Program-made: the position numbers and the translations under genes
Assembly (NCBI GenBank): GCA_017400455.1
Contig: JAFPTC010000142.1
Span: forward strand, 1 to 63,887
Length of the DNA stretch: 63,887 nt
Source: Prevotella sp.
GTDB taxonomy: Bacteria > Bacteroidota > Bacteroidia > Bacteroidales > Bacteroidaceae
Direction: 5' to 3'
The notes under the pieces: model-generated
Databases searched by the model: none
Told to the model about the DNA's origin: nothing
The model's input: the letters and a program-made list of their open reading frames with translations, nothing else
In this document: one piece after another, positions 1-63,887 of the stretch
Numbering within the stretch: the stretch's first letter is position 1
Layout of the letters: each line of letters starts with the position of its first letter

Positions 1-1101
1 GAGACCATCATCTGGAACACTTATAAGAACTGGATTCACTCTTGGCGCGACCTGCCCCTGATGTGCAACCAGTGGTGCAACGTCATGCGCTGGGAGATGC
101 GCACGCGCCCCTTCCTGCGCACCAGCGAGTTCCTCTGGCAGGAAGGCCACACCGCCCACGCCACCCGCGAGGAGGCCGAGCAGGAAGCCCAGCAGATGCT
201 GAAGGTATATGCCAAATTTGCCGAGGAGTGGATGGCCGTGCCCGTGGTACAGGGCGTGAAGTCTGAGACGGAGCGCTTTGCCGGCGCACTGGACACCTAC
301 ACCATCGAGGCCATGATGCAGGACGGCAAAGCACTGCAAAGCGGCACATCGCACTTCCTGGGCCAGAACTTCGCCAAGGCCTTCGACGTGACCTACCTGA
401 ACAAGGAGAACAAGCCCGAGTATGTATGGGCCACATCATGGGGCGTATCTACGCGCCTCATCGGAGCACTCATCATGACCCACTCCGACGACAACGGCCT
501 TGTGCTGCCTCCACGTCTGGCTCCTATCCAAGTGGTCATCATCCCCATCGCCACCAAGCCCGAGCAGATGGAAATTGTGAACCGCGAGGTGAAACCCATC
601 ATCGAGGGACTGCGCAAGCGTGGCATCACCGTGAAATTCGACGATGCCGACAACAAGCGCCCCGGCTTTAAGTTTGCCGACTACGAGCTGAAGGGCGTGC
701 CCGTGCGCCTGGTGCTGGGAGCCCGCGACCTGGAGCAGGGCACCATCGAGCTGATGCGCCGCGACACGCTGGAAAAAGAGACGCTGCCCCTGGAAGGCAT
801 CGTCGAGCACGTCGAGCAGTTGCTGGAGGACATCCAGAAGAACATCTTCGAGAAGGCAAAGGCCTTCCGCGACGCTCATATCTATGAATGCGACGACTAC
901 GAGGAGTTCAAGGAGCGCATCAAGGACGGCGGCTTCTTCCTCTGCCACTGGGACGGCACTGCCGAGACCGAGGCCCGCATCAAGGAAGAGACCCAGGCCA
1001 CCATTCGCTGCGTCCCCTTCGACGTGGAACAGACGCCTGGCACCGACATGGTCAGCGGAAAGCCCTCAAAGGCCCGCGTCATCATTGCCCGCAGCTACTA
1101 A
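1..1101 (+). CDS. proS: Prolyl-tRNA synthetase, C-terminal part (5' end outside window)
   Basis: This is the C-terminal portion of ProRS, the cytoplasmic enzyme that charges tRNA-Pro. The frame is already open at base 1 ([11 protein letters not shown] precedes the first ATG at 61), so the gene continues beyond the left edge. Visible parts are the end of the class II catalytic core ([14 protein letters not shown]), the anticodon-binding domain starting near VVIIPI, and a C-terminal domain with scattered Cys residues ([20 protein letters not shown]). It ends in IIARSY, and a terminal Tyr is typical of the archaeal/eukaryotic-type (type 3) ProRS. It is followed 27 bp later by queC on the same strand. 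No frameshift is seen. The family call is firm; the full length is unknown. Confidence 0.95.
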
Positions 1102-1128
1102 CAGCGCTGCCCGCTCCAAAGCCATTCA

Positions 1129-1794
1129 ATGATGAAAGACTCTGTATTGATTCTCAGCGGCGGCATGGATTCAGTCACCCTGCTCTACGACTATCAGGAA
1201 CGCATCGCGCTGGCCGTTTCCTTCGACTACGGGTCGAAGCACAACGCCCGCGAGTTGCCCCTGGCCCAGCTGCACTGCCAGCGACTGGGCATTGAGCACC
1301 TCATGATTCCCCTGTCGTTTATGGACGAATACTTCAGCAGCTCGCTGCTAAAGGGCGGCACCGACATTCCCGAAGGCCACTATGCCGAGTCGAACATGAA
1401 GTCGACGGTGGTGCCCTTCCGCAACGGCATCATGCTCAGCGTGGCCGTGGGACTGGCCGAGAGCCGTGGACTGAAACACGTGATGATGGCCAACCACAGC
1501 GGCGACCACACCATCTATCCCGACTGCCGGCCCGCCTTTGTCGACGCCTTCGATGCCGCAGCCAAGGCCGGCACATTCGAGGGCATCAGCCTGCTCTCGC
1601 CCTATACCAACCTTTCCAAAGCCGACATTGCTCGGCGAGGAAAGGCATTGGGCATTGACTACAGCGAGACGTGGTCGTGCTACAAAGGTGGCGAGAAGCA
1701 CTGCGGCCGCTGCGGCACCTGTATCGAGCGCCACGAGGCCATGGTTGAGGCTGGCATCGACGACCCCACCAGCTATGAGCAGCCACCCCTCTGA
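1129..1794 (+). CDS. queC: 7-cyano-7-deazaguanine synthase QueC
   Basis: QueC converts 7-carboxy-7-deazaguanine to preQ0 using ATP and ammonia, in the queuosine tRNA-modification pathway. The 221-residue protein has the PP-loop ATP-binding motif SGGMDSV (residues 10-16). A C-terminal zinc site has the spacing C184-x7-C192-x2-C195-x2-C198, the standard QueC arrangement. The length matches the family. Two ATG codons occur in a row at 1129 and 1132, and either could start. It lies 27 bp after proS and may be co-transcribed with it. A strong hairpin at 1820-1850 follows the stop. No queD or queE is visible here, so the rest of the pathway must lie elsewhere. Confidence 0.96.
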   Translation: MMKDSVLILSGGMDSVTLLYDYQERIALAVSFDYGSKHNARELPLAQLHCQRLGIEHLMIPLSFMDEYFSSSLLKGGTDIPEGHYAESNMKSTVVPFRNGIMLSVAVGLAESRGLKHVMMANHSGDHTIYPDCRPAFVDAFDAAAKAGTFEGISLLSPYTNLSKADIARRGKALGIDYSETWSCYKGGEKHCGRCGTCIERHEAMVEAGIDDPTSYEQPPL

Positions 1795-1819
1795 CCGCCA
1801 TCGGCACACACAAAGCAGA

Positions 1820-1862
1820 CCCCCTCAGTACCATAATGGTTCTGAGGGGGCTGTTGTTTGTT
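1820..1862. terminator. Terminator between convergent queC and rpmA
   Basis: A 9-bp stem CCCCCTCAG/CTGAGGGGG (1820-1828 with 1842-1850) with a 13-nt loop is followed on the + strand by the T-rich run CTGTTGTTTGTTT. It sits between the queC stop and the rpmA stop, so it may serve both strands, with the better T-tract on the queC side. Confidence 0.75.
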
Positions 1863-1883
1863 TGGAATAAGTTTGTAAGTTAT

Positions 1884-2156
1884 TTATGCCTCGGCGGCGG
1901 GTGTTTCAGGTATCACCGAAACGACACTCTTGTTGTGATAGCCACGATGGAAGTTCACCGTACCATCAATCAGAGCAAAGAGCGTATCGTCCTTACCAAT
2001 AGCTACACCATTACCGGGGTTGTGGCGCGTGCCGCGCTGACGAACGATGATGTTGCCAGCCTTCACCTTCTGACCACCCCAGATTTTCACGCCAAGTCGC
2101 TGGGCTGCACTCTCGCGGCCGTTCTTCGAACTACCTACACCTTTTTTATGTGCCAT
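1884..2156 (-). CDS. rpmA: 50S ribosomal protein L27
   Basis: This 90-residue bL27 is a large-subunit protein near the peptidyl-transferase centre. It begins [16 protein letters not shown] directly, with no Firmicutes-type cleavable N-terminal extension. The core [15 protein letters not shown] and [23 protein letters not shown] is classic L27. The C-terminus ends with a short Ala/Glu tail ([10 protein letters not shown]). It lies 16 bp downstream of rplU on the same strand, the almost universal L21-L27 order, and would be read from the box at 2581-2588. Confidence 0.98.
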
Positions 2157-2172
2157 AATTCTGTTCCTCCTT

Positions 2173-2490
2173 TTAAGCGATTACTTGTTTAACTTCAACC
2201 TGGGTGAACTGCTCACGATGGCCATTGCGCTTGCGTGAGTCCTTGCGACGCTTCATCTTGAAGACAATCACCTTGTCGCCCTTGACGAGCGGGTTCACCA
2301 CTTCTACTACTACCTTTGCGCCCTCTACGGTGGGTGCGCCTACCTTGACGGCGCCGTCCTGATCAACGAGCAGCACCTTGTCAAATTCAACAGTCTTGCC
2401 GGCTTCCACGTCTTTCATGTGGTGCACGAAGAGCTTCTTGCCCTCCTCGACCTTGAACTGCTGACCCTGGATTTCTACAATTGCGTACAT
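2173..2490 (-). CDS. rplU: 50S ribosomal protein L21
   Basis: This is bL21, 105 residues, a large-subunit assembly protein. The start was placed at the ATG at 2490 ([14 protein letters not shown]) because that is where the family begins. The frame is open upstream to 2547, but those residues ([11 protein letters not shown]...) are unlike L21 and fall in the leader. Conserved segments are [29 protein letters not shown] and a basic C-terminal part [15 protein letters not shown]. It is the first gene of the rplU-rpmA operon, and its leader contains an inverted repeat at 2530-2545. Confidence 0.97.
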
Positions 2491-2529
2491 TGCTTTTTTG
2501 TAACTTTTAAGGGGTTTTTCCGCGAGGCG

Positions 2530-2545
2530 GTGTACGTCCGTACAC
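2530..2545 (-). promoter_or_regulatory. Inverted repeat in the rplU mRNA leader
   Basis: GTGTACG-TC-CGTACAC is a 7-bp perfect inverted repeat in the roughly 85-nt leader between the TAACTTTG box (2581-2588) and the rplU start (2490). It could be a leader hairpin for ribosomal-protein autoregulation or an operator. No known leader motif was matched, so the role is open. Confidence 0.35.
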
Positions 2546-2580
2546 ACTTAACCCAGCCCCTACGGACTCAATTCGGGCTG

Positions 2581-2588
2581 CAAAGTTA
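2581..2588 (-). promoter_or_regulatory. Promoter -7 box (TAACTTTG) for rplU-rpmA
   Basis: On the minus strand the sequence reads TAACTTTG, matching the Bacteroidetes primary sigma -7 consensus TAnnTTTG. It lies 90 bp upstream of the rplU start. Confidence 0.7.
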
Positions 2589-2716
2589 CAAAATTTATTC
2601 CTAACAGCCTCCCTACCCTTTCTTTTAACGCCAATCTTTAGCTTTATTTAACTAAACGCTTGCCGAATCTTTTTCTTCAATCGCCCCAATTCACCACGGA
2701 GCCGACTTCTAAAAAA

Positions 2717-2845
2717 TTCTCACGCGAGAAATTTTTCTGCGGAGGCTTCCCGTGAAAAAAACTCACGTGAGAAATTTTTCTGCGGAGGCCTCCCGTGAAA
2801 AAATCTCACGTGAGAAATTTTCACGGGAAGGCTCCCCCTTCCGGC
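2717..2845. repeat. CACGTG palindromic repeat cluster A (3 cores, period 43 bp)
   Basis: Three cores lie at 2719-2728 (CTCACGCGAG, one mismatch), 2762-2771 and 2805-2814 (CTCACGTGAG), exactly 43 bp apart. They are separated by AAATTTTTCTGCGGAGGC and TCCCGTGAAAAAA. The last core is extended on both sides into a near-palindrome reaching CCCGTGAAA and TTTCACGGG. The cluster lies between the tRNA-Arg 3' end and the rplU promoter, both on the minus strand. Together with the tRNA and its terminator it accounts for most of the gap between rplU and the DUF3078 gene. Short open frames across it are artefacts of the repeat. Confidence 0.9.
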
Positions 2846-2883
2846 GGGGCGCCCCCAGCCGCAAAAACGGCTTGGCAAAGGCA

Positions 2884-2926
2884 CAAAAGAAATCCGCAAG
2901 AAAACTAAAATTAGCTTCTTGCGGAT
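2884..2926 (-). terminator. Terminator downstream of tRNA-Arg
   Basis: On the minus strand an 11-bp perfect stem ATCCGCAAGAA/TTCTTGCGGAT (2916-2926 with 2892-2902) is followed by TTCTTTTG. It begins 8 nt after the tRNA 3' end, as expected for a single-tRNA transcript. Confidence 0.85.
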
Positions 2927-2933
2927 CTCTTTG

Positions 2934-3007
2934 TGACTCCGGCGGGATTCAAACCCACAACCTTCTGATCCGTAGTCAGATGCTCTATTCAGTTGAGCTA
3001 CGGAGCC
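2934..3007 (-). tRNA. tRNA-Arg (anticodon ACG)
   Basis: The minus strand folds as a cloverleaf. The acceptor is GGCTCCG/CGGAGTC with one G-T pair. The D arm is GCTCAACTGAATAGAGC. The anticodon stem TCTGA/TCAGA holds loop CTACGGA (anticodon ACG, reading CGU). The T arm is TGTGGGTTTGAATCCCGC. The discriminator is A and no CCA is encoded. It has its own promoter box and terminator, so it is a one-gene unit. Confidence 0.95.
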
Positions 3008-3027
3008 ATCCTTCTTGTTTGCGGGTG

Positions 3028-3035
3028 CAAAGGTA
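3028..3035 (-). promoter_or_regulatory. Promoter -7 box (TACCTTTG) for tRNA-Arg
   Basis: TACCTTTG on the minus strand lies 20 bp before the tRNA. The surrounding GCGGGTGCAAAGGTAC (plus-strand reading) is repeated exactly at the promoter of the tRNA cluster near 52241-52256, suggesting a shared tRNA promoter design. Confidence 0.75.
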
Positions 3036-3086
3036 CGCACTTTTTTTTATTCCACCAAACTTTTTCTCAACTTTTTTTCAAAAAAG

Positions 3087-4265
3087 CTAAAAATTATAGG
3101 AAAATCCCAGTGACGAATACTCTTTGAACTGCCAATAGCCCAGATCGTCGTCCCACATGTTGGAATCGTCGAAGCGTGGGAAGAGGAACAGATTGGCCGA
3201 AATATACTTCGACACACGCAGGGCAAAGGTGTTCTCCCACTCCAACTCTGCACGGTGGTAGCTGGTGAAAGCATAGAGGCGCGTCTTCCAGGTCACCACA
3301 TCGTTCATTTTCCATTCCAGGCCGGCCGTCACCTGCGAACCGAAGTCGGTCAGCGAGTGGGTGTGCTTGTCGGTCTTCACACCAAAGCTGGAGGCCAGGG
3401 CCGTGCGATCGACGTAACGATAGTTGATGGCCAAGGGCGAAAGGTTGATGGTGCCGGTGAGCTTCTTGTCGAAAGCCTCCACCTTGTATTCCATACCGAG
3501 ACCGACGTTGAAGTTAAACGGCGACATGAAGTCGGAGAAGGTCTTGACGTTGTTGGCCCTGAAACCACGGGCAAACTGGGTGTAGGCCAGCACCTGCAGC
3601 GTGTAGTACCATTTGTTGGCAGCCTGCAGGCCCACCTTGCCAGTGTAGCGGAACAGGTCTTCATTGGTCTTGAACTTATGCACGGTGTCGGTACGTGAGG
3701 TCTGGAAGCCCAGCTTCATCTCCAGCTTGTTGTCCCACCTCCACTTCGATTTGTTGTCGTAATTGGCTTCGAGGGTAAGGCTTCCCACGGCCGAGTAGTT
3801 GCTTTCACCACCTTTATACCAGTTCCCGCTGACGTAGTTCTGCATAAACTGCAGGTAGCCGTCGCCCTTGCGGGTCCAGAACTTGGGCTTTTCCACGACC
3901 ACCTCCACGGGGTCGGCCTCGGGGGCCTCGGGAAGGGGCTCGGCCTGGTCGACCATGGTCACCGCCTGTACAATGGGCTGCTCAATGATGTCCTGGCGCA
4001 GCTCGCCCGATGCCTCCTGCTCGGTTTCGGTTGCCTCCACCAGGTCGGGGCGGTTCAGGTAGACATGCATCAACGCCTGGTCGATGGCCTGGCTCACCTC
4101 GTCGGGATTATCGGAAGCTATTGACAACTGGTCGCCTGCCACCTCGTGATAGAACGTAAGCGGTGCAAACAACTTGAAATACTGCCCGTCAACGGAATCT
4201 TTCTCCTGTGCGGCACTGGCGCTGAGCGTCATGAAAGCCGCTAAAAACAATACTGATTTCTTCAT
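3087..4265 (-). CDS. DUF3078 domain outer-membrane-associated protein
   Basis: This 392-residue exported protein matches the Bacteroidetes DUF3078 family, whose function is unknown. The ATG at 4265 gives a clean signal peptide MKKSVLFLAAFMTLSASAAQ; an upstream in-frame codon adds only MQVV. After a variable acidic/proline region (about 95-130), the C-terminal two thirds is rich in alternating aromatic residues (YLQFMQNYVSGNWYKGGES, WRWDNKLEMKLGF, YYTLQVLAYTQFARGF) and ends in Phe (LGFSYNF), as expected for a beta-barrel. It has its own promoter box at 4275-4282. A role in the outer membrane is inferred from this architecture; no substrate can be named. Confidence 0.8.
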   Translation of the reverse strand: MKKSVLFLAAFMTLSASAAQEKDSVDGQYFKLFAPLTFYHEVAGDQLSIASDNPDEVSQAIDQALMHVYLNRPDLVEATETEQEASGELRQDIIEQPIVQAVTMVDQAEPLPEAPEADPVEVVVEKPKFWTRKGDGYLQFMQNYVSGNWYKGGESNYSAVGSLTLEANYDNKSKWRWDNKLEMKLGFQTSRTDTVHKFKTNEDLFRYTGKVGLQAANKWYYTLQVLAYTQFARGFRANNVKTFSDFMSPFNFNVGLGMEYKVEAFDKKLTGTINLSPLAINYRYVDRTALASSFGVKTDKHTHSLTDFGSQVTAGLEWKMNDVVTWKTRLYAFTSYHRAELEWENTFALRVSKYISANLFLFPRFDDSNMWDDDLGYWQFKEYSSLGFSYNF

Positions 4266-4274
4266 AACTACCTG

Positions 4275-4282
4275 CAAAGTTA
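4275..4282 (-). promoter_or_regulatory. Promoter -7 box (TAACTTTG) for the DUF3078 gene
   Basis: TAACTTTG on the minus strand ends only 9 bp before the chosen ATG at 4265, so the transcript would have a leader of just a few nucleotides. This supports that start. Confidence 0.65.
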
Positions 4283-4378
4283 CAAATAAAAATTGAGTAC
4301 GGATGGGTTGAAAGGAATAATTTTTGCATGTTGATGATATTTTTCACCTCGGCCACCCCCTTTTTCAATCTTTTTTCG

Positions 4379-4386
4379 TACCTTTG
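4379..4386 (+). promoter_or_regulatory. Promoter -7 box (TACCTTTG) for yidC
   Basis: TACCTTTG followed by CACC lies 63 bp upstream of the yidC ATG. It likely drives yidC and the two overlapping glycosyltransferase genes. Confidence 0.7.
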
Positions 4387-4449
4387 CACCTTGATTGTGG
4401 CTAAACGCCCTTCGCACGCGAACATTATTATATATAAATAAAAGCAGAA

Positions 4450-6324
4450 ATGAACAAGAATACACTCACAGGGTTTATACTCATTGCCATTGTACTCATA
4501 GGATTCAGTTGGTGGAGCCAGAAGGAAGCTGCCAAGCAGCAGGCCGCCGTGCAGGCAGAACAGGCGCGGATGGACTCCATTGCCAAAGCCAACCCAGCAC
4601 CGGCTGACACGATGAGCCAGGCAGAAAAGGAGGCCCTGCAGCTGAAAGCCGACAGTGCGCGCACCTTCTTTGCAGCTATGCAAGCGCAGCAAGGTCAGCA
4701 GATAGTGCTGAAGAACAGCAAGGTGGAGCTCACCCTCGACACCAAGGGCGGTGTGGTGAAGAAAGCCAAGGTGCTGGGATATAAGGACTATAAGGACAAT
4801 GCCAACGTCACCCTTTTCGATGAAACCGACCAAAACCTGACTTTCACGTTCCCCACAAAGAACGACAACATCAGCACAGCCGAGCTGAACTTCACCCCAT
4901 CGGAGGTGACCGACAAGGCCGCCACTCTGACCGCCACAGGTGCTGACGGAGCGCAGATTGTGATGAAGTACACGCTGGGCGATGGCTATCTGCTGCACTT
5001 CGACATCAGGACCGAGGGCATGAAGGGGCTCTTCAGCCCAGGCCGACAGCTGATGGACGTGAACTGGGCCAGCTCCTTCCGGCAGCAGGAAAAAGGCTAC
5101 ACCTTCGAGAACCGCTATGCCTCGCTGACCTATAAAGAACGCGACGGCGGCACCGACCACCTGAGCGAGGGCGGCGACGACCAGGAAACCACTGAAGAAT
5201 CTCTCGACTGGGTGTCGTTCAAGACCCAGTTCTTTGCTGCCGTGCTCATTCCCCGGACGCAGTTCGAGAAAGGAGCCTATCTGGACAGCAAGATGAAAAC
5301 AAAGGAGTCGCACTACCTGAAATCCTATGTGGCACAGCTGAAGACCTCGTTCGACCCATCCTCACCTACGGAATTTGAGATGTATTTCGGTCCTAACGAC
5401 TTCCAGATTCTGAAAGCCATTGACCAGCAGAGCCAGTTTGGCCGCGACCTGGACCTGGAAGACTTGGTTTATCTGGGATGGTGGCTGGTACGCTGGATCA
5501 ACCGCTGGTTCACGCTCTATGTGTTCGACGGGCTTACCGCCCTGGGCCTTGGCATGGGTATTGTGCTGATTCTCATCACGCTGCTGCTAAAGGGCTTAAC
5601 CTTCCCGATGGTCAAGAAGAGCTATATGTCGAGCGCCAAGATGCGCGTGCTGAAGCCAATAATCGAGGAGGCCACCAAGCAATATGACAAACCCGAAGAC
5701 CAGATGATGAAGAGCCAGGTACAGATGCAAATGTACTCGCAGTATGGCGTCAGCCCCTTGGGTGGCTGTCTGCCCATGCTCATCCAGATGCCCATCTGGA
5801 TTGCGATGTTCTTCTTCGTGCCCAACGCCATTCAGCTGCGCGGCGAGAGCTTCCTCTGGATGCAGGATTTGTCTACCTATGACCCCATCATTGAATGGTC
5901 GAAGCCCATCTGGGGCATTGGCGACCACCTGTCGCTCACCTGCATCCTGTTCTGCGTGAGCAACCTGCTATATAGCTACATGACCATGCGCCAGCAGCGC
6001 GACCAAATGATAGGCCAGCAGGCCCAGCAGATGAAAATGATGCAGTGGATGATGTATCTGATGCCCCTGATGTTCTTCTTTATCTTCAACGACTATTCCA
6101 GCGGACTGAACTTCTACTACTTCATCTCGCTGTTCTTCTCGGCTGCCATCATGTGGACGCTGCGCAAGACCACCGACGACGCCGCCCTGCTGGCCAAGCT
6201 GGAAGCTAATTATCGCGAAAACAAGAATAATCCGAAGAAGCAGAGCGGACTGGCAGCACGCCTTGAGGCCATGCAGAAGCAGCAGGAAGAAATGAAGCGT
6301 CTGCGCAACCAGATGAAGAGATGA
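4450..6324 (+). CDS. yidC: Membrane protein insertase YidC
   Basis: YidC inserts and folds inner-membrane proteins, alone or with SecYEG. The 624-residue protein has the Gram-negative architecture. An N-terminal membrane anchor (about 8-24, GFILIAIVLIGFSWW) is followed by a Gln/Ala-rich linker and a large periplasmic beta-domain (about 75-345). The conserved five-helix core starts near WWLVRWINRWF. Family landmarks include the amphipathic KSYMSSAKMRVLKP segment and YGVSPLGGCLPMLIQMPIW. The C-terminus is basic (EEMKRLRNQMKR), as in ribosome-contacting tails. Its stop overlaps the start of the next gene (ATGA), so a housekeeping insertase is coupled to glycosyltransferases. Confidence 0.97.
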   Translation: MNKNTLTGFILIAIVLIGFSWWSQKEAAKQQAAVQAEQARMDSIAKANPAPADTMSQAEKEALQLKADSARTFFAAMQAQQGQQIVLKNSKVELTLDTKGGVVKKAKVLGYKDYKDNANVTLFDETDQNLTFTFPTKNDNISTAELNFTPSEVTDKAATLTATGADGAQIVMKYTLGDGYLLHFDIRTEGMKGLFSPGRQLMDVNWASSFRQQEKGYTFENRYASLTYKERDGGTDHLSEGGDDQETTEESLDWVSFKTQFFAAVLIPRTQFEKGAYLDSKMKTKESHYLKSYVAQLKTSFDPSSPTEFEMYFGPNDFQILKAIDQQSQFGRDLDLEDLVYLGWWLVRWINRWFTLYVFDGLTALGLGMGIVLILITLLLKGLTFPMVKKSYMSSAKMRVLKPIIEEATKQYDKPEDQMMKSQVQMQMYSQYGVSPLGGCLPMLIQMPIWIAMFFFVPNAIQLRGESFLWMQDLSTYDPIIEWSKPIWGIGDHLSLTCILFCVSNLLYSYMTMRQQRDQMIGQQAQQMKMMQWMMYLMPLMFFFIFNDYSSGLNFYYFISLFFSAAIMWTLRKTTDDAALLAKLEANYRENKNNPKKQSGLAARLEAMQKQQEEMKRLRNQMKR

Positions 6325-7214
6325 AGCGTCTGTCGGTCATCATCGTCACCTATCATTCGGAGAACGACATCTACGATTGCCTTCAGTCTTTCTGGCAACA
6401 TGCTGACATGGCCAGAGAGGAGCTGGAGGTGATTGTGGTTGACAACAGCCCCGAATCGGACACGATGTTCGACCGCTTGCGCCAACTCTATGGGCCAGAT
6501 ATTGTCCTCGTCCACAACACCCACAACGGAGGCTATGGGCAGGGCAACAACGTGGGCATCAGGCGGGCAACAGCTCCCGTAGTGATGATTATGAACCCCG
6601 ATGTCAGGCTTTGCGAGCCTGTGCTACAGTCTGCCCTGAAAGCCTTTGACAGCGACTCAAGACTCAGCCTTTACGGCATGAAGCAGATGTGCAACGAGCA
6701 GGAGCCAAGCCCCTACTCCGTTGTCTGCACCTACATGATGAACGGCTATCTCTTTACGCTGCTTACCAGCCTGGCCAACCGGCTGGACTTCTTCTGGCCC
6801 AAATACATGTACCTTTCGGGCTCATGTTTCTTTGCCCGGAAAGCCATGGTGGAGGCCGTGGGCATGTATGACGAGACAAATTTCATGTATGGAGAAGAGG
6901 ACGACCTTAGGCATCGCCTCATCTGCCAGTACGGCCCCAGCATGAAATACAATTCAAAGCTCCACTACATCCACCCCATGCACACGCGTCAGCCCGACAT
7001 TGAGTACGAAAAGAAACTCATTGACGCGGCCATCAAGATGAACGAGAAAAACGGCTATCCCCGCCGCCTGACCATCAAGAACCGCCTGCGTAACCTCCGC
7101 CTCCTCATCTGGCGCGAGGAACTGAAGCAGAGGCTTCATCGCGGTGAGCAGAAAAAGCTGGAAGTGATGAAGCAGAAGCGGGAATACCTTGTCCAAATAC
7201 TGAGGGAATCGTGA
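6321..7214 (+). CDS. Family 2 glycosyltransferase
   Basis: This 297-residue inverting GT-A glycosyltransferase is likely cytoplasmic and acts on surface polysaccharide. The fold is shown by the N-terminal LSVIIVTYHSENDIYDCLQSF-type nucleotide-binding strand, VIVVDNSPESD, the GGYGQGNNVGI segment and a metal-binding-like NPDVRL. Later MYGEEDDLRHRL resembles the acceptor-side acidic motif of rhamnosyltransferase-like GT2 enzymes. The C-terminus is a basic helix. The start overlaps the yidC stop, and its own stop overlaps the GTG of the next gene, implying translational coupling across three genes. Donor and acceptor sugars cannot be told from sequence. Confidence 0.85.
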   Translation: MKRLSVIIVTYHSENDIYDCLQSFWQHADMAREELEVIVVDNSPESDTMFDRLRQLYGPDIVLVHNTHNGGYGQGNNVGIRRATAPVVMIMNPDVRLCEPVLQSALKAFDSDSRLSLYGMKQMCNEQEPSPYSVVCTYMMNGYLFTLLTSLANRLDFFWPKYMYLSGSCFFARKAMVEAVGMYDETNFMYGEEDDLRHRLICQYGPSMKYNSKLHYIHPMHTRQPDIEYEKKLIDAAIKMNEKNGYPRRLTIKNRLRNLRLLIWREELKQRLHRGEQKKLEVMKQKREYLVQILRES

Positions 7215-8308
7215 AGAAGAGTGTACTGTACATCGGTTTCAAGCGGCAGCGACACTCCATCCTCATTGGCGGAGGGCTTGCCAACTTGCGTAATCTGCGG
7301 ATGCTGGAAGATTTCTTCGGCCCGGAGAACGTAAGCCAGACCTATATCTTGGACGAATCGAAGAAACGATCGTTATGGAGCTACGCGCTGGCCGTATGCC
7401 TGTTCCCCTTCAACTACCACAACGGGCTGACCCCTCGCAAGGTGAAGGCCATCATCAGCGAAGCCCAGCAGCACGACTGTGTGTTCCTCACCACCAGCGT
7501 ACTCGGCCTGGTGGCCAAAAAACTGAAACAGAGCGGCTATCAAGGACGCATCATCACCCACTATCACAATGTCGAGAGCATCTATTATGATGCGCAAATG
7601 CCCCGTTGGCTGCCCGGAAGGCAGGTAGTGGTGAAGTGTGCTGCACGTAACGACGAATATGGTTGCCGCTATTCCGACCGCGTGATCACTCTCAGCCAGC
7701 GCGACTCAGATTATCTGGCTAAGCATTACGGCCGCAAGGCCGATGCCGTGGTAGGCGTGTCGCTGGTAGACAAATTCCAGCCCGTCGACACGGAAGTCCT
7801 CACAGGACGACGCCCCCGATGCCTTTTTCTTGGTGCCTACTCCATTCCCAATAACGAGGGAGTGCTTTTCTTTGTGAAGCAGGTGCTGCCTCACGTTGAC
7901 GTGGACTTCATGGTCGTTGGCCGGGGCATGGATAAGCTTCAGCGCGAGAATGAATGTATGAACGAGGTGAAGACCATTGGCGACGTGCCCGACGTGCGTC
8001 CCTACATAGAGGAGGCCGACTTCATGATTCTGCCCGTCTTTTCCGGTAGCGGCATGAAAATCAAGACCTGCGAGTCGCTGATGTACGGAAAGAACATTCT
8101 GGGCACCGACGAGAGCTTTGAAGGCTATGACCTCGACGCCGACAAAGTGGGAGGACGCTGCAACACGGCCGAAGAATACATTGCGCAGCTCAAGCACTAC
8201 AGCCTCCATCCTGTGAAGCGCTTCAACCAATACGCCAGGGACGTGTTCCTGAAGAACCACACGGAGGAGAGCACGCGCAAAGTCTTCCATTCCATCTTCA
8301 CCTCATGA
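7211..8308 (+). CDS. GT-B glycosyltransferase (family 4-like)
   Basis: This 365-residue protein has a GT-B layout. The N-terminal half begins SVLYIGFKRQRHSILIGGG. The C-terminal donor-binding half contains RCLFLGAYSIPNNEGVLFFV, VVGRGM and the LPVFSGSGMKIKTCESLMYGK segment, which resembles the EX7E-type region of GT4 enzymes. The start is GTG at 7211, overlapping the previous stop in GTGA, and no better ATG is near. It is the third gene of the yidC-linked run, and the heptose genes follow 79 bp later. It may transfer the heptose made by the next three genes, but this is inferred from position only. Confidence 0.8.
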   Translation: MKKSVLYIGFKRQRHSILIGGGLANLRNLRMLEDFFGPENVSQTYILDESKKRSLWSYALAVCLFPFNYHNGLTPRKVKAIISEAQQHDCVFLTTSVLGLVAKKLKQSGYQGRIITHYHNVESIYYDAQMPRWLPGRQVVVKCAARNDEYGCRYSDRVITLSQRDSDYLAKHYGRKADAVVGVSLVDKFQPVDTEVLTGRRPRCLFLGAYSIPNNEGVLFFVKQVLPHVDVDFMVVGRGMDKLQRENECMNEVKTIGDVPDVRPYIEEADFMILPVFSGSGMKIKTCESLMYGKNILGTDESFEGYDLDADKVGGRCNTAEEYIAQLKHYSLHPVKRFNQYARDVFLKNHTEESTRKVFHSIFTS

Positions 8309-8387
8309 TGGAAAAAGATTATGACAGAATGACGAAATAAAAGCCACATAAAGAACGTTATAAAATATAGAAACAACTATTAAAACT

Positions 8388-9449
8388 ATGATCATACGAA
8401 GCAAAGCCCCTCTTCGGCTTGGACTGGCAGGAGGCGGCTCGGACGTTTCACCTTATAGCGACATTTACGGCGGGCTGGTGCTCAATGCCACCATCAATCT
8501 CTACGCCTACTGCACCTTGGAGGAAACCGACGACAACATGATTGTCATCAATTCGGAAGACTCCGACTGCTATCAGAGCTATCCTTCCTGCAAGGCCCTT
8601 GAGATTGACGGGAAAGCATCGCTGATAAAGGGCGTATACAACCGGTTGGTGAAAGATTTCATGCTGGAGCCGCTGTCATTTAAGATTACCACCTACACCG
8701 ATGCGCCCGTCGGCTCCGGACTGGGCACCTCGTCAACCATGGTGGTGTGCATCCTGAAGGCATTCATCGAATGGTTAGGCCTGCCATTGGGCGACTATGA
8801 GACCTCGCGGCTGGCCTATGAGATTGAACGCAAGGACCTGGGGCTCAGCGGAGGCAAGCAAGACCAGTACGCAGCCACCTTTGGAGGCTTCAACTACATG
8901 GAGTTTCAAAGCAACGACCTGGTCATTGTCAATCCGCTGAAAATCAAACGCTGGATCATCGACGAGCTGGAAGCCTCGATGCTGCTCTACTTCACGGGGC
9001 GCAGCCGTTCGTCAGCAGAGATCATTGGAGAGCAGCAAAAAAACACTACAGAAGGAAAAGCCGAGGCCATTGAGGCCATGCACCGCATCAAGCAAAGCGC
9101 CATAGACACCAAGCGTGCACTGCTGATGGGCGACATCGACGAGTTTGCCCAAATTTTGAAAGAAGCTTGGGAGAACAAAAAGAAAATGGCCTCGCACATT
9201 TCCAATCCCATGATACAGCAAGCCATGGACGTGGCCATCCAGGCAGGCGCCAAAGCCGGAAAGGTTTCTGGCGCCGGCGGCGGTGGCTTCATCATGTTTG
9301 TCGTTGAGCCAACCCGCAAGAAAGAAGTGGAGAAAGCCCTGAAAAAGCTCGACGGCTTCGTCATGCCATTCCAATTCAGCGACGGCGGAGCCCACGGCTG
9401 GAGAATCTACCCAACTGACAAAGTCAAGAAATTCAAAGGAAATGAATAA
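8388..9449 (+). CDS. hddA: D-glycero-alpha-D-manno-heptose 7-phosphate kinase (HddA-type GHMP kinase)
   Basis: HddA phosphorylates D-glycero-D-manno-heptose 7-phosphate at C1, the second step toward GDP-heptose. The 353-residue protein starts [19 protein letters not shown], the GHMP-kinase N-terminus, and has the ATP loop [13 protein letters not shown] (about 106-118). The C-terminal motif is [18 protein letters not shown]. Length and the LAGGGSDV form fit the HddA subgroup rather than galactokinase or mevalonate kinase. The stop overlaps the gmhA start by 8 bp. With gmhA and the fused HddC-GmhB gene just downstream, the pathway assignment is strong. Confidence 0.88.
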
Positions 9450-10047
9450 CAGCTCTATTGAAATTGCCAAGAGGCACACGGAAGAGTCGATTGACGTGAA
9501 AAGTATGTTGCTGGCCGACGAAGGAGCCATGCAGACCATTGCTCAGGTGGCCGACCTGTGTGTGGAAGCCTATCAGCACGGGCGGAAAGTGCTCTGGGCC
9601 GGCAACGGAGGCAGTGCCGCCGACGCGCAGCACATGGCAGGCGAAATGGTCAGCAAGTTCCAGTTCGACCGCCCTGCCCTCTCGTCGATAGCCCTCACCA
9701 CCGACACGTCAATCATCACCGCCATCAGCAACGACATGGACTATTCCGACATCTTTGCCCGCCAGCTGCAGGCACACGCCCTGGCAGGCGACGTGTTCGT
9801 TGGCATATCCACATCGGGCAACTCCAAGAACCTTGTCAAGGCCCTGCCCGTATGCCGAGAGCTGGGTGTCATCAGCGTGGCATTGGTGGGCGCATCGCCC
9901 TGCAAAATGGACGACTATGACATCGTCATCAAAATTCCCAGCACGTCAACGCCGCGCATCCAGGAATGCCAGACGCTCATAGGCCACATCATCTGCAGCA
10001 TCGTTGAGGAAAGGATTTTCGGCGAGAAATATAACAAGAAAGAATAA
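9442..10047 (+). CDS. gmhA: D-sedoheptulose 7-phosphate isomerase
   Basis: GmhA converts sedoheptulose 7-phosphate to D-glycero-D-manno-heptose 7-phosphate, the first step of heptose nucleotide synthesis. The 201-residue protein is a single SIS domain. It has [17 protein letters not shown], where the Glu corresponds to a catalytic position in GmhA, the phosphate-binding [13 protein letters not shown], and a C-terminal [15 protein letters not shown] with the conserved His. The start overlaps the hddA stop, so the two are translationally coupled. The bifunctional gene follows 19 bp after its stop. Confidence 0.93.
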
Positions 10048-10066
10048 AACCAACAAGGAGAAGGTC

Positions 10067-11320
10067 ATGAAGGTGGTCATCATTGCCGGAGGCAAGGGCA
10101 CACGCATCGCATCGGTCAACAAGGACATTCCCAAGGCTATGATTCCTGTCGAGGGGAAGCCCGTCATGGAGTATGAAGTGGAGCTGGCCAAAAGCTATGG
10201 CTTCAGAGAATTCATTTTCATCACCGGCCACCTGGGCGATCAAATCTCCGACTACTTCGGCGACGGCAGCCGGTGGGGAGTAAGCATAGAATACTTCCAC
10301 GAAGAGCAGCCTTTAGGAACGGCAGGAGCGCTGGGCATGCTGAAGGACAAGCTCACCGAAGATTTCTTCGTGTTCTACGGCGACACAATATTAGACATCG
10401 ACATGACGGCGATGCTGAACTACCACCAGCAGCAGCACGCCGATGCCACCCTGCTGGTTCACCCAAACGACCATCCATACGATTCCGACCTTGTAGACTT
10501 GAACGAGGACGGCACCGTTCGCCAATTCTTCATCAAGCCCCACGACGCCCATCTTGTATGCCGCAACCTGGTGAATGCCTCGCTGTTCATCTTTGCCCCA
10601 AGCATCCTGAGCGAAATAGCGCCTGGCAGGAAGAGCCACATCGAGAAGGACATTCTGCCCCGCTGCCTGGAGAAGAAGATGAGGCTATGCGGATATGTCT
10701 CGTTTGAATACATCAAGGACATGGGCACGCCCGACCGCTATGACGACGTGTGCAACGACATCAGGAGGGGCATCGTAGGCAAAAGAAACAGGAAGAACCA
10801 GCGACCCGCCATCTTCTTAGACCGTGACGGCACCATTAATAAAGAGGTGAACCTGCTGTGCAGGCCGGAACAGCTGGAACTGATAGAGGGAGCTGCCGAG
10901 GCCATACGCCTGATCAACAACAGCGAGTACCTGGCCATCGTCGTCACCAACCAGCCTGTCATTGCCCGCAACCTGTGTACGCTGGAGCAGCTTGAGCATA
11001 TCCATGCCACGCTGGAAACCATGCTGGGAGCAGAGTATGCCTACCTGAACGCCATTTACTATTGTCCTCACCACCCCGACAGCGGTTATCCCGAGGAGCG
11101 GAAAGAGTACAAGATAAAATGCGACTGCCGCAAGCCAGCCCCAGGAATGTTGCTCAAGGCTGCCAAGGACTGGAACATAGACCTCAGCCGGTCCTACATC
11201 ATCGGCGATTCTCAAAAGGACGTCGAAGCTGGGGAAAACGCCGGCTTGCTGCGCTCAATACTCATCGACACCAACCAGCCCAACGCCTTGCTGAACGCCG
11301 TGGAAAAGATTTTGGGGTAA
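10067..11320 (+). CDS. Fused heptose-1-phosphate guanylyltransferase (HddC) and heptose-bisphosphatase (GmhB)
   Basis: This 417-residue protein joins two pathway steps. Residues 1 to about 235 are a sugar nucleotidyltransferase (VVIIAGGKGTRI, KAMIPVEGKP, YGDTILDID), matching HddC, which makes GDP-D-glycero-alpha-D-manno-heptose. Residues about 245-415 are a HAD phosphatase of the GmhB type: FLDRDGTIN (motif I), VVTNQP (II), a Cys/His zinc loop CPHHPDSGY...CDCRKP, and IGDSQKDVEAGENAG (IV). The ATG at 10067 was chosen because it starts the nucleotidyltransferase fold and has AAGGAG six bases upstream; the frame is open further upstream inside gmhA. With hddA and gmhA the whole sedoheptulose-to-GDP-heptose route is encoded in three genes. 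Confidence 0.87.
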   Translation: MKVVIIAGGKGTRIASVNKDIPKAMIPVEGKPVMEYEVELAKSYGFREFIFITGHLGDQISDYFGDGSRWGVSIEYFHEEQPLGTAGALGMLKDKLTEDFFVFYGDTILDIDMTAMLNYHQQQHADATLLVHPNDHPYDSDLVDLNEDGTVRQFFIKPHDAHLVCRNLVNASLFIFAPSILSEIAPGRKSHIEKDILPRCLEKKMRLCGYVSFEYIKDMGTPDRYDDVCNDIRRGIVGKRNRKNQRPAIFLDRDGTINKEVNLLCRPEQLELIEGAAEAIRLINNSEYLAIVVTNQPVIARNLCTLEQLEHIHATLETMLGAEYAYLNAIYYCPHHPDSGYPEERKEYKIKCDCRKPAPGMLLKAAKDWNIDLSRSYIIGDSQKDVEAGENAGLLRSILIDTNQPNALLNAVEKILG

Positions 11321-11380
11321 TAGCCCCAAGCCAAGCGAAGGCGGTTTCCTAAAAATGCATATTTATTCATTTTTACAGGG

Positions 11381-11466
11381 GGCCGAGTTTTGAAAAAAAG
11401 TCAACGCCGCGTGAAAAAATCTCACGTGAGATTTTTTTCTGGGAAGGCCTCCCGTGAAAAAGGGGT
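11381..11466. repeat. CACGTG palindromic repeat site B (1 core)
   Basis: One CTCACGTGAG core at 11421-11430 is flanked by GCCGCGTGAAAAAAT on the left and ATTTTTTTCTGGGAAGGCCTCCCGTGAAAAA on the right. A partial arm GGCCGAGTTTTGAAAAAAAG lies to the left. It fills most of the gap between the convergent heptose gene (ends 11320) and glycosyltransferase (ends 11508), where a bidirectional terminator would be expected. Confidence 0.88.
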
Positions 11467-11507
11467 GCCACGGCATCAAAAAACTGCATATTTATGCAAA
11501 AACAAGG

Positions 11508-12680
11508 CTAAGCATCCATGAAAGCCTTGAACTTTGCCCTGATTACATCAATGGAATAGAATTTCTTAATATAGCCTACCGATTTCTTGCCCTCATCGCT
11601 GCGCGCTTCCGGCGAATCCAGCAAGAAAGAAATCTGCTTCACCATCTCCTCGTCGGTCTCGGCAATGAAAGGCTGGCCTTCGGCATGCACAAGACCCTCA
11701 AACCCAATAGGCGTAGTCACCACGCAGGCTCCAACGGCCAAGGCCTGGAGAATTTTGTTCTGGAGGCCAGACCCCGACTGCATGGGGGCTATGACAACCG
11801 ATGCTTTCCTGAAATAATCCCACACATCGTCAACAAAGCCCGTCACCGTGACATGCTCCGACTGCAAGGCGCACACGCTTGCTGCGGGCGTCTTTCCAAC
11901 AATATAGAAATGCAGGCTGGGATAGGTTTTCAGCAGAACAGGCAGGATGTGGTCGCAGAAATATGTAACGGCCGTAATGTTTGGCTCATAGTTCATGGCT
12001 CCGACAAACACCAGGTTGGGCGTTTTCAGAACGGGCGTTTCATGTCCGGGGCCTTCGGGAATGACGGTATAGTTCTCTACGACAGTAATATCAGCCTTTC
12101 CACCGGCACAATCTACGATGAAATCGCGGTCTTTCTGCGATACGATGAGTTTCTTGTCGAACTCGCCCAACAGCTTTTGCTCGTAGCGGGAGCAGCGACG
12201 GGCGTCCGTCTTGTAAATCCACTTCCACAGGCCGTGAGAATGGGTAATGGCCGATTCGTAGTTCATCGAGAAAGCATCCACGATGTTCCAAATCTTATAT
12301 TGGCCAAGGCCTTCGGCATAGCGGGCCGTGCGCATGTTGTGACAATAGATGATGTCGTAGTCAGCAGCATGCTCCTTCACCCATCGCAACAGCTTTCGCG
12401 AATAATAATAGCACACCTGCAGGGGATATGGGCTTGTCATGAATCCGTGAAGCGACTTCAAATAGGACTGCCATTTGGGAATGGGGAAGCAACGTACCTG
12501 GTTGCAATACTGCCCCACGCCTTTGCTCACCACATCCAAGTCGTCCTTCTCAGAAACATAGCACAAGTCAACGTCGTAGCCTAAATCATGAAAAAAGCGT
12601 AGGTACTGATTGGTACCTATGGACGCTCCGTCTCGTATGGGAAAGGGAGATCTGGAGTTCAAGAAGAGCACTTTTTTCAT
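11508..12680 (-). CDS. GT-B glycosyltransferase (family 4)
   Basis: This 390-residue protein has a GT-B fold. The N-terminus KKVLFLNSRSPFPIRDGAS is the usual opening of GT4 sugar transferases, followed by HDLGYDVDLCYVSEKDD. The C-terminal donor domain has LVFVGAMNYEPN, FYIVGKTP and VTGFVDDVWDYF. It also has the conserved APMQSGSGLQNKILQALAVG segment with an EX7E-like character (here IAPMQSGSG...LQALA) and GFEGL. The start at 12680 was chosen over 12704 because the fold begins there and the promoter box at 12702-12709 overlaps the upstream extension. It is an isolated minus-strand gene in the polysaccharide region. Its sugar is unknown. Confidence 0.83.
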   Translation of the reverse strand: MKKVLFLNSRSPFPIRDGASIGTNQYLRFFHDLGYDVDLCYVSEKDDLDVVSKGVGQYCNQVRCFPIPKWQSYLKSLHGFMTSPYPLQVCYYYSRKLLRWVKEHAADYDIIYCHNMRTARYAEGLGQYKIWNIVDAFSMNYESAITHSHGLWKWIYKTDARRCSRYEQKLLGEFDKKLIVSQKDRDFIVDCAGGKADITVVENYTVIPEGPGHETPVLKTPNLVFVGAMNYEPNITAVTYFCDHILPVLLKTYPSLHFYIVGKTPAASVCALQSEHVTVTGFVDDVWDYFRKASVVIAPMQSGSGLQNKILQALAVGACVVTTPIGFEGLVHAEGQPFIAETDEEMVKQISFLLDSPEARSDEGKKSVGYIKKFYSIDVIRAKFKAFMDA

Positions 12681-12701
12681 TCTATTTTTAAATTGCGGCT
12701 G

Positions 12702-12709
12702 CAAAGTTA
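12702..12709 (-). promoter_or_regulatory. Promoter -7 box (TAACTTTG) for the 11.5-kb glycosyltransferase
   Basis: TAACTTTG on the minus strand lies 21 bp before the ATG at 12680. It excludes the longer frame start at 12704, which would fall inside the box. Confidence 0.7.
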
Positions 12710-12847
12710 CAATTTTTTTTCCATTCTAAGAACTTTTCCATAATAAATCGCCTTTATTTCCTTCTTTTTCTGCCCATTTAGGAAAAGAAGCAAAATAAAA
12801 ACCAAATCTTTCATAATATTCTTTTCCTTTTCACGTTAATAGATTAA

Positions 12848-13516
12848 ATGGAAAAAACACTAAGATTACAACTCACTGAAGAATATATGACTGTACTGGA
12901 GAATGGATACGTATTAGATGGAATGAACGAACTAGAACGCAACGTGAAACGAGCTATCGACTTCACCATAGCAGCGATCTGCATCATCATTTTCTCGCCC
13001 CTTTTCCTCATCTGCTATATTCTTGTCAAGCGCGAAGATGGCGGACCGGCCATTTTCAAGCAGGAACGTATTGGCCGATTCGGCCGCCCGTTTACCATCT
13101 ACAAATTCCGCACTATGCGCACCGATGCTGAGAAAGATGGGCCCGCCCTCTATCAGCACGAGAACGAGACGCGCATGACCAAAATCGGCAAATATCTCCG
13201 AGAGCACCATCTGGACGAATTGCCTCAGCTGTGGAATGTGATGAAAGGCGACATGGCCTTCATTGGCCCCCGGCCGGAAAGGAAATTCTTTATCGACCAG
13301 ATCATGGAACGAGACCCCCGCTACGTCTATCTCTACCAGATACGACCGGGCGTCACGTCATACGCAACACTCTATAACGGCTATACTGACACGCTGGAGA
13401 AGATGCTCCGCCGACTGGAGTTGGACCTCTATTATTTGGAACACCGCTCATGGTGGTTCGACCTGAAGATCATTACCAAGACCTTTATTAATATTGTGTT
13501 CGGAAAGAAGTTCTGA
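12848..13516 (+). CDS. Polyprenyl-phosphate sugar-1-phosphate transferase (bacterial sugar transferase)
   Basis: This 222-residue membrane enzyme starts glycan repeat-unit assembly by moving a sugar phosphate onto undecaprenyl phosphate. A single membrane segment spans about 37-57 (FTIAAICIIIFSPLFLICYIL). It is followed by the family signature: GGPAIFKQERIGR, the basic KFRTMRTDAEKDGP, HHLDELPQLWNVMKGDM (with the DE pair) and IGPRPERKFF. Length fits the minimal PglC/WcaJ-C-terminal type without an extra N-terminal domain. The next gene encodes a sugar-nucleotide dehydratase, so the two may provide the first sugar of a capsule or O-antigen unit. No clear TAnnTTTG box was found upstream. Confidence 0.93.
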   Translation: MEKTLRLQLTEEYMTVLENGYVLDGMNELERNVKRAIDFTIAAICIIIFSPLFLICYILVKREDGGPAIFKQERIGRFGRPFTIYKFRTMRTDAEKDGPALYQHENETRMTKIGKYLREHHLDELPQLWNVMKGDMAFIGPRPERKFFIDQIMERDPRYVYLYQIRPGVTSYATLYNGYTDTLEKMLRRLELDLYYLEHRSWWFDLKIITKTFINIVFGKKF

Positions 13517-13640
13517 TGGTCCCTCACCGGATTAGTAAGTTGAAGCTTCTATTACTTGAAAGACAATTGACATAAACAGTTAAAAGTACCCCCCCCATAA
13601 AAAGATTCCAATTATTTTTGTATATTTTGGAAATTATTAT

Positions 13641-13648
13641 TATCTTTG
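13641..13648 (+). promoter_or_regulatory. Promoter -7 box (TATCTTTG) for the CapD-like gene
   Basis: TATCTTTG lies 22 bp before the ATG at 13671, with TTTTTG ending at 13620, a 20-bp spacer that suits a Bacteroidetes -33 element. A run of seven C residues lies just upstream near 13590. Confidence 0.75.
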
Positions 13649-13670
13649 CAGCGTTTTAAAAAGTGGAGTT

Positions 13671-15593
13671 ATGAAATTTATAGATAAAATTGCCAACTGG
13701 TATTTTAGCAAGAACAGCCTGCCGTTTTGGTGCATATTGCTTATTGACAATGCAATTGTCTTTGGCTCATATCATTTCATGTACCTTTTGTTTAACCGTG
13801 ACGACAGGACTTTCGCGCACTTTGAAACACTTTCATTATCCATACTTATCTATCTGATATACTACAACATATCGTTCAAGATATTCCGCACTTATTCAGG
13901 CATCTTGCGCTACTCTTCATTCATAGACCTGCAGCGCATAGGCTATGCCATGTTATTGGCATCGGGACTGACGCTCATCACCCACGAGCTGTTGCAAGAC
14001 CAGCATCTGCTGTTCAGCCTCATCACCACGCGGCAGATTATTGCCACCTTCGCACTGAGCACATTCCTCATGTGGATTGTACGCATTCTGGTGAAGACCT
14101 TCTACGATGTAGCATTTGCCAGCCGCCGCTCGAAACGTACATATATCTTCGGAATCAAGAACGATGGCATTGCACTGGCCAAGCACATCAGAAGCGAGAA
14201 GCCCATGCGTTTTGCACTGAAAGGCTTTGCTACCATCGACAAGGACTTGGAAGGCCACTTGCTCATGGGTTCAAAAGTACACCTCATTGACGAGCATATC
14301 GTGCAAGACATGAAAGCCGAGGGCGTTGAGGCTTTGATCGTTGCGCCCAGCCGAATGACGATTTTCCGAAACAACCAGGCTTTCCAGGACGAGCTGATCA
14401 AGGCTGGCATCACCATCTACATCAGCGAGACGGCAAAGCCTTTGGACGAGGCCGGCGACGCTGTTGACAACACGCCAAGCGTCAAGGAAATAAGCATTGA
14501 GGACCTGTTGCCCCGCGACGAGATTCAGGTGGACATGGACTCGGTGGGCAATCAGCTCAAGGGACAGTGCATCATGATAACGGGCTCTGCCGGCAGCATC
14601 GGTAGTGAGATGGTGCGCCAGATAGCAGTTTATAATCCTCGTTTACTGGTATTGGTGGACCAAGCAGAGACGCCGCAGCACGACGTGCGCTTGATGATGA
14701 GCAAGGAATGGCCTTCTATTGAGACGCATACCATTGTGGCCAGCATCTGTGAGAAGGACTACATGGAAACGCTGTTCAAGAAGTACAAGCCTGCCTATGT
14801 ATTCCATGCAGCAGCCTACAAGCACGTGCCAATGATGGAAGACAATCCTTCGGAAAGCGTTCGCAACAACATCATCGGCACCAGGATCATTGCCGACCTG
14901 GCCGTGAAGTACGGAACAAAGAAGTTTGTGATGATCTCCACCGACAAGGCCGTAAATCCCACTAACGTGATGGGCTGCTCGAAGCGCATCTGCGAGATTT
15001 ACGTGCAAAGCCTCGACAAGGCCATCAAAGACGGAAAAATACAAGGAACCACCCAGTTTGTCACCACCCGCTTTGGCAATGTTCTTGGATCAAACGGCTC
15101 CGTCATTCCCCTTTTCAAAGAGCAGATTAAGAATGGTGGCCCCATCACGGTCACTGACCCCAACATCATCCGTTTCTTCATGCTCATTCCCGAGGCCTGT
15201 AAGCTGGTTCTTGAAGCCGGAACGAAAGGTAAGGGCGGCGAGATATTTATTTTCGACATGGGACAACCTGTGAAGATAGCGGATTTGGCCAAGCGCATGA
15301 TTATGCTGAGCGGTGCTCGTGACATTGAAATAAAATACACGGGCCTGCGTCCTGGCGAGAAGCTCTATGAAGAGGTGCTCAACGACAAGGAAACGACCAA
15401 GCCTTCATTCCATGAGAAGATTCGCATAGCCGCTGTACGTGAATACGACTACGCTGAGGTGTGCCGCGATTTGGATGAGCTTTACGAGCTGAGCAAGGAC
15501 TTCGACGACATGAAGACCGTAGGGAAGATGAAGGCCATCGTTCCCGAGTATAAGAGTAACAACTCTATCTATAGCAAGCTTGACAAGAATTAG
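13671..15593 (+). CDS. Membrane-bound UDP-sugar 4,6-dehydratase/epimerase (CapD/PglF/WbpM type)
   Basis: This 640-residue polysaccharide-biosynthesis protein has about four N-terminal membrane helices (roughly 18-160). A first Rossmann-like region (TYIFGIKNDGIALAKHI) follows, then a C-terminal short-chain dehydrogenase domain. That domain has the NAD-binding MITGSAGSIGSEMVRQI (about 302-318), HAAAYKHVPMMEDNP, and the catalytic region MISTDKAVNPTNVMGCSKR. The family converts UDP-GlcNAc to 4-keto-6-deoxy or epimerised sugars used as first sugars of glycans. The gene has its own promoter and overlaps by 4 bp with the convergent gene downstream. Dehydratase versus epimerase activity cannot be settled by reading. 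Confidence 0.93.
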   Translation: MKFIDKIANWYFSKNSLPFWCILLIDNAIVFGSYHFMYLLFNRDDRTFAHFETLSLSILIYLIYYNISFKIFRTYSGILRYSSFIDLQRIGYAMLLASGLTLITHELLQDQHLLFSLITTRQIIATFALSTFLMWIVRILVKTFYDVAFASRRSKRTYIFGIKNDGIALAKHIRSEKPMRFALKGFATIDKDLEGHLLMGSKVHLIDEHIVQDMKAEGVEALIVAPSRMTIFRNNQAFQDELIKAGITIYISETAKPLDEAGDAVDNTPSVKEISIEDLLPRDEIQVDMDSVGNQLKGQCIMITGSAGSIGSEMVRQIAVYNPRLLVLVDQAETPQHDVRLMMSKEWPSIETHTIVASICEKDYMETLFKKYKPAYVFHAAAYKHVPMMEDNPSESVRNNIIGTRIIADLAVKYGTKKFVMISTDKAVNPTNVMGCSKRICEIYVQSLDKAIKDGKIQGTTQFVTTRFGNVLGSNGSVIPLFKEQIKNGGPITVTDPNIIRFFMLIPEACKLVLEAGTKGKGGEIFIFDMGQPVKIADLAKRMIMLSGARDIEIKYTGLRPGEKLYEEVLNDKETTKPSFHEKIRIAAVREYDYAEVCRDLDELYELSKDFDDMKTVGKMKAIVPEYKSNNSIYSKLDKN

Positions 15594-16036
15594 TATTTCC
15601 TGAAATACATCCGCAGGCGCTCGGTTTCGAGCGCCATTTTTGTATCCTCCAGATACACGATGCGTAGCGTCTGGTCTAACTGGTCCAGCCCGTAGTGCCT
15701 CACCGTCTGCACATCGTGCACGATGCTGTCGGAAATATCCCTTCGGTCCACTATCGGATCATAGACGCGCAAAAGGTCGCCATGCTGTTCAAACCGATAG
15801 AGAATGGTATGATAGGCGTCCCGTTCCAGCAGCTCTTCCATCTTGAGCAGATTCGACTGCACCGACCAGAATATTTTCCTGTCTCTCATGTCTTCTGAAC
15901 GGCCGTTGCTCAGTGTGTCGGTCTGCGTCAACTGCCAAAAACCATCCATCTGTCCATTGTCCGACGTGTGGATGTCGCAGCTCAGCATGGAATGAGCTGC
16001 TAACATCATGAACAATACATACTTTATTCTTTTCAT
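15590..16036 (-). CDS. Small exported protein, lipocalin-like, probable lipoprotein
   Basis: This 148-residue protein has a signal sequence ending HSMLSC at about residue 20, an imperfect lipobox, so it is probably lipidated. The mature part begins DIHTSDNGQMDGFWQLTQTDTL, a pattern seen in small Bacteroidales lipocalin-like proteins (a GxW near the N-terminus followed by short strands). No enzyme motif is visible. It starts 2 bp after the wzi stop on the same strand, so it is almost certainly co-transcribed and may work with Wzi at the cell surface. Its stop overlaps the convergent dehydratase gene by 4 bp. The family name is tentative. Confidence 0.6.
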   Translation of the reverse strand: MKRIKYVLFMMLAAHSMLSCDIHTSDNGQMDGFWQLTQTDTLSNGRSEDMRDRKIFWSVQSNLLKMEELLERDAYHTILYRFEQHGDLLRVYDPIVDRRDISDSIVHDVQTVRHYGLDQLDQTLRIVYLEDTKMALETERLRMYFRKY

Positions 16037-16038
16037 GC

Positions 16039-17574
16039 CTAATTACTTTTCTTTAAGAACAATTTTTTCCCTACCGTCAGCTGAAAACCTGTGTTATCGC
16101 CCAACAGGCTACCACGGTCGAGGCCTACCCCCCCCTTCAGACTCCATCCAGACAAGACTGATTGCGGACTGAACGTATAGGTCACTTCAGCCAAGAAGTT
16201 CCAGTTGCGCTGAGGATTCAGCAGCGGCTGCTTGTAGGTTCCGAAGCCACGCTGCCACGTGCACATCAGCCTATAGTGTAACTGCGACGAAGGATTGCCG
16301 CAGGCTGCCAGATGCCAAGCCCAAAAGCGGTTGTTCTCCACCAGGATGTTCCCATCGTTATTATATATAGGAGAACGATAGAGCGGATTTCCCATCACCT
16401 GTCCCCAATGCTGCCAGCCGGTGAAGATGTGATGATTGTAATAATCGTCGCGACCGCCAAGATGGTCAGGCAGCGAACGGGTGTGGTCGTGATAGATGGG
16501 GCCGCTTTGGTACTTTGAATACACATACTCTGCAACCAAAGTGCTGAGCCATGGGTTATTGGCCAGGCGAAGCTCCAGTCCTAACAGCATATCCTTCAAG
16601 TCATAGAGCATCCAGCTGGATTGCTCTTTCTTGTCCCAGTTGGCGCCAGTGCCATAGCCGTCATAATCAATCAGGAACATCTGCGACTGATCCTCAAAGA
16701 AATGATCCACATAAGCCGAGATACCCCATGTCTCTTGATCGTAATTAAGTCTTGCCATCATGCTGCCAAGATGGTTGCCCTCAGCATTGGTATAGCCATC
16801 GTTTCCCTCGTCGTTTCCACCAGGAATCAACGCCTTCAGCGCGCCTTTCAGTCCTCCCCTGTTTTCTATCTTCTCCAAATAGGGTTTGCCCATCAAGGCA
16901 TAAGCTGTACCTCCATACTGACATGCCATTTCCAGCCCAAGCTCCACTGTCAGCGGATGATGCTCTTTACCGATTCTCAGATAACCGGCCTTTGTGTGTA
17001 GCAAGGAGTGTTCTGTATATCGGGTCTGCTGCTGGGTGAAATCCTTCTGCCACTGGTCGTCGGTGGTCATCCCATAGCTGACGTGTCCCTTCAGGCTTAG
17101 CCAGCCATTGGTGCCGGGTACTTTCCAATAATCGGGAAGCGACAGCCGCACAGCGGGCACGGGTCGTGCATTGATACCCAAGGTCTGCGAGCCAGTGCTC
17201 AGTTCCTGATTCTTCAGTTCCATGGGCTGCTCCTTGCTGCCAATGGTGAGCAGCCCCTTCTTCCACCCTAATTCGCCATAGGCCTGCTGCACCACCAGCG
17301 TACTGGTGAAGCCCGTCGCCACAGCCACATCTGCCCCAAAGCCCATGCGCCACTGACGAGCGGAATCCTGCTGCTGAGAGCGAAAGATGCCCGCACGAAC
17401 GTAGCCATTCACATCGTCTAAAGAGCTCAGGCCATACTTATTTGCATTCAGCCACAAGGGGGTATGGCTGCCATCAGTGGCGGTCAGCTGCGCCTCGGTA
17501 TTAATCTCAATTTGCGCAAGTGCACTTGAAGCCAATACCTGCGTAAGCAAACAGGCAAAGAGAATCTTTTTCAT
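16039..17574 (-). CDS. Capsule assembly Wzi family outer membrane protein
   Basis: Wzi proteins are outer-membrane beta-barrels that bind capsule polysaccharide at the cell surface. The 511-residue protein has a signal peptide MKKILFACLLTQVLASSALAQ from the ATG at 17574, chosen because the longer frame start at 17619 lies upstream of the promoter box. The mature part has the family opening EAQLTATDGSHTPLWLNANKYG, a long series of amphipathic strands (for example WRMGFGADVAVATGF, VVQQAYGELGWKKG) and a C-terminal barrel strand (TGFQLTVGKKLFLKKSN). Its position beside sugar transferase and dehydratase genes supports a capsule function. It is first in a two-gene operon with the lipocalin-like gene. 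Confidence 0.9.
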   Translation of the reverse strand: MKKILFACLLTQVLASSALAQIEINTEAQLTATDGSHTPLWLNANKYGLSSLDDVNGYVRAGIFRSQQQDSARQWRMGFGADVAVATGFTSTLVVQQAYGELGWKKGLLTIGSKEQPMELKNQELSTGSQTLGINARPVPAVRLSLPDYWKVPGTNGWLSLKGHVSYGMTTDDQWQKDFTQQQTRYTEHSLLHTKAGYLRIGKEHHPLTVELGLEMACQYGGTAYALMGKPYLEKIENRGGLKGALKALIPGGNDEGNDGYTNAEGNHLGSMMARLNYDQETWGISAYVDHFFEDQSQMFLIDYDGYGTGANWDKKEQSSWMLYDLKDMLLGLELRLANNPWLSTLVAEYVYSKYQSGPIYHDHTRSLPDHLGGRDDYYNHHIFTGWQHWGQVMGNPLYRSPIYNNDGNILVENNRFWAWHLAACGNPSSQLHYRLMCTWQRGFGTYKQPLLNPQRNWNFLAEVTYTFSPQSVLSGWSLKGGVGLDRGSLLGDNTGFQLTVGKKLFLKKSN

Positions 17575-17596
17575 GTCTTTACTTATTTCTGTGCTG

Positions 17597-17604
17597 CAAA
17601 GATA
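17597..17604 (-). promoter_or_regulatory. Promoter -7 box (TATCTTTG) for wzi
   Basis: TATCTTTG on the minus strand lies 22 bp before the ATG at 17574, the usual spacing in this window. Confidence 0.75.
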
Positions 17605-17738
17605 CGAATATTTTTCCAACTATAGGGATTTTCCCCCACCAATTTAGGGAAAATCCTTTGCGAGACTCACAAAAAAGCCGTTACTTTGCACCAGAGAAAC
17701 AAAAAAGTGAATTGTTGAACTATTAAAAGTATACGATT

Positions 17739-18755
17739 ATGAAGAAGATGATGTTTACCCTGATTGCCATGCTGACGATAGCAGCAAGTGCAAGCGCAAT
17801 GTCTTATGAGCAGGCACGCGAAGAGGCACTGTTCCTGACGGACAAGATGGCCTATGAGCTGAACCTGAGCGAGGCACAATATGAGGCAGCTTATGAAATC
17901 AACCTCGACTATCTGATGGGTGTCACCAGCCAATACGACGTCTATGGCCCTTACTGGGAGCGCCGTAACCTGGACCTGAGCTACATCCTGTTCTCATGGC
18001 AGTGGGATTTGTTCCGTGCAGCCACCTATTTCTACCGCCCGCTGGTTTGGGATGCAGGCTACTGGCACTTCGGCATCTATGCCCGCTATCCTCACCGCGA
18101 CTATTTCTACTTCGGACGTCCCCACTTCTACGTATCCTATCGTGGCGGTCACAGTTGGCGCATGAACAACGGACGCAGCTACTATGAGAGGCGTCGCGAT
18201 TTCTACCGTCCCGGCAATCCACGCCATGACCAGCACTTCGGTATGCGCAGCGGATGGGATCGCGGAGACTACCGTGGCAATGGTGGCGGAGGCTTCAGGA
18301 ACGGACGACCCAGCTCCACTCATATCACTGGCGGCAATAACAACGATCGCAATGTCGGCGGTGGTGGCGGATACCGCATCGGAGGCAGAGACCAGGGTGG
18401 TTACGACAACAATCGTGGCGGATTCGGCAGCAACCGTGGCGGAAGTGTGAACAACAACAACTTTGACCGTCGTGACAACGGCCAGCTCGGTGGAAACACA
18501 GGCCGGAACGTTGGCGGGAACCTCGGTGAGAGGCAGTCGCAAGGCGGTTTCGAGAATCGCAGCAATGGCGGCAACACTGGCAATAGCGGTCACGGTTCCT
18601 TTGGCGGCAACCGTGGTAGCAATGGCGGTGGATTCAGCAGAGGCGGCAACACTGGCGGCGGTGGCAGCACTCGCAGCGGTGGTTCCTTCGGCGGAGGCAG
18701 CCGTTCGGGTGGTGGCAGCAACAGCCACGGCAGTTTCGGAGGCAGTCGCAGATAG
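17739..18755 (+). CDS. Secreted Gly/Asn/Arg-rich low-complexity protein
   Basis: I do not recognise a named family. The 338-residue protein has a signal peptide (MKKMMFTLIAMLTIAASASA). A folded-looking region (about 21-135) follows, with a helical LTDKMAYELNLSEAQYEAAYEINLDYL and aromatic-rich segments (WERRNLDLSYILFSWQWDLF, YRPLVWDAGYWHFGIYARYP). The last 200 residues are low complexity, dominated by Gly, Asn, Arg and Ser (GGNNNDRN, GGSRSGGGSNSHG). Such tails suggest a disordered, surface or periplasmic protein, perhaps nucleic-acid or glycan adhesive; that is speculation. It is monocistronic, with a strong terminator right after it. The putative box TTACTTTG at 17681-17688 is imperfect. Confidence 0.7.
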   Translation: MKKMMFTLIAMLTIAASASAMSYEQAREEALFLTDKMAYELNLSEAQYEAAYEINLDYLMGVTSQYDVYGPYWERRNLDLSYILFSWQWDLFRAATYFYRPLVWDAGYWHFGIYARYPHRDYFYFGRPHFYVSYRGGHSWRMNNGRSYYERRRDFYRPGNPRHDQHFGMRSGWDRGDYRGNGGGGFRNGRPSSTHITGGNNNDRNVGGGGGYRIGGRDQGGYDNNRGGFGSNRGGSVNNNNFDRRDNGQLGGNTGRNVGGNLGERQSQGGFENRSNGGNTGNSGHGSFGGNRGSNGGGFSRGGNTGGGGSTRSGGSFGGGSRSGGGSNSHGSFGGSRR

Positions 18756-18783
18756 TCATCCGCCAGTTGCAGATATAACAAAC

Positions 18784-18832
18784 AAAAAAACTCAATGGGT
18801 AAGCAAAATCCCATTGAGTTTTTTTGTTTTTA
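18784..18832 (+). terminator. Terminator after the Gly-rich gene
   Basis: A near-perfect stem AAAAAACTCAATGGG/CCCATTGAGTTTTTT with a 10-nt loop runs into TTTTTTTGTTTTT. The T-tract also supplies the TTTTTG (18821-18826) lying 20 bp before the next -7 box at 18847. Confidence 0.9.
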
Positions 18833-18846
18833 TCAATATTTTTATT

Positions 18847-18854
18847 TATCTTTG
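18847..18854 (+). promoter_or_regulatory. Promoter -7 box (TATCTTTG) for the TonB-dependent receptor operon
   Basis: TATCTTTG lies 37 bp before the ATG at 18892. TTTTTG ends exactly 20 bp upstream, giving a full Bacteroidetes promoter that overlaps the preceding terminator tail. Confidence 0.78.
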
Positions 18855-18891
18855 CAGCAAATAACAATCATTAATCAATAACACCTTATCT

Positions 18892-21423
18892 ATGAAGAAA
18901 AAGCTGATATTTGCGGTGATGGCTTTCGTGCCTGGCTCCAGCATGCTGGCTCAAGAGGAAGTGGACTCCCTGGCTCTTGACGTGCAGACCGAGCAAGCAT
19001 TCACCTTCACCGAAGCGCAGCTGGGCGAGGATGACGATGTCACTCAGAACGTCACCGTCATTTCCTCAAACCGCAACGTCTACGCCAGCGAAGTGGGCTA
19101 CAGGTTCTCACCAGCCCGCTTCAAGTACCGTGCTTTCGGTTCAAAGTACAACGACATCCACATCAATGGCAACCCTGTGAACGATGCAGAACGTGGCGAA
19201 TTCCGCTACAGTTTCGTGGGTGGACTCAACAATCAGACGCGTTCACAGGAAGCCGCCCTTCCCTTTGAGGACAACACCTTTGCCATGAGCGGTATGGGCG
19301 GTGCCAACAACTACAATTTCCGCCCCAGCAGCTTTGCCACAGGCCAGCGCGCCAGCATTGCCGGTGCCAACCGCAACTACAACACCCGCCTGATGTACAC
19401 CTACAACACGGGAGTGACCGAAAGCGGATGGGCCTTTACCGGCAGTCTGACCTACCGTTGGGGACAGGGCATCGGCTTCGTTGACGGAACCAGCTACAAT
19501 TCGCTCAGCTATTTCCTGGGAGCAGAAAAGATACTCAACGACCAGCACTCCGTATCGCTCGTCACATGGGGCAACCCCACCGAGCGTGGTACGCAGGCTG
19601 CTTCGACCGACGAGATGTACTGGATTGCCAACGACAGGCTCTATAATTCGGCCTGGGGCTATCAAGACGGCAAGAAGCGCAACTCGCGCATTGTAAAGGA
19701 CTTCGCGCCGGCAGCACTGCTCACGTGGGACTGGACCATCGACCAAGACACCAAGCTCGTCACCACCCTGCTGGGCAAATACGCCATGTACAGCAGCAGC
19801 CGTCTGAACTACAACAACTCCACCAACCCCGCCCCCGACTACTATTCCACTATGCCAAGCTACTACTACGACGTCTACGCTCCTTTCGACGGCGACCGCG
19901 ACCAACAAGCCTTGGCCAACTGGCAGGCTGCTTACGACTATCTGTCAGCGTCGAAGGAGAACCGCCAGGTGCAGTGGGACCGAATGTACTATGCCAACCG
20001 CATGGCCAACTGGCAGGGCACCGACGCCATGTACTACCTGCAGCGCTATCATGACGACCAGCTGTCGCTCTCGCTGAGCAGCTATATTGACAAGCAGCTA
20101 ACCAAGAGCTCACAAGTCCATGGCGGCCTTCAGCTGTCCACCAACAAAGGCATGCACTATCAGACCATGGACGACCTGCTGGGAGCCTGGTCGTTCCACA
20201 ACGTCAACACTTACGTCATCAAAAACTACGGCGAAGACGGACCAGAGGCGCAATACGACCTGAACCACCCCAACCAGATAGTGGAAAAGGGCGACCGCTT
20301 CGGCTACGACTACAACATCTTCGTGAACAAGGCCCAGCTCTGGGCAGGCTATACTGCTGACCTTCGCCGCACACATCTATTTATTAACGCACGCGTAGCA
20401 GGTACTACCATGCAGCGCGAAGGCAAGATGCGCAGCGGCCTTGCACCCACCAACTCCTACGGTCGCAGCGGCACAGCCAAGTTCCTCGACGGTGGCGCCA
20501 AGGCCGGTCTTCACTTCAACCTGGGCAAAGGCCACGCCGTGATGCTCGGTGGCGGCTACGAGCTGAAAACGCCTGCCGCCCGCACCGCCTTCCAAGCCGC
20601 CCAGGTGAACAACGACTTCGTGAAAGACCTGAAGAACGAGAAAATACTCTCGGCCGAGGTGGGCTACCAGCTAAAGACTTCTCGCCTGAAAGCCAACCTC
20701 AACGCCTACTACAGCCGCCTGGCCGACGTCACCGAGCAGTCGATGTACTACATGGACGACCGTCGTTCCTTCACCTACGTCTCGCTCTCGGGCATCGAGA
20801 AAGAATACTACGGCGTTGAGCTGGGCCTGAACTTCAAGGTGAACGACGTGCTGAACATCAAGGCCCTGGGCACCGTGAGCGATGCCAAATACGTGAACAA
20901 CGCCAACGTGAGCTATATGCTCTCGGAAGATGGCCGCACCTACTACGACCGCGTTCACAATGAGGGCATGCGCGAAGGCTGCACTCCCCTTTCGGCCTTC
21001 AGCCTCGACCTCAGCTATCACGCCAACGGCTGGTATATCGATCTCATTGGCAACTATTACGACCGCATATACCTTTATTATACTCCCGTCACACGCTATG
21101 AGGGCCGTCTGAAGTGGAACAACGACGGCACCGCCAAGGACTATTCGACCCTTCCCTCTCAGGCCAAGGGCCACGGCGGCTTCATGCTCGACGCCTCTAT
21201 CGGCCGTCAGTTCTACCTGAAGCACGGCCGTCGCATTGGCTTCAACCTGATGCTCACCAACATCCTCAACAACATGAGCATAGTCACCGGCGGACGCGAA
21301 CAGAGCCGCACCGACACCGACGAGAACGGCGAGAGCATCCGCACCTACTCTTTCCAGAACAGTCCCTACAAGTTCTATGCCAACGGAGCCAACGGCATGC
21401 TCATGCTCAACTACTACTTTTAG
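18892..21423 (+). CDS. TonB-dependent outer membrane receptor
   Basis: This 843-residue outer-membrane transporter imports a substrate using TonB energy. The signal peptide is followed by a short acidic stretch, then a plug-like region (about 45-140) with YNDIHINGNPVNDAERGEF, the counterpart of the INGxPxND plug segment. The barrel is full of aromatic alternating strands and ends YKFYANGANGMLMLNYYF, a C-terminal Phe barrel signal. It lacks the N-terminal carboxypeptidase-regulatory domain of SusC-type receptors. Two exported lipoproteins (DUF5689 and OB-fold repeats) follow closely, and a secreted nuclease follows after L31, suggesting a nucleic-acid or nucleotide substrate. That substrate is inferred from neighbours only. 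Confidence 0.85.
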   Translation: MKKKLIFAVMAFVPGSSMLAQEEVDSLALDVQTEQAFTFTEAQLGEDDDVTQNVTVISSNRNVYASEVGYRFSPARFKYRAFGSKYNDIHINGNPVNDAERGEFRYSFVGGLNNQTRSQEAALPFEDNTFAMSGMGGANNYNFRPSSFATGQRASIAGANRNYNTRLMYTYNTGVTESGWAFTGSLTYRWGQGIGFVDGTSYNSLSYFLGAEKILNDQHSVSLVTWGNPTERGTQAASTDEMYWIANDRLYNSAWGYQDGKKRNSRIVKDFAPAALLTWDWTIDQDTKLVTTLLGKYAMYSSSRLNYNNSTNPAPDYYSTMPSYYYDVYAPFDGDRDQQALANWQAAYDYLSASKENRQVQWDRMYYANRMANWQGTDAMYYLQRYHDDQLSLSLSSYIDKQLTKSSQVHGGLQLSTNKGMHYQTMDDLLGAWSFHNVNTYVIKNYGEDGPEAQYDLNHPNQIVEKGDRFGYDYNIFVNKAQLWAGYTADLRRTHLFINARVAGTTMQREGKMRSGLAPTNSYGRSGTAKFLDGGAKAGLHFNLGKGHAVMLGGGYELKTPAARTAFQAAQVNNDFVKDLKNEKILSAEVGYQLKTSRLKANLNAYYSRLADVTEQSMYYMDDRRSFTYVSLSGIEKEYYGVELGLNFKVNDVLNIKALGTVSDAKYVNNANVSYMLSEDGRTYYDRVHNEGMREGCTPLSAFSLDLSYHANGWYIDLIGNYYDRIYLYYTPVTRYEGRLKWNNDGTAKDYSTLPSQAKGHGGFMLDASIGRQFYLKHGRRIGFNLMLTNILNNMSIVTGGREQSRTDTDENGESIRTYSFQNSPYKFYANGANGMLMLNYYF

Positions 21424-21484
21424 CGGGCTTTGCCCTAAATAATAAATAATAAATAATAAATGATAAATGATAATTAGCAATACA

Positions 21485-22381
21485 ATGGAAACGATGATAA
21501 ACAGGAAGCCTAGAATACCGAAAGGTTTATTCTTTGTTCTTTCTTCATTATTATTTAGCGTAGCGCTCACCAGCTGTCAGGGCGACTGGGACGAGCCACC
21601 CGTTTACGACGTGGTGCCTTTCGGTAACTCCAACATCAACGACGAAGGCATTATCACCATTGCCGAGCTGAAGGCCAAGTACCCCAACGTTTTCGCCTCG
21701 ACCGACCAGAACAAGCAAATCACCGAGGACATTAAGATCCGTGGCCGCGTCACGGGCAACGACCTGGGTTCCAACATCTACAAGCAGTTCATGATTCAGG
21801 ATGAGACGGGAGCCATCATCGTGGCCGTCAACCAGAGCGGCATGCACGGTTTCCTGGCCGAGGGGCAGGAGATTGTCATCGACCTGAAAGACCTCTACAT
21901 CGGCGGCTACCGCAAACAGCCCGAGATTGGCCAGCCCTACAACGGCACCAGCATAGGCCGCATGAACAAAGAGCTGTTTCAGAAGCATTATAAATATGTG
22001 GGGCAGCCCGATGCCTCGAAGATTGAGCCCATTGACTTCGACGTGAATATGAGCATGGAGGAGCACTGCGCCAAGCTGGTCACCCTGCGCAACGTGTCCT
22101 TCTCGCCTGTGGCAGGCCTGGGCACCTTCGCCCCCGACACCACGCAGGACAAGACCGTGAGCATCGTTGGCGGCTGCGTCAATCGCTCACTGAACGAATA
22201 CCCCGAGTCGAAGGTGGTCATCCGCACCAGCACCTACGCCAAGTTCGCTGCCATGAAGCTGCCCTACGACGAGGTGAACAAGCGTCCCCGTAAGTGCAAC
22301 ATCACCGGCATTGCCACCCGCTACAACAACACCTGGCAAATCCTCATCCGCAAGGAGAGCGACATCGAAGTCATTGAATAA
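21485..22381 (+). CDS. DUF5689 domain lipoprotein
   Basis: This 298-residue probable outer-membrane lipoprotein has a positively charged N-terminus, a hydrophobic stretch and lipobox VALTSC, with the mature part starting CQGDWDEPPVYDVVPFG. The body matches the Bacteroidetes DUF5689 type: IKIRGRVTGNDLGSNIYKQF, MIQDETGAIIVAVN and LKDLYIGGYRKQPEIG resemble an OB-fold, the fold used for nucleic-acid or oligosaccharide binding. It follows the receptor by 61 bp of AT-rich, TAAATAA-like repeats. The start is uncertain (ATG at 21467, 21485 or 21494); all give a usable signal peptide. It is likely the surface binding partner of the receptor. Confidence 0.78.
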   Translation: METMINRKPRIPKGLFFVLSSLLFSVALTSCQGDWDEPPVYDVVPFGNSNINDEGIITIAELKAKYPNVFASTDQNKQITEDIKIRGRVTGNDLGSNIYKQFMIQDETGAIIVAVNQSGMHGFLAEGQEIVIDLKDLYIGGYRKQPEIGQPYNGTSIGRMNKELFQKHYKYVGQPDASKIEPIDFDVNMSMEEHCAKLVTLRNVSFSPVAGLGTFAPDTTQDKTVSIVGGCVNRSLNEYPESKVVIRTSTYAKFAAMKLPYDEVNKRPRKCNITGIATRYNNTWQILIRKESDIEVIE

Positions 22382-22393
22382 GACCACCCACAA

Positions 22394-22427
22394 AACCTAC
22401 AGAACCTACAGAACCTACAGAACCTAC
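22394..22427 (+). repeat. 9-bp tandem repeat (AACCTACAG)n
   Basis: AACCTACAG is repeated three times, with a fourth partial copy, in the 64-bp gap between the DUF5689 and OB-fold genes. Being short, tandem and intergenic, it may vary in copy number between strains and change the spacing between the two genes. Confidence 0.85.
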
Positions 22428-22445
22428 AAAAAAAGACCCACTAAT

Positions 22446-24191
22446 ATGAAGAAACTATTCAGTAAACTCATGCTTGTGGCCATGGCGGTCGCAACATTCA
22501 CGGCCTGCGAAGACGTGCCCGAACCTTACAACATTCCCAGTCCAGAAGACGACAACGGCAGCTCGACCGAGATTGAGGGAGCCACCGGCAGCGGCACGCT
22601 GGCCGACCCGTTCAACGCCGTGGCAGCTCTGAACTATGGCAAGAAGCTGGCCTCTGGCGAGTCCTCGACCGACTACATGTTCATCAAGGGCCGCGTGGTC
22701 AGCATCAAGGAGCAGTTCTCCACGCAGTATGGCAACGGAACCTTCTACATTTCCAGCGACGGCACCGCCCAGAACCAGTTCTACGCCTACCGCGTGCTCT
22801 ATCTGGGCAACAAGAAGTTCACCTCCAGCGACAAGCCCATAGAGGTGGGCGACGAGGTCATCGTCTGCGGCGTCATCACCAACTACAACGGAACCATCGA
22901 GACGGCCCAGGGCCAGGGCTTCCTCTACTCGCTCAACGGCGAAGACCGTGGCGGTGCACCTAACGGAGGCGGCGACGACAGCGGCACAGCCACGGGCGAC
23001 GGCACCCTTGCCAACCCCTTCAACAGCGTGGCAGCCATTGCCTACGCCAAGCAGGTGGGCAATGCCGAATCAGAAAAGGAAGTCTACATCAAGGGCAAGG
23101 TGGCCGAAATCACCGAGCAATACGGCACGCAGTTTGGCAACGCCACCTTCACCGTCAGCGACGACGGCACCAGCAGCAATGCCTTCACCGTCTATCGCGC
23201 ACTCTATCTGGGCAACAAGAAGTACACCAGCGGCGCACTCCTTGAGGTGGGCAACGACGTCATTGTCTACGGCAAGGTGACCTGCTACATGGGCAACAAA
23301 CCCGAAACCGTACAGGGCAAAGCCTATCTCTACTCGCTCAACGGCCAGACCGATGGCGGCGGCGACACCCCCACCCCCGACCCGCAACCCAGCGGCGAGG
23401 TGAAGACCGTCAGCATAGCCGACTTCAATGACGCCGAGGTGAGCAACGACGTGTGGTATCAGCTCACGGGCAAGGTGACCAATCTGAAGCCCGACGACAT
23501 CTATGGTAACTTCGACCTGGATGACGAAACGGGCTCGGTCTACGTATACGGCCTGCTGTCCGAGAAGGGCGGTGCCAAGAAGCTCTTCCAGGAGCTGGTG
23601 GCCGCCAAGGGAATCAAGGAGGGCAGCACCCTCACCCTCATTGGCAATCGTGGCGAGTACAACGGCAAGATTGAGGTGATGAACGCCTACTTCGTCAGCG
23701 TCGAAGGCGGTAGCGATACCCCCGACGACCCCACTCCCGGTGGCGACAACACTGGCAATAAGGGCACGCTCAGCGGCAACCAGCTCACCCTGGTGACTGC
23801 CGACCTGGGCATCGAGAACGGCAACGAGCCTGGCACCATCACCCTGGTCGATGGCACCACCATCAGCTTCGACGGCGGAGGCAACTCCAACACGCCAAAG
23901 TATTACAACTCGGGCACCAGCATCCGCATGTATCCCAAGAACGCCATGACCATCAAGGCCAGCGGCAAGACCATCAAAAGCATCAAGCTGTCGTGCTCAA
24001 CCTCGAACGGAACCCTTTGCAATGCCGGTGGCGAGGTATCGGCAGCCCCTGGCAGCGTGGCCGTCAGCGGCGATGATCTCGACATCAGCGCCATCTACAG
24101 CAGCTCGACCACCATCACCAACAACAACGGCAACACCGGAGCTGCCTCTCAGCTGCGCATCACGCAACTGGTCATTACCTATGCCGAATAA
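22446..24191 (+). CDS. Lipoprotein with three OB-fold-like repeats (DUF6359-type) and a C-terminal beta domain
   Basis: This 581-residue exported lipoprotein uses the ATG at 22446, which gives MKKLFSKLMLVAMAVATFTAC with a lipobox at the Cys. Two clearly homologous repeats follow (about 45-165 and 180-295). Each opens with GTLA(D/N)PFN(A/S)VAA, then YIKG(R/K)V, QYGNGTFYISSDGT or QFGNATFTVSDDGT, VLYLGNKK(F/Y)TS and YLYSLNG. A third, more divergent OB-like segment (YQLTGKVTNLKPDDIYGNFD, about 315-420) and a Gly/Ser-rich C-terminal beta domain (LVDGTTISFDGGGN onward) complete it. The mature start CEDVPEPYN is close to many surface lipoproteins. The arrangement suggests multivalent binding of a polymer; nucleic acid is the leading idea because of the fold and neighbours. 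Confidence 0.78.
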   Translation: MKKLFSKLMLVAMAVATFTACEDVPEPYNIPSPEDDNGSSTEIEGATGSGTLADPFNAVAALNYGKKLASGESSTDYMFIKGRVVSIKEQFSTQYGNGTFYISSDGTAQNQFYAYRVLYLGNKKFTSSDKPIEVGDEVIVCGVITNYNGTIETAQGQGFLYSLNGEDRGGAPNGGGDDSGTATGDGTLANPFNSVAAIAYAKQVGNAESEKEVYIKGKVAEITEQYGTQFGNATFTVSDDGTSSNAFTVYRALYLGNKKYTSGALLEVGNDVIVYGKVTCYMGNKPETVQGKAYLYSLNGQTDGGGDTPTPDPQPSGEVKTVSIADFNDAEVSNDVWYQLTGKVTNLKPDDIYGNFDLDDETGSVYVYGLLSEKGGAKKLFQELVAAKGIKEGSTLTLIGNRGEYNGKIEVMNAYFVSVEGGSDTPDDPTPGGDNTGNKGTLSGNQLTLVTADLGIENGNEPGTITLVDGTTISFDGGGNSNTPKYYNSGTSIRMYPKNAMTIKASGKTIKSIKLSCSTSNGTLCNAGGEVSAAPGSVAVSGDDLDISAIYSSSTTITNNNGNTGAASQLRITQLVITYAE

Positions 24192-24232
24192 AAAAAGTCA
24201 GCGAAATGTTTGGCCAAGTTGAAAAAAAGTAG

Positions 24233-24240
24233 TACCTTTG
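24233..24240 (+). promoter_or_regulatory. Promoter -7 box (TACCTTTG) for rpmE2
   Basis: TACCTTTG lies 40 bp before the L31 ATG, with TTTG (24209-24212) exactly 20 bp upstream as the -33 element. L31 is therefore not just a member of the receptor operon. Confidence 0.78.
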
Positions 24241-24280
24241 CAGCCCGAAACAAGTATTTATCAATTATTTAAACAACAAA

Positions 24281-24535
24281 ATGAAAAAAGGAATTCATCC
24301 AGACAACTATCGCCCCGTCGTGTTCCGTGACATGTCCAACGGCGATATGTTCCTTACGAAGTCTACTGCAAAGACCACTGACACCGTAGAATTCGAAGGC
24401 GAAACTTACCCAGTGGTAAAAGTCGAAATCTCCAGCTCTTCCCACCCCTTCTATACTGGTAAGAGCAAGCTCGTCGACACGGCCGGACGCGTCGATAAGT
24501 TCATGAGCCGCTACGGTAAGGCTGCGAAGAAGTAA
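24281..24535 (+). CDS. rpmE2: 50S ribosomal protein L31, type B
   Basis: This 84-residue bL31 is the zinc-free (C-minus) form. It starts [22 protein letters not shown] and contains [24 protein letters not shown], typical of type B. The Cys residues that bind zinc in type A L31 are absent. It has its own promoter and terminator, so it is an independent unit sitting between the OB-fold lipoprotein and the secreted nuclease. In many bacteria this form is used under zinc limitation, but Bacteroidetes often carry only this one; which applies here cannot be seen from the window. Confidence 0.96.
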
Positions 24536-24565
24536 GATATTCACACACACCACATGACTTATTAA

Positions 24566-24610
24566 GGTGCGTCCAAGGTAGTTGCATATGCCTTGTACGC
24601 ATCTTTTTTT
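24566..24610 (+). terminator. Terminator after rpmE2
   Basis: A 12-bp stem with one mismatch (GGTGCGTCCAAGG with CCTTGTACGCATC) around a 12-nt loop ends in TTTTTTT. It lies 30 bp past the L31 stop and immediately before the nuclease ATG, so the nuclease is read either by read-through or from a promoter not recognised here. Confidence 0.75.
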
Positions 24611-24621
24611 ACCACAAAAAC

Positions 24622-25554
24622 ATGAAACGGCTCCCCACCCTCTGCCCGCTGTTGCTCCTTGTTCCCTTGTTTCTGCTCAGCGCCTGCCACGACACCGGCG
24701 ACGATGACGACCCCTGGAGCACTCAGCCTACCGAAGCCCCCAACGCCAACCGCAACGACGCCAGCCAGGAGCCCAGCCTGTCGCGGCTGGAGTTTCCCCA
24801 TGTCAAGGGCGACGGCTCCATCGTGCTCATCCACACCACCAACGACCTCTTTGGCATCAACTACTCAGTGGAATGGGACTGCCAGAAGAAGTCGCAACGC
24901 TGGTCAGCCTATCAGCTGAACAGCTCCACCCTGCAGCGCAACACCTCCCGAGCCAACGTTGGCTATCCCTTCGACCCCCAGCTTCCCTCGCAGTATTATC
25001 TGAGTCAGGACTGCTTCTATAGCAGCGGCTTCGACCATGGCCACATCTGCCCCTCGGCCGACCGGCTCTATTCCAGCGAAGCCAACGAGCAGACGTTCTA
25101 CCTTACCAACATGCAGCCCCAGTATAAGGCTTTCAACGGCAGCCTATCAGGCAACGAGTCGTACAAGAACGACTGGAGTCCCTGGTTCAGGCTGGAGGGA
25201 CAGGTGCGCTCCTGGGCCAATGCCGCCACCACCGAAAACCTGTACGTGGTGAAGGGCGGAACCATTGAGGACCACCAGATTCTGCCCACGCTGGTGAAGG
25301 GCGAGATGCGCGTGCCAGCCTATTTCTTTGTGGCCCTGCTGCTTAAAAACGCCCAGGGCTATAAGGCCATCGGCTTCTGGATGGAGCATAAAAGCTCCTA
25401 CGAGAAGCAGGAGCCGTTGTCAGCCTATGCTGTGAACATCAGCGAGCTGGAGCAGAAGACTGGCATCGACTTTTTCTGCAATCTGCCCGACGACACCGAG
25501 CAACACATTGAGACGCTGGCCCGCGAAAACGTCTGCCGGGCGTGGGGTTTATAG
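24622..25554 (+). CDS. Secreted DNA/RNA non-specific endonuclease (NUC1 family lipoprotein)
   Basis: This 310-residue extracytoplasmic nuclease has lipobox LLSAC near residue 20, then a low-complexity Asp/Pro/Asn linker. The catalytic domain has the beta-beta-alpha-metal signature FDHGHICPSADR (D138, catalytic-type His 141; the family usually has DRGH, here DHGH). TFYLTNMQPQYKAFN and GNESYKNDW follow, where the conserved metal-binding Asn of the family lies. The family cuts both DNA and RNA, usually outside the cytoplasm. It sits just beyond L31 and two probable OB-fold lipoproteins and a TonB receptor, which suggests digestion of external nucleic acid before uptake. No immunity protein is seen next to it. 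Confidence 0.88.
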   Translation: MKRLPTLCPLLLLVPLFLLSACHDTGDDDDPWSTQPTEAPNANRNDASQEPSLSRLEFPHVKGDGSIVLIHTTNDLFGINYSVEWDCQKKSQRWSAYQLNSSTLQRNTSRANVGYPFDPQLPSQYYLSQDCFYSSGFDHGHICPSADRLYSSEANEQTFYLTNMQPQYKAFNGSLSGNESYKNDWSPWFRLEGQVRSWANAATTENLYVVKGGTIEDHQILPTLVKGEMRVPAYFFVALLLKNAQGYKAIGFWMEHKSSYEKQEPLSAYAVNISELEQKTGIDFFCNLPDDTEQHIETLARENVCRAWGL

Positions 25555-25574
25555 TCCCCCGACGAAGCCATTTT

Positions 25575-25722
25575 TTTCGGTGGAGGCGCCGCGTGAAAAT
25601 TTCTCACGTGAGATTTTTTTCTGGGAAGCCTCCGCGTGAAAATTTCTCACGTGAGATTTTTTTCTGGGAGGCCTCCGCGTGAAAATTTCTCACGTGAGAA
25701 ATTTTCATGGGAAGCCTCGCCA
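25575..25722. repeat. CACGTG palindromic repeat cluster C (3 cores, period 43 bp)
   Basis: CTCACGTGAG cores lie at 25603-25612, 25646-25655 and 25689-25698, spaced exactly 43 bp. The joining unit is ATTTTTTTCTGGGA(A/G)GCCTCCGCGTGAAAATTT. The last core has symmetric arms (GTGAAAATTT and AAATTTTCA). It fills the gap between the convergent nuclease gene (ends 25554) and the phytase-like gene (ends 25732). No ordinary terminator is seen there, so the repeat may act as one. Confidence 0.92.
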
Positions 25723-25731
25723 GCTTTACGA

Positions 25732-31727
<5,996 letters not shown>

Positions 31728-31772
31728 GTTAAGAGTTAAGAGTTTAGAATTAAGAGTTTAGAGTTGAGAGTT

Positions 31773-33332
31773 ATGAAACGTATATCTTTTGTCATTGGTC
31801 ATCTGTCATTGAGCGTAGCGCTGTTATTCACAGCCTGTTCGGGCGTGAGCATTCCTGAAAACTTTGCGCAGAGCGAAGAGCTGCCGCGCATCTACCCCGA
31901 CTATGCTGACGTGACCATTCCCGTGAACATTGCCCCATTGTCGTTCCAGCTGGAGGGGATGGAGGCTGAAGACGCCGTGGTGAGCTTCGCCGCCGGCGAC
32001 ATGCAGATTCTGTGTGGCGGACTGAAGGCCCAGCCCTCGATTGACGATTGGCATGCACTGGCCGAGAAAGCCAAAGGTGGCGACATCAACGTTGAGGTTT
32101 ACGCCAGCAAGGACGGCCATTGGACACGCTATCAGCCGTTTGCCATACACGTGTCGCCCGACAGCATAGACCCCTACATCAGCTACCGACTCATCTCGCC
32201 CAGCTATGTAACCTACGAGGAACTGACGCTGAACCAGCGCTGCCTGGAGAACTACGACGAGCAGGTGATGGTAGACAACATGCTTTGCTCTACCGAGAAG
32301 AACGGCCAGTGCGTGAACTGCCATAACTATCAGTGGTACAACCCTGAGCGCATGCAGTTCCACGCCCGCCAGAACCACGGCGGCACCGTCATTGCCTACG
32401 ACGGAAAGATTCGCAAGGTGAACATGAAGAACGACTCGGTCATCTCGGCTGGCGTTTATCCCACGTGGCACCCCACCCTGCCGCTCATCGTCTACTCCAC
32501 GAACCTGACCAGCCAGAGCTTCCATACGCGCAACGCTAACAAGATTGAGGTGAGCGATGCCGGCAGCGACCTCATTATCTACGACGTGGAGAAAGACCAG
32601 GTGGCCAACGTGGAGAACGACCCTGAGGAGTTTGAGGTATTCCCCTTCTGGGCGCCCGACGGCCGCACGCTCTACTACAGCAGCGCTCATTTCGTGTTCC
32701 GCGACACCACGTCGCATGCCGTGGAGGTGTTCAAGCGCGCCAGCGACGTGAAATACAACATCTACAGAAAGGCTTTCGACCCCGAGACGCGCCAGTTTGG
32801 GCCACGCGAGATGGTGTTCCAGGCCGACACGCTGGGCGCAGGCATCCTGGGCCTCGACACCCTACGCACCGACACGCTGGGCCTCAGCGCCACCCTGCCC
32901 CGCATCAGCCCCGACGGCCGCTACCTCATGTTCACCCTGGGCCGCTATGGCGTGTTCCACATCTGGCACCACGAGTCCGACCTGTGGCTGAAAGACCTGC
33001 AGACGGGAGCAGTGAGGTCCATGGACGAAATCAACTCAAAAGACACCGAGAGCTATCACTCCTGGTCGAGCAACGGCCGATGGGTCATCTTCAGCAGCCG
33101 TCGCACCGACGGCAACTTCACCCGCCCCTTCATTGCCCATGTTGACCAGGACGGCCACGGCTCGAAGCCCTTCGAACTGCCGCAGAAGGACCCGAACTAT
33201 CACCATGAGTTCATGAAGAGCTACAATATTCCCGAGTTTATGCGAGGTCCCGTCACCATCACGCCGCAGCAATTTGCCGACGTGCTGAAGAACGACGACG
33301 TGAAGCCCGCCCAGTTCGTGCCTCACCTGTAG
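31773..33332 (+). CDS. TolB/PD40-like beta-propeller lipoprotein with a CxxCH heme motif
   Basis: This 519-residue exported protein has a signal peptide ending in lipobox LLFTAC. The ATG at 31773 was chosen; an in-frame TTG at 31764 is less likely. The N-terminal 165 residues are a beta-sandwich-like region. Next comes GQCVNCHNYQW with C180-x2-C183-H184, the c-type heme attachment motif. PD40/TolB propeller blades follow (YPTWHPTLPLIVYSTN, FPFWAPDGRTLYYSSA, LPRISPDGRYLMFTLG, SYHSWSSNGRWVIFSSRR). Several His/Met residues could give the second heme ligand. It lies 45 bp after the DUF6057 gene. Whether heme is attached cannot be known from sequence. Confidence 0.8.
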   Translation: MKRISFVIGHLSLSVALLFTACSGVSIPENFAQSEELPRIYPDYADVTIPVNIAPLSFQLEGMEAEDAVVSFAAGDMQILCGGLKAQPSIDDWHALAEKAKGGDINVEVYASKDGHWTRYQPFAIHVSPDSIDPYISYRLISPSYVTYEELTLNQRCLENYDEQVMVDNMLCSTEKNGQCVNCHNYQWYNPERMQFHARQNHGGTVIAYDGKIRKVNMKNDSVISAGVYPTWHPTLPLIVYSTNLTSQSFHTRNANKIEVSDAGSDLIIYDVEKDQVANVENDPEEFEVFPFWAPDGRTLYYSSAHFVFRDTTSHAVEVFKRASDVKYNIYRKAFDPETRQFGPREMVFQADTLGAGILGLDTLRTDTLGLSATLPRISPDGRYLMFTLGRYGVFHIWHHESDLWLKDLQTGAVRSMDEINSKDTESYHSWSSNGRWVIFSSRRTDGNFTRPFIAHVDQDGHGSKPFELPQKDPNYHHEFMKSYNIPEFMRGPVTITPQQFADVLKNDDVKPAQFVPHL

Positions 33333-33347
33333 GAAAAGGACAGCCGC

Positions 33348-34046
33348 TTACTCGTAGTCGTCGATGACGGCGTTCATGAAGTCCATCATTGGCTTGGCCG
33401 CACGGAACACCCGTTCCATCTGGTCAAGCCATTTTTCTTGCCCGAAGAAGTCGTCGCCCACCTGATGCCAGGCGCAATAGTTCTTCAGCCGCAAATACTT
33501 CATGTGCTCATAATCGCGAGGGAAACCGGCCGGACAGGTCTTCAGCTTTTCCAGACCGAAGCCCTGAGGGCTGTCCCACGAGGCATCGTCGGGCGCGTCG
33601 AAAAAGCGCTTAAAGTCGCGGTTCTCCACGCAGCTCAGCCACTCTGCCTCGTTGGCCATCAGCTCGTTGCGGCAGGCCGTCAGGATGTTGGTAGGCAGCC
33701 AGTAGCTGCCCACGGCCAGCAGACAGTGGCCAGGCTCTATGTGGATGTAGTAGCCCCCACGAAGGGCTTTCTTTCCCTTGGCGCAGATATAGGCGCCGAA
33801 ATGGTTTTTATAGGGTGACTTATCGGGCGAGAAACGCGTATCGCGATAGAAACGATAGGTGCAGTCCTTCACAGTCTGGGAAGCCACTTCCGGGTCGAAG
33901 GCCACGATGCGCTTCAGCGCCTGCTCCACCCCCTGCTCCCATTCCTGGCGGGCAGCATCATATTCGTCCTTGTGAGCATGAAACCACTCACGATTGTTGT
34001 TCATAGCCACACGGCTGAGGAAAGTAAGTATTTTCTTTGAGTCCAT
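33348..34046 (-). CDS. DUF2461 domain-containing protein
   Basis: This 232-residue cytoplasmic protein belongs to the DUF2461 (TIGR02453) family of unknown function. Typical segments are the N-terminal NNNREWFHAHKDEYDAARQEWE, RFYRDTRFSPDKSPYKNHFGAYIC and GGYYIHIEPGHCLLAVGSYWLP. There is no signal peptide or membrane segment. It is monocistronic and divergent from nth: the promoter boxes (34073-34080 minus and 34114-34121 plus) are 33 bp apart. It converges with the propeller-lipoprotein gene 15 bp away. Confidence 0.88.
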   Translation of the reverse strand: MDSKKILTFLSRVAMNNNREWFHAHKDEYDAARQEWEQGVEQALKRIVAFDPEVASQTVKDCTYRFYRDTRFSPDKSPYKNHFGAYICAKGKKALRGGYYIHIEPGHCLLAVGSYWLPTNILTACRNELMANEAEWLSCVENRDFKRFFDAPDDASWDSPQGFGLEKLKTCPAGFPRDYEHMKYLRLKNYCAWHQVGDDFFGQEKWLDQMERVFRAAKPMMDFMNAVIDDYE

Positions 34047-34072
34047 AGATTGATTTTTCTTCTTTTTTCCTG

Positions 34073-34080
34073 CAAAAGTA
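34073..34080 (-). promoter_or_regulatory. Promoter -7 box (TACTTTTG) for the DUF2461 gene
   Basis: TACTTTTG on the minus strand lies 26 bp before the ATG at 34046. The identical octamer serves nth on the other strand. Confidence 0.7.
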
Positions 34081-34113
34081 ATAAAAAAGAATGGTATTCC
34101 GAAAAAAAATGCC

Positions 34114-34121
34114 TACTTTTG
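34114..34121 (+). promoter_or_regulatory. Promoter -7 box (TACTTTTG) for nth
   Basis: TACTTTTG ends 8 bp before the ATG at 34130, so the mRNA would be almost leaderless. It also rules out the longer frame start at 34091, which lies upstream of the box. Confidence 0.7.
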
Positions 34122-34129
34122 CACTTATT

Positions 34130-34780
34130 ATGAGGAGAACAGAAAGATACCAACTGGTCTTAGACCACTTTCGCAAGGACAAGCCCGAAGTTAATACGGA
34201 GCTAACGTTTGGCAGCAACTTCCAGCTGCTGGTGGCCGTGGTGCTCAGCGCCCAGTGTACCGACAAGCGGGTAAACCAGGTGACGCCCGCACTGTTTCAT
34301 CGCTATCCCGATGCGCGCAGCATGGCCGAGGCCGAGCCGGAGGACGTGCTGGAATATGTGAGCAGCGTGAGCTATCCCAACTCGAAGGCCCTCCACTTGG
34401 TGCAGCTGTCGCGCATGCTGATGGAACGCTACGACGGAGAGGTGCCCGGCGACATGGACCAGCTGCTGCAGCTGCCTGGCGTGGGCCGCAAGACGGCCAA
34501 CGTGATGCAGGCCGTGGCTTTCGGACGCTCGGCCATGGCCGTCGATACGCACGTGTTTCGCGTCAGCCACCGGCTGGGGCTGGTGCCTCCAACAGCCAAC
34601 ACGCCGCTGAAGGTGGAGCGCGAGCTGATGAAGCATATTCCCGAGGACGACGTGCCCCGCGCCCATCACTGGCTGCTGCTCCACGGGCGCTACGTGTGTA
34701 CCTCGCGCAAGCCCCACTGCCAGCGCTGTCCCTTCGCCACCTTCTGCCCTTACGGCACGAAGGAGGCCAAGCTTCGTTAG
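34130..34780 (+). CDS. nth: Endonuclease III
   Basis: Nth is the base-excision-repair glycosylase/lyase for oxidised pyrimidines. The 216-residue protein has the helix-hairpin-helix LPGVGRKTANV with catalytic Lys 121 and the essential Asp 139 in VDTHVFRVSHRLG. The C-terminal [4Fe-4S] loop is C190-x6-C197-x2-C200-x5-C206. All catalytic and cluster residues are present and the length is standard. The start at 34130 (MRRTERYQLVLDHF) fits the family and the promoter position. A 62-bp palindrome from repeat cluster D follows its stop and may terminate it. Confidence 0.97.
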   Translation: MRRTERYQLVLDHFRKDKPEVNTELTFGSNFQLLVAVVLSAQCTDKRVNQVTPALFHRYPDARSMAEAEPEDVLEYVSSVSYPNSKALHLVQLSRMLMERYDGEVPGDMDQLLQLPGVGRKTANVMQAVAFGRSAMAVDTHVFRVSHRLGLVPPTANTPLKVERELMKHIPEDDVPRAHHWLLLHGRYVCTSRKPHCQRCPFATFCPYGTKEAKLR

Positions 34781-34820
34781 CATCCAGACAGCCTTCGGCA
34801 AGAGGGCATCGGCTTACAGA

Positions 34821-34947
34821 AATCTGCGGAGGCTTCCCGTGAAAAAATCTCACGTGAGATTTTTTCACGGGAAGCCTCCGCAGAATTACGGGAAGCCTCC
34901 GCAGAATTACGGGAAGCCTCCGCAGAATCACGGGAAGCCTCGCCAGT
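34821..34947. repeat. CACGTG repeat site D: perfect 62-bp palindrome plus 21-bp tandem repeats
   Basis: The core CTCACGTGAG at 34849-34858 is the centre of a perfect palindrome spanning 34823-34884, with two 31-bp arms (TCTGCGGAGGC..., revcomp ...GCCTCCGCAGA). To the right, the outer arm ACGGGAAGCCTCCGCAGAATT recurs every 21 bp (ACGGG at 34867, 34888, 34909 and 34930). It lies between the convergent nth (ends 34780) and PpiD-like (ends 35036) genes. As RNA it would form a very stable hairpin on either strand. Confidence 0.95.
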
Positions 34948-34960
34948 ATTTTTCAGCACG

Positions 34961-34999
34961 CAAAAAAAGAGCCAGCCCCACGAGAAATGAGGCTGGCTC
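34961..34999 (-). terminator. Terminator for the PpiD-like gene
   Basis: On the minus strand GAGCCAGCC/GGCTGGCTC (34991-34999 with 34969-34977) with a 13-nt loop is followed by TTTTTTTG. It lies about 37 bp past the stop at 35036. Confidence 0.9.
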
Positions 35000-35035
35000 C
35001 TATGATAATGATTAAATGTTATTTCTACCGAACGC

Positions 35036-37231
35036 TTAGAACTGGTAGCGGTTGTCCTGCACCTTAGCCTTCTCCATCAGGACGTCGAAGAGCGTGGTGT
35101 AGGGGTTGTACTGGTTGGGAGTGAGCGACGAGAGGGCGCGCTGGATGAGCTTGTTCTCCTGTTCGCGACGGTCGAAGGCTGTACCCTCCTTGGCATCACG
35201 GCTCACAACATTGAAGAGGAACACGCCGTTGGTGCCCTTGACCACATGGCTCACGGTCTTGCCCACCTCGGTGGTGGCAACAGCTCCACTCAGTCCGCTC
35301 TCGCGCTGACCCTTCACGCTGACGGTGGCAGGGAAGGTGATGTGGCGGATGGTGTCGACCAGTGCGCCCTTGGCCTGAGCCTCGGCAACGGTCTTGGCAC
35401 CGCCCAGCTTCTGAATGAGCATGTCGGCCTTCTTATCCTTCAGCACCTCAGCACGCAGATAGTCCTCCACGCTCTGCTGGTCGAGATAGCCTACGGGGTG
35501 AACCTTGGTCACGGCCACGGCCACGAAGCGGCCATCGGCACTGTTCTGATAGATTTCCGAGATGCTGCCCTCGCTGGCCTGGGCAAAAGCCCACTTCACG
35601 GCCTCGCGGGTGTTGGCCAGGGCCGAAGGAGTACCAATGGTGTTGGCATTGCTGCGCAGGTTCTTCTGCTCCATCACCTGGAAACGCTGCTGAGCATACT
35701 TGGTCACGTTCTGATCCATGTCGGCGGGTGTCTTGCACTCGCTGAGGAACTTGCTGAACTCGTTGAACATGTTCTCGTAGGTGTCGTTAGAGAAACGCAC
35801 TTCGTTGCTCACGATGGCCACGTCATAGAGGGTCACGGCAGGACGATGGTCGCCCACGACGTAGAGCATGACCTGGTTGCTGAGCTTCAGCTGCTGAGGA
35901 ACGCCGGGAGTGGCGTTGTGGATGGCATTGAAGACGGCCTTGTCGTCAGGAGTAATGGTCTCCTGGCTCTGGTAGGCGTTGGCGCTGAGCCAGTTCTTGG
36001 CTGCGGGCTGACCAAACTTGGCAGCCACAGAGTCGATGGGCTGACCACCCTTGATGACGGCGATCAAGCTGTCGGCGCGCTGCTGAGCATCCTCGAAGCT
36101 CTGGCCAGGCACGCTGATGAACTGATAGCTGATGGAGTCGATGCCCTGATAGCGGCGGTTCAGACGAACCACGGCCATGTGGTCGACCATCTTGCCCGAC
36201 AGGTAGCTGCTGTAGGTGATAGGATTGGTGACGCCCATCTCGCTGAGCGAGTCGATGGCAGCGAAGAGTGCGGGAGAAATCTGACGCAGTCCGGCTGCAT
36301 TGTAGGGCATGCCCTCGTGGTAGCTGATGGTAGAGCGATGAGAGGCCAGGATGTCGGCCACGCTCTTCAAGCTGTCGTTACGCAGCTCCTCAGCAGCCTC
36401 AAGCAGTCCGTTGCGCAGGGCAGTGAGGTCAGCCTCGGAGGGAACGATGTTGCACACGGCATACTTAATGTCGCGGGTCTCGGTGTTCCACTTGAAGCTG
36501 TTCTTCTGCTGTTCATACTTGGCCTTGAGGTCGGCGTCAGAGATTTGCACGTCGTTGTCGTTGATGGTGGAATAAGCCAACGAAGCCAGCTCAATGGTAG
36601 CCTCGCTGTTGCTGCCTTCGAAGGCCAGCTTGGCCGAAGCCTCGTTGCTGAGCATGCAGGCTTCGAGCAGCTCCATGTACTTCGACGACAGGAGTTGGCG
36701 GCGCAGCATCTTCTCAACGGTCTTCCAGTAGCGGTCGAACTCCTCGTACTGCTCGGGAGCCTGCTGCTGGAGATAGGTGTAGACCTGGGCCACGTTGTTA
36801 TAGTCGAAGGCGCCGGTCTGCTGGTTATAGAACACGGGAAGCATGGGCATGTTGCCCATCTGGAGCAGGGGATGAGTGCCCGAAGCGAGGATGATCTTCA
36901 TCTCGTCGTCAGTAACGCCCAGACCGAGCTTCTCGGCCTCCTCTGCAACGATAGTGTTGCGCACATAGTCGTTCCACACGAATTCGCGCAGCTGGTCCTC
37001 GTCAACGTCCTGACCCAACTGCTTGAACACATTCTTGTACTCTTCGATGGTACTCTGATAGTCCTGAATGGACAATTTGCTACCCATCACTTCACCTACT
37101 TGCTGGCGAGCCTGATTGCTTGAGGTCTCGCACGAGCGCGTAAAGTCTGTCGCAATGAAGCCGAACAAAGCCAGACCGATAATACCTACCAGCCAAGGCC
37201 CCCAGCTTCTGATTTTTCCAATTGCTGCCAT
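35036..37231 (-). CDS. Periplasmic peptidyl-prolyl isomerase/chaperone (PpiD/SurA-N type)
   Basis: This 731-residue membrane-anchored folding factor for exported proteins has an N-terminal anchor (about 10-28, WGPWLVGIIGLALFGFIATDF). A SurA-N-like helical chaperone region follows (residues about 45-230: QDYQSTIEEYKNVFKQLGQ, LREFVWNDYVRNTIVAEEAEKLG). One or two parvulin-like modules lie in the centre (LNRRYQGIDSISYQFISV, DSLIAVIKGGQPIDSVAAKFG) and a helical C-terminus ends NRYQF. The architecture equals PpiD. Its own promoter box lies at 37284-37291, 89 bp from the upstream GldE-like gene in the envelope block, so it may be read alone or with it. Confidence 0.88.
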   Translation of the reverse strand: MAAIGKIRSWGPWLVGIIGLALFGFIATDFTRSCETSSNQARQQVGEVMGSKLSIQDYQSTIEEYKNVFKQLGQDVDEDQLREFVWNDYVRNTIVAEEAEKLGLGVTDDEMKIILASGTHPLLQMGNMPMLPVFYNQQTGAFDYNNVAQVYTYLQQQAPEQYEEFDRYWKTVEKMLRRQLLSSKYMELLEACMLSNEASAKLAFEGSNSEATIELASLAYSTINDNDVQISDADLKAKYEQQKNSFKWNTETRDIKYAVCNIVPSEADLTALRNGLLEAAEELRNDSLKSVADILASHRSTISYHEGMPYNAAGLRQISPALFAAIDSLSEMGVTNPITYSSYLSGKMVDHMAVVRLNRRYQGIDSISYQFISVPGQSFEDAQQRADSLIAVIKGGQPIDSVAAKFGQPAAKNWLSANAYQSQETITPDDKAVFNAIHNATPGVPQQLKLSNQVMLYVVGDHRPAVTLYDVAIVSNEVRFSNDTYENMFNEFSKFLSECKTPADMDQNVTKYAQQRFQVMEQKNLRSNANTIGTPSALANTREAVKWAFAQASEGSISEIYQNSADGRFVAVAVTKVHPVGYLDQQSVEDYLRAEVLKDKKADMLIQKLGGAKTVAEAQAKGALVDTIRHITFPATVSVKGQRESGLSGAVATTEVGKTVSHVVKGTNGVFLFNVVSRDAKEGTAFDRREQENKLIQRALSSLTPNQYNPYTTLFDVLMEKAKVQDNRYQF

Positions 37232-37283
37232 TTAATTTTGTTGTTTTTAATTATTTAATTTTGTCTTTGTCAATTTCAGCCTG

Positions 37284-37291
37284 CAAAATTA
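37284..37291 (-). promoter_or_regulatory. Promoter -7 box (TAATTTTG) for the PpiD-like gene
   Basis: TAATTTTG on the minus strand lies 52 bp before the ATG at 37231, in the gap after the GldE-like gene. Confidence 0.65.
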
Positions 37292-37320
37292 CAAATTTTG
37301 CGTGAAACAACGGCATTTTT

Positions 37321-38592
37321 TTACAAAAAATTCTCACTTTCATTCACTTTTAGTCTTACGAGTTCAATTTTTGTGGCCGTATTCTTCACTATTTTGAACT
37401 CGAAGCACCCAATCTTGATGACCTCATTGAGCTTGGGGAAGCTCTGATACTCGTGCAAGATGTAGCCTCCCACGGTCATGTACTCGTCGCTTTCGGGCAG
37501 ATGGAGGTCGAACATCTCGTTCACTTTCTCTATTTCCAGACGCGCCGAGAGCATATACTCGCCATCGTCGAGCCGCTTGGCCACGTAGCGCACGGAATCG
37601 TGCTCGTCCTCAATGTCGCCGAAAATCTCCTCGACGATGTCTTCAAGCGAAATGAGGCCGCTGGTTCCGCCAAACTCGTCGACCACGACGCCCAGGGACT
37701 TCTTCTGCTGCAACAGCGTCTGCATCATGCGGCTGGCCATCATGGTTTCGGGGACGAACGTCATGGGACGGATGTTCTTGGTCCAGTCGGCCGGATTGCG
37801 GAACATTTCCTGAGAATGGATGTAGCCCACGATGTGATCAATGTCTTCGTGATAGACCAGTATCTTCGAATGCCCACTCTCAATGAAACGCTGCTTCAAC
37901 TCGTCGATGGAGGCCGTATCCTCCACGGCATCAATCTCAGTGCGCGGCACCATGCAGTCACGTACTTTGGTTTCAGAGAAGTCGAGGGCGTTCTGGAAAA
38001 TCTTCACCTCCTCGTCTATTTCGTCGTCGGTGCGGGCGTTGTCAATACTCGACTGTACCAGGTAGTCAAGGTCCACCTTGGTGAACTCCTTTTCCTCCGA
38101 CGCTTTTTCCAGTTTCACTCCCACCAGGCGGAGCAATCCTTTCGACAGCATGGTGGCGAAGCGGGAAATGGGCCACAGCACCACGTAGCACACCAGCGCC
38201 GGCAAGGCAAAGAAGGAAAGCATGCCATTGGGATTGGACTTGAAGATGGTCTTGGGAAGGAACTCGCCGGTGAAAAGCACCACAAAGGTGGAAAGCAGTG
38301 TGTCGGCGGTGACGCGAGAGGCATCGTCGAGCCCGAGAAATAGGGTCTGGTCGAAAATCTGGGCAAACAAAATACCGTAGATGACCAACGCGATGTTATT
38401 GCCAACCAGCATGGTACTGACAAAGTTGCTGGGATGCCGATAGAACAAGTCTATGGCCCGTTGCGACAGTCCGTTCTTCTCACGCGCCACCTCAGCCAGC
38501 AGCCTATTGCTTGACACGAAAGCTATCTCCATGCCCGAGAAAAAGGCAGAGAAAACCATGGTGATGAGTAGTCCGATGATGAGTGTTGTCAT
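37321..38592 (-). CDS. CNNM/CBS/CorC-HlyC membrane protein (hemolysin family, GldE-like)
   Basis: This 423-residue inner-membrane protein has DUF21 membrane domains in residues 1 to about 175 (LLITMVFSAFFSGMEIAFVSSNR opens the family). Two CBS modules follow (about 205-330, MVPRTEIDAVEDTASIDELK; VVDEFGGTSGLISLEDIVEEI), then a C-terminal CorC_HlyC domain (about 340-420, YMLSARLEIEKVNEMFDLHLPES). Relatives include CorC/CNNM cation efflux proteins and Bacteroidetes GldE. GldE's gliding role is not expected in a non-gliding Prevotella, so ion transport or an envelope function is likelier. It lies 8 bp after lptC, in an operon with lptC and the outer membrane protein gene. Confidence 0.88.
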   Translation of the reverse strand: MTTLIIGLLITMVFSAFFSGMEIAFVSSNRLLAEVAREKNGLSQRAIDLFYRHPSNFVSTMLVGNNIALVIYGILFAQIFDQTLFLGLDDASRVTADTLLSTFVVLFTGEFLPKTIFKSNPNGMLSFFALPALVCYVVLWPISRFATMLSKGLLRLVGVKLEKASEEKEFTKVDLDYLVQSSIDNARTDDEIDEEVKIFQNALDFSETKVRDCMVPRTEIDAVEDTASIDELKQRFIESGHSKILVYHEDIDHIVGYIHSQEMFRNPADWTKNIRPMTFVPETMMASRMMQTLLQQKKSLGVVVDEFGGTSGLISLEDIVEEIFGDIEDEHDSVRYVAKRLDDGEYMLSARLEIEKVNEMFDLHLPESDEYMTVGGYILHEYQSFPKLNEVIKIGCFEFKIVKNTATKIELVRLKVNESENFL

Positions 38593-38600
38593 GGCAATAA

Positions 38601-39278
38601 TCAGTTACTTCTGTGCTTTTCCGGGGCAGGCCGCACATACTCCTCCACCAAGGTGTCAGTGGGTTCGGTGGCGGACTGGGATTCCTCTTCAGAGCCATCC
38701 ACATCCGAGGCCATGAACGAGCCTTTCGAGTTGGTAACAAGATAATGGTCCATCTTCTCATCGCTGCGGAAATAGGTTCCTTCCATGGTGCGCTCGGGAG
38801 TAACCACCCGCGAGAAGACCGTGGAGTAGAACTCGTGCTTCATTCCGTCCCAGTAGAGTTCTTCACTGGTATAGATGAGCCCTTTCACATTGCGGATGTT
38901 CACCCGGCCGCGCAGCTTCCAAAGGCGCTCCTTGTCGAAATACCATGCCGTGTCGGCCTGGATATATGCCTGCACATGAAACTGCTCGTCGAACTGTTCA
39001 AAGAAGATGCCTTTCATGAACTCCCAACGGGAGGGACGGCGGACGGTGTTCACATCCCATCGCTCAGTGACGATACGATACTTGATGACGCCAGAATCGC
39101 TGATGAGCGTGTTGACGCCATAGCTGGTCATCATCGAGACAGAATCTTCGGGATTGATGGCACCGGCGGTATGCTCCTGAGCCTCACTACACGACACAAC
39201 AGTGAGCACCTGGCTAGCCACAAAGGCCAACGCCAAGAATGTCCTGAGGCTGAAAAGATGTGCTCTAAAGGATTTCAT
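38601..39278 (-). CDS. lptC: LptC-family lipopolysaccharide transport protein
   Basis: LptC is the inner-membrane anchored periplasmic link of the LPS transport bridge (LptB2FG-C-A-D). The 225-residue protein has an N-terminal hydrophobic segment ending VLTVVSC, which makes it a probable lipoprotein, as common in Bacteroidetes LptC. A beta-jellyroll follows with INPEDSVSMMTSYGVNTLISDSG, WEFMKGIFFEQFDEQ and WKLRGRVNIRNVKG. The Bacteroidetes form is longer than the proteobacterial one. An in-frame GTG lies just upstream at 39284; the ATG at 39278 was preferred. It directly follows the outer membrane protein gene (gap 6 bp), in a row of envelope genes. Confidence 0.88.
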   Translation of the reverse strand: MKSFRAHLFSLRTFLALAFVASQVLTVVSCSEAQEHTAGAINPEDSVSMMTSYGVNTLISDSGVIKYRIVTERWDVNTVRRPSRWEFMKGIFFEQFDEQFHVQAYIQADTAWYFDKERLWKLRGRVNIRNVKGLIYTSEELYWDGMKHEFYSTVFSRVVTPERTMEGTYFRSDEKMDHYLVTNSKGSFMASDVDGSEEESQSATEPTDTLVEEYVRPAPEKHRSN

Positions 39279-39284
39279 CACCAC

Positions 39285-40595
39285 TTAGTCAATTCTCCAC
39301 TTGGCAAACCATCGTTCGTTGAACGTCAGACCTACACTGATGCGGAAAGAGTTGTCAGTAATGAGGTCCTTGGCCGAGGTATGAACCCACTGGGCACTGA
39401 TGTTCAACAAAGGACGCATGAAGCCTTGCAGGTTCCATTTGCTGAGCAACGGCAGTCCGATGCCGGCGCTGAGGCTGAACTCCTTGGGGCCGTCTTGCCC
39501 GTTAATTTTATAATAAGGAGTGGCATAGGCTGCGCCCAGACGCAGATGTACGTGTTTGAAATAATTGGAAGGATGGTTGGGATCGGGCACATACTCGGCT
39601 CCTACGCTCATCCGTGTACGGTCTTGCAACAGATTGCTACGCAAAGTGTATTGGTTGTTGGCATCGTCATAGCTGGGGAAGTCAACGCTGCCCCATTTCT
39701 GCAAAGACACATCGGCACCAACCGTGAGGCTTTCGCCATGATTATAGGCCAAGCCCACACCCAGCGACATGGGAAGCTCAAGCCCATTGCTGATGGTGAA
39801 AGTAGTAGTGTCGCTGACCAGCGTGGAAGTGTTGACGTTGATAATCTCACACGTAGGATCGGCCCCAAGCTTATGGCCCAGCCCCCATGTAGCTCCCAGC
39901 GTCAGACGGTCTTTCCTGTTGAGAGGCTGTTGCCACTGCATGCCCAGCGTCAGATTATAACTGCTGACGCTGGCCTTATACGACTTTGACAGCGAGTTCA
40001 CCGTCGTGGTGGCCGTAGAAGAAACGCTGCGATTGTACTTGCCCCATAAATAGGCAAAGTTAAAACCTATTGACAACGGCTTGACGGGATTCCAGCCTGC
40101 ACCGACAAAGGCCTGGTGGAATCCTCCAGTTCCTGTGTAGGTTTCCTTGATGCTGCCAATGGTGTTGTTCAGGTAGGAACTGGACGAATAGGAATAGCCA
40201 ACATCAGAGAACGGGAGCAAGCCAAAACTGACACCAAGATGCTTGTACATCCGGAAAAGGCCTACCGCATAGTCAAAGTCGGCATTTCGCCCATTGACGC
40301 TGGTACCGCTCTCGCTGAAGTTGGTCAGCTGCAAAGAAAGACCGGCATCGAAGAGCATGGTAAGTGAGTCAACGGCAGAGTAGGAAGCCGGATTGAGCGG
40401 ATTGACCATGGTACCGCCTCGCATGGCCAGTCCTGTGCCTCCCATGCCCCGATTGAAGCTCAACGACTGGTCGGCAAGAACGCCGAGTCCATACTGGCTA
40501 TAGGGTGATATGGTTCCGCTCTGAGATCCACTCTGACCCATGGCGGAAACCGCTAAGCAAACAGCCAAAAGGCTGCTTAATGTCCTTTTATTCAT
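39285..40595 (-). CDS. FadL/OmpP1-like outer membrane beta-barrel protein
   Basis: This 436-residue exported protein has signal peptide MNKRTLSSLLAVCLAVSAMGQ, then SISPYSQYGLG-like opening (GTISPYSQYGLGVLADQ) with NRGMGGTGLAMRGG and NPLNPASYSAVD. That N-terminal pattern belongs to FadL/OmpP1-related barrels, where the N-terminus forms a hatch. The rest is amphipathic strands (GVSFGLLPFSDVGYSYSSSSY, IGFNFAYLWGKYNRS) ending in a barrel strand. The family often carries hydrophobic compounds, but the substrate is unknown. It heads the operon with lptC and the GldE-like gene, and its own promoter box is at 40618-40625. Confidence 0.78.
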   Translation of the reverse strand: MNKRTLSSLLAVCLAVSAMGQSGSQSGTISPYSQYGLGVLADQSLSFNRGMGGTGLAMRGGTMVNPLNPASYSAVDSLTMLFDAGLSLQLTNFSESGTSVNGRNADFDYAVGLFRMYKHLGVSFGLLPFSDVGYSYSSSSYLNNTIGSIKETYTGTGGFHQAFVGAGWNPVKPLSIGFNFAYLWGKYNRSVSSTATTTVNSLSKSYKASVSSYNLTLGMQWQQPLNRKDRLTLGATWGLGHKLGADPTCEIINVNTSTLVSDTTTFTISNGLELPMSLGVGLAYNHGESLTVGADVSLQKWGSVDFPSYDDANNQYTLRSNLLQDRTRMSVGAEYVPDPNHPSNYFKHVHLRLGAAYATPYYKINGQDGPKEFSLSAGIGLPLLSKWNLQGFMRPLLNISAQWVHTSAKDLITDNSFRISVGLTFNERWFAKWRID

Positions 40596-40617
40596 GATTA
40601 ATCATTATTTCAGCGTG

Positions 40618-40625
40618 CAAAATTA
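40618..40625 (-). promoter_or_regulatory. Promoter -7 box (TAATTTTG) for the outer membrane protein-lptC operon
   Basis: TAATTTTG on the minus strand lies 22 bp before the ATG at 40595. It is divergent from the identical octamer serving the Lnb gene at 40671-40678. Confidence 0.7.
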
Positions 40626-40670
40626 TTAAAAAAAAATGAACTAAATGCACTGAAAGTGGAAAATATAGCG

Positions 40671-40678
40671 TAATTTTG
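40671..40678 (+). promoter_or_regulatory. Promoter -7 box (TAATTTTG) for the Lnb-family gene
   Basis: TAATTTTG ends 4 bp before the GTG at 40683, so the transcript should be leaderless or nearly so. Confidence 0.65.
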
Positions 40679-40682
40679 CATC

Positions 40683-41852
40683 GTGAAACGTTTTGAAAAC
40701 ATTTTTAGGACTCTTTGCCTGCTCATTTTCTGCACGGCAACGCCTCATTTGCATGCTCAGGAAGACTTGCGGTCAAACATGGACAGCGTGGAAGTAGGAT
40801 TACTGACATGCTCGCCGCATAACGAGGTTTACAGTTTGTACGGACACACGGCCCTGCATTGGCACGACCTGCGTACAGACGAACATTTCGTCTTCAACTA
40901 TGGAGTATTCGACTACAGAAAGCCTCACTTTGTGTGGCGCTTCATGATGGGACAGACCGACTACATGCTGGAATGTACCAGCAACCTGAATAGATGGTGC
41001 AACTACTACCGGAAATGGGGCAGCGAGGTGAAAGAACAGATACTGAACCTGACGCCTTCAGAGAAACGGCGACTGCAAGAAGCATTGGGCATAAACCTGA
41101 AAAGCCCGGTCTATCGCTACAACTTTTTCTACGACAACTGCTCCACCCGTCCTCGCAACATCATCGAGAAATGCCTGGAAGGCGAGGTGAAATACGAGCT
41201 GAACCAAGAGTTTTCAGAAGCCACATTCAGGCAGCTGATTCACCATTGCACCATCGACCATCCATGGGCTGCGTTTGGCAATGACCTGCTATTGGGGCTG
41301 AATGCCGACCGAAAGGCCACGCAACGCGAGCGCCAGTTCCTGCCCGCGTTGCTGAGCTGGGACTTCGACCATGCTACGGTAATCCGCAACGGCCAAGAGC
41401 AACCGCTGGTCTCGCACCGAGTCATCCACGTTCCTCTGGGCAATCAACCCATAGAAAAAGAGTTTCCGCTGTCGCCCCTCACGTGTACATTATTATTATT
41501 AATAGCAACTTTAGCCATTGGCATGCTCGAATGGCGTTCGAAACGCATCATGGTTTGGTGGGATGTGCTGTTGATGCTTGCCAGCGGCATAGCGGGATGC
41601 ATCCTGCTGCTCATGGTGTTCTCTGAGCATCCAGCCACCAGTCTGAATCTCCAGCTTCTCATACTGAATCCCGCAGCCCTGCTTTTCATCCCTTCTGTAG
41701 CAAGGAGAAAGAAAACCATCTGGTTCCGCATCATGGGAGTCCTTGCTGTTGTCTTCCTGATTGGCAGTTTCTGGCAAGATTATGCTGAAGGCATGGAAAT
41801 TGTGGCATTATGTTTGCTAATTAGAACATGGATACATAGAGATGACAAATAG
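40683..41852 (+). CDS. DUF4105/Lnb-type membrane protein (lipoprotein N-acyltransferase family)
   Basis: This 389-residue inner-membrane protein begins with a GTG at 40683 that encodes a signal sequence; no upstream ATG exists in frame. A periplasmic papain/NlpC-like domain (about 30-220) has the His motif YSLYGHTALHW and the Cys motif FFYDNCSTRPRN, both intact. About five C-terminal membrane helices follow (TCTLLLLIATLAIGML to IVALCLLIRTWI). DUF4105 proteins of Bacteroides have been linked to lipoprotein N-acylation (Lnb), because the phylum lacks canonical Lnt in many members. Assignment by family is good; activity here is inferred. The start of the next gene overlaps its stop by 11 bp. Confidence 0.82.
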   Translation: MKRFENIFRTLCLLIFCTATPHLHAQEDLRSNMDSVEVGLLTCSPHNEVYSLYGHTALHWHDLRTDEHFVFNYGVFDYRKPHFVWRFMMGQTDYMLECTSNLNRWCNYYRKWGSEVKEQILNLTPSEKRRLQEALGINLKSPVYRYNFFYDNCSTRPRNIIEKCLEGEVKYELNQEFSEATFRQLIHHCTIDHPWAAFGNDLLLGLNADRKATQRERQFLPALLSWDFDHATVIRNGQEQPLVSHRVIHVPLGNQPIEKEFPLSPLTCTLLLLIATLAIGMLEWRSKRIMVWWDVLLMLASGIAGCILLLMVFSEHPATSLNLQLLILNPAALLFIPSVARRKKTIWFRIMGVLAVVFLIGSFWQDYAEGMEIVALCLLIRTWIHRDDK

Positions 41853-43422
41853 ATACCTGTACATCACACTGCTGGCCATTCTTGGCTTCAACACCGATGC
41901 CCTCAGCCAGAGCACGCAGTCGAAGGGAACTCCTCGGCTGGTCATCAGCATCACCATAGACCAACTGCGTACTGACTATCTGGAAGCTTTCACACCGCTC
42001 TACTCCGAAGGAGGGTTCAAACGGTTGCTCAAGGATGGCATGGTTTTCAGCAATGTGTCCTATCCTTTCGCTCCCACTGACAGAGCTTCCGCCATAGCGG
42101 CCATCTCCACGGGTACTACTCCTTATTATAATAGTATAGTGGGCAACCGATGGCTCAACCGCGAAACACTGCGCCCCATGGGATGCGTCGACGACCCGAA
42201 GTTCACAGGCATGCTGACAGCCGAAACGGCTTCACCTTCAGGACTTTCCACTTCTACACTTGGAGATGAGCTTAAAGTGGCAACAGGCGGCAAGGCGCTC
42301 GTCTATGCCATTGCCCCCTATCGCGACGCCGCCGTGCTCTCAGCCGGCCATGCTGCCGATTGTGCTTTGTGGATAGACGATGTCTATGGCGACTGGTGCT
42401 CATCCATCTACTACCTCCAGAACGTTCCGTCATGGCTGAAGGCCTACAACGACCACTATTCGCCAGGACGGAAAATCAGCAACGCCACATGGGAGCCCGC
42501 CAACGACATTTCGGGAGCATACAATTTCTATCTGCAAACCGAGAACGAAAAGCCCTTCAAGCATAAGTTCTCCGGCTATCAACGGTTCAGCAACTACAAG
42601 CAAAGCGCGCTCGTCAATGCCGACGTCACCGGCATGGCCCTGCAATGCATTACCACCGCCGGCTTAGGTAGTGACAGAGTGACAGACCTGCTCTGTCTGA
42701 CTTATTACGCAGGCTCTTTCGCCCATCAAAGCATGACAGAAAGTCAGATGGAGCTGCAAGACACCTATGTGCGCCTGGACCAAGAACTGAACACCCTCAT
42801 TGAGAATACCACTCGCAACATCGGCGCCGAGAATGTGCTCTTCGTCATTACCAGCACTGGCTACAGCGAAATAGAACCAGCAGACTACAATCGTTTCCGC
42901 ATACCCACAGGCACCCTCTACATGAGCCGCACAGCCAACCTCATGAACATTTACTTAGGCGCCATCTGGGGACAAGAAAACTATGTGGAGACCATTTTCA
43001 GAAACCAGATATTCCTGAACCACAAGCTCTTGGAGACCAAGAAGATCAGCATTGGCGAAGCCACCGGCAGGGCTCAGGAAATCATTGCCATGATGTCGGG
43101 CGTGCGCAATGTGTACACATCGCTTCAGTTGCTCACCAGCCAAAGCCCACAACTGGAGAAAATCAGAAACGCCTTCAATCCGCAGCGCTGCGGCGACATC
43201 ATCATCGAGGCAGCACCAGGCTGGAAAGTGCTCAACGAGGACACACAGGAAAGCGAGATGGCCGTGGCGTCCTACACCCAGTTCCCCATCATCATCTTTG
43301 GTGCCGGCACACAGGCTGAGCACATCCAAACGCCCGTCACTACCGACCGTATTGCACCGACCATTGCCCGTTCAATACGCATCCGCGCCCCCAATGCATG
43401 TTCTTCTGAGCCATTATTTTAG
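41842..43422 (+). CDS. Alkaline-phosphatase-superfamily protein, probably catalytically degenerate
   Basis: This 526-residue exported protein resembles PafA-type phosphatases: LVISITIDQLRTDYLEAFTPLY (metal Asp 40), GGFKRLLKDGMVFSNVSYPF, a Thr at 79 in the nucleophile region (APTDRAS), GTTPYYNSIVGNRW, and RIAPTIARSIRIRAPNACS near the end. The usual metal-binding Asp-His pair, seen in active enzymes as a DHG-type motif, is replaced by STGYSE (339-342), and the GPGH after the nucleophile is absent. The late-His motif also seems lost (SYTQFPIIIFG). It may be a non-catalytic binding or regulatory protein. It is coupled to the Lnb-type gene by an 11-bp overlap and precedes secA. Confidence 0.75.
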   Translation: MTNRYLYITLLAILGFNTDALSQSTQSKGTPRLVISITIDQLRTDYLEAFTPLYSEGGFKRLLKDGMVFSNVSYPFAPTDRASAIAAISTGTTPYYNSIVGNRWLNRETLRPMGCVDDPKFTGMLTAETASPSGLSTSTLGDELKVATGGKALVYAIAPYRDAAVLSAGHAADCALWIDDVYGDWCSSIYYLQNVPSWLKAYNDHYSPGRKISNATWEPANDISGAYNFYLQTENEKPFKHKFSGYQRFSNYKQSALVNADVTGMALQCITTAGLGSDRVTDLLCLTYYAGSFAHQSMTESQMELQDTYVRLDQELNTLIENTTRNIGAENVLFVITSTGYSEIEPADYNRFRIPTGTLYMSRTANLMNIYLGAIWGQENYVETIFRNQIFLNHKLLETKKISIGEATGRAQEIIAMMSGVRNVYTSLQLLTSQSPQLEKIRNAFNPQRCGDIIIEAAPGWKVLNEDTQESEMAVASYTQFPIIIFGAGTQAEHIQTPVTTDRIAPTIARSIRIRAPNACSSEPLF

Positions 43423-43453
43423 CTTTTTTTGCTTTATTCAGCAAAAAAATGCT

Positions 43454-43461
43454 TACCTTTG
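43454..43461 (+). promoter_or_regulatory. Promoter -7 box (TACCTTTG) for secA
   Basis: TACCTTTG lies 67 bp before the secA ATG, with TTTTTTTG ending 22 bp upstream as a possible -33 element. Confidence 0.72.
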
Positions 43462-43528
43462 CACCCGCTAAAGGTTTTTAACAAACTTATCCATTCAAAA
43501 GAATAACAGATAAATACATAAAAAAGAG

Positions 43529-46909
<3,381 letters not shown>

Positions 46910-46921
46910 CGTTAGAGTATT

Positions 46922-47626
46922 ATGATTACAATCAGCAACCTAAAGAAATCCTTCGGCGAAACGGTGGCCTGCGACATTTCGCAGCTCACCGTTGCCGATG
47001 GTGAACTGCTGGGCCTGGTAGGCAACAACGGCGCCGGCAAGACCACCCTCTTCCGCATGTTGCTCGACCTGCTGAAGCCCGATCAGGGCCAGGTACACAT
47101 CGACGACATCGACCCCTCGCAGTCGGAAGACTGGAAGGCAACCACTGCCGCCTATATCGACGAGAGCTTCCTCATCGACTATCTCACGCCCGAAGAATAC
47201 TTCGCCTTCCTGGCCAAGATTTCGTCCATGCCGCAGGAGGTGATGGACGAGCGTCTCAGCCAGTTCGAGCACTTTGCCGGCGGCGAGGTGCTGGGCCAGA
47301 AGAAGCTCATTCGCAACCTCTCGGCCGGCAACAAGCAGAAGGTGGGCATCATGTCCGTCCTGCTGCGCCAGCCCAAGCTGGTCATCCTCGACGAGCCCTT
47401 CAACTTCCTCGATCCCACCAGCCAGAACATTCTGAAGCACATGCTCACCGACTATCGCCAGCAAACGGGCAGCACCATCCTGCTCAGCAGCCACAACCTG
47501 CAGCACACCATCGACATTTCCACGCGCATCGTCCTCCTGGAGAAAGGCCATATCCTGCGCGACCTGGAAAATGCCGGCGAGGAGGCCCGCCAGGAGCTGA
47601 ACAATTATTTCGAGGAGCAAGCCTGA
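46922..47626 (+). CDS. ABC transporter ATP-binding protein
   Basis: This 234-residue cytoplasmic ATPase has Walker A GNNGAGKTT (about 36-44), a Q-loop region, signature NLSAGNKQKVG (in place of LSGGQ), Walker B LVILDEPFNFLDP, and the switch His in SSHNLQH. It starts 12 bp after secA with no permease next to it; a terminator follows at once. A DUF5687 membrane protein of the size and type that Bacteroidetes place beside such ATPases lies at 52.3-53.8 kb on the other strand. Export or membrane-remodelling function is likely; the substrate is unknown. Confidence 0.9.
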   Translation: MITISNLKKSFGETVACDISQLTVADGELLGLVGNNGAGKTTLFRMLLDLLKPDQGQVHIDDIDPSQSEDWKATTAAYIDESFLIDYLTPEEYFAFLAKISSMPQEVMDERLSQFEHFAGGEVLGQKKLIRNLSAGNKQKVGIMSVLLRQPKLVILDEPFNFLDPTSQNILKHMLTDYRQQTGSTILLSSHNLQHTIDISTRIVLLEKGHILRDLENAGEEARQELNNYFEEQA

Positions 47627-47667
47627 TCTCAGGACAGAAAAACCTGCATTTTCCCTTCATTCATAAA

Positions 47668-47710
47668 CTCGGCACATCCAGCCATTTTTCTGGGGTGCCG
47701 AGTTTTTTTT
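47668..47710 (+). terminator. Terminator after the ABC ATPase gene
   Basis: Stem CTCGGCAC/GTGCCGAG (47668-47675 with 47695-47702), with an inner CCAG/CTGG pair, is followed by eight T residues. The right arm GCCGAG and T-tract are the start of the 21-bp repeats of cluster E. Confidence 0.88.
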
Positions 47711-47816
47711 CTGCGGGGCCGAGATTTTTTTCTGGGAGGCCGAGATTTTTTTCTGGGGAGGCTCCGCGTGAAAAAATCTCACGTGAGATTTTTTCAAGAG
47801 TCGGCCTCCCATGATT
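47697..47816. repeat. CACGTG palindromic repeat site E with 21-bp tandem repeats
   Basis: GCCGAG followed by TTTTTTT and CTG recurs at 47697, 47718 and 47739 (period 21 bp). A final GGGGAGGCTCCGCGTGAAAAAAT then leads to core CTCACGTGAG at 47778-47787. The right side is ATTTTTTCAAGAGTCGGCCTCCC. The array lies in the 368-bp gap between the ABC ATPase and HU genes; the rest of that gap holds only the terminator and the HU promoter. Confidence 0.9.
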
Positions 47817-47940
47817 CTTTTCCGTTTTCGCAGGCTCACAAAAGCCCTCATTTTGGCCATTCAGAGGCTGATTATGACAGCAAAAAAAGGATTTTTTGAA
47901 AAAAGAACTAAAAATATTTTCATATCCCACTGAAAATGAG

Positions 47941-47948
47941 TATCTTTG
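47941..47948 (+). promoter_or_regulatory. Promoter -7 box (TATCTTTG) for the HU gene
   Basis: TATCTTTG lies 46 bp before the ATG at 47995, after an AT-rich tract. It likely drives HU, the small basic peptide and possibly rng. Confidence 0.75.
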
Positions 47949-47994
47949 CAGTCCGTTAGAAAAAACATACTCATATTAACAAGGAAATACAGCA

Positions 47995-48279
47995 ATGACA
48001 AAGGCAGAAATAGTAAATTCTATCGCAGCAAAAACAGGCGTAGCAAAGCCTGATGTTGCTGCCACTGTAGAGGCTTTCATGGACGAGATCAGAACCAGCC
48101 TGGCAGCGAACAAGGAGAACGTTTACCTTCGCGGCTTTGGCAGCTTCATCGTGAAGCATCGCGCCAAGAAGACAGCCCGCAACATATCAAAGAACACCAC
48201 ACTGGTCATCGAGGCCCACGACCTGCCGGCCTTTAAGCCCTGCAAGAGCTTCATCGAGAAGATGGGCGAAAGCAAATAA
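47995..48279 (+). CDS. HU/IHF family DNA-binding protein
   Basis: This 94-residue nucleoid protein bends and packages DNA. The HU signature is complete: MTKAEIVNSIAAKTGV, a dimer helix VEAFMDEIRTSLAANKENVYLRGFGSFIVKHRAKKTARN, and the arm/second part NTTLVIEAHDLPAFKPCKSF with the HU-type xxPAFKP. The length is standard. The TATCTTTG box lies 46 bp upstream. The small basic gene (48332) and rng follow. HU binds bent or palindromic DNA without strong sequence preference, so it could act at the nearby repeats, but that is conjecture. Confidence 0.95.
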   Translation: MTKAEIVNSIAAKTGVAKPDVAATVEAFMDEIRTSLAANKENVYLRGFGSFIVKHRAKKTARNISKNTTLVIEAHDLPAFKPCKSFIEKMGESK

Positions 48280-48331
48280 AGACGCTGATAGCGACATTAT
48301 TCACACACATTAATATTTTAACAAAACCACT

Positions 48332-48421
48332 ATGCCAAACGGAAAGAAGAAGAAGGGCCACAAGATGGCTACGCACAAGCGCAAGAAGCGCCTGCGCAAG
48401 AACCGCCACAAGAGCAAGTAA
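48332..48421 (+). CDS. 29-residue very basic peptide, probable ribosome-associated protein
   Basis: MPNGKKKKGHKMATHKRKKR plus LRKNRHKSK reads as one 29-codon frame, with about half of the residues Lys or Arg and several His. It sits 52 bp after the HU stop and 133 bp before rng. Small proteins of this kind between HU and rng are frequent in Bacteroidetes, and the KRKKR-LRKNRHK pattern is like the C-terminus of AURKAIP1/COX24 (mS38-like) proteins, which bind the small ribosomal subunit. Ribosomal placement is an inference from composition and similarity; no other function is evident. It is easy to miss because of its length. Confidence 0.7.
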   Translation: MPNGKKKKGHKMATHKRKKRLRKNRHKSK

Positions 48422-48450
48422 AACGCCACAAGCGGTTAAAAAATCATGAA

Positions 48451-48506
48451 TGAAAGGAGCCCAATCCCGTCTGTAAACCACTGAAGGCGGGCAAGCTCCT
48501 TTTTCA
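48451..48506 (+). terminator. Imperfect hairpin ending in T-run, upstream of rng
   Basis: TGAAAGGAGC pairs with GCTCCTTTTTCA, with an inner pair CCCGTC/GGCGGG, and the right arm includes five T residues. It sits between the 29-residue peptide gene and rng. It may end the HU-peptide transcript or act as an attenuator in the rng leader, in line with the known autoregulation of RNase E/G leaders in other bacteria; no alternative fold was worked out. Confidence 0.55.
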
Positions 48507-48554
48507 TTGGTACACATTTTCACTCACTAAGTTTTAAAGTACAAGACAGAGAAC

Positions 48555-50123
48555 ATGACAAGCGAAGTTATCATTGATGTCCAGCCTAAGGAGATTTCCA
48601 TCGCCCTGCTCGAAGACAAGAGCCTGGTGGAATATCAGAACGAGCCTCGCGAGGCCTCGTTTGCCGTGGGCAACATCTATCTGGGACGGGTGAGAAAGCT
48701 CATGCCCGGACTGAACGCTTGCTTTGTCGATGTGGGGAGCGAGAAAGACGCCTTCCTGCACTATCTTGACCTGGGACTTACATTCAGCTCTTACGAAAAA
48801 TACCTCAAGCAGGTAACCAGCGACCGCAAGAAGCTCTACCCCATCCAGAAAGCATCCCACCAGCCCGATCTTCCCAAGGACGGCAGCATTCAGAACTACT
48901 TGAAGCCCGGACAGGAAATCATGGTGCAGGTGGTGAAAGAACCCATCAACACCAAAGGCCCCCGAGTGACCTGCGACCTCAGCTTTGCCGGCCGCTACAT
49001 GGTGCTCATACCCTTTGGTGACAAAGTGTCAGTAAGCACCAAAATCAAGAAAGGCGAAGAACGCAGCCGCCTGAAGCAGCTGGTGCAGAGCATGAAGCCC
49101 AAGAACTTTGGCGTCATCGTTCGCACCGTGGCCGAGGGCAAGCGGGCTGCCGAGCTTGACCAGGAACTGAAGGCACTGCTGAGCCGATGGGAGGATGCCA
49201 TCACCCGCGTACAGAAGTCAACGGAGGCTCCACGCCTCGTCCACGAGGAAGAGACACGTGCCGTGGCCCTGCTGCGCGACCTTTTCAACCCCACTTACGA
49301 CGGAATTTTTGTGAACGATGCCGACATCTTCAAGCAAATTCACGACTATGTCAGCAACATCGCGCCCGAGAAGGCAGAGATAGTCAAGCTCTACAACGGC
49401 AACGTTCCCATCTTCGACAACTTCGGCGTCACCAAACAGCTCAAGTCGGGCTTCGGACGCACCGTCAACTACAAGCGGGGGGCCTACCTCATCATCGAGC
49501 ACACCGAAGCCATGCACGTGGTAGACGTCAACAGCGGAACGCGAATCAAGAAAGAAAACGGACAGGAAGCCAACGCCCTGGAAACCAACCTCGGCGCTGC
49601 TGACGAGCTGGCACGCCAGCTACGACTGCGCGACATGGGCGGTATCATCGTCGTTGACTTTATCGACATGAACCTGGCCGAGGACCGGCAGATGCTCTAT
49701 GAGCGCATGTGCGAGAACATGAAGAAAGACCGTGCGCGCCACAACATCCTGCCCCTGAGCAAGTTCGGACTGATGCAGATTACCCGACAGCGCGTGCGTC
49801 CGGCTATGGACGTAGCCGTGGAGGAGAGTTGCCCCACGTGCCACGGCACGGGCAAGATAAAGTCGAGCATCCTGTTTACCGACCAACTGGAGAGCAAGAT
49901 TGACCGCCTGGTGAACAAGATAGGCATTCGCCGCTTCACGCTCCATGTCCATCCCTACGTGGCTGCCTTCATCAATCAGGGCGTTTTCTCACTGAAGCGC
50001 CGCTGGCAGTTCAAATACGGCATGGGCATCAAGATCATTCCCAGTCAGAAACTGGCTTTTCTGCAATATGAATTCTACGACCAGAAACGCCAGTTCATCG
50101 ACATGCAAGAAGAAACTGATTAA
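48555..50123 (+). CDS. rng: Ribonuclease G/E family endoribonuclease
   Basis: This 522-residue single-strand RNA endonuclease acts in rRNA 5' maturation and mRNA decay. It has an N-terminal S1-like domain (about 35-125, VGNIYLGRVRKLMPGLNACFVDVG), the RNase-H-like part and 5'-sensor, and the catalytic Asp-containing region LRLRDMGGIIVVDFIDM. The zinc-link motif is SCPTCHGTGKI with two Cys. The length matches RNase G, lacking the long C-terminal scaffold of RNase E. It follows the peptide gene, and its stop overlaps the convergent EamA gene by 4 bp. Confidence 0.95.
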   Translation: MTSEVIIDVQPKEISIALLEDKSLVEYQNEPREASFAVGNIYLGRVRKLMPGLNACFVDVGSEKDAFLHYLDLGLTFSSYEKYLKQVTSDRKKLYPIQKASHQPDLPKDGSIQNYLKPGQEIMVQVVKEPINTKGPRVTCDLSFAGRYMVLIPFGDKVSVSTKIKKGEERSRLKQLVQSMKPKNFGVIVRTVAEGKRAAELDQELKALLSRWEDAITRVQKSTEAPRLVHEEETRAVALLRDLFNPTYDGIFVNDADIFKQIHDYVSNIAPEKAEIVKLYNGNVPIFDNFGVTKQLKSGFGRTVNYKRGAYLIIEHTEAMHVVDVNSGTRIKKENGQEANALETNLGAADELARQLRLRDMGGIIVVDFIDMNLAEDRQMLYERMCENMKKDRARHNILPLSKFGLMQITRQRVRPAMDVAVEESCPTCHGTGKIKSSILFTDQLESKIDRLVNKIGIRRFTLHVHPYVAAFINQGVFSLKRRWQFKYGMGIKIIPSQKLAFLQYEFYDQKRQFIDMQEETD

Positions 50124-51034
50124 CTGCCTATATACAGGCAAATCATTCCCAACAACACCAGCGCCAAGTCTACAGCCTTGGCGCTGAGGTTTTTTTCATG
50201 GAAGAACAAAGCACCGCAGGCAAAGCTCACCACCACGGAGCCGCGACGGACCATCGACACAATGCTGATCATGGCCGTGGGCAGCGAAAGGGAATAGAAA
50301 TAAAGGAAGTCGGCGGCCGAGAGGAACACGCTGATGCCCACAATGGCCCAGTCCCAGCGGAAAGGCGTGGTGTGCTTGCGCTTGGGCCACCATAGCAGCA
50401 TGAGCATGGCCAGCATCATCACGCTCTGGTAGATGTTGTACCACGACTGCACCATCATCCGGTCGAGCCCCACCCCGCCCTCGCTCACGGGTGCCATCAG
50501 GTACTTGTCGTAGAGCCCGCTCACGGCGCCCAGCAAGGCGGCGCCCACAATCATGTAGATCCAGTGGTCGTGCTTGAAGTCGATGCCCTCTTTCTTGCCG
50601 CTGCGACTCAGCATCAGGAAGGAAGCCACTGCCAGCAGCACGCCTGCCCACTGCCACAGGTTCAGGCGCTCGCCAAAGAACAGCAAGGCACCCACCAGCA
50701 CCATCACCGGCCGCGTGGCGTTGATGGGGCCCACGATGGTCAGCGGCAAGTGCTTCATGCCGAAATAGCCCAGCACCCAGCTCGACAGGACAATGAGCGA
50801 CTTCAGCAAAATGTACTGATGGTCGTGCCACGAGCCACTGGCAACGTGGAAAATGGTGCCATCAAGGGCAGTGTCCGAGGCGCTGAGCACAATGCATGGC
50901 AGGAAAATAATGGATGAGAAAACTGTGTTAAGGAACAGCACCGGCAACACGGCGTTATCCTTGAGCGACTTCTTTTTCAGTGAATCGTAAACCCCCAGAA
51001 AGGCGGCCGAGAGGAATGCAAGAATCAACCACAT
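50120..51034 (-). CDS. EamA/DMT family transporter
   Basis: This 304-residue inner-membrane permease has about ten hydrophobic helices in two EamA repeats: first WLILAFLSAAFLGVYDSLKKK and VGPINATRPVMVLVGALLFFGERLNLWQWAGVLL, second WIYMIVGAALLGAVSGLYDKYL and SIVSMVRRGSVVVSFACGALFFHEKNLSAKAVDL. The FxER-like signature is present in both. The family exports or imports metabolites; the substrate is not predictable. It lies 24 bp after truA on the same strand, so the two probably form an operon. It converges with rng. Confidence 0.9.
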   Translation of the reverse strand: MWLILAFLSAAFLGVYDSLKKKSLKDNAVLPVLFLNTVFSSIIFLPCIVLSASDTALDGTIFHVASGSWHDHQYILLKSLIVLSSWVLGYFGMKHLPLTIVGPINATRPVMVLVGALLFFGERLNLWQWAGVLLAVASFLMLSRSGKKEGIDFKHDHWIYMIVGAALLGAVSGLYDKYLMAPVSEGGVGLDRMMVQSWYNIYQSVMMLAMLMLLWWPKRKHTTPFRWDWAIVGISVFLSAADFLYFYSLSLPTAMISIVSMVRRGSVVVSFACGALFFHEKNLSAKAVDLALVLLGMICLYIGS

Positions 51035-51058
51035 CTTAATGACCTATCTTCTATCGTC

Positions 51059-51787
51059 TTAATACTCTATCTTCTCCAAGAACAGCGCATGGGCAGGCAT
51101 CGACTCGCCAGCCTCGGTCCGGCGTTTCCCTTCCACCACTCGGCGGAAATCGTCGAGCGACAGCCGGCCGCGTCCCACCTCGACGAGTGTGCCCACCACC
51201 GCCCGCACCATGTTGCGCAGGAAGCGGTTGGCCGTGATGACGAACACCCATCGGCCCGTTCCCAACGAACGCCACTCGGCCTGGGTGATATGGCACAGGG
51301 TGGTCTTCACATCGGCATGGCTCTTGCAGAAGGCACCGAAGTCATCGTAGCTCAACAGCATACGGGCCGCCTGGTTCATCAGCTCAAAGTCTAACGGATA
51401 ATGCAGCTCACAAGAGTAATGGCGCAAGAAGGGGTCTTTCACCGTGTGAAGGAAATAGTGATATGTGCGGGCCGTAGCCGAGAAACGGGCATGCAAATCG
51501 TCGGCCACGGGCTGAATGTCCTGAATGGCAATGTCCTGGGGCAGCAGCTTGTTCAGCTTATAGGCCAGCTGATGGCAGTCGAGCGACTGCTCCACATCGA
51601 AATGGGCCACCATCATTCTGGCATGCACACCGGCATCGGTGCGTCCGGCTCCGGTGACCGTCACCTCCTGCCGCAACAACAGGCTGAGGCAACGCTGCAG
51701 CTCGCCCTGCACCGAAATGCCATTGGGCTGCACCTGCCAGCCATGGAAACGTGTACCGTCGTAGTTCAGAGTTACAAAATAACGCAT
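51059..51787 (-). CDS. truA: tRNA pseudouridine(38-40) synthase TruA
   Basis: TruA modifies positions 38-40 in the anticodon stem-loop. The 242-residue protein has the N-terminal VTLNYDGTRFHGWQVQPNG and the catalytic GRTDAGVHARM (Asp 51). Later it has FRNMVRAVVGTLVEVGRGR and the C-terminal AHALFLEKIEY. It lies directly beside the four-tRNA cluster and is read away from it, suggesting only a shared intergenic spacer. No clear TAnnTTTG box was found upstream. Confidence 0.96.
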   Translation of the reverse strand: MRYFVTLNYDGTRFHGWQVQPNGISVQGELQRCLSLLLRQEVTVTGAGRTDAGVHARMMVAHFDVEQSLDCHQLAYKLNKLLPQDIAIQDIQPVADDLHARFSATARTYHYFLHTVKDPFLRHYSCELHYPLDFELMNQAARMLLSYDDFGAFCKSHADVKTTLCHITQAEWRSLGTGRWVFVITANRFLRNMVRAVVGTLVEVGRGRLSLDDFRRVVEGKRRTEAGESMPAHALFLEKIEY

Positions 51788-51832
51788 ATCACTCTCATTA
51801 CTTTGTCTTGGAATTTATTTGCGCAAAAAAAG

Positions 51833-51905
51833 AGCGGAATACGGGACTCGAACCCGCGACCCTCGGCTTGGGAAGCCAATGCTCTACCAACTGAGCTAAT
51901 TCCGC
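51833..51905 (-). tRNA. tRNA-Gly (anticodon CCC)
   Basis: Acceptor GCGGAAT/ATTCCGC; D arm GCTCAGTTGGTAGAGC. The anticodon stem TTGGC/GCCGA (one G-T pair) holds loop TTCCCAA with anticodon CCC (reading GGG). The T arm is CGCGGGTTCGAGTCCCGT. The discriminator is T, which suits Gly. It is the last of four tRNAs on this strand, but a terminator at 51913-51942 separates it from the other three. Confidence 0.93.
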
Positions 51906-51912
51906 CTGGCCT

Positions 51913-51942
51913 CAAAAACAAAAAGGGATTGAACATCCCTTT
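51913..51942 (-). terminator. Terminator between tRNA-Thr and tRNA-Gly
   Basis: On the minus strand AAAGGGAT/ATCCCTTT (51935-51942 with 51922-51929, loop GTTCA) is followed by TTGTTTTTG. It would stop the Lys-Lys-Thr transcript, leaving tRNA-Gly to read-through or to a promoter I could not find. Confidence 0.75.
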
Positions 51943-51954
51943 ACTAACTTGTTG

Positions 51955-52027
<73 letters not shown>

Positions 52028-52047
52028 TTACTACCTTTCTCTATTAG

Positions 52048-52120
52048 TACACCCGCAGGGGCTCGAACCCTGGACACCCTGATTAAGAGTCAGGTGCTCT
52101 ACCAACTGAGCTACGGGTGC
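52048..52120 (-). tRNA. tRNA-Lys (anticodon CTT), copy 1
   Basis: Acceptor GCACCCG/CGGGTGT; D arm GCTCAGTTGGTAGAGC. The anticodon stem CCTGA/TCAGG holds loop CTCTTAA with anticodon CTT (reading AAG). The discriminator is A. Identical in sequence to the copy at 52153-52225. Confidence 0.94.
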
Positions 52121-52152
52121 AACACATCATTCTTGTCTCAAAAATCGCCTTG

Positions 52153-52225
52153 TACACCCGCAGGGGCTCGAACCCTGGACACCCTGATTAAGAGTCAGGT
52201 GCTCTACCAACTGAGCTACGGGTGC
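52153..52225 (-). tRNA. tRNA-Lys (anticodon CTT), copy 2
   Basis: Base-for-base identical to the copy at 52048-52120, 32 bp away, so this is a recent tandem duplication or a copy kept identical by gene conversion. It is the first tRNA after the promoter at 52248-52255. Confidence 0.94.
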
Positions 52226-52247
52226 ATCCTTTTCGGATTTGCGGGTG

Positions 52248-52255
52248 CAAAGGTA
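52248..52255 (-). promoter_or_regulatory. Promoter -7 box (TACCTTTG) for the tRNA-Lys-Lys-Thr-Gly cluster
   Basis: TACCTTTG on the minus strand, within GCGGGTGCAAAGGTAC on the plus strand, repeats the tRNA-Arg promoter at 3021-3036. It lies 22 bp before the first tRNA. Confidence 0.78.
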
Positions 52256-52327
52256 CTCAGATTTTTTGAAAACACAAAACTTTTCGCCGCATTTTTTTCG
52301 TAAAACCTGCATTTTTCCGTTTTTCGG

Positions 52328-53821
52328 CTATCTGCTGGCATGAAAGCCTTCAAGATTGGCGTATTTTCGCTGCATCATTCTATTATAAATGTTACGCAGC
52401 CAAATGGGATGCAGAACGGTGAGCAGGAGGCCAAACAGCGACACGACGATGTAAGCCCATGTTTCTTCAAAGAGGAGCAACATACCGCCCACCAAGAGCA
52501 AGGGCAACAACATTCCCAATAATTCTATGACCAGCTGCAGGCCGCTTTCAACGCCGTTCTTGCCGGCCACTTTTGAATCAAGCGGCAATGTCTGCTTGTT
52601 GTAGACGGCCAGCTGGAACATGATGAAATAGCCCAGTCCGCTGGTGAGGAAGAAATAGGCTATCATCATCAGCATGGTGAATTTCCCGCTAATGACGGCG
52701 GGAGTCATGATGATTAAGGGAACAAACAGGATGGCCAGGTGAAAATAGTATTTGGCACGAAGCAGCTGGAGAATGTTTTCACGCTGCGTCATCAACAAAT
52801 CTATATAGTTGCCCTCGGGGCCCATCACCTTCGTCAGGGCCGTCATGCCGTAAATGGCAAAGCAATAGTAACACCAGAAGTTGAGCAGGAACTTCCCGTC
52901 GTAGATATCAGTATAGGCTATCACGACAGAGAAGAACACGATGAGTCCCAGGCTCATGTAGGCACGGGCACGAATGGCCTTGTTGCGCATGATGCTCTTG
53001 AGCTCCAGCTTCAAGTATTCACCCATCTGGCCAAATCGCTCAAGGAAGGTGAACTGAGAAACATGCTTGATGGCGGCTACTTTCTTCTGCTCCCGCGACA
53101 GCTCTTTATGGATGAAGCGGAACTGCAGCCCACGATTGACAAAAAACATGACAGCGAGGAAGGCCAGCAAAAGCAACGCCAACAGGCCCAGCATGGGCGT
53201 TTCGTAGAAAGTGTCGGCAATGGCCTGCAACTGACCTACGGGATTGCTGCTGAACACAAGGGGCACGATGACGGCGGCATAGACCGCAATGGGCAACAGC
53301 CACCACAAGAGCGACCGATAGATGAGTGAACGCACCAGCAAATACCACTGGCTGTTGATCATGACCATAAGCAGTCCGCATACCACGACCAGGAGCATGG
53401 TCCACACGGAACAGCCGCCAACGACGTTGATGAAAGCATAGGGCAGCAGCATGCCGAGCCAAAGGAAGTTATAGCCATTGGTGAGCATGGTCAGCAAATA
53501 GGACTCCACAACGGTCATGGCCGGCATGGGCATCAGCAAATAGGGCTTGATGAAGACCAAGGGAGTTTGCTGGGCCATGAACCGGAACAGGAAATCCAGG
53601 ATGAGCAGGAAAGCCAGCAGAACGAGAATGATGGATGGCTGGCCGGTTTCCACAGCCATGGTTCCGAAAGCGCTGCCAAGGAATACCAGATAGGCCAGTA
53701 TGAGTATGGCGCCTATCCACATCATCACCTTTGCTACTTTGTTCTGTTCAAGCGCCGGATGGCGTTTCTCGTTCAGCTTGGCATGCTTCCGCAGCAAGAG
53801 GTAAAAGCTCAGACGGTTCAT
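52328..53821 (-). CDS. DUF5687 family membrane protein (probable ABC permease partner)
   Basis: This 497-residue protein has about twelve hydrophobic segments. A membrane region near KVMMWIGAILILAYLVFLGSAFG and VLLAFLLILDFLFRF is followed by a cytoplasmic stretch (RFIHKELSREQKKVAAIKH) and a second membrane half (YMSLGLIVFFSVVIAYTD, LLPLLLVGGMLLLFEE). The family occurs with ABC ATPases in Bacteroidetes, so it is likely the permease of the orphan ATPase at 46.9 kb. It begins in TGATG with the LolA-like stop, so they are co-translated. It is the third gene of the ftsK-LolA-DUF5687 run. Confidence 0.8.
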   Translation of the reverse strand: MNRLSFYLLLRKHAKLNEKRHPALEQNKVAKVMMWIGAILILAYLVFLGSAFGTMAVETGQPSIILVLLAFLLILDFLFRFMAQQTPLVFIKPYLLMPMPAMTVVESYLLTMLTNGYNFLWLGMLLPYAFINVVGGCSVWTMLLVVVCGLLMVMINSQWYLLVRSLIYRSLLWWLLPIAVYAAVIVPLVFSSNPVGQLQAIADTFYETPMLGLLALLLLAFLAVMFFVNRGLQFRFIHKELSREQKKVAAIKHVSQFTFLERFGQMGEYLKLELKSIMRNKAIRARAYMSLGLIVFFSVVIAYTDIYDGKFLLNFWCYYCFAIYGMTALTKVMGPEGNYIDLLMTQRENILQLLRAKYYFHLAILFVPLIIMTPAVISGKFTMLMMIAYFFLTSGLGYFIMFQLAVYNKQTLPLDSKVAGKNGVESGLQLVIELLGMLLPLLLVGGMLLLFEETWAYIVVSLFGLLLTVLHPIWLRNIYNRMMQRKYANLEGFHASR

Positions 53822-54423
53822 CAGCGCAGGTCAATTATTTCGGCATCGGGATAAGCTCTACCGTCGAAACGGAACTTAGCATCGGAAAGGTTCTCGTTCT
53901 TCAGCCCGGAAATGGTGAATGCAGTCCACTTAGCGTCTTCCAACATCTTTATTTCTTTAGGGGCAAACGTGGTTTTGTCAATGGTAAGAAAAGCTTCTTT
54001 GATTTTGTGCTTATTGTCGGTGGCCGTGAGGTGTACGTTGTAGACTGACGAGGAACTGGTCATCGACGATGAATAGCCCGTCTTATACAAATTTATAAAA
54101 TTATAAGGGTTCAGCGTTTGCAGCTGCTGAGCTGTAGGGGTAGAGATGTTCACTTCGTCATTGCTGGCCATATAAGTCCAGAGCGTCGTTCCGTCAAACC
54201 ACATGGTAGTGCCGTTGGAAAGCATATAGAACTTTTTGCCCTTAATGGAGATGGTGCCCGAAGCATTGCCATATTTGGCACTTTCCATGGTGAACTTGGC
54301 CGTCACGCCATTGGGACTGCTGACGGTGGCGGCACATTTATCAAGCACCGAGGATGCCGTCTGGGCCAGGGCTGAAATGCTCGTCAGGAGCATTGTCGTA
54401 ATCGCTAAAACAATCTTTTTCAT
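53821..54423 (-). CDS. LolA-like outer membrane lipoprotein carrier
   Basis: LolA-type proteins ferry lipoproteins through the periplasm to the outer membrane. The 200-residue protein uses the ATG at 54423 (MKKIVLAITTMLLTSISALAQ, a signal peptide); the frame extends upstream without a fitting start. The fold is indicated by SVLDKCAATVSSPNGVTAKFTM, GKKFYMLSNGTTMWFDGTTLWTYMASNDEVNIS and YNFINLYKTGY. The match to LolA is at fold level, as usual in Bacteroidetes. It sits 16 bp after ftsK on the same strand, a common pairing, and overlaps the DUF5687 start by one base. Confidence 0.85.
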   Translation of the reverse strand: MKKIVLAITTMLLTSISALAQTASSVLDKCAATVSSPNGVTAKFTMESAKYGNASGTISIKGKKFYMLSNGTTMWFDGTTLWTYMASNDEVNISTPTAQQLQTLNPYNFINLYKTGYSSSMTSSSSVYNVHLTATDNKHKIKEAFLTIDKTTFAPKEIKMLEDAKWTAFTISGLKNENLSDAKFRFDGRAYPDAEIIDLR

Positions 54424-54439
54424 CTTTCTTATCCTTAAT

Positions 54440-56923
54440 TTAATTATGGTTACGTAATGATGCCAGCAGGTTCTCAAGGCTCAGATCATCCTGTATGAGC
54501 ACCTCGCGTGGCTTTGAGCCATGGGCCTGGCCTACGATGCCAGCCTTTTCGAGCATATCCATGAGGCGACCGGCACGGTTGTAACCGATGGAGAACTTTC
54601 GCTGGATGAGACTGGTGGAGCCGCTTCCACTGCTGACAATCAGACGGGCAGCATCATCGAACATCGGGTCAAGGTGGTTCAAGTCCACATCGTCGGCTCC
54701 ACTCTCGCCACCCTCGCCACCTTCAATGATGGGTTCTGGCAGTTCGAAGGGCTCTAAGTAGCCCTGCTGCTGGGCAATGAAGTTGTTGATGTCTACCACC
54801 TCTGGCGTGTCGACAAAGGCGCACTGCACACGGATGGGGTCGTTGCCTTGCAGATAGAGCATGTCGCCTCTACCAATTAGCTGCTGAGCACCCATGCGGT
54901 CGAGAATGGTCTTCGAGTCGATGCCCTGACTCACCTTGAAGGCTATGCGGGCCGGGAAGTTTGCCTTGATGGTACCAGTGATGATATTGGTTGTGGGGCG
55001 CTGCGTGGCAATGATCATGTGGATGCCCACGGCTCGCGCTTTCTGTGCGATACGGGCTATGGGAAGCTCAATCTCCTTACCAGCCGTCATGATCAGGTCG
55101 CCATACTCATCAATGACTACCACGATATAAGGCATATACTTATGGCCATTCTGCGGGTTCAGCTTGCGGGCTATGAATTTCTTGTTGTAGTCCTTGATAT
55201 TTCGCTCGCCAGCTTTCATGAGCAACTCGTAGCGGGCATCCATCTCTACGCAAAGCGACTGCAAGGTGCGGATGACCTTCGACGTGTCGGTGATAATGGG
55301 CGAGCTGGCCTCCTCAGGCAGTGCTGCCAGGAAATGCTTATCGATGGTGCGGTAAATGCTGAACTCAACCATCTTCGGGTCAACAAGCACAATCTTCAGC
55401 TCGGCCGGGTGCTTTTTGTAGAGCAGTGAGGTCAGAATGGCATTCAGGCCTACCGACTTACCCTGGCCTGTGGCACCAGCCACCAGCAGGTGGGGGGCTT
55501 TGGCCAAGTCGAACATGAACACCTCGTTAGTGATGGTCTTACCCATGGCGCAAGGCAGCTCCATCGTGGTTTCCTGGAACTTCCTGGAATTAAGGATCGA
55601 CTCCATTGACACGATGTTCTGCTTGGCATTAGGCACCTCAACGCCAATGGTTCCCTTGCCTGGAATAGGAGCAATGATGCGGATGCCCAATGCTTTCAGC
55701 GAGAGGGCGATATCGTCTTCCAATCCACGTATTTTTGATATGCGCACACCAGGAGCAGGTGTAATCTCGTAGAGCGTGATAGTGGGGCCTACCGTAGCCT
55801 TAATACTGCTAATCTCAATGCCGAAGGTTCTCAGCACCTCCACAATGCGATTCTTGTTAGCCGTCTGTTCAGCCATGTCGATATAAGGCTTGCCATCTTC
55901 CTCATAGTGCTTCAGCAGATCGAGCGTGGGATAGCGATAGTTCTCCAGATCGCGCTTTGGATCGTAGGGTTCCATCTCCTGATCACCAACAGTCACCAGT
56001 TCGTTGCCGTCAGCCTTTTCCTCGCCCTCGGCAACGGTCACGTCCATGCCCATCTCGGTTTCTGAATCTTTTTCCTTGATACGAATGGGCTTCACCTTGA
56101 TGTCATCGTCAGAAGCGGGCGCATTCACGACAACCTCTTCATCGTGGAACTCCACAGTCTGAGGAACAGGATTGTCGAACACCAGCTGGTCGTCAACAGT
56201 CTGAATCTGGCTCTCATAAGAATCGACGGTTTCGGTGGGATCGTTATTCGTGATTTTAAATTTCACTTTCTCCAAGAACTTCATCGGGTTGAGCAGTTTC
56301 CTAATCCACTCATAAGTCTCGGCACTGACATAAGACAGGAACAGCAAGGCAATGATAATCAATACAGCGGCCAGGCCTGGCACTCCTACAAAGCCCTCAA
56401 TCCACTGGCCCACATGATGGCCATGATCGCCACCAAGGCAGAAATGGCTGTCACTAATCAACGGAGAGACAAACTTAGCCAAGGCAATAGAAGCCCATAC
56501 CATGACGAGCATCAGACACATAAACCACTTCAGCAGATTGGGCTTGAAGGCCTTCATCAGCCTCAGCGAAACGAGCAGCAGAAGCACGGGTATGAGAAAT
56601 GCCGGCACACCAAAGCATTGCTTCACGAAGAAATAAGATGTATATGCCCCCAAGGAGCCACAAGCATTCTTGAACTCACCGTGCTGGTTGGCCAGTTCTC
56701 CTTCACGTAGATTCTCAATGATACTCATGTCGGTCTGTCCCGTGGTGAAGAACGAGATGAACGACAATATCATGCAACACGACACAGCAAAAAGGAGCAT
56801 GCCTATGAAAAACAGCAGCCGCTCGTTCTGAAACACTTGAGATATGCGATTCAGCCCCAACGCCTGGAGGAAAGTACCATTCGATTCAGCGCCCTTTGAG
56901 GCCTTTTTTGTCTTTTTACCCAT
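54440..56923 (-). CDS. ftsK: DNA translocase FtsK
   Basis: FtsK moves chromosome ends into the daughter cells and links dif recombination to division. The 827-residue protein has four to five N-terminal membrane segments (about 35-215). An acidic linker (about 230-315) leads to the motor with Walker A GATGQGKSVG (near 486) and Walker B (VVVIDEYGDL), and a C-terminal winged-helix gamma domain (about 755-825, RKFSIGYNRAGRLMDMLEKAGIVG), which in other bacteria reads KOPS sites. All major motifs are present. The promoter box is at 56956-56963, and lolA and DUF5687 follow in the operon. Confidence 0.97.
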   Translation of the reverse strand: MGKKTKKASKGAESNGTFLQALGLNRISQVFQNERLLFFIGMLLFAVSCCMILSFISFFTTGQTDMSIIENLREGELANQHGEFKNACGSLGAYTSYFFVKQCFGVPAFLIPVLLLLVSLRLMKAFKPNLLKWFMCLMLVMVWASIALAKFVSPLISDSHFCLGGDHGHHVGQWIEGFVGVPGLAAVLIIIALLFLSYVSAETYEWIRKLLNPMKFLEKVKFKITNNDPTETVDSYESQIQTVDDQLVFDNPVPQTVEFHDEEVVVNAPASDDDIKVKPIRIKEKDSETEMGMDVTVAEGEEKADGNELVTVGDQEMEPYDPKRDLENYRYPTLDLLKHYEEDGKPYIDMAEQTANKNRIVEVLRTFGIEISSIKATVGPTITLYEITPAPGVRISKIRGLEDDIALSLKALGIRIIAPIPGKGTIGVEVPNAKQNIVSMESILNSRKFQETTMELPCAMGKTITNEVFMFDLAKAPHLLVAGATGQGKSVGLNAILTSLLYKKHPAELKIVLVDPKMVEFSIYRTIDKHFLAALPEEASSPIITDTSKVIRTLQSLCVEMDARYELLMKAGERNIKDYNKKFIARKLNPQNGHKYMPYIVVVIDEYGDLIMTAGKEIELPIARIAQKARAVGIHMIIATQRPTTNIITGTIKANFPARIAFKVSQGIDSKTILDRMGAQQLIGRGDMLYLQGNDPIRVQCAFVDTPEVVDINNFIAQQQGYLEPFELPEPIIEGGEGGESGADDVDLNHLDPMFDDAARLIVSSGSGSTSLIQRKFSIGYNRAGRLMDMLEKAGIVGQAHGSKPREVLIQDDLSLENLLASLRNHN

Positions 56924-56955
56924 TTATTCTCTTTTCCTTTTCGTTAATTCTTGTG

Positions 56956-56963
56956 CAAAATTA
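56956..56963 (-). promoter_or_regulatory. Promoter -7 box (TAATTTTG) for ftsK
   Basis: TAATTTTG on the minus strand lies 32 bp before the ftsK ATG. It is divergent from the exonuclease promoter at 57007-57014. Confidence 0.7.
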
Positions 56964-57006
56964 GCGTAAAAAAGTCAGATACAATAAAAAAATCGCATTT
57001 TTTTTG

Positions 57007-57014
57007 TATTTTTG
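57007..57014 (+). promoter_or_regulatory. Promoter -7 box (TATTTTTG) for the exonuclease operon
   Basis: TATTTTTG ends 17 bp before the ATG at 57032. It rules out the longer frame start at 56951, which lies upstream of it. Confidence 0.7.
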
Positions 57015-57031
57015 CACCTCGAAAACAATAC

Positions 57032-57685
57032 ATGATGCCAAAAGTTATTTATAATAAGTTCGAAAAGCAACTCATTTCGTCGCTACCCGTGGCTGAATTC
57101 ACCGGCCGTATAGAGGTGGTTCTGTCAGCCAGCGAGGCCGAGCGTGCTGTCAATTTCCTGCTTTCCCAGCCCATTTTGGGCTTCGACACCGAAACGCGCC
57201 CATCGTTCAAACGCGGGTTCCAGCATAAAGTGGCTCTGCTCCAAGTAGCGACAGAAGACATCTGCTTCCTTTTCCGGCTAAACCATATTGGACTGGCCCC
57301 TTCCATCGTCCGGCTTCTCGAAGATGCCACCTTGCCAAAAATTGGACTTTCCTGGCACGACGACATCAACTCACTTCAGAAGCTTGGGCCATTCAAGACA
57401 GGCCATTTCATCGACATTCAACATTACGTGCATGACATTGGCATTGAAGACATGAGCCTTCAAAAGATTTATGCCAACCTATTTGGACAGAAGATCAGCA
57501 AAAGGCAGCAACTGAGCAATTGGGAGGCCGACGTGCTCAGCGACAAGCAGAAAATCTATGCCGCCACAGATGCCTGGGCATGCATTAATATATACAAAGA
57601 AATCATTCGGCTAAAACGTGACAAAGACTATCAATTAATCATTAACGACGAACAACATGAAGCAAGTATATCTGAAAAGGGGTAA
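57032..57685 (+). CDS. RNase D-like 3'-5' exonuclease domain protein
   Basis: This 217-residue cytoplasmic nuclease is of the DEDD type. ILGFDTETRPSFKRG holds the first acidic pair. WHDDINSLQKLG holds the second Asp region, and the later YAATDAWACINIYKEI supplies the last Asp with a Tyr in place (DEDDy). The compact length fits the 3'-5' exonuclease domain alone, without the HRDC domain of RNase D. It starts a four-gene run (exonuclease, rRNA methyltransferase, tilS, HD) of tightly packed genes; its end overlaps the methyltransferase start by 29 bp. Two ATG codons (57032 and 57035) are possible starts. Confidence 0.86.
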   Translation: MMPKVIYNKFEKQLISSLPVAEFTGRIEVVLSASEAERAVNFLLSQPILGFDTETRPSFKRGFQHKVALLQVATEDICFLFRLNHIGLAPSIVRLLEDATLPKIGLSWHDDINSLQKLGPFKTGHFIDIQHYVHDIGIEDMSLQKIYANLFGQKISKRQQLSNWEADVLSDKQKIYAATDAWACINIYKEIIRLKRDKDYQLIINDEQHEASISEKG

Positions 57686-58832
57686 AGAAGAAAGTCTGCT
57701 CCGTTTCCATCCATGGGTATTCTCGGGTGCTTTGCACCACATCGACGACGACATAGCCGAAGGCGACCTGGTGGGCGTGCTCACAGCTTCCGGCCAGCAC
57801 ATTGCCACCGGCCATTACCAACAAGGTTCCATCGCCGTGCGTATCCTCAGCTTCGGCGACACACCCATTGACGATGCCTTCTGGCACCACCGCCTCAGCC
57901 AGGCGCTGCAAGCAAGACTGGCCATTCATCTGGCCGACGCCCCACACACCGATGCCTATCGGCTGGTACACGGTGAAGGCGACGGTTTGCCTGGGCTGAT
58001 CATCGACATCTATGGTCAGACGGCCGTGATGCAGGCTCACAGCATTGGAATGCATCGCCAGCGCCAACTCATAGCCCAGCAGTTGGTCAGCGTCATGCAA
58101 GGGCGCATCAGCAACGTCTACTATAAAAGCGAGACTACCCTACCCTTCATGGAGCCTGAAAACGGCTTCATCATTGGGCATAGCCAGGAGAACACTGCTA
58201 CGGAAAACGGCCTCCGCTTCTACGTAGACTGGCTCCTTGGACAGAAGACGGGCTTTTTTGTTGACCAACGCGACAACCGTTCGCTGCTGGAACGCTACAG
58301 CCAAGGACGCCGAGTGCTCAACATGTTTTGCTATACGGGTGGTTTCTCGTTCTATGCCATGCGCGGCGGTGCTCAGCTGGTTCATTCGGTCGACTCGTCC
58401 TCCAAGGCCATTGAGCTGACGCGCCGCAACGTGGAGTTAAACTTCCCCGACGACCCGCGTCACGAAGCTTTCTGTGACGATGCTTTCAAATTCCTCGACA
58501 GGGTTGAATCGCAGAACGCCTACGATCTCATCATTCTCGATCCGCCAGCATTTGCCAAGCACCGCGCTGCACTCCACAACGCCCTAAAAGGCTATACTCG
58601 TCTGAACGCAAAAGCATTTGAAAAAATAGCTCCTGGTGGCATCCTGTTCACGTTCTCCTGCTCGCAGGTAGTAACCAAGGACCATTTCCGCAATGCCGTC
58701 TTCACTGCCGCCGCCCAGGCACGCCGCTCGGTGCGCATCCTCCACCAGCTGCACCAGCCTGCCGACCATCCTATTAATATCTATCATCCTGAGGGCGAAT
58801 ACCTGAAAGGCCTCGTCCTCTACGTCGAGTGA
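57657..58832 (+). CDS. 23S rRNA methyltransferase, RlmI-like (PUA-SAM)
   Basis: This 391-residue enzyme probably makes m5C in 23S rRNA. It has an N-terminal PUA-like RNA-binding part (MKQVYLKRGKEESLLRFHPWVFSGAL), a middle region (VHGEGDGLPGLIIDIYG), and a SAM-binding Rossmann fold (RVLNMFCYTGGFSFYAMRGGA, HSVDSSSKAIELTRRN, YDLIILDPPAFAKHR). A catalytic-type Cys motif follows (GGILFTFSCSQVV). The order matches RlmI/RlmL-C family enzymes. It overlaps the exonuclease gene by 29 bp and precedes tilS by 16 bp. Confidence 0.9.
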   Translation: MKQVYLKRGKEESLLRFHPWVFSGALHHIDDDIAEGDLVGVLTASGQHIATGHYQQGSIAVRILSFGDTPIDDAFWHHRLSQALQARLAIHLADAPHTDAYRLVHGEGDGLPGLIIDIYGQTAVMQAHSIGMHRQRQLIAQQLVSVMQGRISNVYYKSETTLPFMEPENGFIIGHSQENTATENGLRFYVDWLLGQKTGFFVDQRDNRSLLERYSQGRRVLNMFCYTGGFSFYAMRGGAQLVHSVDSSSKAIELTRRNVELNFPDDPRHEAFCDDAFKFLDRVESQNAYDLIILDPPAFAKHRAALHNALKGYTRLNAKAFEKIAPGGILFTFSCSQVVTKDHFRNAVFTAAAQARRSVRILHQLHQPADHPINIYHPEGEYLKGLVLYVE

Positions 58833-58848
58833 GTGAAGGATTTTTGAG

Positions 58849-60174
58849 TTGAAAATAGAACGAACCATAGAATGCTTCATTGAGCAGCACCACCTGCTCG
58901 ATCGTGAACAGCTACATCTGGTGGCCACCAGCGGAGGAGCCGACAGCGTGTTCCTACTGCTGATGCTACAGCAGCTGGGCTATAGGATAGAAGCCGTTCA
59001 CTGCAACTTCAAACTACGCGGCGACGAGAGCGACCGCGACGAATCCTTCGTCAAAAGCCTGTGTCAAAGCCACGACATACCATTACACGTAATCCACTTT
59101 GACACACATACATACGCTACAATACACAAAGTAAGCATCGAAGTGGCTGCCCGCCAGCTGCGCTACAGCTACTTCGAGCAACTTCTCCAAGACATTGGCG
59201 CAGCCACCATCTGCGTAGCCCATCATAAGGATGATTCCGTAGAAACCATTCTGATGAACCTCATCAGGGGTACTGGTCTGCACGGCCTTACGGGCATCAA
59301 GCCCCGCAACGGCCACGTGGTACGCCCTCTGCTCTGCGTCGGCCGTCACGACATTGAGCAGTGGCTCAAAGAGCGGAATCAGCCATTCATGACCGACAGC
59401 ACCAATCTGGTGCCCGACATCGTGCGCAATCAGCTGCGGCTTGACATCTTGCCCCGCTTGCAAGCGATTAACCACCATGCCGCAGAGAATATCCTTGCCA
59501 CAGCCCGCCGCTTGGAAGAGTCTGCCCACGTCAGCGATGCTGCCTTGCAAAGCCAGCTGGAGGCGCTCTGTAAGGACAACTCCATAGCCATCAGTGAATT
59601 GGCTCTCGTGCCTTCCCCCGAGTCGTTGCTTTATTTGTGGCTCTCGCCCTACGGTTTTACGCCGGCAACCATCGAGTCTATTGCCTGCCGTTTCACCCAT
59701 GCACAGGCAGGCCGGCAATGGTTCTCCCCCACCCATCAGCTCACCATTCATCAGGGCTGTCTGCTGCTCTCGGCAAAGGCTATTCCACCCCTAACCACCT
59801 TGCACCTACCCGAGCCAGGCTGCTATATATATAATGAAGGGAAAGAACGCTTGCGCCTTACCCTGTTACCTGGGAGCCACATCGAGGGCTCTCCCCATAC
59901 AGTATGTCTTGATGCGTCCAAGGTGACTTTTCCCCTGACGCTGCGTGCAACAAAGGCCGGCGATCGCTTCCATCCTTTTGGCATGAAAGGCAGTAAACTG
60001 GTCAGCGACTATCTCACTGACCGCCACGTCCCCCTGCCCGCCAAACGACAGCAGCAGGTGCTCGTCAATGCTGACGGGCGCATCCTTTGGCTTGTAGGCC
60101 ATCGTCCTGACGACTCTTTCTGCATAACCCCACATACCCAACAGACACTATTCATTCAGCATGAGCGAAGTTAA
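58849..60174 (+). CDS. tilS: tRNA(Ile)-lysidine synthase TilS
   Basis: TilS makes lysidine at C34 of tRNA-Ile(CAU), needed to read AUA. The 441-residue protein has the ATP PP-loop SGGADSV (28-34). Further family parts are VHCNFKLRGDESDRDE, HHKDDSVETILMNLIRGTGL, the C-terminal TilS domain and KGSKLVSDYLTDRHVP. The start is TTG at 58849, chosen because the upstream in-frame stop lies at 58834-58836, AAGGA lies 8 bases upstream, and the next ATG would cut the PP-loop. The stop overlaps the HD gene start by 14 bp. Confidence 0.95.
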   Translation: MKIERTIECFIEQHHLLDREQLHLVATSGGADSVFLLLMLQQLGYRIEAVHCNFKLRGDESDRDESFVKSLCQSHDIPLHVIHFDTHTYATIHKVSIEVAARQLRYSYFEQLLQDIGAATICVAHHKDDSVETILMNLIRGTGLHGLTGIKPRNGHVVRPLLCVGRHDIEQWLKERNQPFMTDSTNLVPDIVRNQLRLDILPRLQAINHHAAENILATARRLEESAHVSDAALQSQLEALCKDNSIAISELALVPSPESLLYLWLSPYGFTPATIESIACRFTHAQAGRQWFSPTHQLTIHQGCLLLSAKAIPPLTTLHLPEPGCYIYNEGKERLRLTLLPGSHIEGSPHTVCLDASKVTFPLTLRATKAGDRFHPFGMKGSKLVSDYLTDRHVPLPAKRQQQVLVNADGRILWLVGHRPDDSFCITPHTQQTLFIQHERS

Positions 60175-61381
60175 GATTATCAACGACCCCGTCTTCGGGT
60201 TCATCCGCATACCCCGTGGCTTACTCTACGACATTGTTTCCCATCCTTTGTTCCAGCGTCTGAACCGCATCAACCAGCTGGGCCTGGCCTCAGTGGTCTA
60301 TCCCGGTGCGCGTCACACTCGTTTCCAACACTCTCTGGGAGCTTTCCACCTCATGAGCGAAGCCATTCTCTCCCTTCGTCAGAAGGGCCAGTTCATCTTC
60401 GACAGTGAAGCCGAGGCCGTCCAGGCCGCCATCCTGATGCACGACATAGGCCACGGGCCTTTCTCGCATGTTCTTGAGAACACCCTCATCCACGGCATCT
60501 CTCACGAAGACATCTCGCTGCTCATGATGGAGCAGATCAACCACGACCTGCACGACCAGTTGGGCATGGCCATCGCCATTTTCCGCGACGAATATCCCAA
60601 GCGATTCCTCCACCAGCTCATCTCCAGCCAGCTCGACATGGACCGTCTGGACTACCTGCGTCGCGACTCCTTCTTCACTGGCGTCACCGAAGGCAACATC
60701 GGTTCAGCCCGCATCATCAAAATGCTCAATGTCATTGACGACCGCCTCGTGGTTGAGCAGAAAGGCATCTATTCGCTGGAAAACTATCTCACCACCCGCC
60801 GACTGATGTACTGGCAGGTGTACCTTCACAAGACGGCTGTAGCCTACGAGAAAGTCCTTGTCAACATGCTCCGGCGGGCCAAGGCCCTCACCCGCCAGGG
60901 CGAAGAGCTCTTTGCATCGCCCGCCCTGTCCTATTTCCTTCACAACGATGTGGATGCCCAGTGGTTCAACAGCCACGAAGAGGCATTGCGCATGTATGAG
61001 GAACTTGACGACAGCGACATCTGGAGTGCCATGAAGGCCTGGCGCCATTCCTCCGACCGCATCCTGGCCACCCTGGCGGCTGACATGCTCGACCGCCGCA
61101 TCTTCCGCGTAGAAGTGCACGAGCATCCCATTGCCGAAGAGCGCATAGCCAGCCTACAGAGCGAAATAGCACAAAAAATGGGCATCCCCTATGAGGAAGC
61201 CCCCTACCTGATGAGTGTTGTCACCCTGAGCAAGGACATGTATTCTGCCGACGAGGATTCCATTGACATCCTCTATAAAGACGGCACCATCCGCCCCATC
61301 ACCCAGGCCTCTGAACTGCTCAACGTCGAACTGCTTTCACGCAAAGTCAGCAAATACTATCTCTGCTACCAACGGCTCTAA
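60161..61381 (+). CDS. HD domain phosphohydrolase (dNTPase-like)
   Basis: This 406-residue cytoplasmic protein has an HD metal site: the first His in ARHTRFQHSLGAFHL, then MHDIGHGPFSH with His94-Asp95, and a later Asp in SQLDMDRLDYLRRDS. The family includes SAMHD1-like deoxynucleotide triphosphohydrolases and other HD proteins. The helical C-terminal half (LRRAKALTRQGEELFASP) is typical. Activity on dNTPs is possible but not certain. It overlaps tilS (14 bp) and converges with the sigma factor gene, overlapping it by 4 bp. Confidence 0.87.
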   Translation: MSEVKIINDPVFGFIRIPRGLLYDIVSHPLFQRLNRINQLGLASVVYPGARHTRFQHSLGAFHLMSEAILSLRQKGQFIFDSEAEAVQAAILMHDIGHGPFSHVLENTLIHGISHEDISLLMMEQINHDLHDQLGMAIAIFRDEYPKRFLHQLISSQLDMDRLDYLRRDSFFTGVTEGNIGSARIIKMLNVIDDRLVVEQKGIYSLENYLTTRRLMYWQVYLHKTAVAYEKVLVNMLRRAKALTRQGEELFASPALSYFLHNDVDAQWFNSHEEALRMYEELDDSDIWSAMKAWRHSSDRILATLAADMLDRRIFRVEVHEHPIAEERIASLQSEIAQKMGIPYEEAPYLMSVVTLSKDMYSADEDSIDILYKDGTIRPITQASELLNVELLSRKVSKYYLCYQRL

Positions 61382-62049
61382 TGTTCTCTGAACACTTTGC
61401 GCATCTTGCGCACGGCGTGATCTCTGATCTGCCTCACGCGTTCACGCTTCAGCCCCATGTCAGCAGCTATCTCGGCCATTGTCTGATGTTCCTGTCCTAT
61501 GCCGAAATAGGCCGTCACCACGCGGTCTTCACGCTCATCCAGACTTCTTAGCGCCCTTTCCACCTGCTCCTCCTGGCTTCTGCTGTAAGTACGCCCGTCG
61601 GCCAGTGGCGAACTGCCGTCGACCAGCACCGAGAGCAGGTTCAGATTTGGTTTTGCCCCCAGCGGAGCGTCGAGCGAGCGTTTCTGTCCGTCGCCTCGGC
61701 TCTCCACCATTGTCTCAGAGCTTTCCCGCTGCAAGGCCTTTTCCATGGCCCTGCGCACATACACGGCGGCATAGCCGGCAAAACGCAGTCCCCGCGAAGC
61801 GTCAAACTTCCCCGCAGCCTTTATCAGTCCCATGTTTCCTTCGCTAATCAGGTCGTCCATGGCCAGTCCCTTGCCCTGATACTCCCGCGCCACATGGGCC
61901 ACCAGCCTCAGGTTAGCCTCCACCAGTCGGTTCTTAGCTCTTTCGTCGCCTTTCAACACCTTGGCCGACAGTTCGCGTTCCTGCTCCTCACTGAGCAGTT
62001 GCCTGCTGCCCATCTCCTCAAAGTATTTCTGTAGTCGGTTTTCTTCCAT
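61378..62049 (-). CDS. Short sigma-70 family RNA polymerase sigma factor
   Basis: This 223-residue sigma factor is about 60 residues shorter than the usual Bacteroidetes RpoD. It opens like region 1.2 (NRLQKYFEEMGSRQLLSEEQERELSAKV). Region 2 follows (RLVEANLRLVAHVAREYQGKGLAMDDLISEGNMGLIKAAGKFD, then RGLRFAGYAAVYVRRAMEKAL). Region 3 is very short, and region 4 with its helix-turn-helix ends the protein (TMAEIAADMGLKRERVRQIRDHAVRKMRK). The region 2.4 sequence differs from the primary type at several aromatic positions, so its promoters may differ from TAnnTTTG. It is monocistronic, with promoter box 62069-62076, convergent with the HD gene. Confidence 0.9.
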   Translation of the reverse strand: MEENRLQKYFEEMGSRQLLSEEQERELSAKVLKGDERAKNRLVEANLRLVAHVAREYQGKGLAMDDLISEGNMGLIKAAGKFDASRGLRFAGYAAVYVRRAMEKALQRESSETMVESRGDGQKRSLDAPLGAKPNLNLLSVLVDGSSPLADGRTYSRSQEEQVERALRSLDEREDRVVTAYFGIGQEHQTMAEIAADMGLKRERVRQIRDHAVRKMRKVFREH

Positions 62050-62068
62050 TCTTCATCTTTTTTGCATG

Positions 62069-62076
62069 CAAAGATA
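62069..62076 (-). promoter_or_regulatory. Promoter -7 box (TATCTTTG) for the sigma factor gene
   Basis: TATCTTTG on the minus strand lies 19 bp before the ATG at 62049. Confidence 0.72.
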
Positions 62077-62236
62077 CAACTTTTTCCGCTGAATACTCAA
62101 ACTAAGCAAATCTTTTTTTATCATCACCCGCAACTATTCGCAGAAGGCCGACGGGTGTCGGCGCGGATTCTCGCTCTTTTTCGTAACGATTTGTAAATTT
62201 ATAGAGGATATTGGTTTTAATCTCCAAAATAATTGT

Positions 62237-62244
62237 TATCTTTG
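62237..62244 (+). promoter_or_regulatory. Promoter -7 box (TATCTTTG) for the DUF4160-DUF2442 pair
   Basis: TATCTTTG lies 30 bp before the DUF4160 ATG at 62275. It excludes the longer frame start at 62233. Confidence 0.72.
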
Positions 62245-62274
62245 CACCCACAGAACGATAAAACGAAAGAGATT

Positions 62275-62532
62275 ATGCCGGAAATCTGTAAATTCTTTGG
62301 AATCATCATCAGCCTCTACTGGCGCGACCACAATCCGCCGCATATCCACTTCACTTACGGCGAATACGAGTGTACCATCAGCGTGTTCGACCGTGTGGTG
62401 AGCGGCAAGGCCCCGTCGAAGGTGATTGCTAAGGTGAATGAGTGGATGGACCTGCACGAGGCTGAAATCCTCACCCTTTGGGAGAAGGCCCAGAAGGGCG
62501 AGAAACTGGGAAGAATCGAGCCTCTTCGATAA
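62275..62532 (+). CDS. DUF4160 domain protein
   Basis: This 85-residue protein begins MPEICKFFGIIISLYWRDHNPPHIHFTYGEYECTI, the whole DUF4160 signature (PPHIHF), and ends KLGRIEPLR. No catalytic residue set is known for the family. It lies 56 bp upstream of a DUF2442 gene; the two families are often adjacent and have been suggested to form toxin-antitoxin-like pairs. Which would be the toxin cannot be told. The start at 62275 fits both the family and the promoter. Confidence 0.85.
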   Translation: MPEICKFFGIIISLYWRDHNPPHIHFTYGEYECTISVFDRVVSGKAPSKVIAKVNEWMDLHEAEILTLWEKAQKGEKLGRIEPLR

Positions 62533-62588
62533 GCGAGAGCAGAAGAGGAAGAATGAATATTCAAACACTTAATAAGGAGGACACAGAT

Positions 62589-62822
62589 ATGCTTAAAGTT
62601 ACCGATGTAGATTATGTGAAGGACTATGAACTGCTGCTCACCTTCAACGACGGCACGCGCAAGCTCTGCGACCTGAAGCCCTACCTGACGGGCGAGGTAT
62701 TCGGTGAGCTGCTCGACCTCGACAAGTTCACTCAGTATGGCCTCACTGGCTATACCATTGAGTGGGCTAATGGTGCCGATCTTGCCCCCGAGTTCCTACA
62801 CGATATAGGAAGGGCGGCGTAA
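62589..62822 (+). CDS. DUF2442 domain protein
   Basis: This 77-residue protein starts MLKVTDVDYVKDYELLLTFNDG, the standard DUF2442 beginning. That start has a strong Shine-Dalgarno AAGGAGG at 62574-62580, eight bases upstream, which is uncommon in this phylum. An earlier in-frame ATG at 62553 is less likely. The rest (LCDLKPYLTGEVFGEL, IEWANGADLAPEFL) fits the family. It is probably a partner of the DUF4160 protein, and the unit ends in a strong terminator at 62841-62892. Confidence 0.85.
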   Translation: MLKVTDVDYVKDYELLLTFNDGTRKLCDLKPYLTGEVFGELLDLDKFTQYGLTGYTIEWANGADLAPEFLHDIGRAA

Positions 62823-62840
62823 TAAGTAAATGGGAGAAAC

Positions 62841-62892
62841 AAAGGGCGGGAAGCCGAGGACGACGGTTGTCGACTTCGGCTTCCCGCCCTTT
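62841..62892 (+). terminator. Strong terminator after the DUF4160-DUF2442 pair
   Basis: A 17-bp perfect stem AAAGGGCGGGAAGCCGA/TCGGCTTCCCGCCCTTT with an 18-nt loop is followed by TTACGG. It is GC-rich and lies 18 bp past the DUF2442 stop. Confidence 0.9.
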
Positions 62893-62984
62893 TACGGCCC
62901 TCAGAATGAAAGAAAAAGGAGTGGTTTTGCGGGCAGAGCTGGCTGAAATGTGCGAGTGGAGGCAGAGGGAAAATTATCACCGCT

Positions 62985-63077
62985 ATTCTGCGTGAAAATT
63001 TCTCACGTGAGATTTTTTCACGCGGAGGCTTCCCAGAAAAATTTCTCACGTGAGATTTTTTCACGGGAAGCCTCCTC
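62985..63077. repeat. CACGTG palindromic repeat cluster F (2 cores, period 43 bp)
   Basis: CTCACGTGAG cores at 63002-63011 and 63045-63054 are exactly 43 bp apart. The linker is ATTTTTTCACGCGGAGGCTTCCCAGAAAAATTT, and right of the second core is ATTTTTTCACGGGAAGCCTCC. It lies in the 452-bp gap between the DUF2442 and glyA genes, after the terminator and before the duplicated glyA promoter. The 90 bp between the terminator and the cluster show no gene or other pattern I recognise. Confidence 0.92.
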
Positions 63078-63143
63078 AAAGAAAAATCGCTCGGAATTGA
63101 AAAGAAAAGCACACTTTTCTTTTCATTTCTCTCACTTATTTTG

Positions 63144-63151
63144 TAACTTTG
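63144..63151 (+). promoter_or_regulatory. Upstream copy of the TAACTTTG box (duplicated)
   Basis: TAACTTTG in the first repeat copy, 123 bp before the glyA ATG. It may be a second start site, giving a longer leader. Confidence 0.6.
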
Positions 63152-63227
63152 GCTTCACCGAACTTACTTTTCGCTCGGAATTGAAAAGAAAAGCACGCAT
63201 TTCTTTTCATTTCTCTCACTTATTTTG

Positions 63228-63235
63228 TAACTTTG
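63228..63235 (+). promoter_or_regulatory. Proximal TAACTTTG box for glyA
   Basis: TAACTTTG in the second repeat copy, 39 bp before the ATG at 63275, at normal spacing for this window. Confidence 0.75.
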
Positions 63236-63274
63236 CACACAAATTGTTAAACAACCAACAAAACAACAAGAAAA

Positions 63275-63887
63275 ATGAAAAGAGACAACGCCATCTTCGA
63301 GATGATTGAGCGTGAGCATCAGCGCCAGCTGAAGGGTATTGAACTTATAGCCAGCGAGAACTTCGTGAGCGACCAGGTGATGCAGGCCATGGGCAGCTGC
63401 CTGACGAACAAGTATGCCGAGGGCTATCCTGGCAAGCGCTACTATGGCGGCTGCCAGGTGGTTGACGAGGTGGAGCGTCTGGCCATTGAGCGCGTTTGCA
63501 AGCTCTTCGACGCCGAATATGCCAACGTGCAGCCCCACAGCGGAGCACAGGCTAACGCCGCCGTGCTGCTGGCCGTGCTGAAGCCCGGCGACACCTTCAT
63601 GGGTCTGAACCTGGCTCACGGCGGCCACCTGAGCCATGGCTCACTGGTGAACACCAGCGGCATCCTCTACAAGCCCGTGGGCTACAACCTGAACAAAGAG
63701 ACGGGACGCGTGGACTACGACGAGATGGAGGCGCTGGCCCTGGAGCACAAGCCCAAGCTGATCATTGGCGGCGGCTCGGCCTACAGCCGCGAGTGGGACT
63801 ACAAGCGCATGCGCCAGATAGCCGACAAGGTGGGCGCACTGCTGATGATTGACATGGCCCACCCCGCAGGCCTCATCGCTGCCGGAC
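63275..63887 (+). CDS. glyA: Serine hydroxymethyltransferase, N-terminal part (3' end outside window)
   Basis: GlyA interconverts serine and glycine with tetrahydrofolate, using PLP. The first 204 residues are visible: [18 protein letters not shown], the family's [52 protein letters not shown] and [11 protein letters not shown]. The end is near [14 protein letters not shown]. The PLP Lys lies further on. The start fits the family. The promoter is duplicated just upstream, and repeat cluster F lies before that. Confidence 0.97.

What the first reader, a model, noticed from the sequence alone, without database searches (positions are those of the whole stretch)
2717..63077. An interspersed family of CACGTG palindromic repeats, eleven cores at six intergenic sites
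Seen directly: CTCACGTGAG (one copy with a single mismatch) occurs at 2719, 2762, 2805, 11421, 25603, 25646, 25689, 34849, 47778, 63002 and 63045, and none of these lies in a gene. Wherever cores are tandem they are exactly 43 bp apart. The arms (CGTGAAAAAAT, TTTTTTCACG, GGAAGCCTCCGC) are shared between sites. The six sites are about 9-15 kb apart. Three lie between convergent genes, two in same-strand gaps, and one follows a tRNA. Fixed period, intergenic restriction and sequence conservation across 60 kb suggest a maintained element: a REP/BIME-like mobile repeat, a terminator family or a protein-binding array. No associated transposase is in the window.
Basis: seen in the sequence. Interest (0 to 1): 0.8.

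Follow-up and report, generated by a model that had tools for sequence, protein, structure and literature searches.

The report
Species-specific phased intergenic palindrome arrays
A Prevotella-like bacterium has scattered hundreds of nearly identical short palindromic repeats between its genes, kept well apart from one another, and a close relative carries the same design with a different centre, which points to a fast-evolving, self-spreading or protein-bound DNA element.

Summary
In detail: the eleven cores are where stated, and the genome holds 350 exact CTCACGTGAG. In 857 kb sampled, 130 exact cores form 68 arrays; 0 of 130 lie in a predicted gene, and 59 of 62 neighbour pairs are 43 bp apart. 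Each core (P1) alternates with a second, variable palindrome (P2) about 21.5 bp away.

The family is species-specific: a flanked pattern occurs 294 times here and 3 times in the other 397 genus genomes searched. A near relative, Prevotella sp. RGIG8062, has the same layout with core CTCGTACGAG: 93 copies there, 0 here.

Arrays avoid each other: of 35 neighbour distances none is below 3.6 kb, against about 9-14 expected.

Terminators fit poorly, since divergent gaps carry arrays too. RAYT-REP membership is not met: no Y1 transposase was found here, and the relative's RAYT-like gene has other palindromes beside it.

Best explanation: a young, non-autonomous REP/BIME-like element that spread recently by an unidentified enzyme and grew in tandem. 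Main rival: a phased protein-binding or topology array. New variant of a known kind.

The parts
2711..2837 (.). array 1: cores 2719-2728 (CTCACGCGAG, degenerate), 2762-2771, 2805-2814; P2 palindromes 2739-2751, 2782-2794, 2825-2837; between tRNA-Arg and the ribosomal protein L21 gene
   Evidence: (TRF period 43)
11387..11459 (.). array 2: single core 11421-11430, P2 11441-11453, left arm with a GAGTTTTGAAAAAAAGTC variant; convergent gap
25575..25718 (.). array 3: cores 25603-25612, 25646-25655, 25689-25698 with two linkers; convergent gap
34824..34945 (.). array 4: single core 34849-34858 in a long perfect palindrome, followed by P2-only 21-bp tandem repeats 34867-34941; convergent gap between HhH-GPD and SurA_N genes
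47685..47812 (.). array 5: 21-bp tandem repeat 47685-47758 plus single core 47778-47787; ABC ATPase - HU gap, 452 bp here, 210-264 bp between aligned flanks and without an element in nine relatives
   Evidence: nine relatives; eight of them aligned
62991..63077 (.). array 6: cores 63002-63011 and 63045-63054, one linker; upstream of the SHMT gene

Best explanation
A young, non-autonomous, REP/BIME-like interspersed element. The unit is a 10-bp palindrome (P1, CTCACGTGAG) flanked by A/T tracts, with a second quasi-palindrome (P2, about GGGAAGGCCTCCC) 21.5 bp away, and it grows head-to-tail as a polar 43-bp unit. Copies spread through the genome after this species split from its relatives, by an enzyme that was not identified. 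Copies survive only where harmless: outside genes, away from start codons, and not close to one another. Shown: copy number, architecture, polarity, species restriction, intergenic and spaced distribution, one empty orthologous site. Inferred: mobility, the trans-acting enzyme, and purging as the cause of the distribution.
For: 350 exact copies here, 0-8 in 35 same-genus species; flanked pattern 294 here, 3 in 397 others. Site 47778: the syntenic ABC-HU gap lacks an element and is about 190-240 bp shorter in nine relatives (eight aligned). Conversely one divergent gap empty here holds the relative's version. Near-identity of copies: outside predicted genes 130 exact, 7 one-mismatch and 41 two-mismatch cores, the last mostly at chance level I think. 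Tandem growth: 43 bp in 59 of 62 neighbour pairs, and linkers agree in polarity in 10 of 10 arrays with two readable linkers. Start codons avoided: cores at least 95 bp from the downstream start in 27 same-strand gaps and at least 61 bp in 11 divergent gaps. A relative has a separate burst with another core.
Against: No mobilising enzyme identified; only the Y1 family was searched for genome-wide, other transposases were not. No target-site duplication: longest flank repeats mean 3.65 in 68 arrays, shuffled 3.74. A 151-bp array has no match in 72,556 plasmid or 50,697 phage records. Fixed helical spacing and the lack of close pairs are not predicted by plain selfish spread. Exact insertion ends could not be fixed, because intergenic DNA is too diverged; in the second comparison one relative without the element (G083) also has a long gap.
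Confidence: 0.5

Rival explanations
1. A phased protein-binding array with a chromosomal role (nucleoid folding, gyrase or topological-domain site). A dimeric protein binds P1, P2 lies on the same face of the helix two turns away, and arrays are placed every 11-14 kb or so.
For: P1-P2 centre distance 21.5 bp in 119 of the 176 arms whose P2 matched (rest 20.5-22.5; 260 arms examined), and in 13 of 13 matched arms of the relative (38 examined) although P2 differs. In this genome and its close kin G248, G083 and G116 the listed P1 centres are palindromic (ACGT, GTAC, GCGC). The arms of one core are less complementary than re-paired arms: 39 of 130 long extensions against 54.9 expected, so hairpin pairing is not what is kept. 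Spacing: 0 of 35 distances below 3.6 kb against 8.6-13.6 expected, and 0 of 28 against 7.1 with class- and length-matched gaps. Divergent gaps are used.
Against: No binding protein identified. The family is absent from nearly all congeners searched, so no essential role. Lack of close pairs can also come from loss by recombination. In 10 of the 13 other genomes with a TCTCNNNNGAGA match the centre is not palindromic, and a few degenerate G248 copies are not either. The P2 patterns were written after seeing the sequences.
Confidence: 0.26
2. REP/REPIN mobilised by a RAYT (Y1) transposase.
For: Copy number, intergenic location and palindromes fit; Y1 matches exist in 5 of 12 close genomes, one of them the relative with the other core.
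Against: No Y1_Tnp in this genome (71% complete). The relative's RAYT-like gene (24.4 bits, cut-off 23) is flanked by other inverted repeats (GGCTGGATTTGCAATCCAGCC) and no TCTCNNNNGAGA in the 3.2-kb locus. GTAG or CGTC near 1 and 6 of 130 cores. Units are head-to-tail, not alternating.
Confidence: 0.1
3. Bidirectional intrinsic terminators or 3'-end RNA hairpins.
For: AAAAAAUCUCACGUGAGAUUUUUU folds to -7.9 kcal/mol; three copies in 24500-35100 score as terminator-like. Convergent gaps are the richest class: 22 of 57, 1.63 arrays per kb against 0.71 same-strand and 0.53 divergent, and no divergent gap under 300 bp (0 of 51) has one.
Against: 11 divergent gaps carry arrays, 11 of 24 at 300 bp or more, five of them with Pfam-supported genes on both sides; allowing for array length the rates are 11 of 40 divergent, 8 of 20 convergent, 17 of 47 same-strand. 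The two arms of a core are less complementary than chance pairing.
Confidence: 0.08
4. Binding sites of ParB (parS), or a restriction or uptake signal.
For: The core shares TCACGTGA with parS as recalled.
Against: No TTTCACGTGAAA in the 857-kb sample; arrays on 28 of the 30 sampled contigs over 9 kb; CACGTG is not rare in genes (176); 0 of 130 cores in genes, unlike uptake signals as recalled.
Confidence: 0.03
5. Assembly or binning artefact.
For: Metagenome-like assembly, 160 contigs, 71% complete; 9 of 50 listed sites of the relative lie within 700 bp of a contig start.
Against: 60 of 68 arrays lie between two called genes on a contig; a second genome shows the sister family.
Confidence: 0.02

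Closest known systems
REP / BIME elements, GTAG and CGTC super-families (PMC3733652, abstract and passages seen)
   Same: Short palindromes, high copy, intergenic, composite arrays, some families species-specific; most copies in same-strand and convergent gaps (here 49 of 60)
   Different: No tag motif, head-to-tail polar units, two different alternating palindromes, long divergent gaps also used, no close pairs of arrays, no RAYT found
BrickBuilt and MITE464/PgRS of Porphyromonas gingivalis (PMC4596501, abstract and section 7 part 1 seen)
   Same: Same order of bacteria (recalled); tandem repeats of 23 and 41 nt; species-restricted; BrickBuilt is intergenic
   Different: 19 BrickBuilt copies with IS5-type terminal inverted repeats, leader and tail; here hundreds of copies, no such ends recognised, no TSD, 43-bp unit built on two palindromes
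REPINs (PMC8049555, abstract seen)
   Same: Population of repeated sequences inside one genome
   Different: RAYT dependence of REPINs is recalled; here no RAYT found and arm complementarity is not kept
TACTCACGTGAGTA sites in IMG/VR contigs
   Same: Same 10-mer; 21 bp apart in L252 and L257
   Different: Other arms, two to four sites per contig stretch; unrelated family; the operator role is my inference

Membership tests
RAYT-associated REP/REPIN | Y1 (RAYT) transposase in the genome | tested here: not met
   PF01797 0 matches in G000; genome 71% complete
RAYT-associated REP/REPIN | RAYT gene flanked by the repeat | tested here: not met
   In the relative G248 the Y1 gene is flanked by other palindromes; no Y1 gene here to look at
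GTAG/CGTC-tagged REP | GTAG or CGTC tag beside the palindrome | tested here: not met
   1 and 6 of 130 cores have one within about 35 nt, either strand
BIME | palindromic units in alternating orientation | tested here: not met
   10 of 10 arrays with two readable linkers are head-to-tail
REP-like repeats in the wide sense | high copy, short, palindromic, extragenic | tested here: met
   350 copies; 0 of 130 exact cores in predicted genes
MITE | terminal inverted repeats with target-site duplication | tested here: not met
   No excess of flank direct repeats in 68 arrays; element ends only roughly known
MITE | parent IS sharing the ends | not tested
   857 kb of 2.54 Mb held; no search for other transposases near the arrays
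Intrinsic terminator family | restricted to gene 3' ends | tested here: not met
   11 of 75 divergent gaps carry arrays; five pairs checked by Pfam
parS | TGTTTCACGTGAAACA-type sequence (recalled) | tested here: not met
   0 matches in the 857-kb sample
Known structured RNA | Rfam match at gathering score | tested here: not met
   five tRNAs are the only matches in the window
Protein-binding array | bound by a host protein | not testable with these tools
   needs binding assays

The most novel reading that the evidence does not exclude
The arrays are spaced architectural sites: a fast-evolving dimeric protein binds P1, with P2 on the same helical face two turns away, and each array marks the edge of a topological or nucleoid domain of roughly 11-14 kb. 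Close species swap the P1 centre (ACGT, GTAC, GCGC) together with the protein's specificity, like a dialect, while the 21.5-bp geometry and the kilobase-scale spacing are kept.
Probability: 0.18. Interest if true: 0.88.

Novelty: new variant of a known kind. Interest (0 to 1): 0.57.

Why it matters
Here is a large palindromic repeat family without a detected RAYT, with fixed helical geometry, directional arrays, a nearly complete core swap between two close species, and spacing that excludes close pairs. The two species make a long-open question testable: do such repeat populations spread as parasites, or are they placed by selection for chromosome architecture?

Tried and rejected
Terminators: fit poorly. 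RAYT mobilisation: not supported. MITE with TSD: no flank duplication. parS, restriction site, uptake signal: not supported. Plasmid or phage origin: no match for one 151-bp array; no TCTCACGTGAGATTTTTT in IMG/VR; 7 IMG/VR contigs with paired CTCACGTGAG have unrelated arms. Stronger selection on the core than on the rest of the unit: I could not show it; conserved linker positions are about as invariant as the core. Array orientation against transcription or along contigs: no clear bias. A-tract test (248 of 260 arms AnTm): weak, because most arms are two inherited variants. Regularity by coefficient of variation alone: not significant (0.67 against 0.81, interval 0.61-1.02). The lack of close pairs is significant, although 3.6 kb was chosen after seeing the minimum. 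In the relative, 3 of 19 sampled cores fall in ORFs of my gene caller. Genus-wide 20-22-bp tandem repeats are suggestive only, since the ORF mask was crude. nth-surA and rbfA-metK are not neighbours in the relatives where both were placed, so those sites gave no empty-site test.

Full report
CHECK. The eleven cores are at the stated coordinates, ten exact and one with a mismatch, far above shuffles. The sites, ORFs, tRNAs and Pfam hits show all eleven between genes: three sites in convergent gaps, two in same-strand gaps, one between tRNA-Arg and the L21/L27 genes.

GENOME. The window is contig C135 of a 2.54-Mb, 160-contig assembly, 71% complete, with 350 exact CTCACGTGAG; the reversed control pattern has 0. 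The genus is Prevotella by inference: the same-genus genome G248 has its matches at the same places as G422, the genome of the record titled Prevotella sp. RGIG8062, water-buffalo rumen.

ANATOMY. I took 856,807 bp of this genome (34%, of which 41,066 are N) and called 618 genes with a home-made hexamer caller. It holds 130 exact cores in 68 arrays: 20 with one core, 36 with two, 10 with three, 2 with four. Of 62 neighbouring cores closer than 300 bp, 59 are 43 bp apart and one each 42, 44 and 86. Between cores lies a 33-bp linker with a second quasi-palindrome (P2), mostly built of half-modules GGGAAG, GGGAGG or GCGGAG around one base. P2 matched a simple pattern in 176 of 260 arms; its centre is 21.5 bp from the P1 centre in 119 and 20.5-22.5 in the rest. 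Linkers are directional: CAC on one side and TCT on the other in 53 of 59; all 10 arrays with two readable linkers are head-to-tail. Of 93 exact P2 motifs, 91 lie outside genes within 60 bp of a core, 1 outside genes within 300 bp, and 1 in a gene far from any core.

HAIRPIN PAIRING IS NOT WHAT IS KEPT. Perfect copies fold strongly as RNA, but the two arms of a core are less complementary than randomly re-paired arms: 39 of 130 long extensions against a mean of 54.9 (95% range 46-64), mean arm identity 15.3 against 16.2 of 26.

WHERE IT SITS. 0 of 130 exact cores lie in predicted genes; of 19 one-mismatch cores 12 do, of 197 two-mismatch cores 156 do. Of 333 gaps of 30 bp or more, 60 carry an array: 22 of 57 convergent, 27 of 201 same-strand, 11 of 75 divergent. 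Per kb convergent gaps are richest (1.63 against 0.71 and 0.53), and no divergent gap under 300 bp has one (0 of 51). At 300 bp or more the figures are 7 of 13, 18 of 32 and 11 of 24; since an array lengthens its own gap, I also took its length off: at 200 bp or more left over, 8 of 20 convergent, 17 of 47 same-strand, 11 of 40 divergent. The other 8 of 68 arrays are not between two called genes. Five of the 11 divergent pairs were scanned and both genes have Pfam support in each; one other left neighbour, in L139, looks to me like a false ORF. Cores keep at least 95 bp from the downstream start in same-strand gaps and at least 61 bp from either start in divergent gaps.

SPACING. On shared contigs 35 neighbour distances have a minimum of 3,645 bp. 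Random choice among gaps, 16 settings of 2,000 draws, expects 8.6-13.6 below 3.6 kb and no draw gave zero. With weights matched to gap class and leftover length, 28 distances, 7.1 expected and no draw of 5,000 gave zero; the 5-kb count agrees (4 seen, 9.9 expected, P 0.002). The threshold was set after seeing the minimum, but the test is nearly one on the minimum itself. The coefficient of variation alone is not significant. In G248, 17 distances among the first 50 listed sites have a minimum of 4,843 bp: consistent, but weak at that density. Nulls were drawn within the same contigs or over all of them; contig breaks at repeats do occur (9 of 50 listed G248 sites within 700 bp of a contig start).

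RELATIVES. AWWTCTCACGTGAGAWWT: 294 here, 2 in G248, 1 in G367, 0 in the other 395 of 398 genus genomes. AAATCTCNNNNGAGATTT: 86 here, 93 in G248, 1-5 in 13 others, 0 in 383. The listed G248 centres are GTAC; G083 has two such copies and G116 one with GCGC, G367 one with ACGT; in the other 10 genomes the centre is not palindromic and the matches are probably unrelated. CTCGTACGAG: 93 in G248, 0 here, 0-3 in nine other close genomes, where the reversed control gives 2-9, so those are chance level. TCTCACGTGAGA occurs twice in G248 (as G422). The two species thus use nearly exclusive cores. In G248, 13 arms (of 38) matched a P2 pattern written from its own sequences, all at 21.5 bp. The 50 listed G248 cores are single, with none 43 bp apart; some other G248 copies have degenerate centres. 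Of 19 G248 cores in fetched stretches, 3 fall in called ORFs, 7 lie at stretch edges, 4 in same-strand, 3 in convergent and 2 in divergent gaps. Other relatives show 20-22-bp tandem repeats with their own sequences.

EMPTY SITES. The ABC-HU gap (site 47778) is 452 bp here and 210-264 bp between aligned flanks, without an element, in G174, G269, G275, G083, G248, G338, G321, G385 and G116; eight of the nine were aligned (not G321). The divergent gap 4265-4449, empty here, holds the G248 core in G248 (456 bp); G083 has a long gap there too, without the core. Among eight orthologous gaps compared with G248, none carries an element in both (6 neither, 1 each): few, but in line with separate gains.

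MECHANISM. I favour a young non-autonomous repeat: recent species-specific burst, near-identical copies, tandem growth of a polar 43-bp unit, survival only in permissive intergenic places. The mobilising enzyme is unknown. Y1 transposase was not found here, G248's Y1 gene has other palindromes beside it, other transposases were not searched, and no TSD was seen. The helical geometry shared by two species, the lack of arm pairing and the absence of close pairs fit a protein-bound array better; that is the main rival and the most novel reading. Loss of close pairs by recombination could give the spacing without function.

LITERATURE. Searches listed nothing that I recognised as this family; the library is partial and most papers were seen as listings only. 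Seen further: PMC4596501 (abstract, section 7 part 1), PMC3733652 (abstract, passages), PMC8049555 (abstract), PMC6006769 (passages). PMC4596501 mentions 22-, 23- and 41-nt tandem direct repeats in P. gingivalis; PMC3733652 reports REPs mainly in same-strand and convergent gaps. Gyrase and IHF binding by BIMEs, and the parS sequence, are recalled.

Noticed in passing
L126 16580-16860; window about 63077-63180: A second high-copy repeat that contains a promoter-like TTTTTTCGTAACTTTG; dozens of hits at 71-98% identity in G248, G174, G083 and G275. The window resemblance was judged by eye.
   Followed up: partly
L126 16193-16315: A palindromic repeat of the CTCCCCTTGAAGGGAGGGG type with a few listed matches in relatives.
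   Followed up: no
L249 (G248:C62): RAYT-like Y1 gene flanked by its own palindromes (GGCTGGATTTGCAATCCAGCC), distinct from the CTCGTACGAG family.
   Followed up: partly
L252, L257 and five other IMG/VR loci: CTCACGTGAG pairs with unrelated arms, TACTCACGTGAGTA in most, 21 bp apart in L252 and L257; they look like phage repressor operators.
   Followed up: no
window 34867-34941 and 47685-47758: 21-bp tandem repeats attached to single-core arrays, as if the P2-side unit can also multiply alone.
   Followed up: partly
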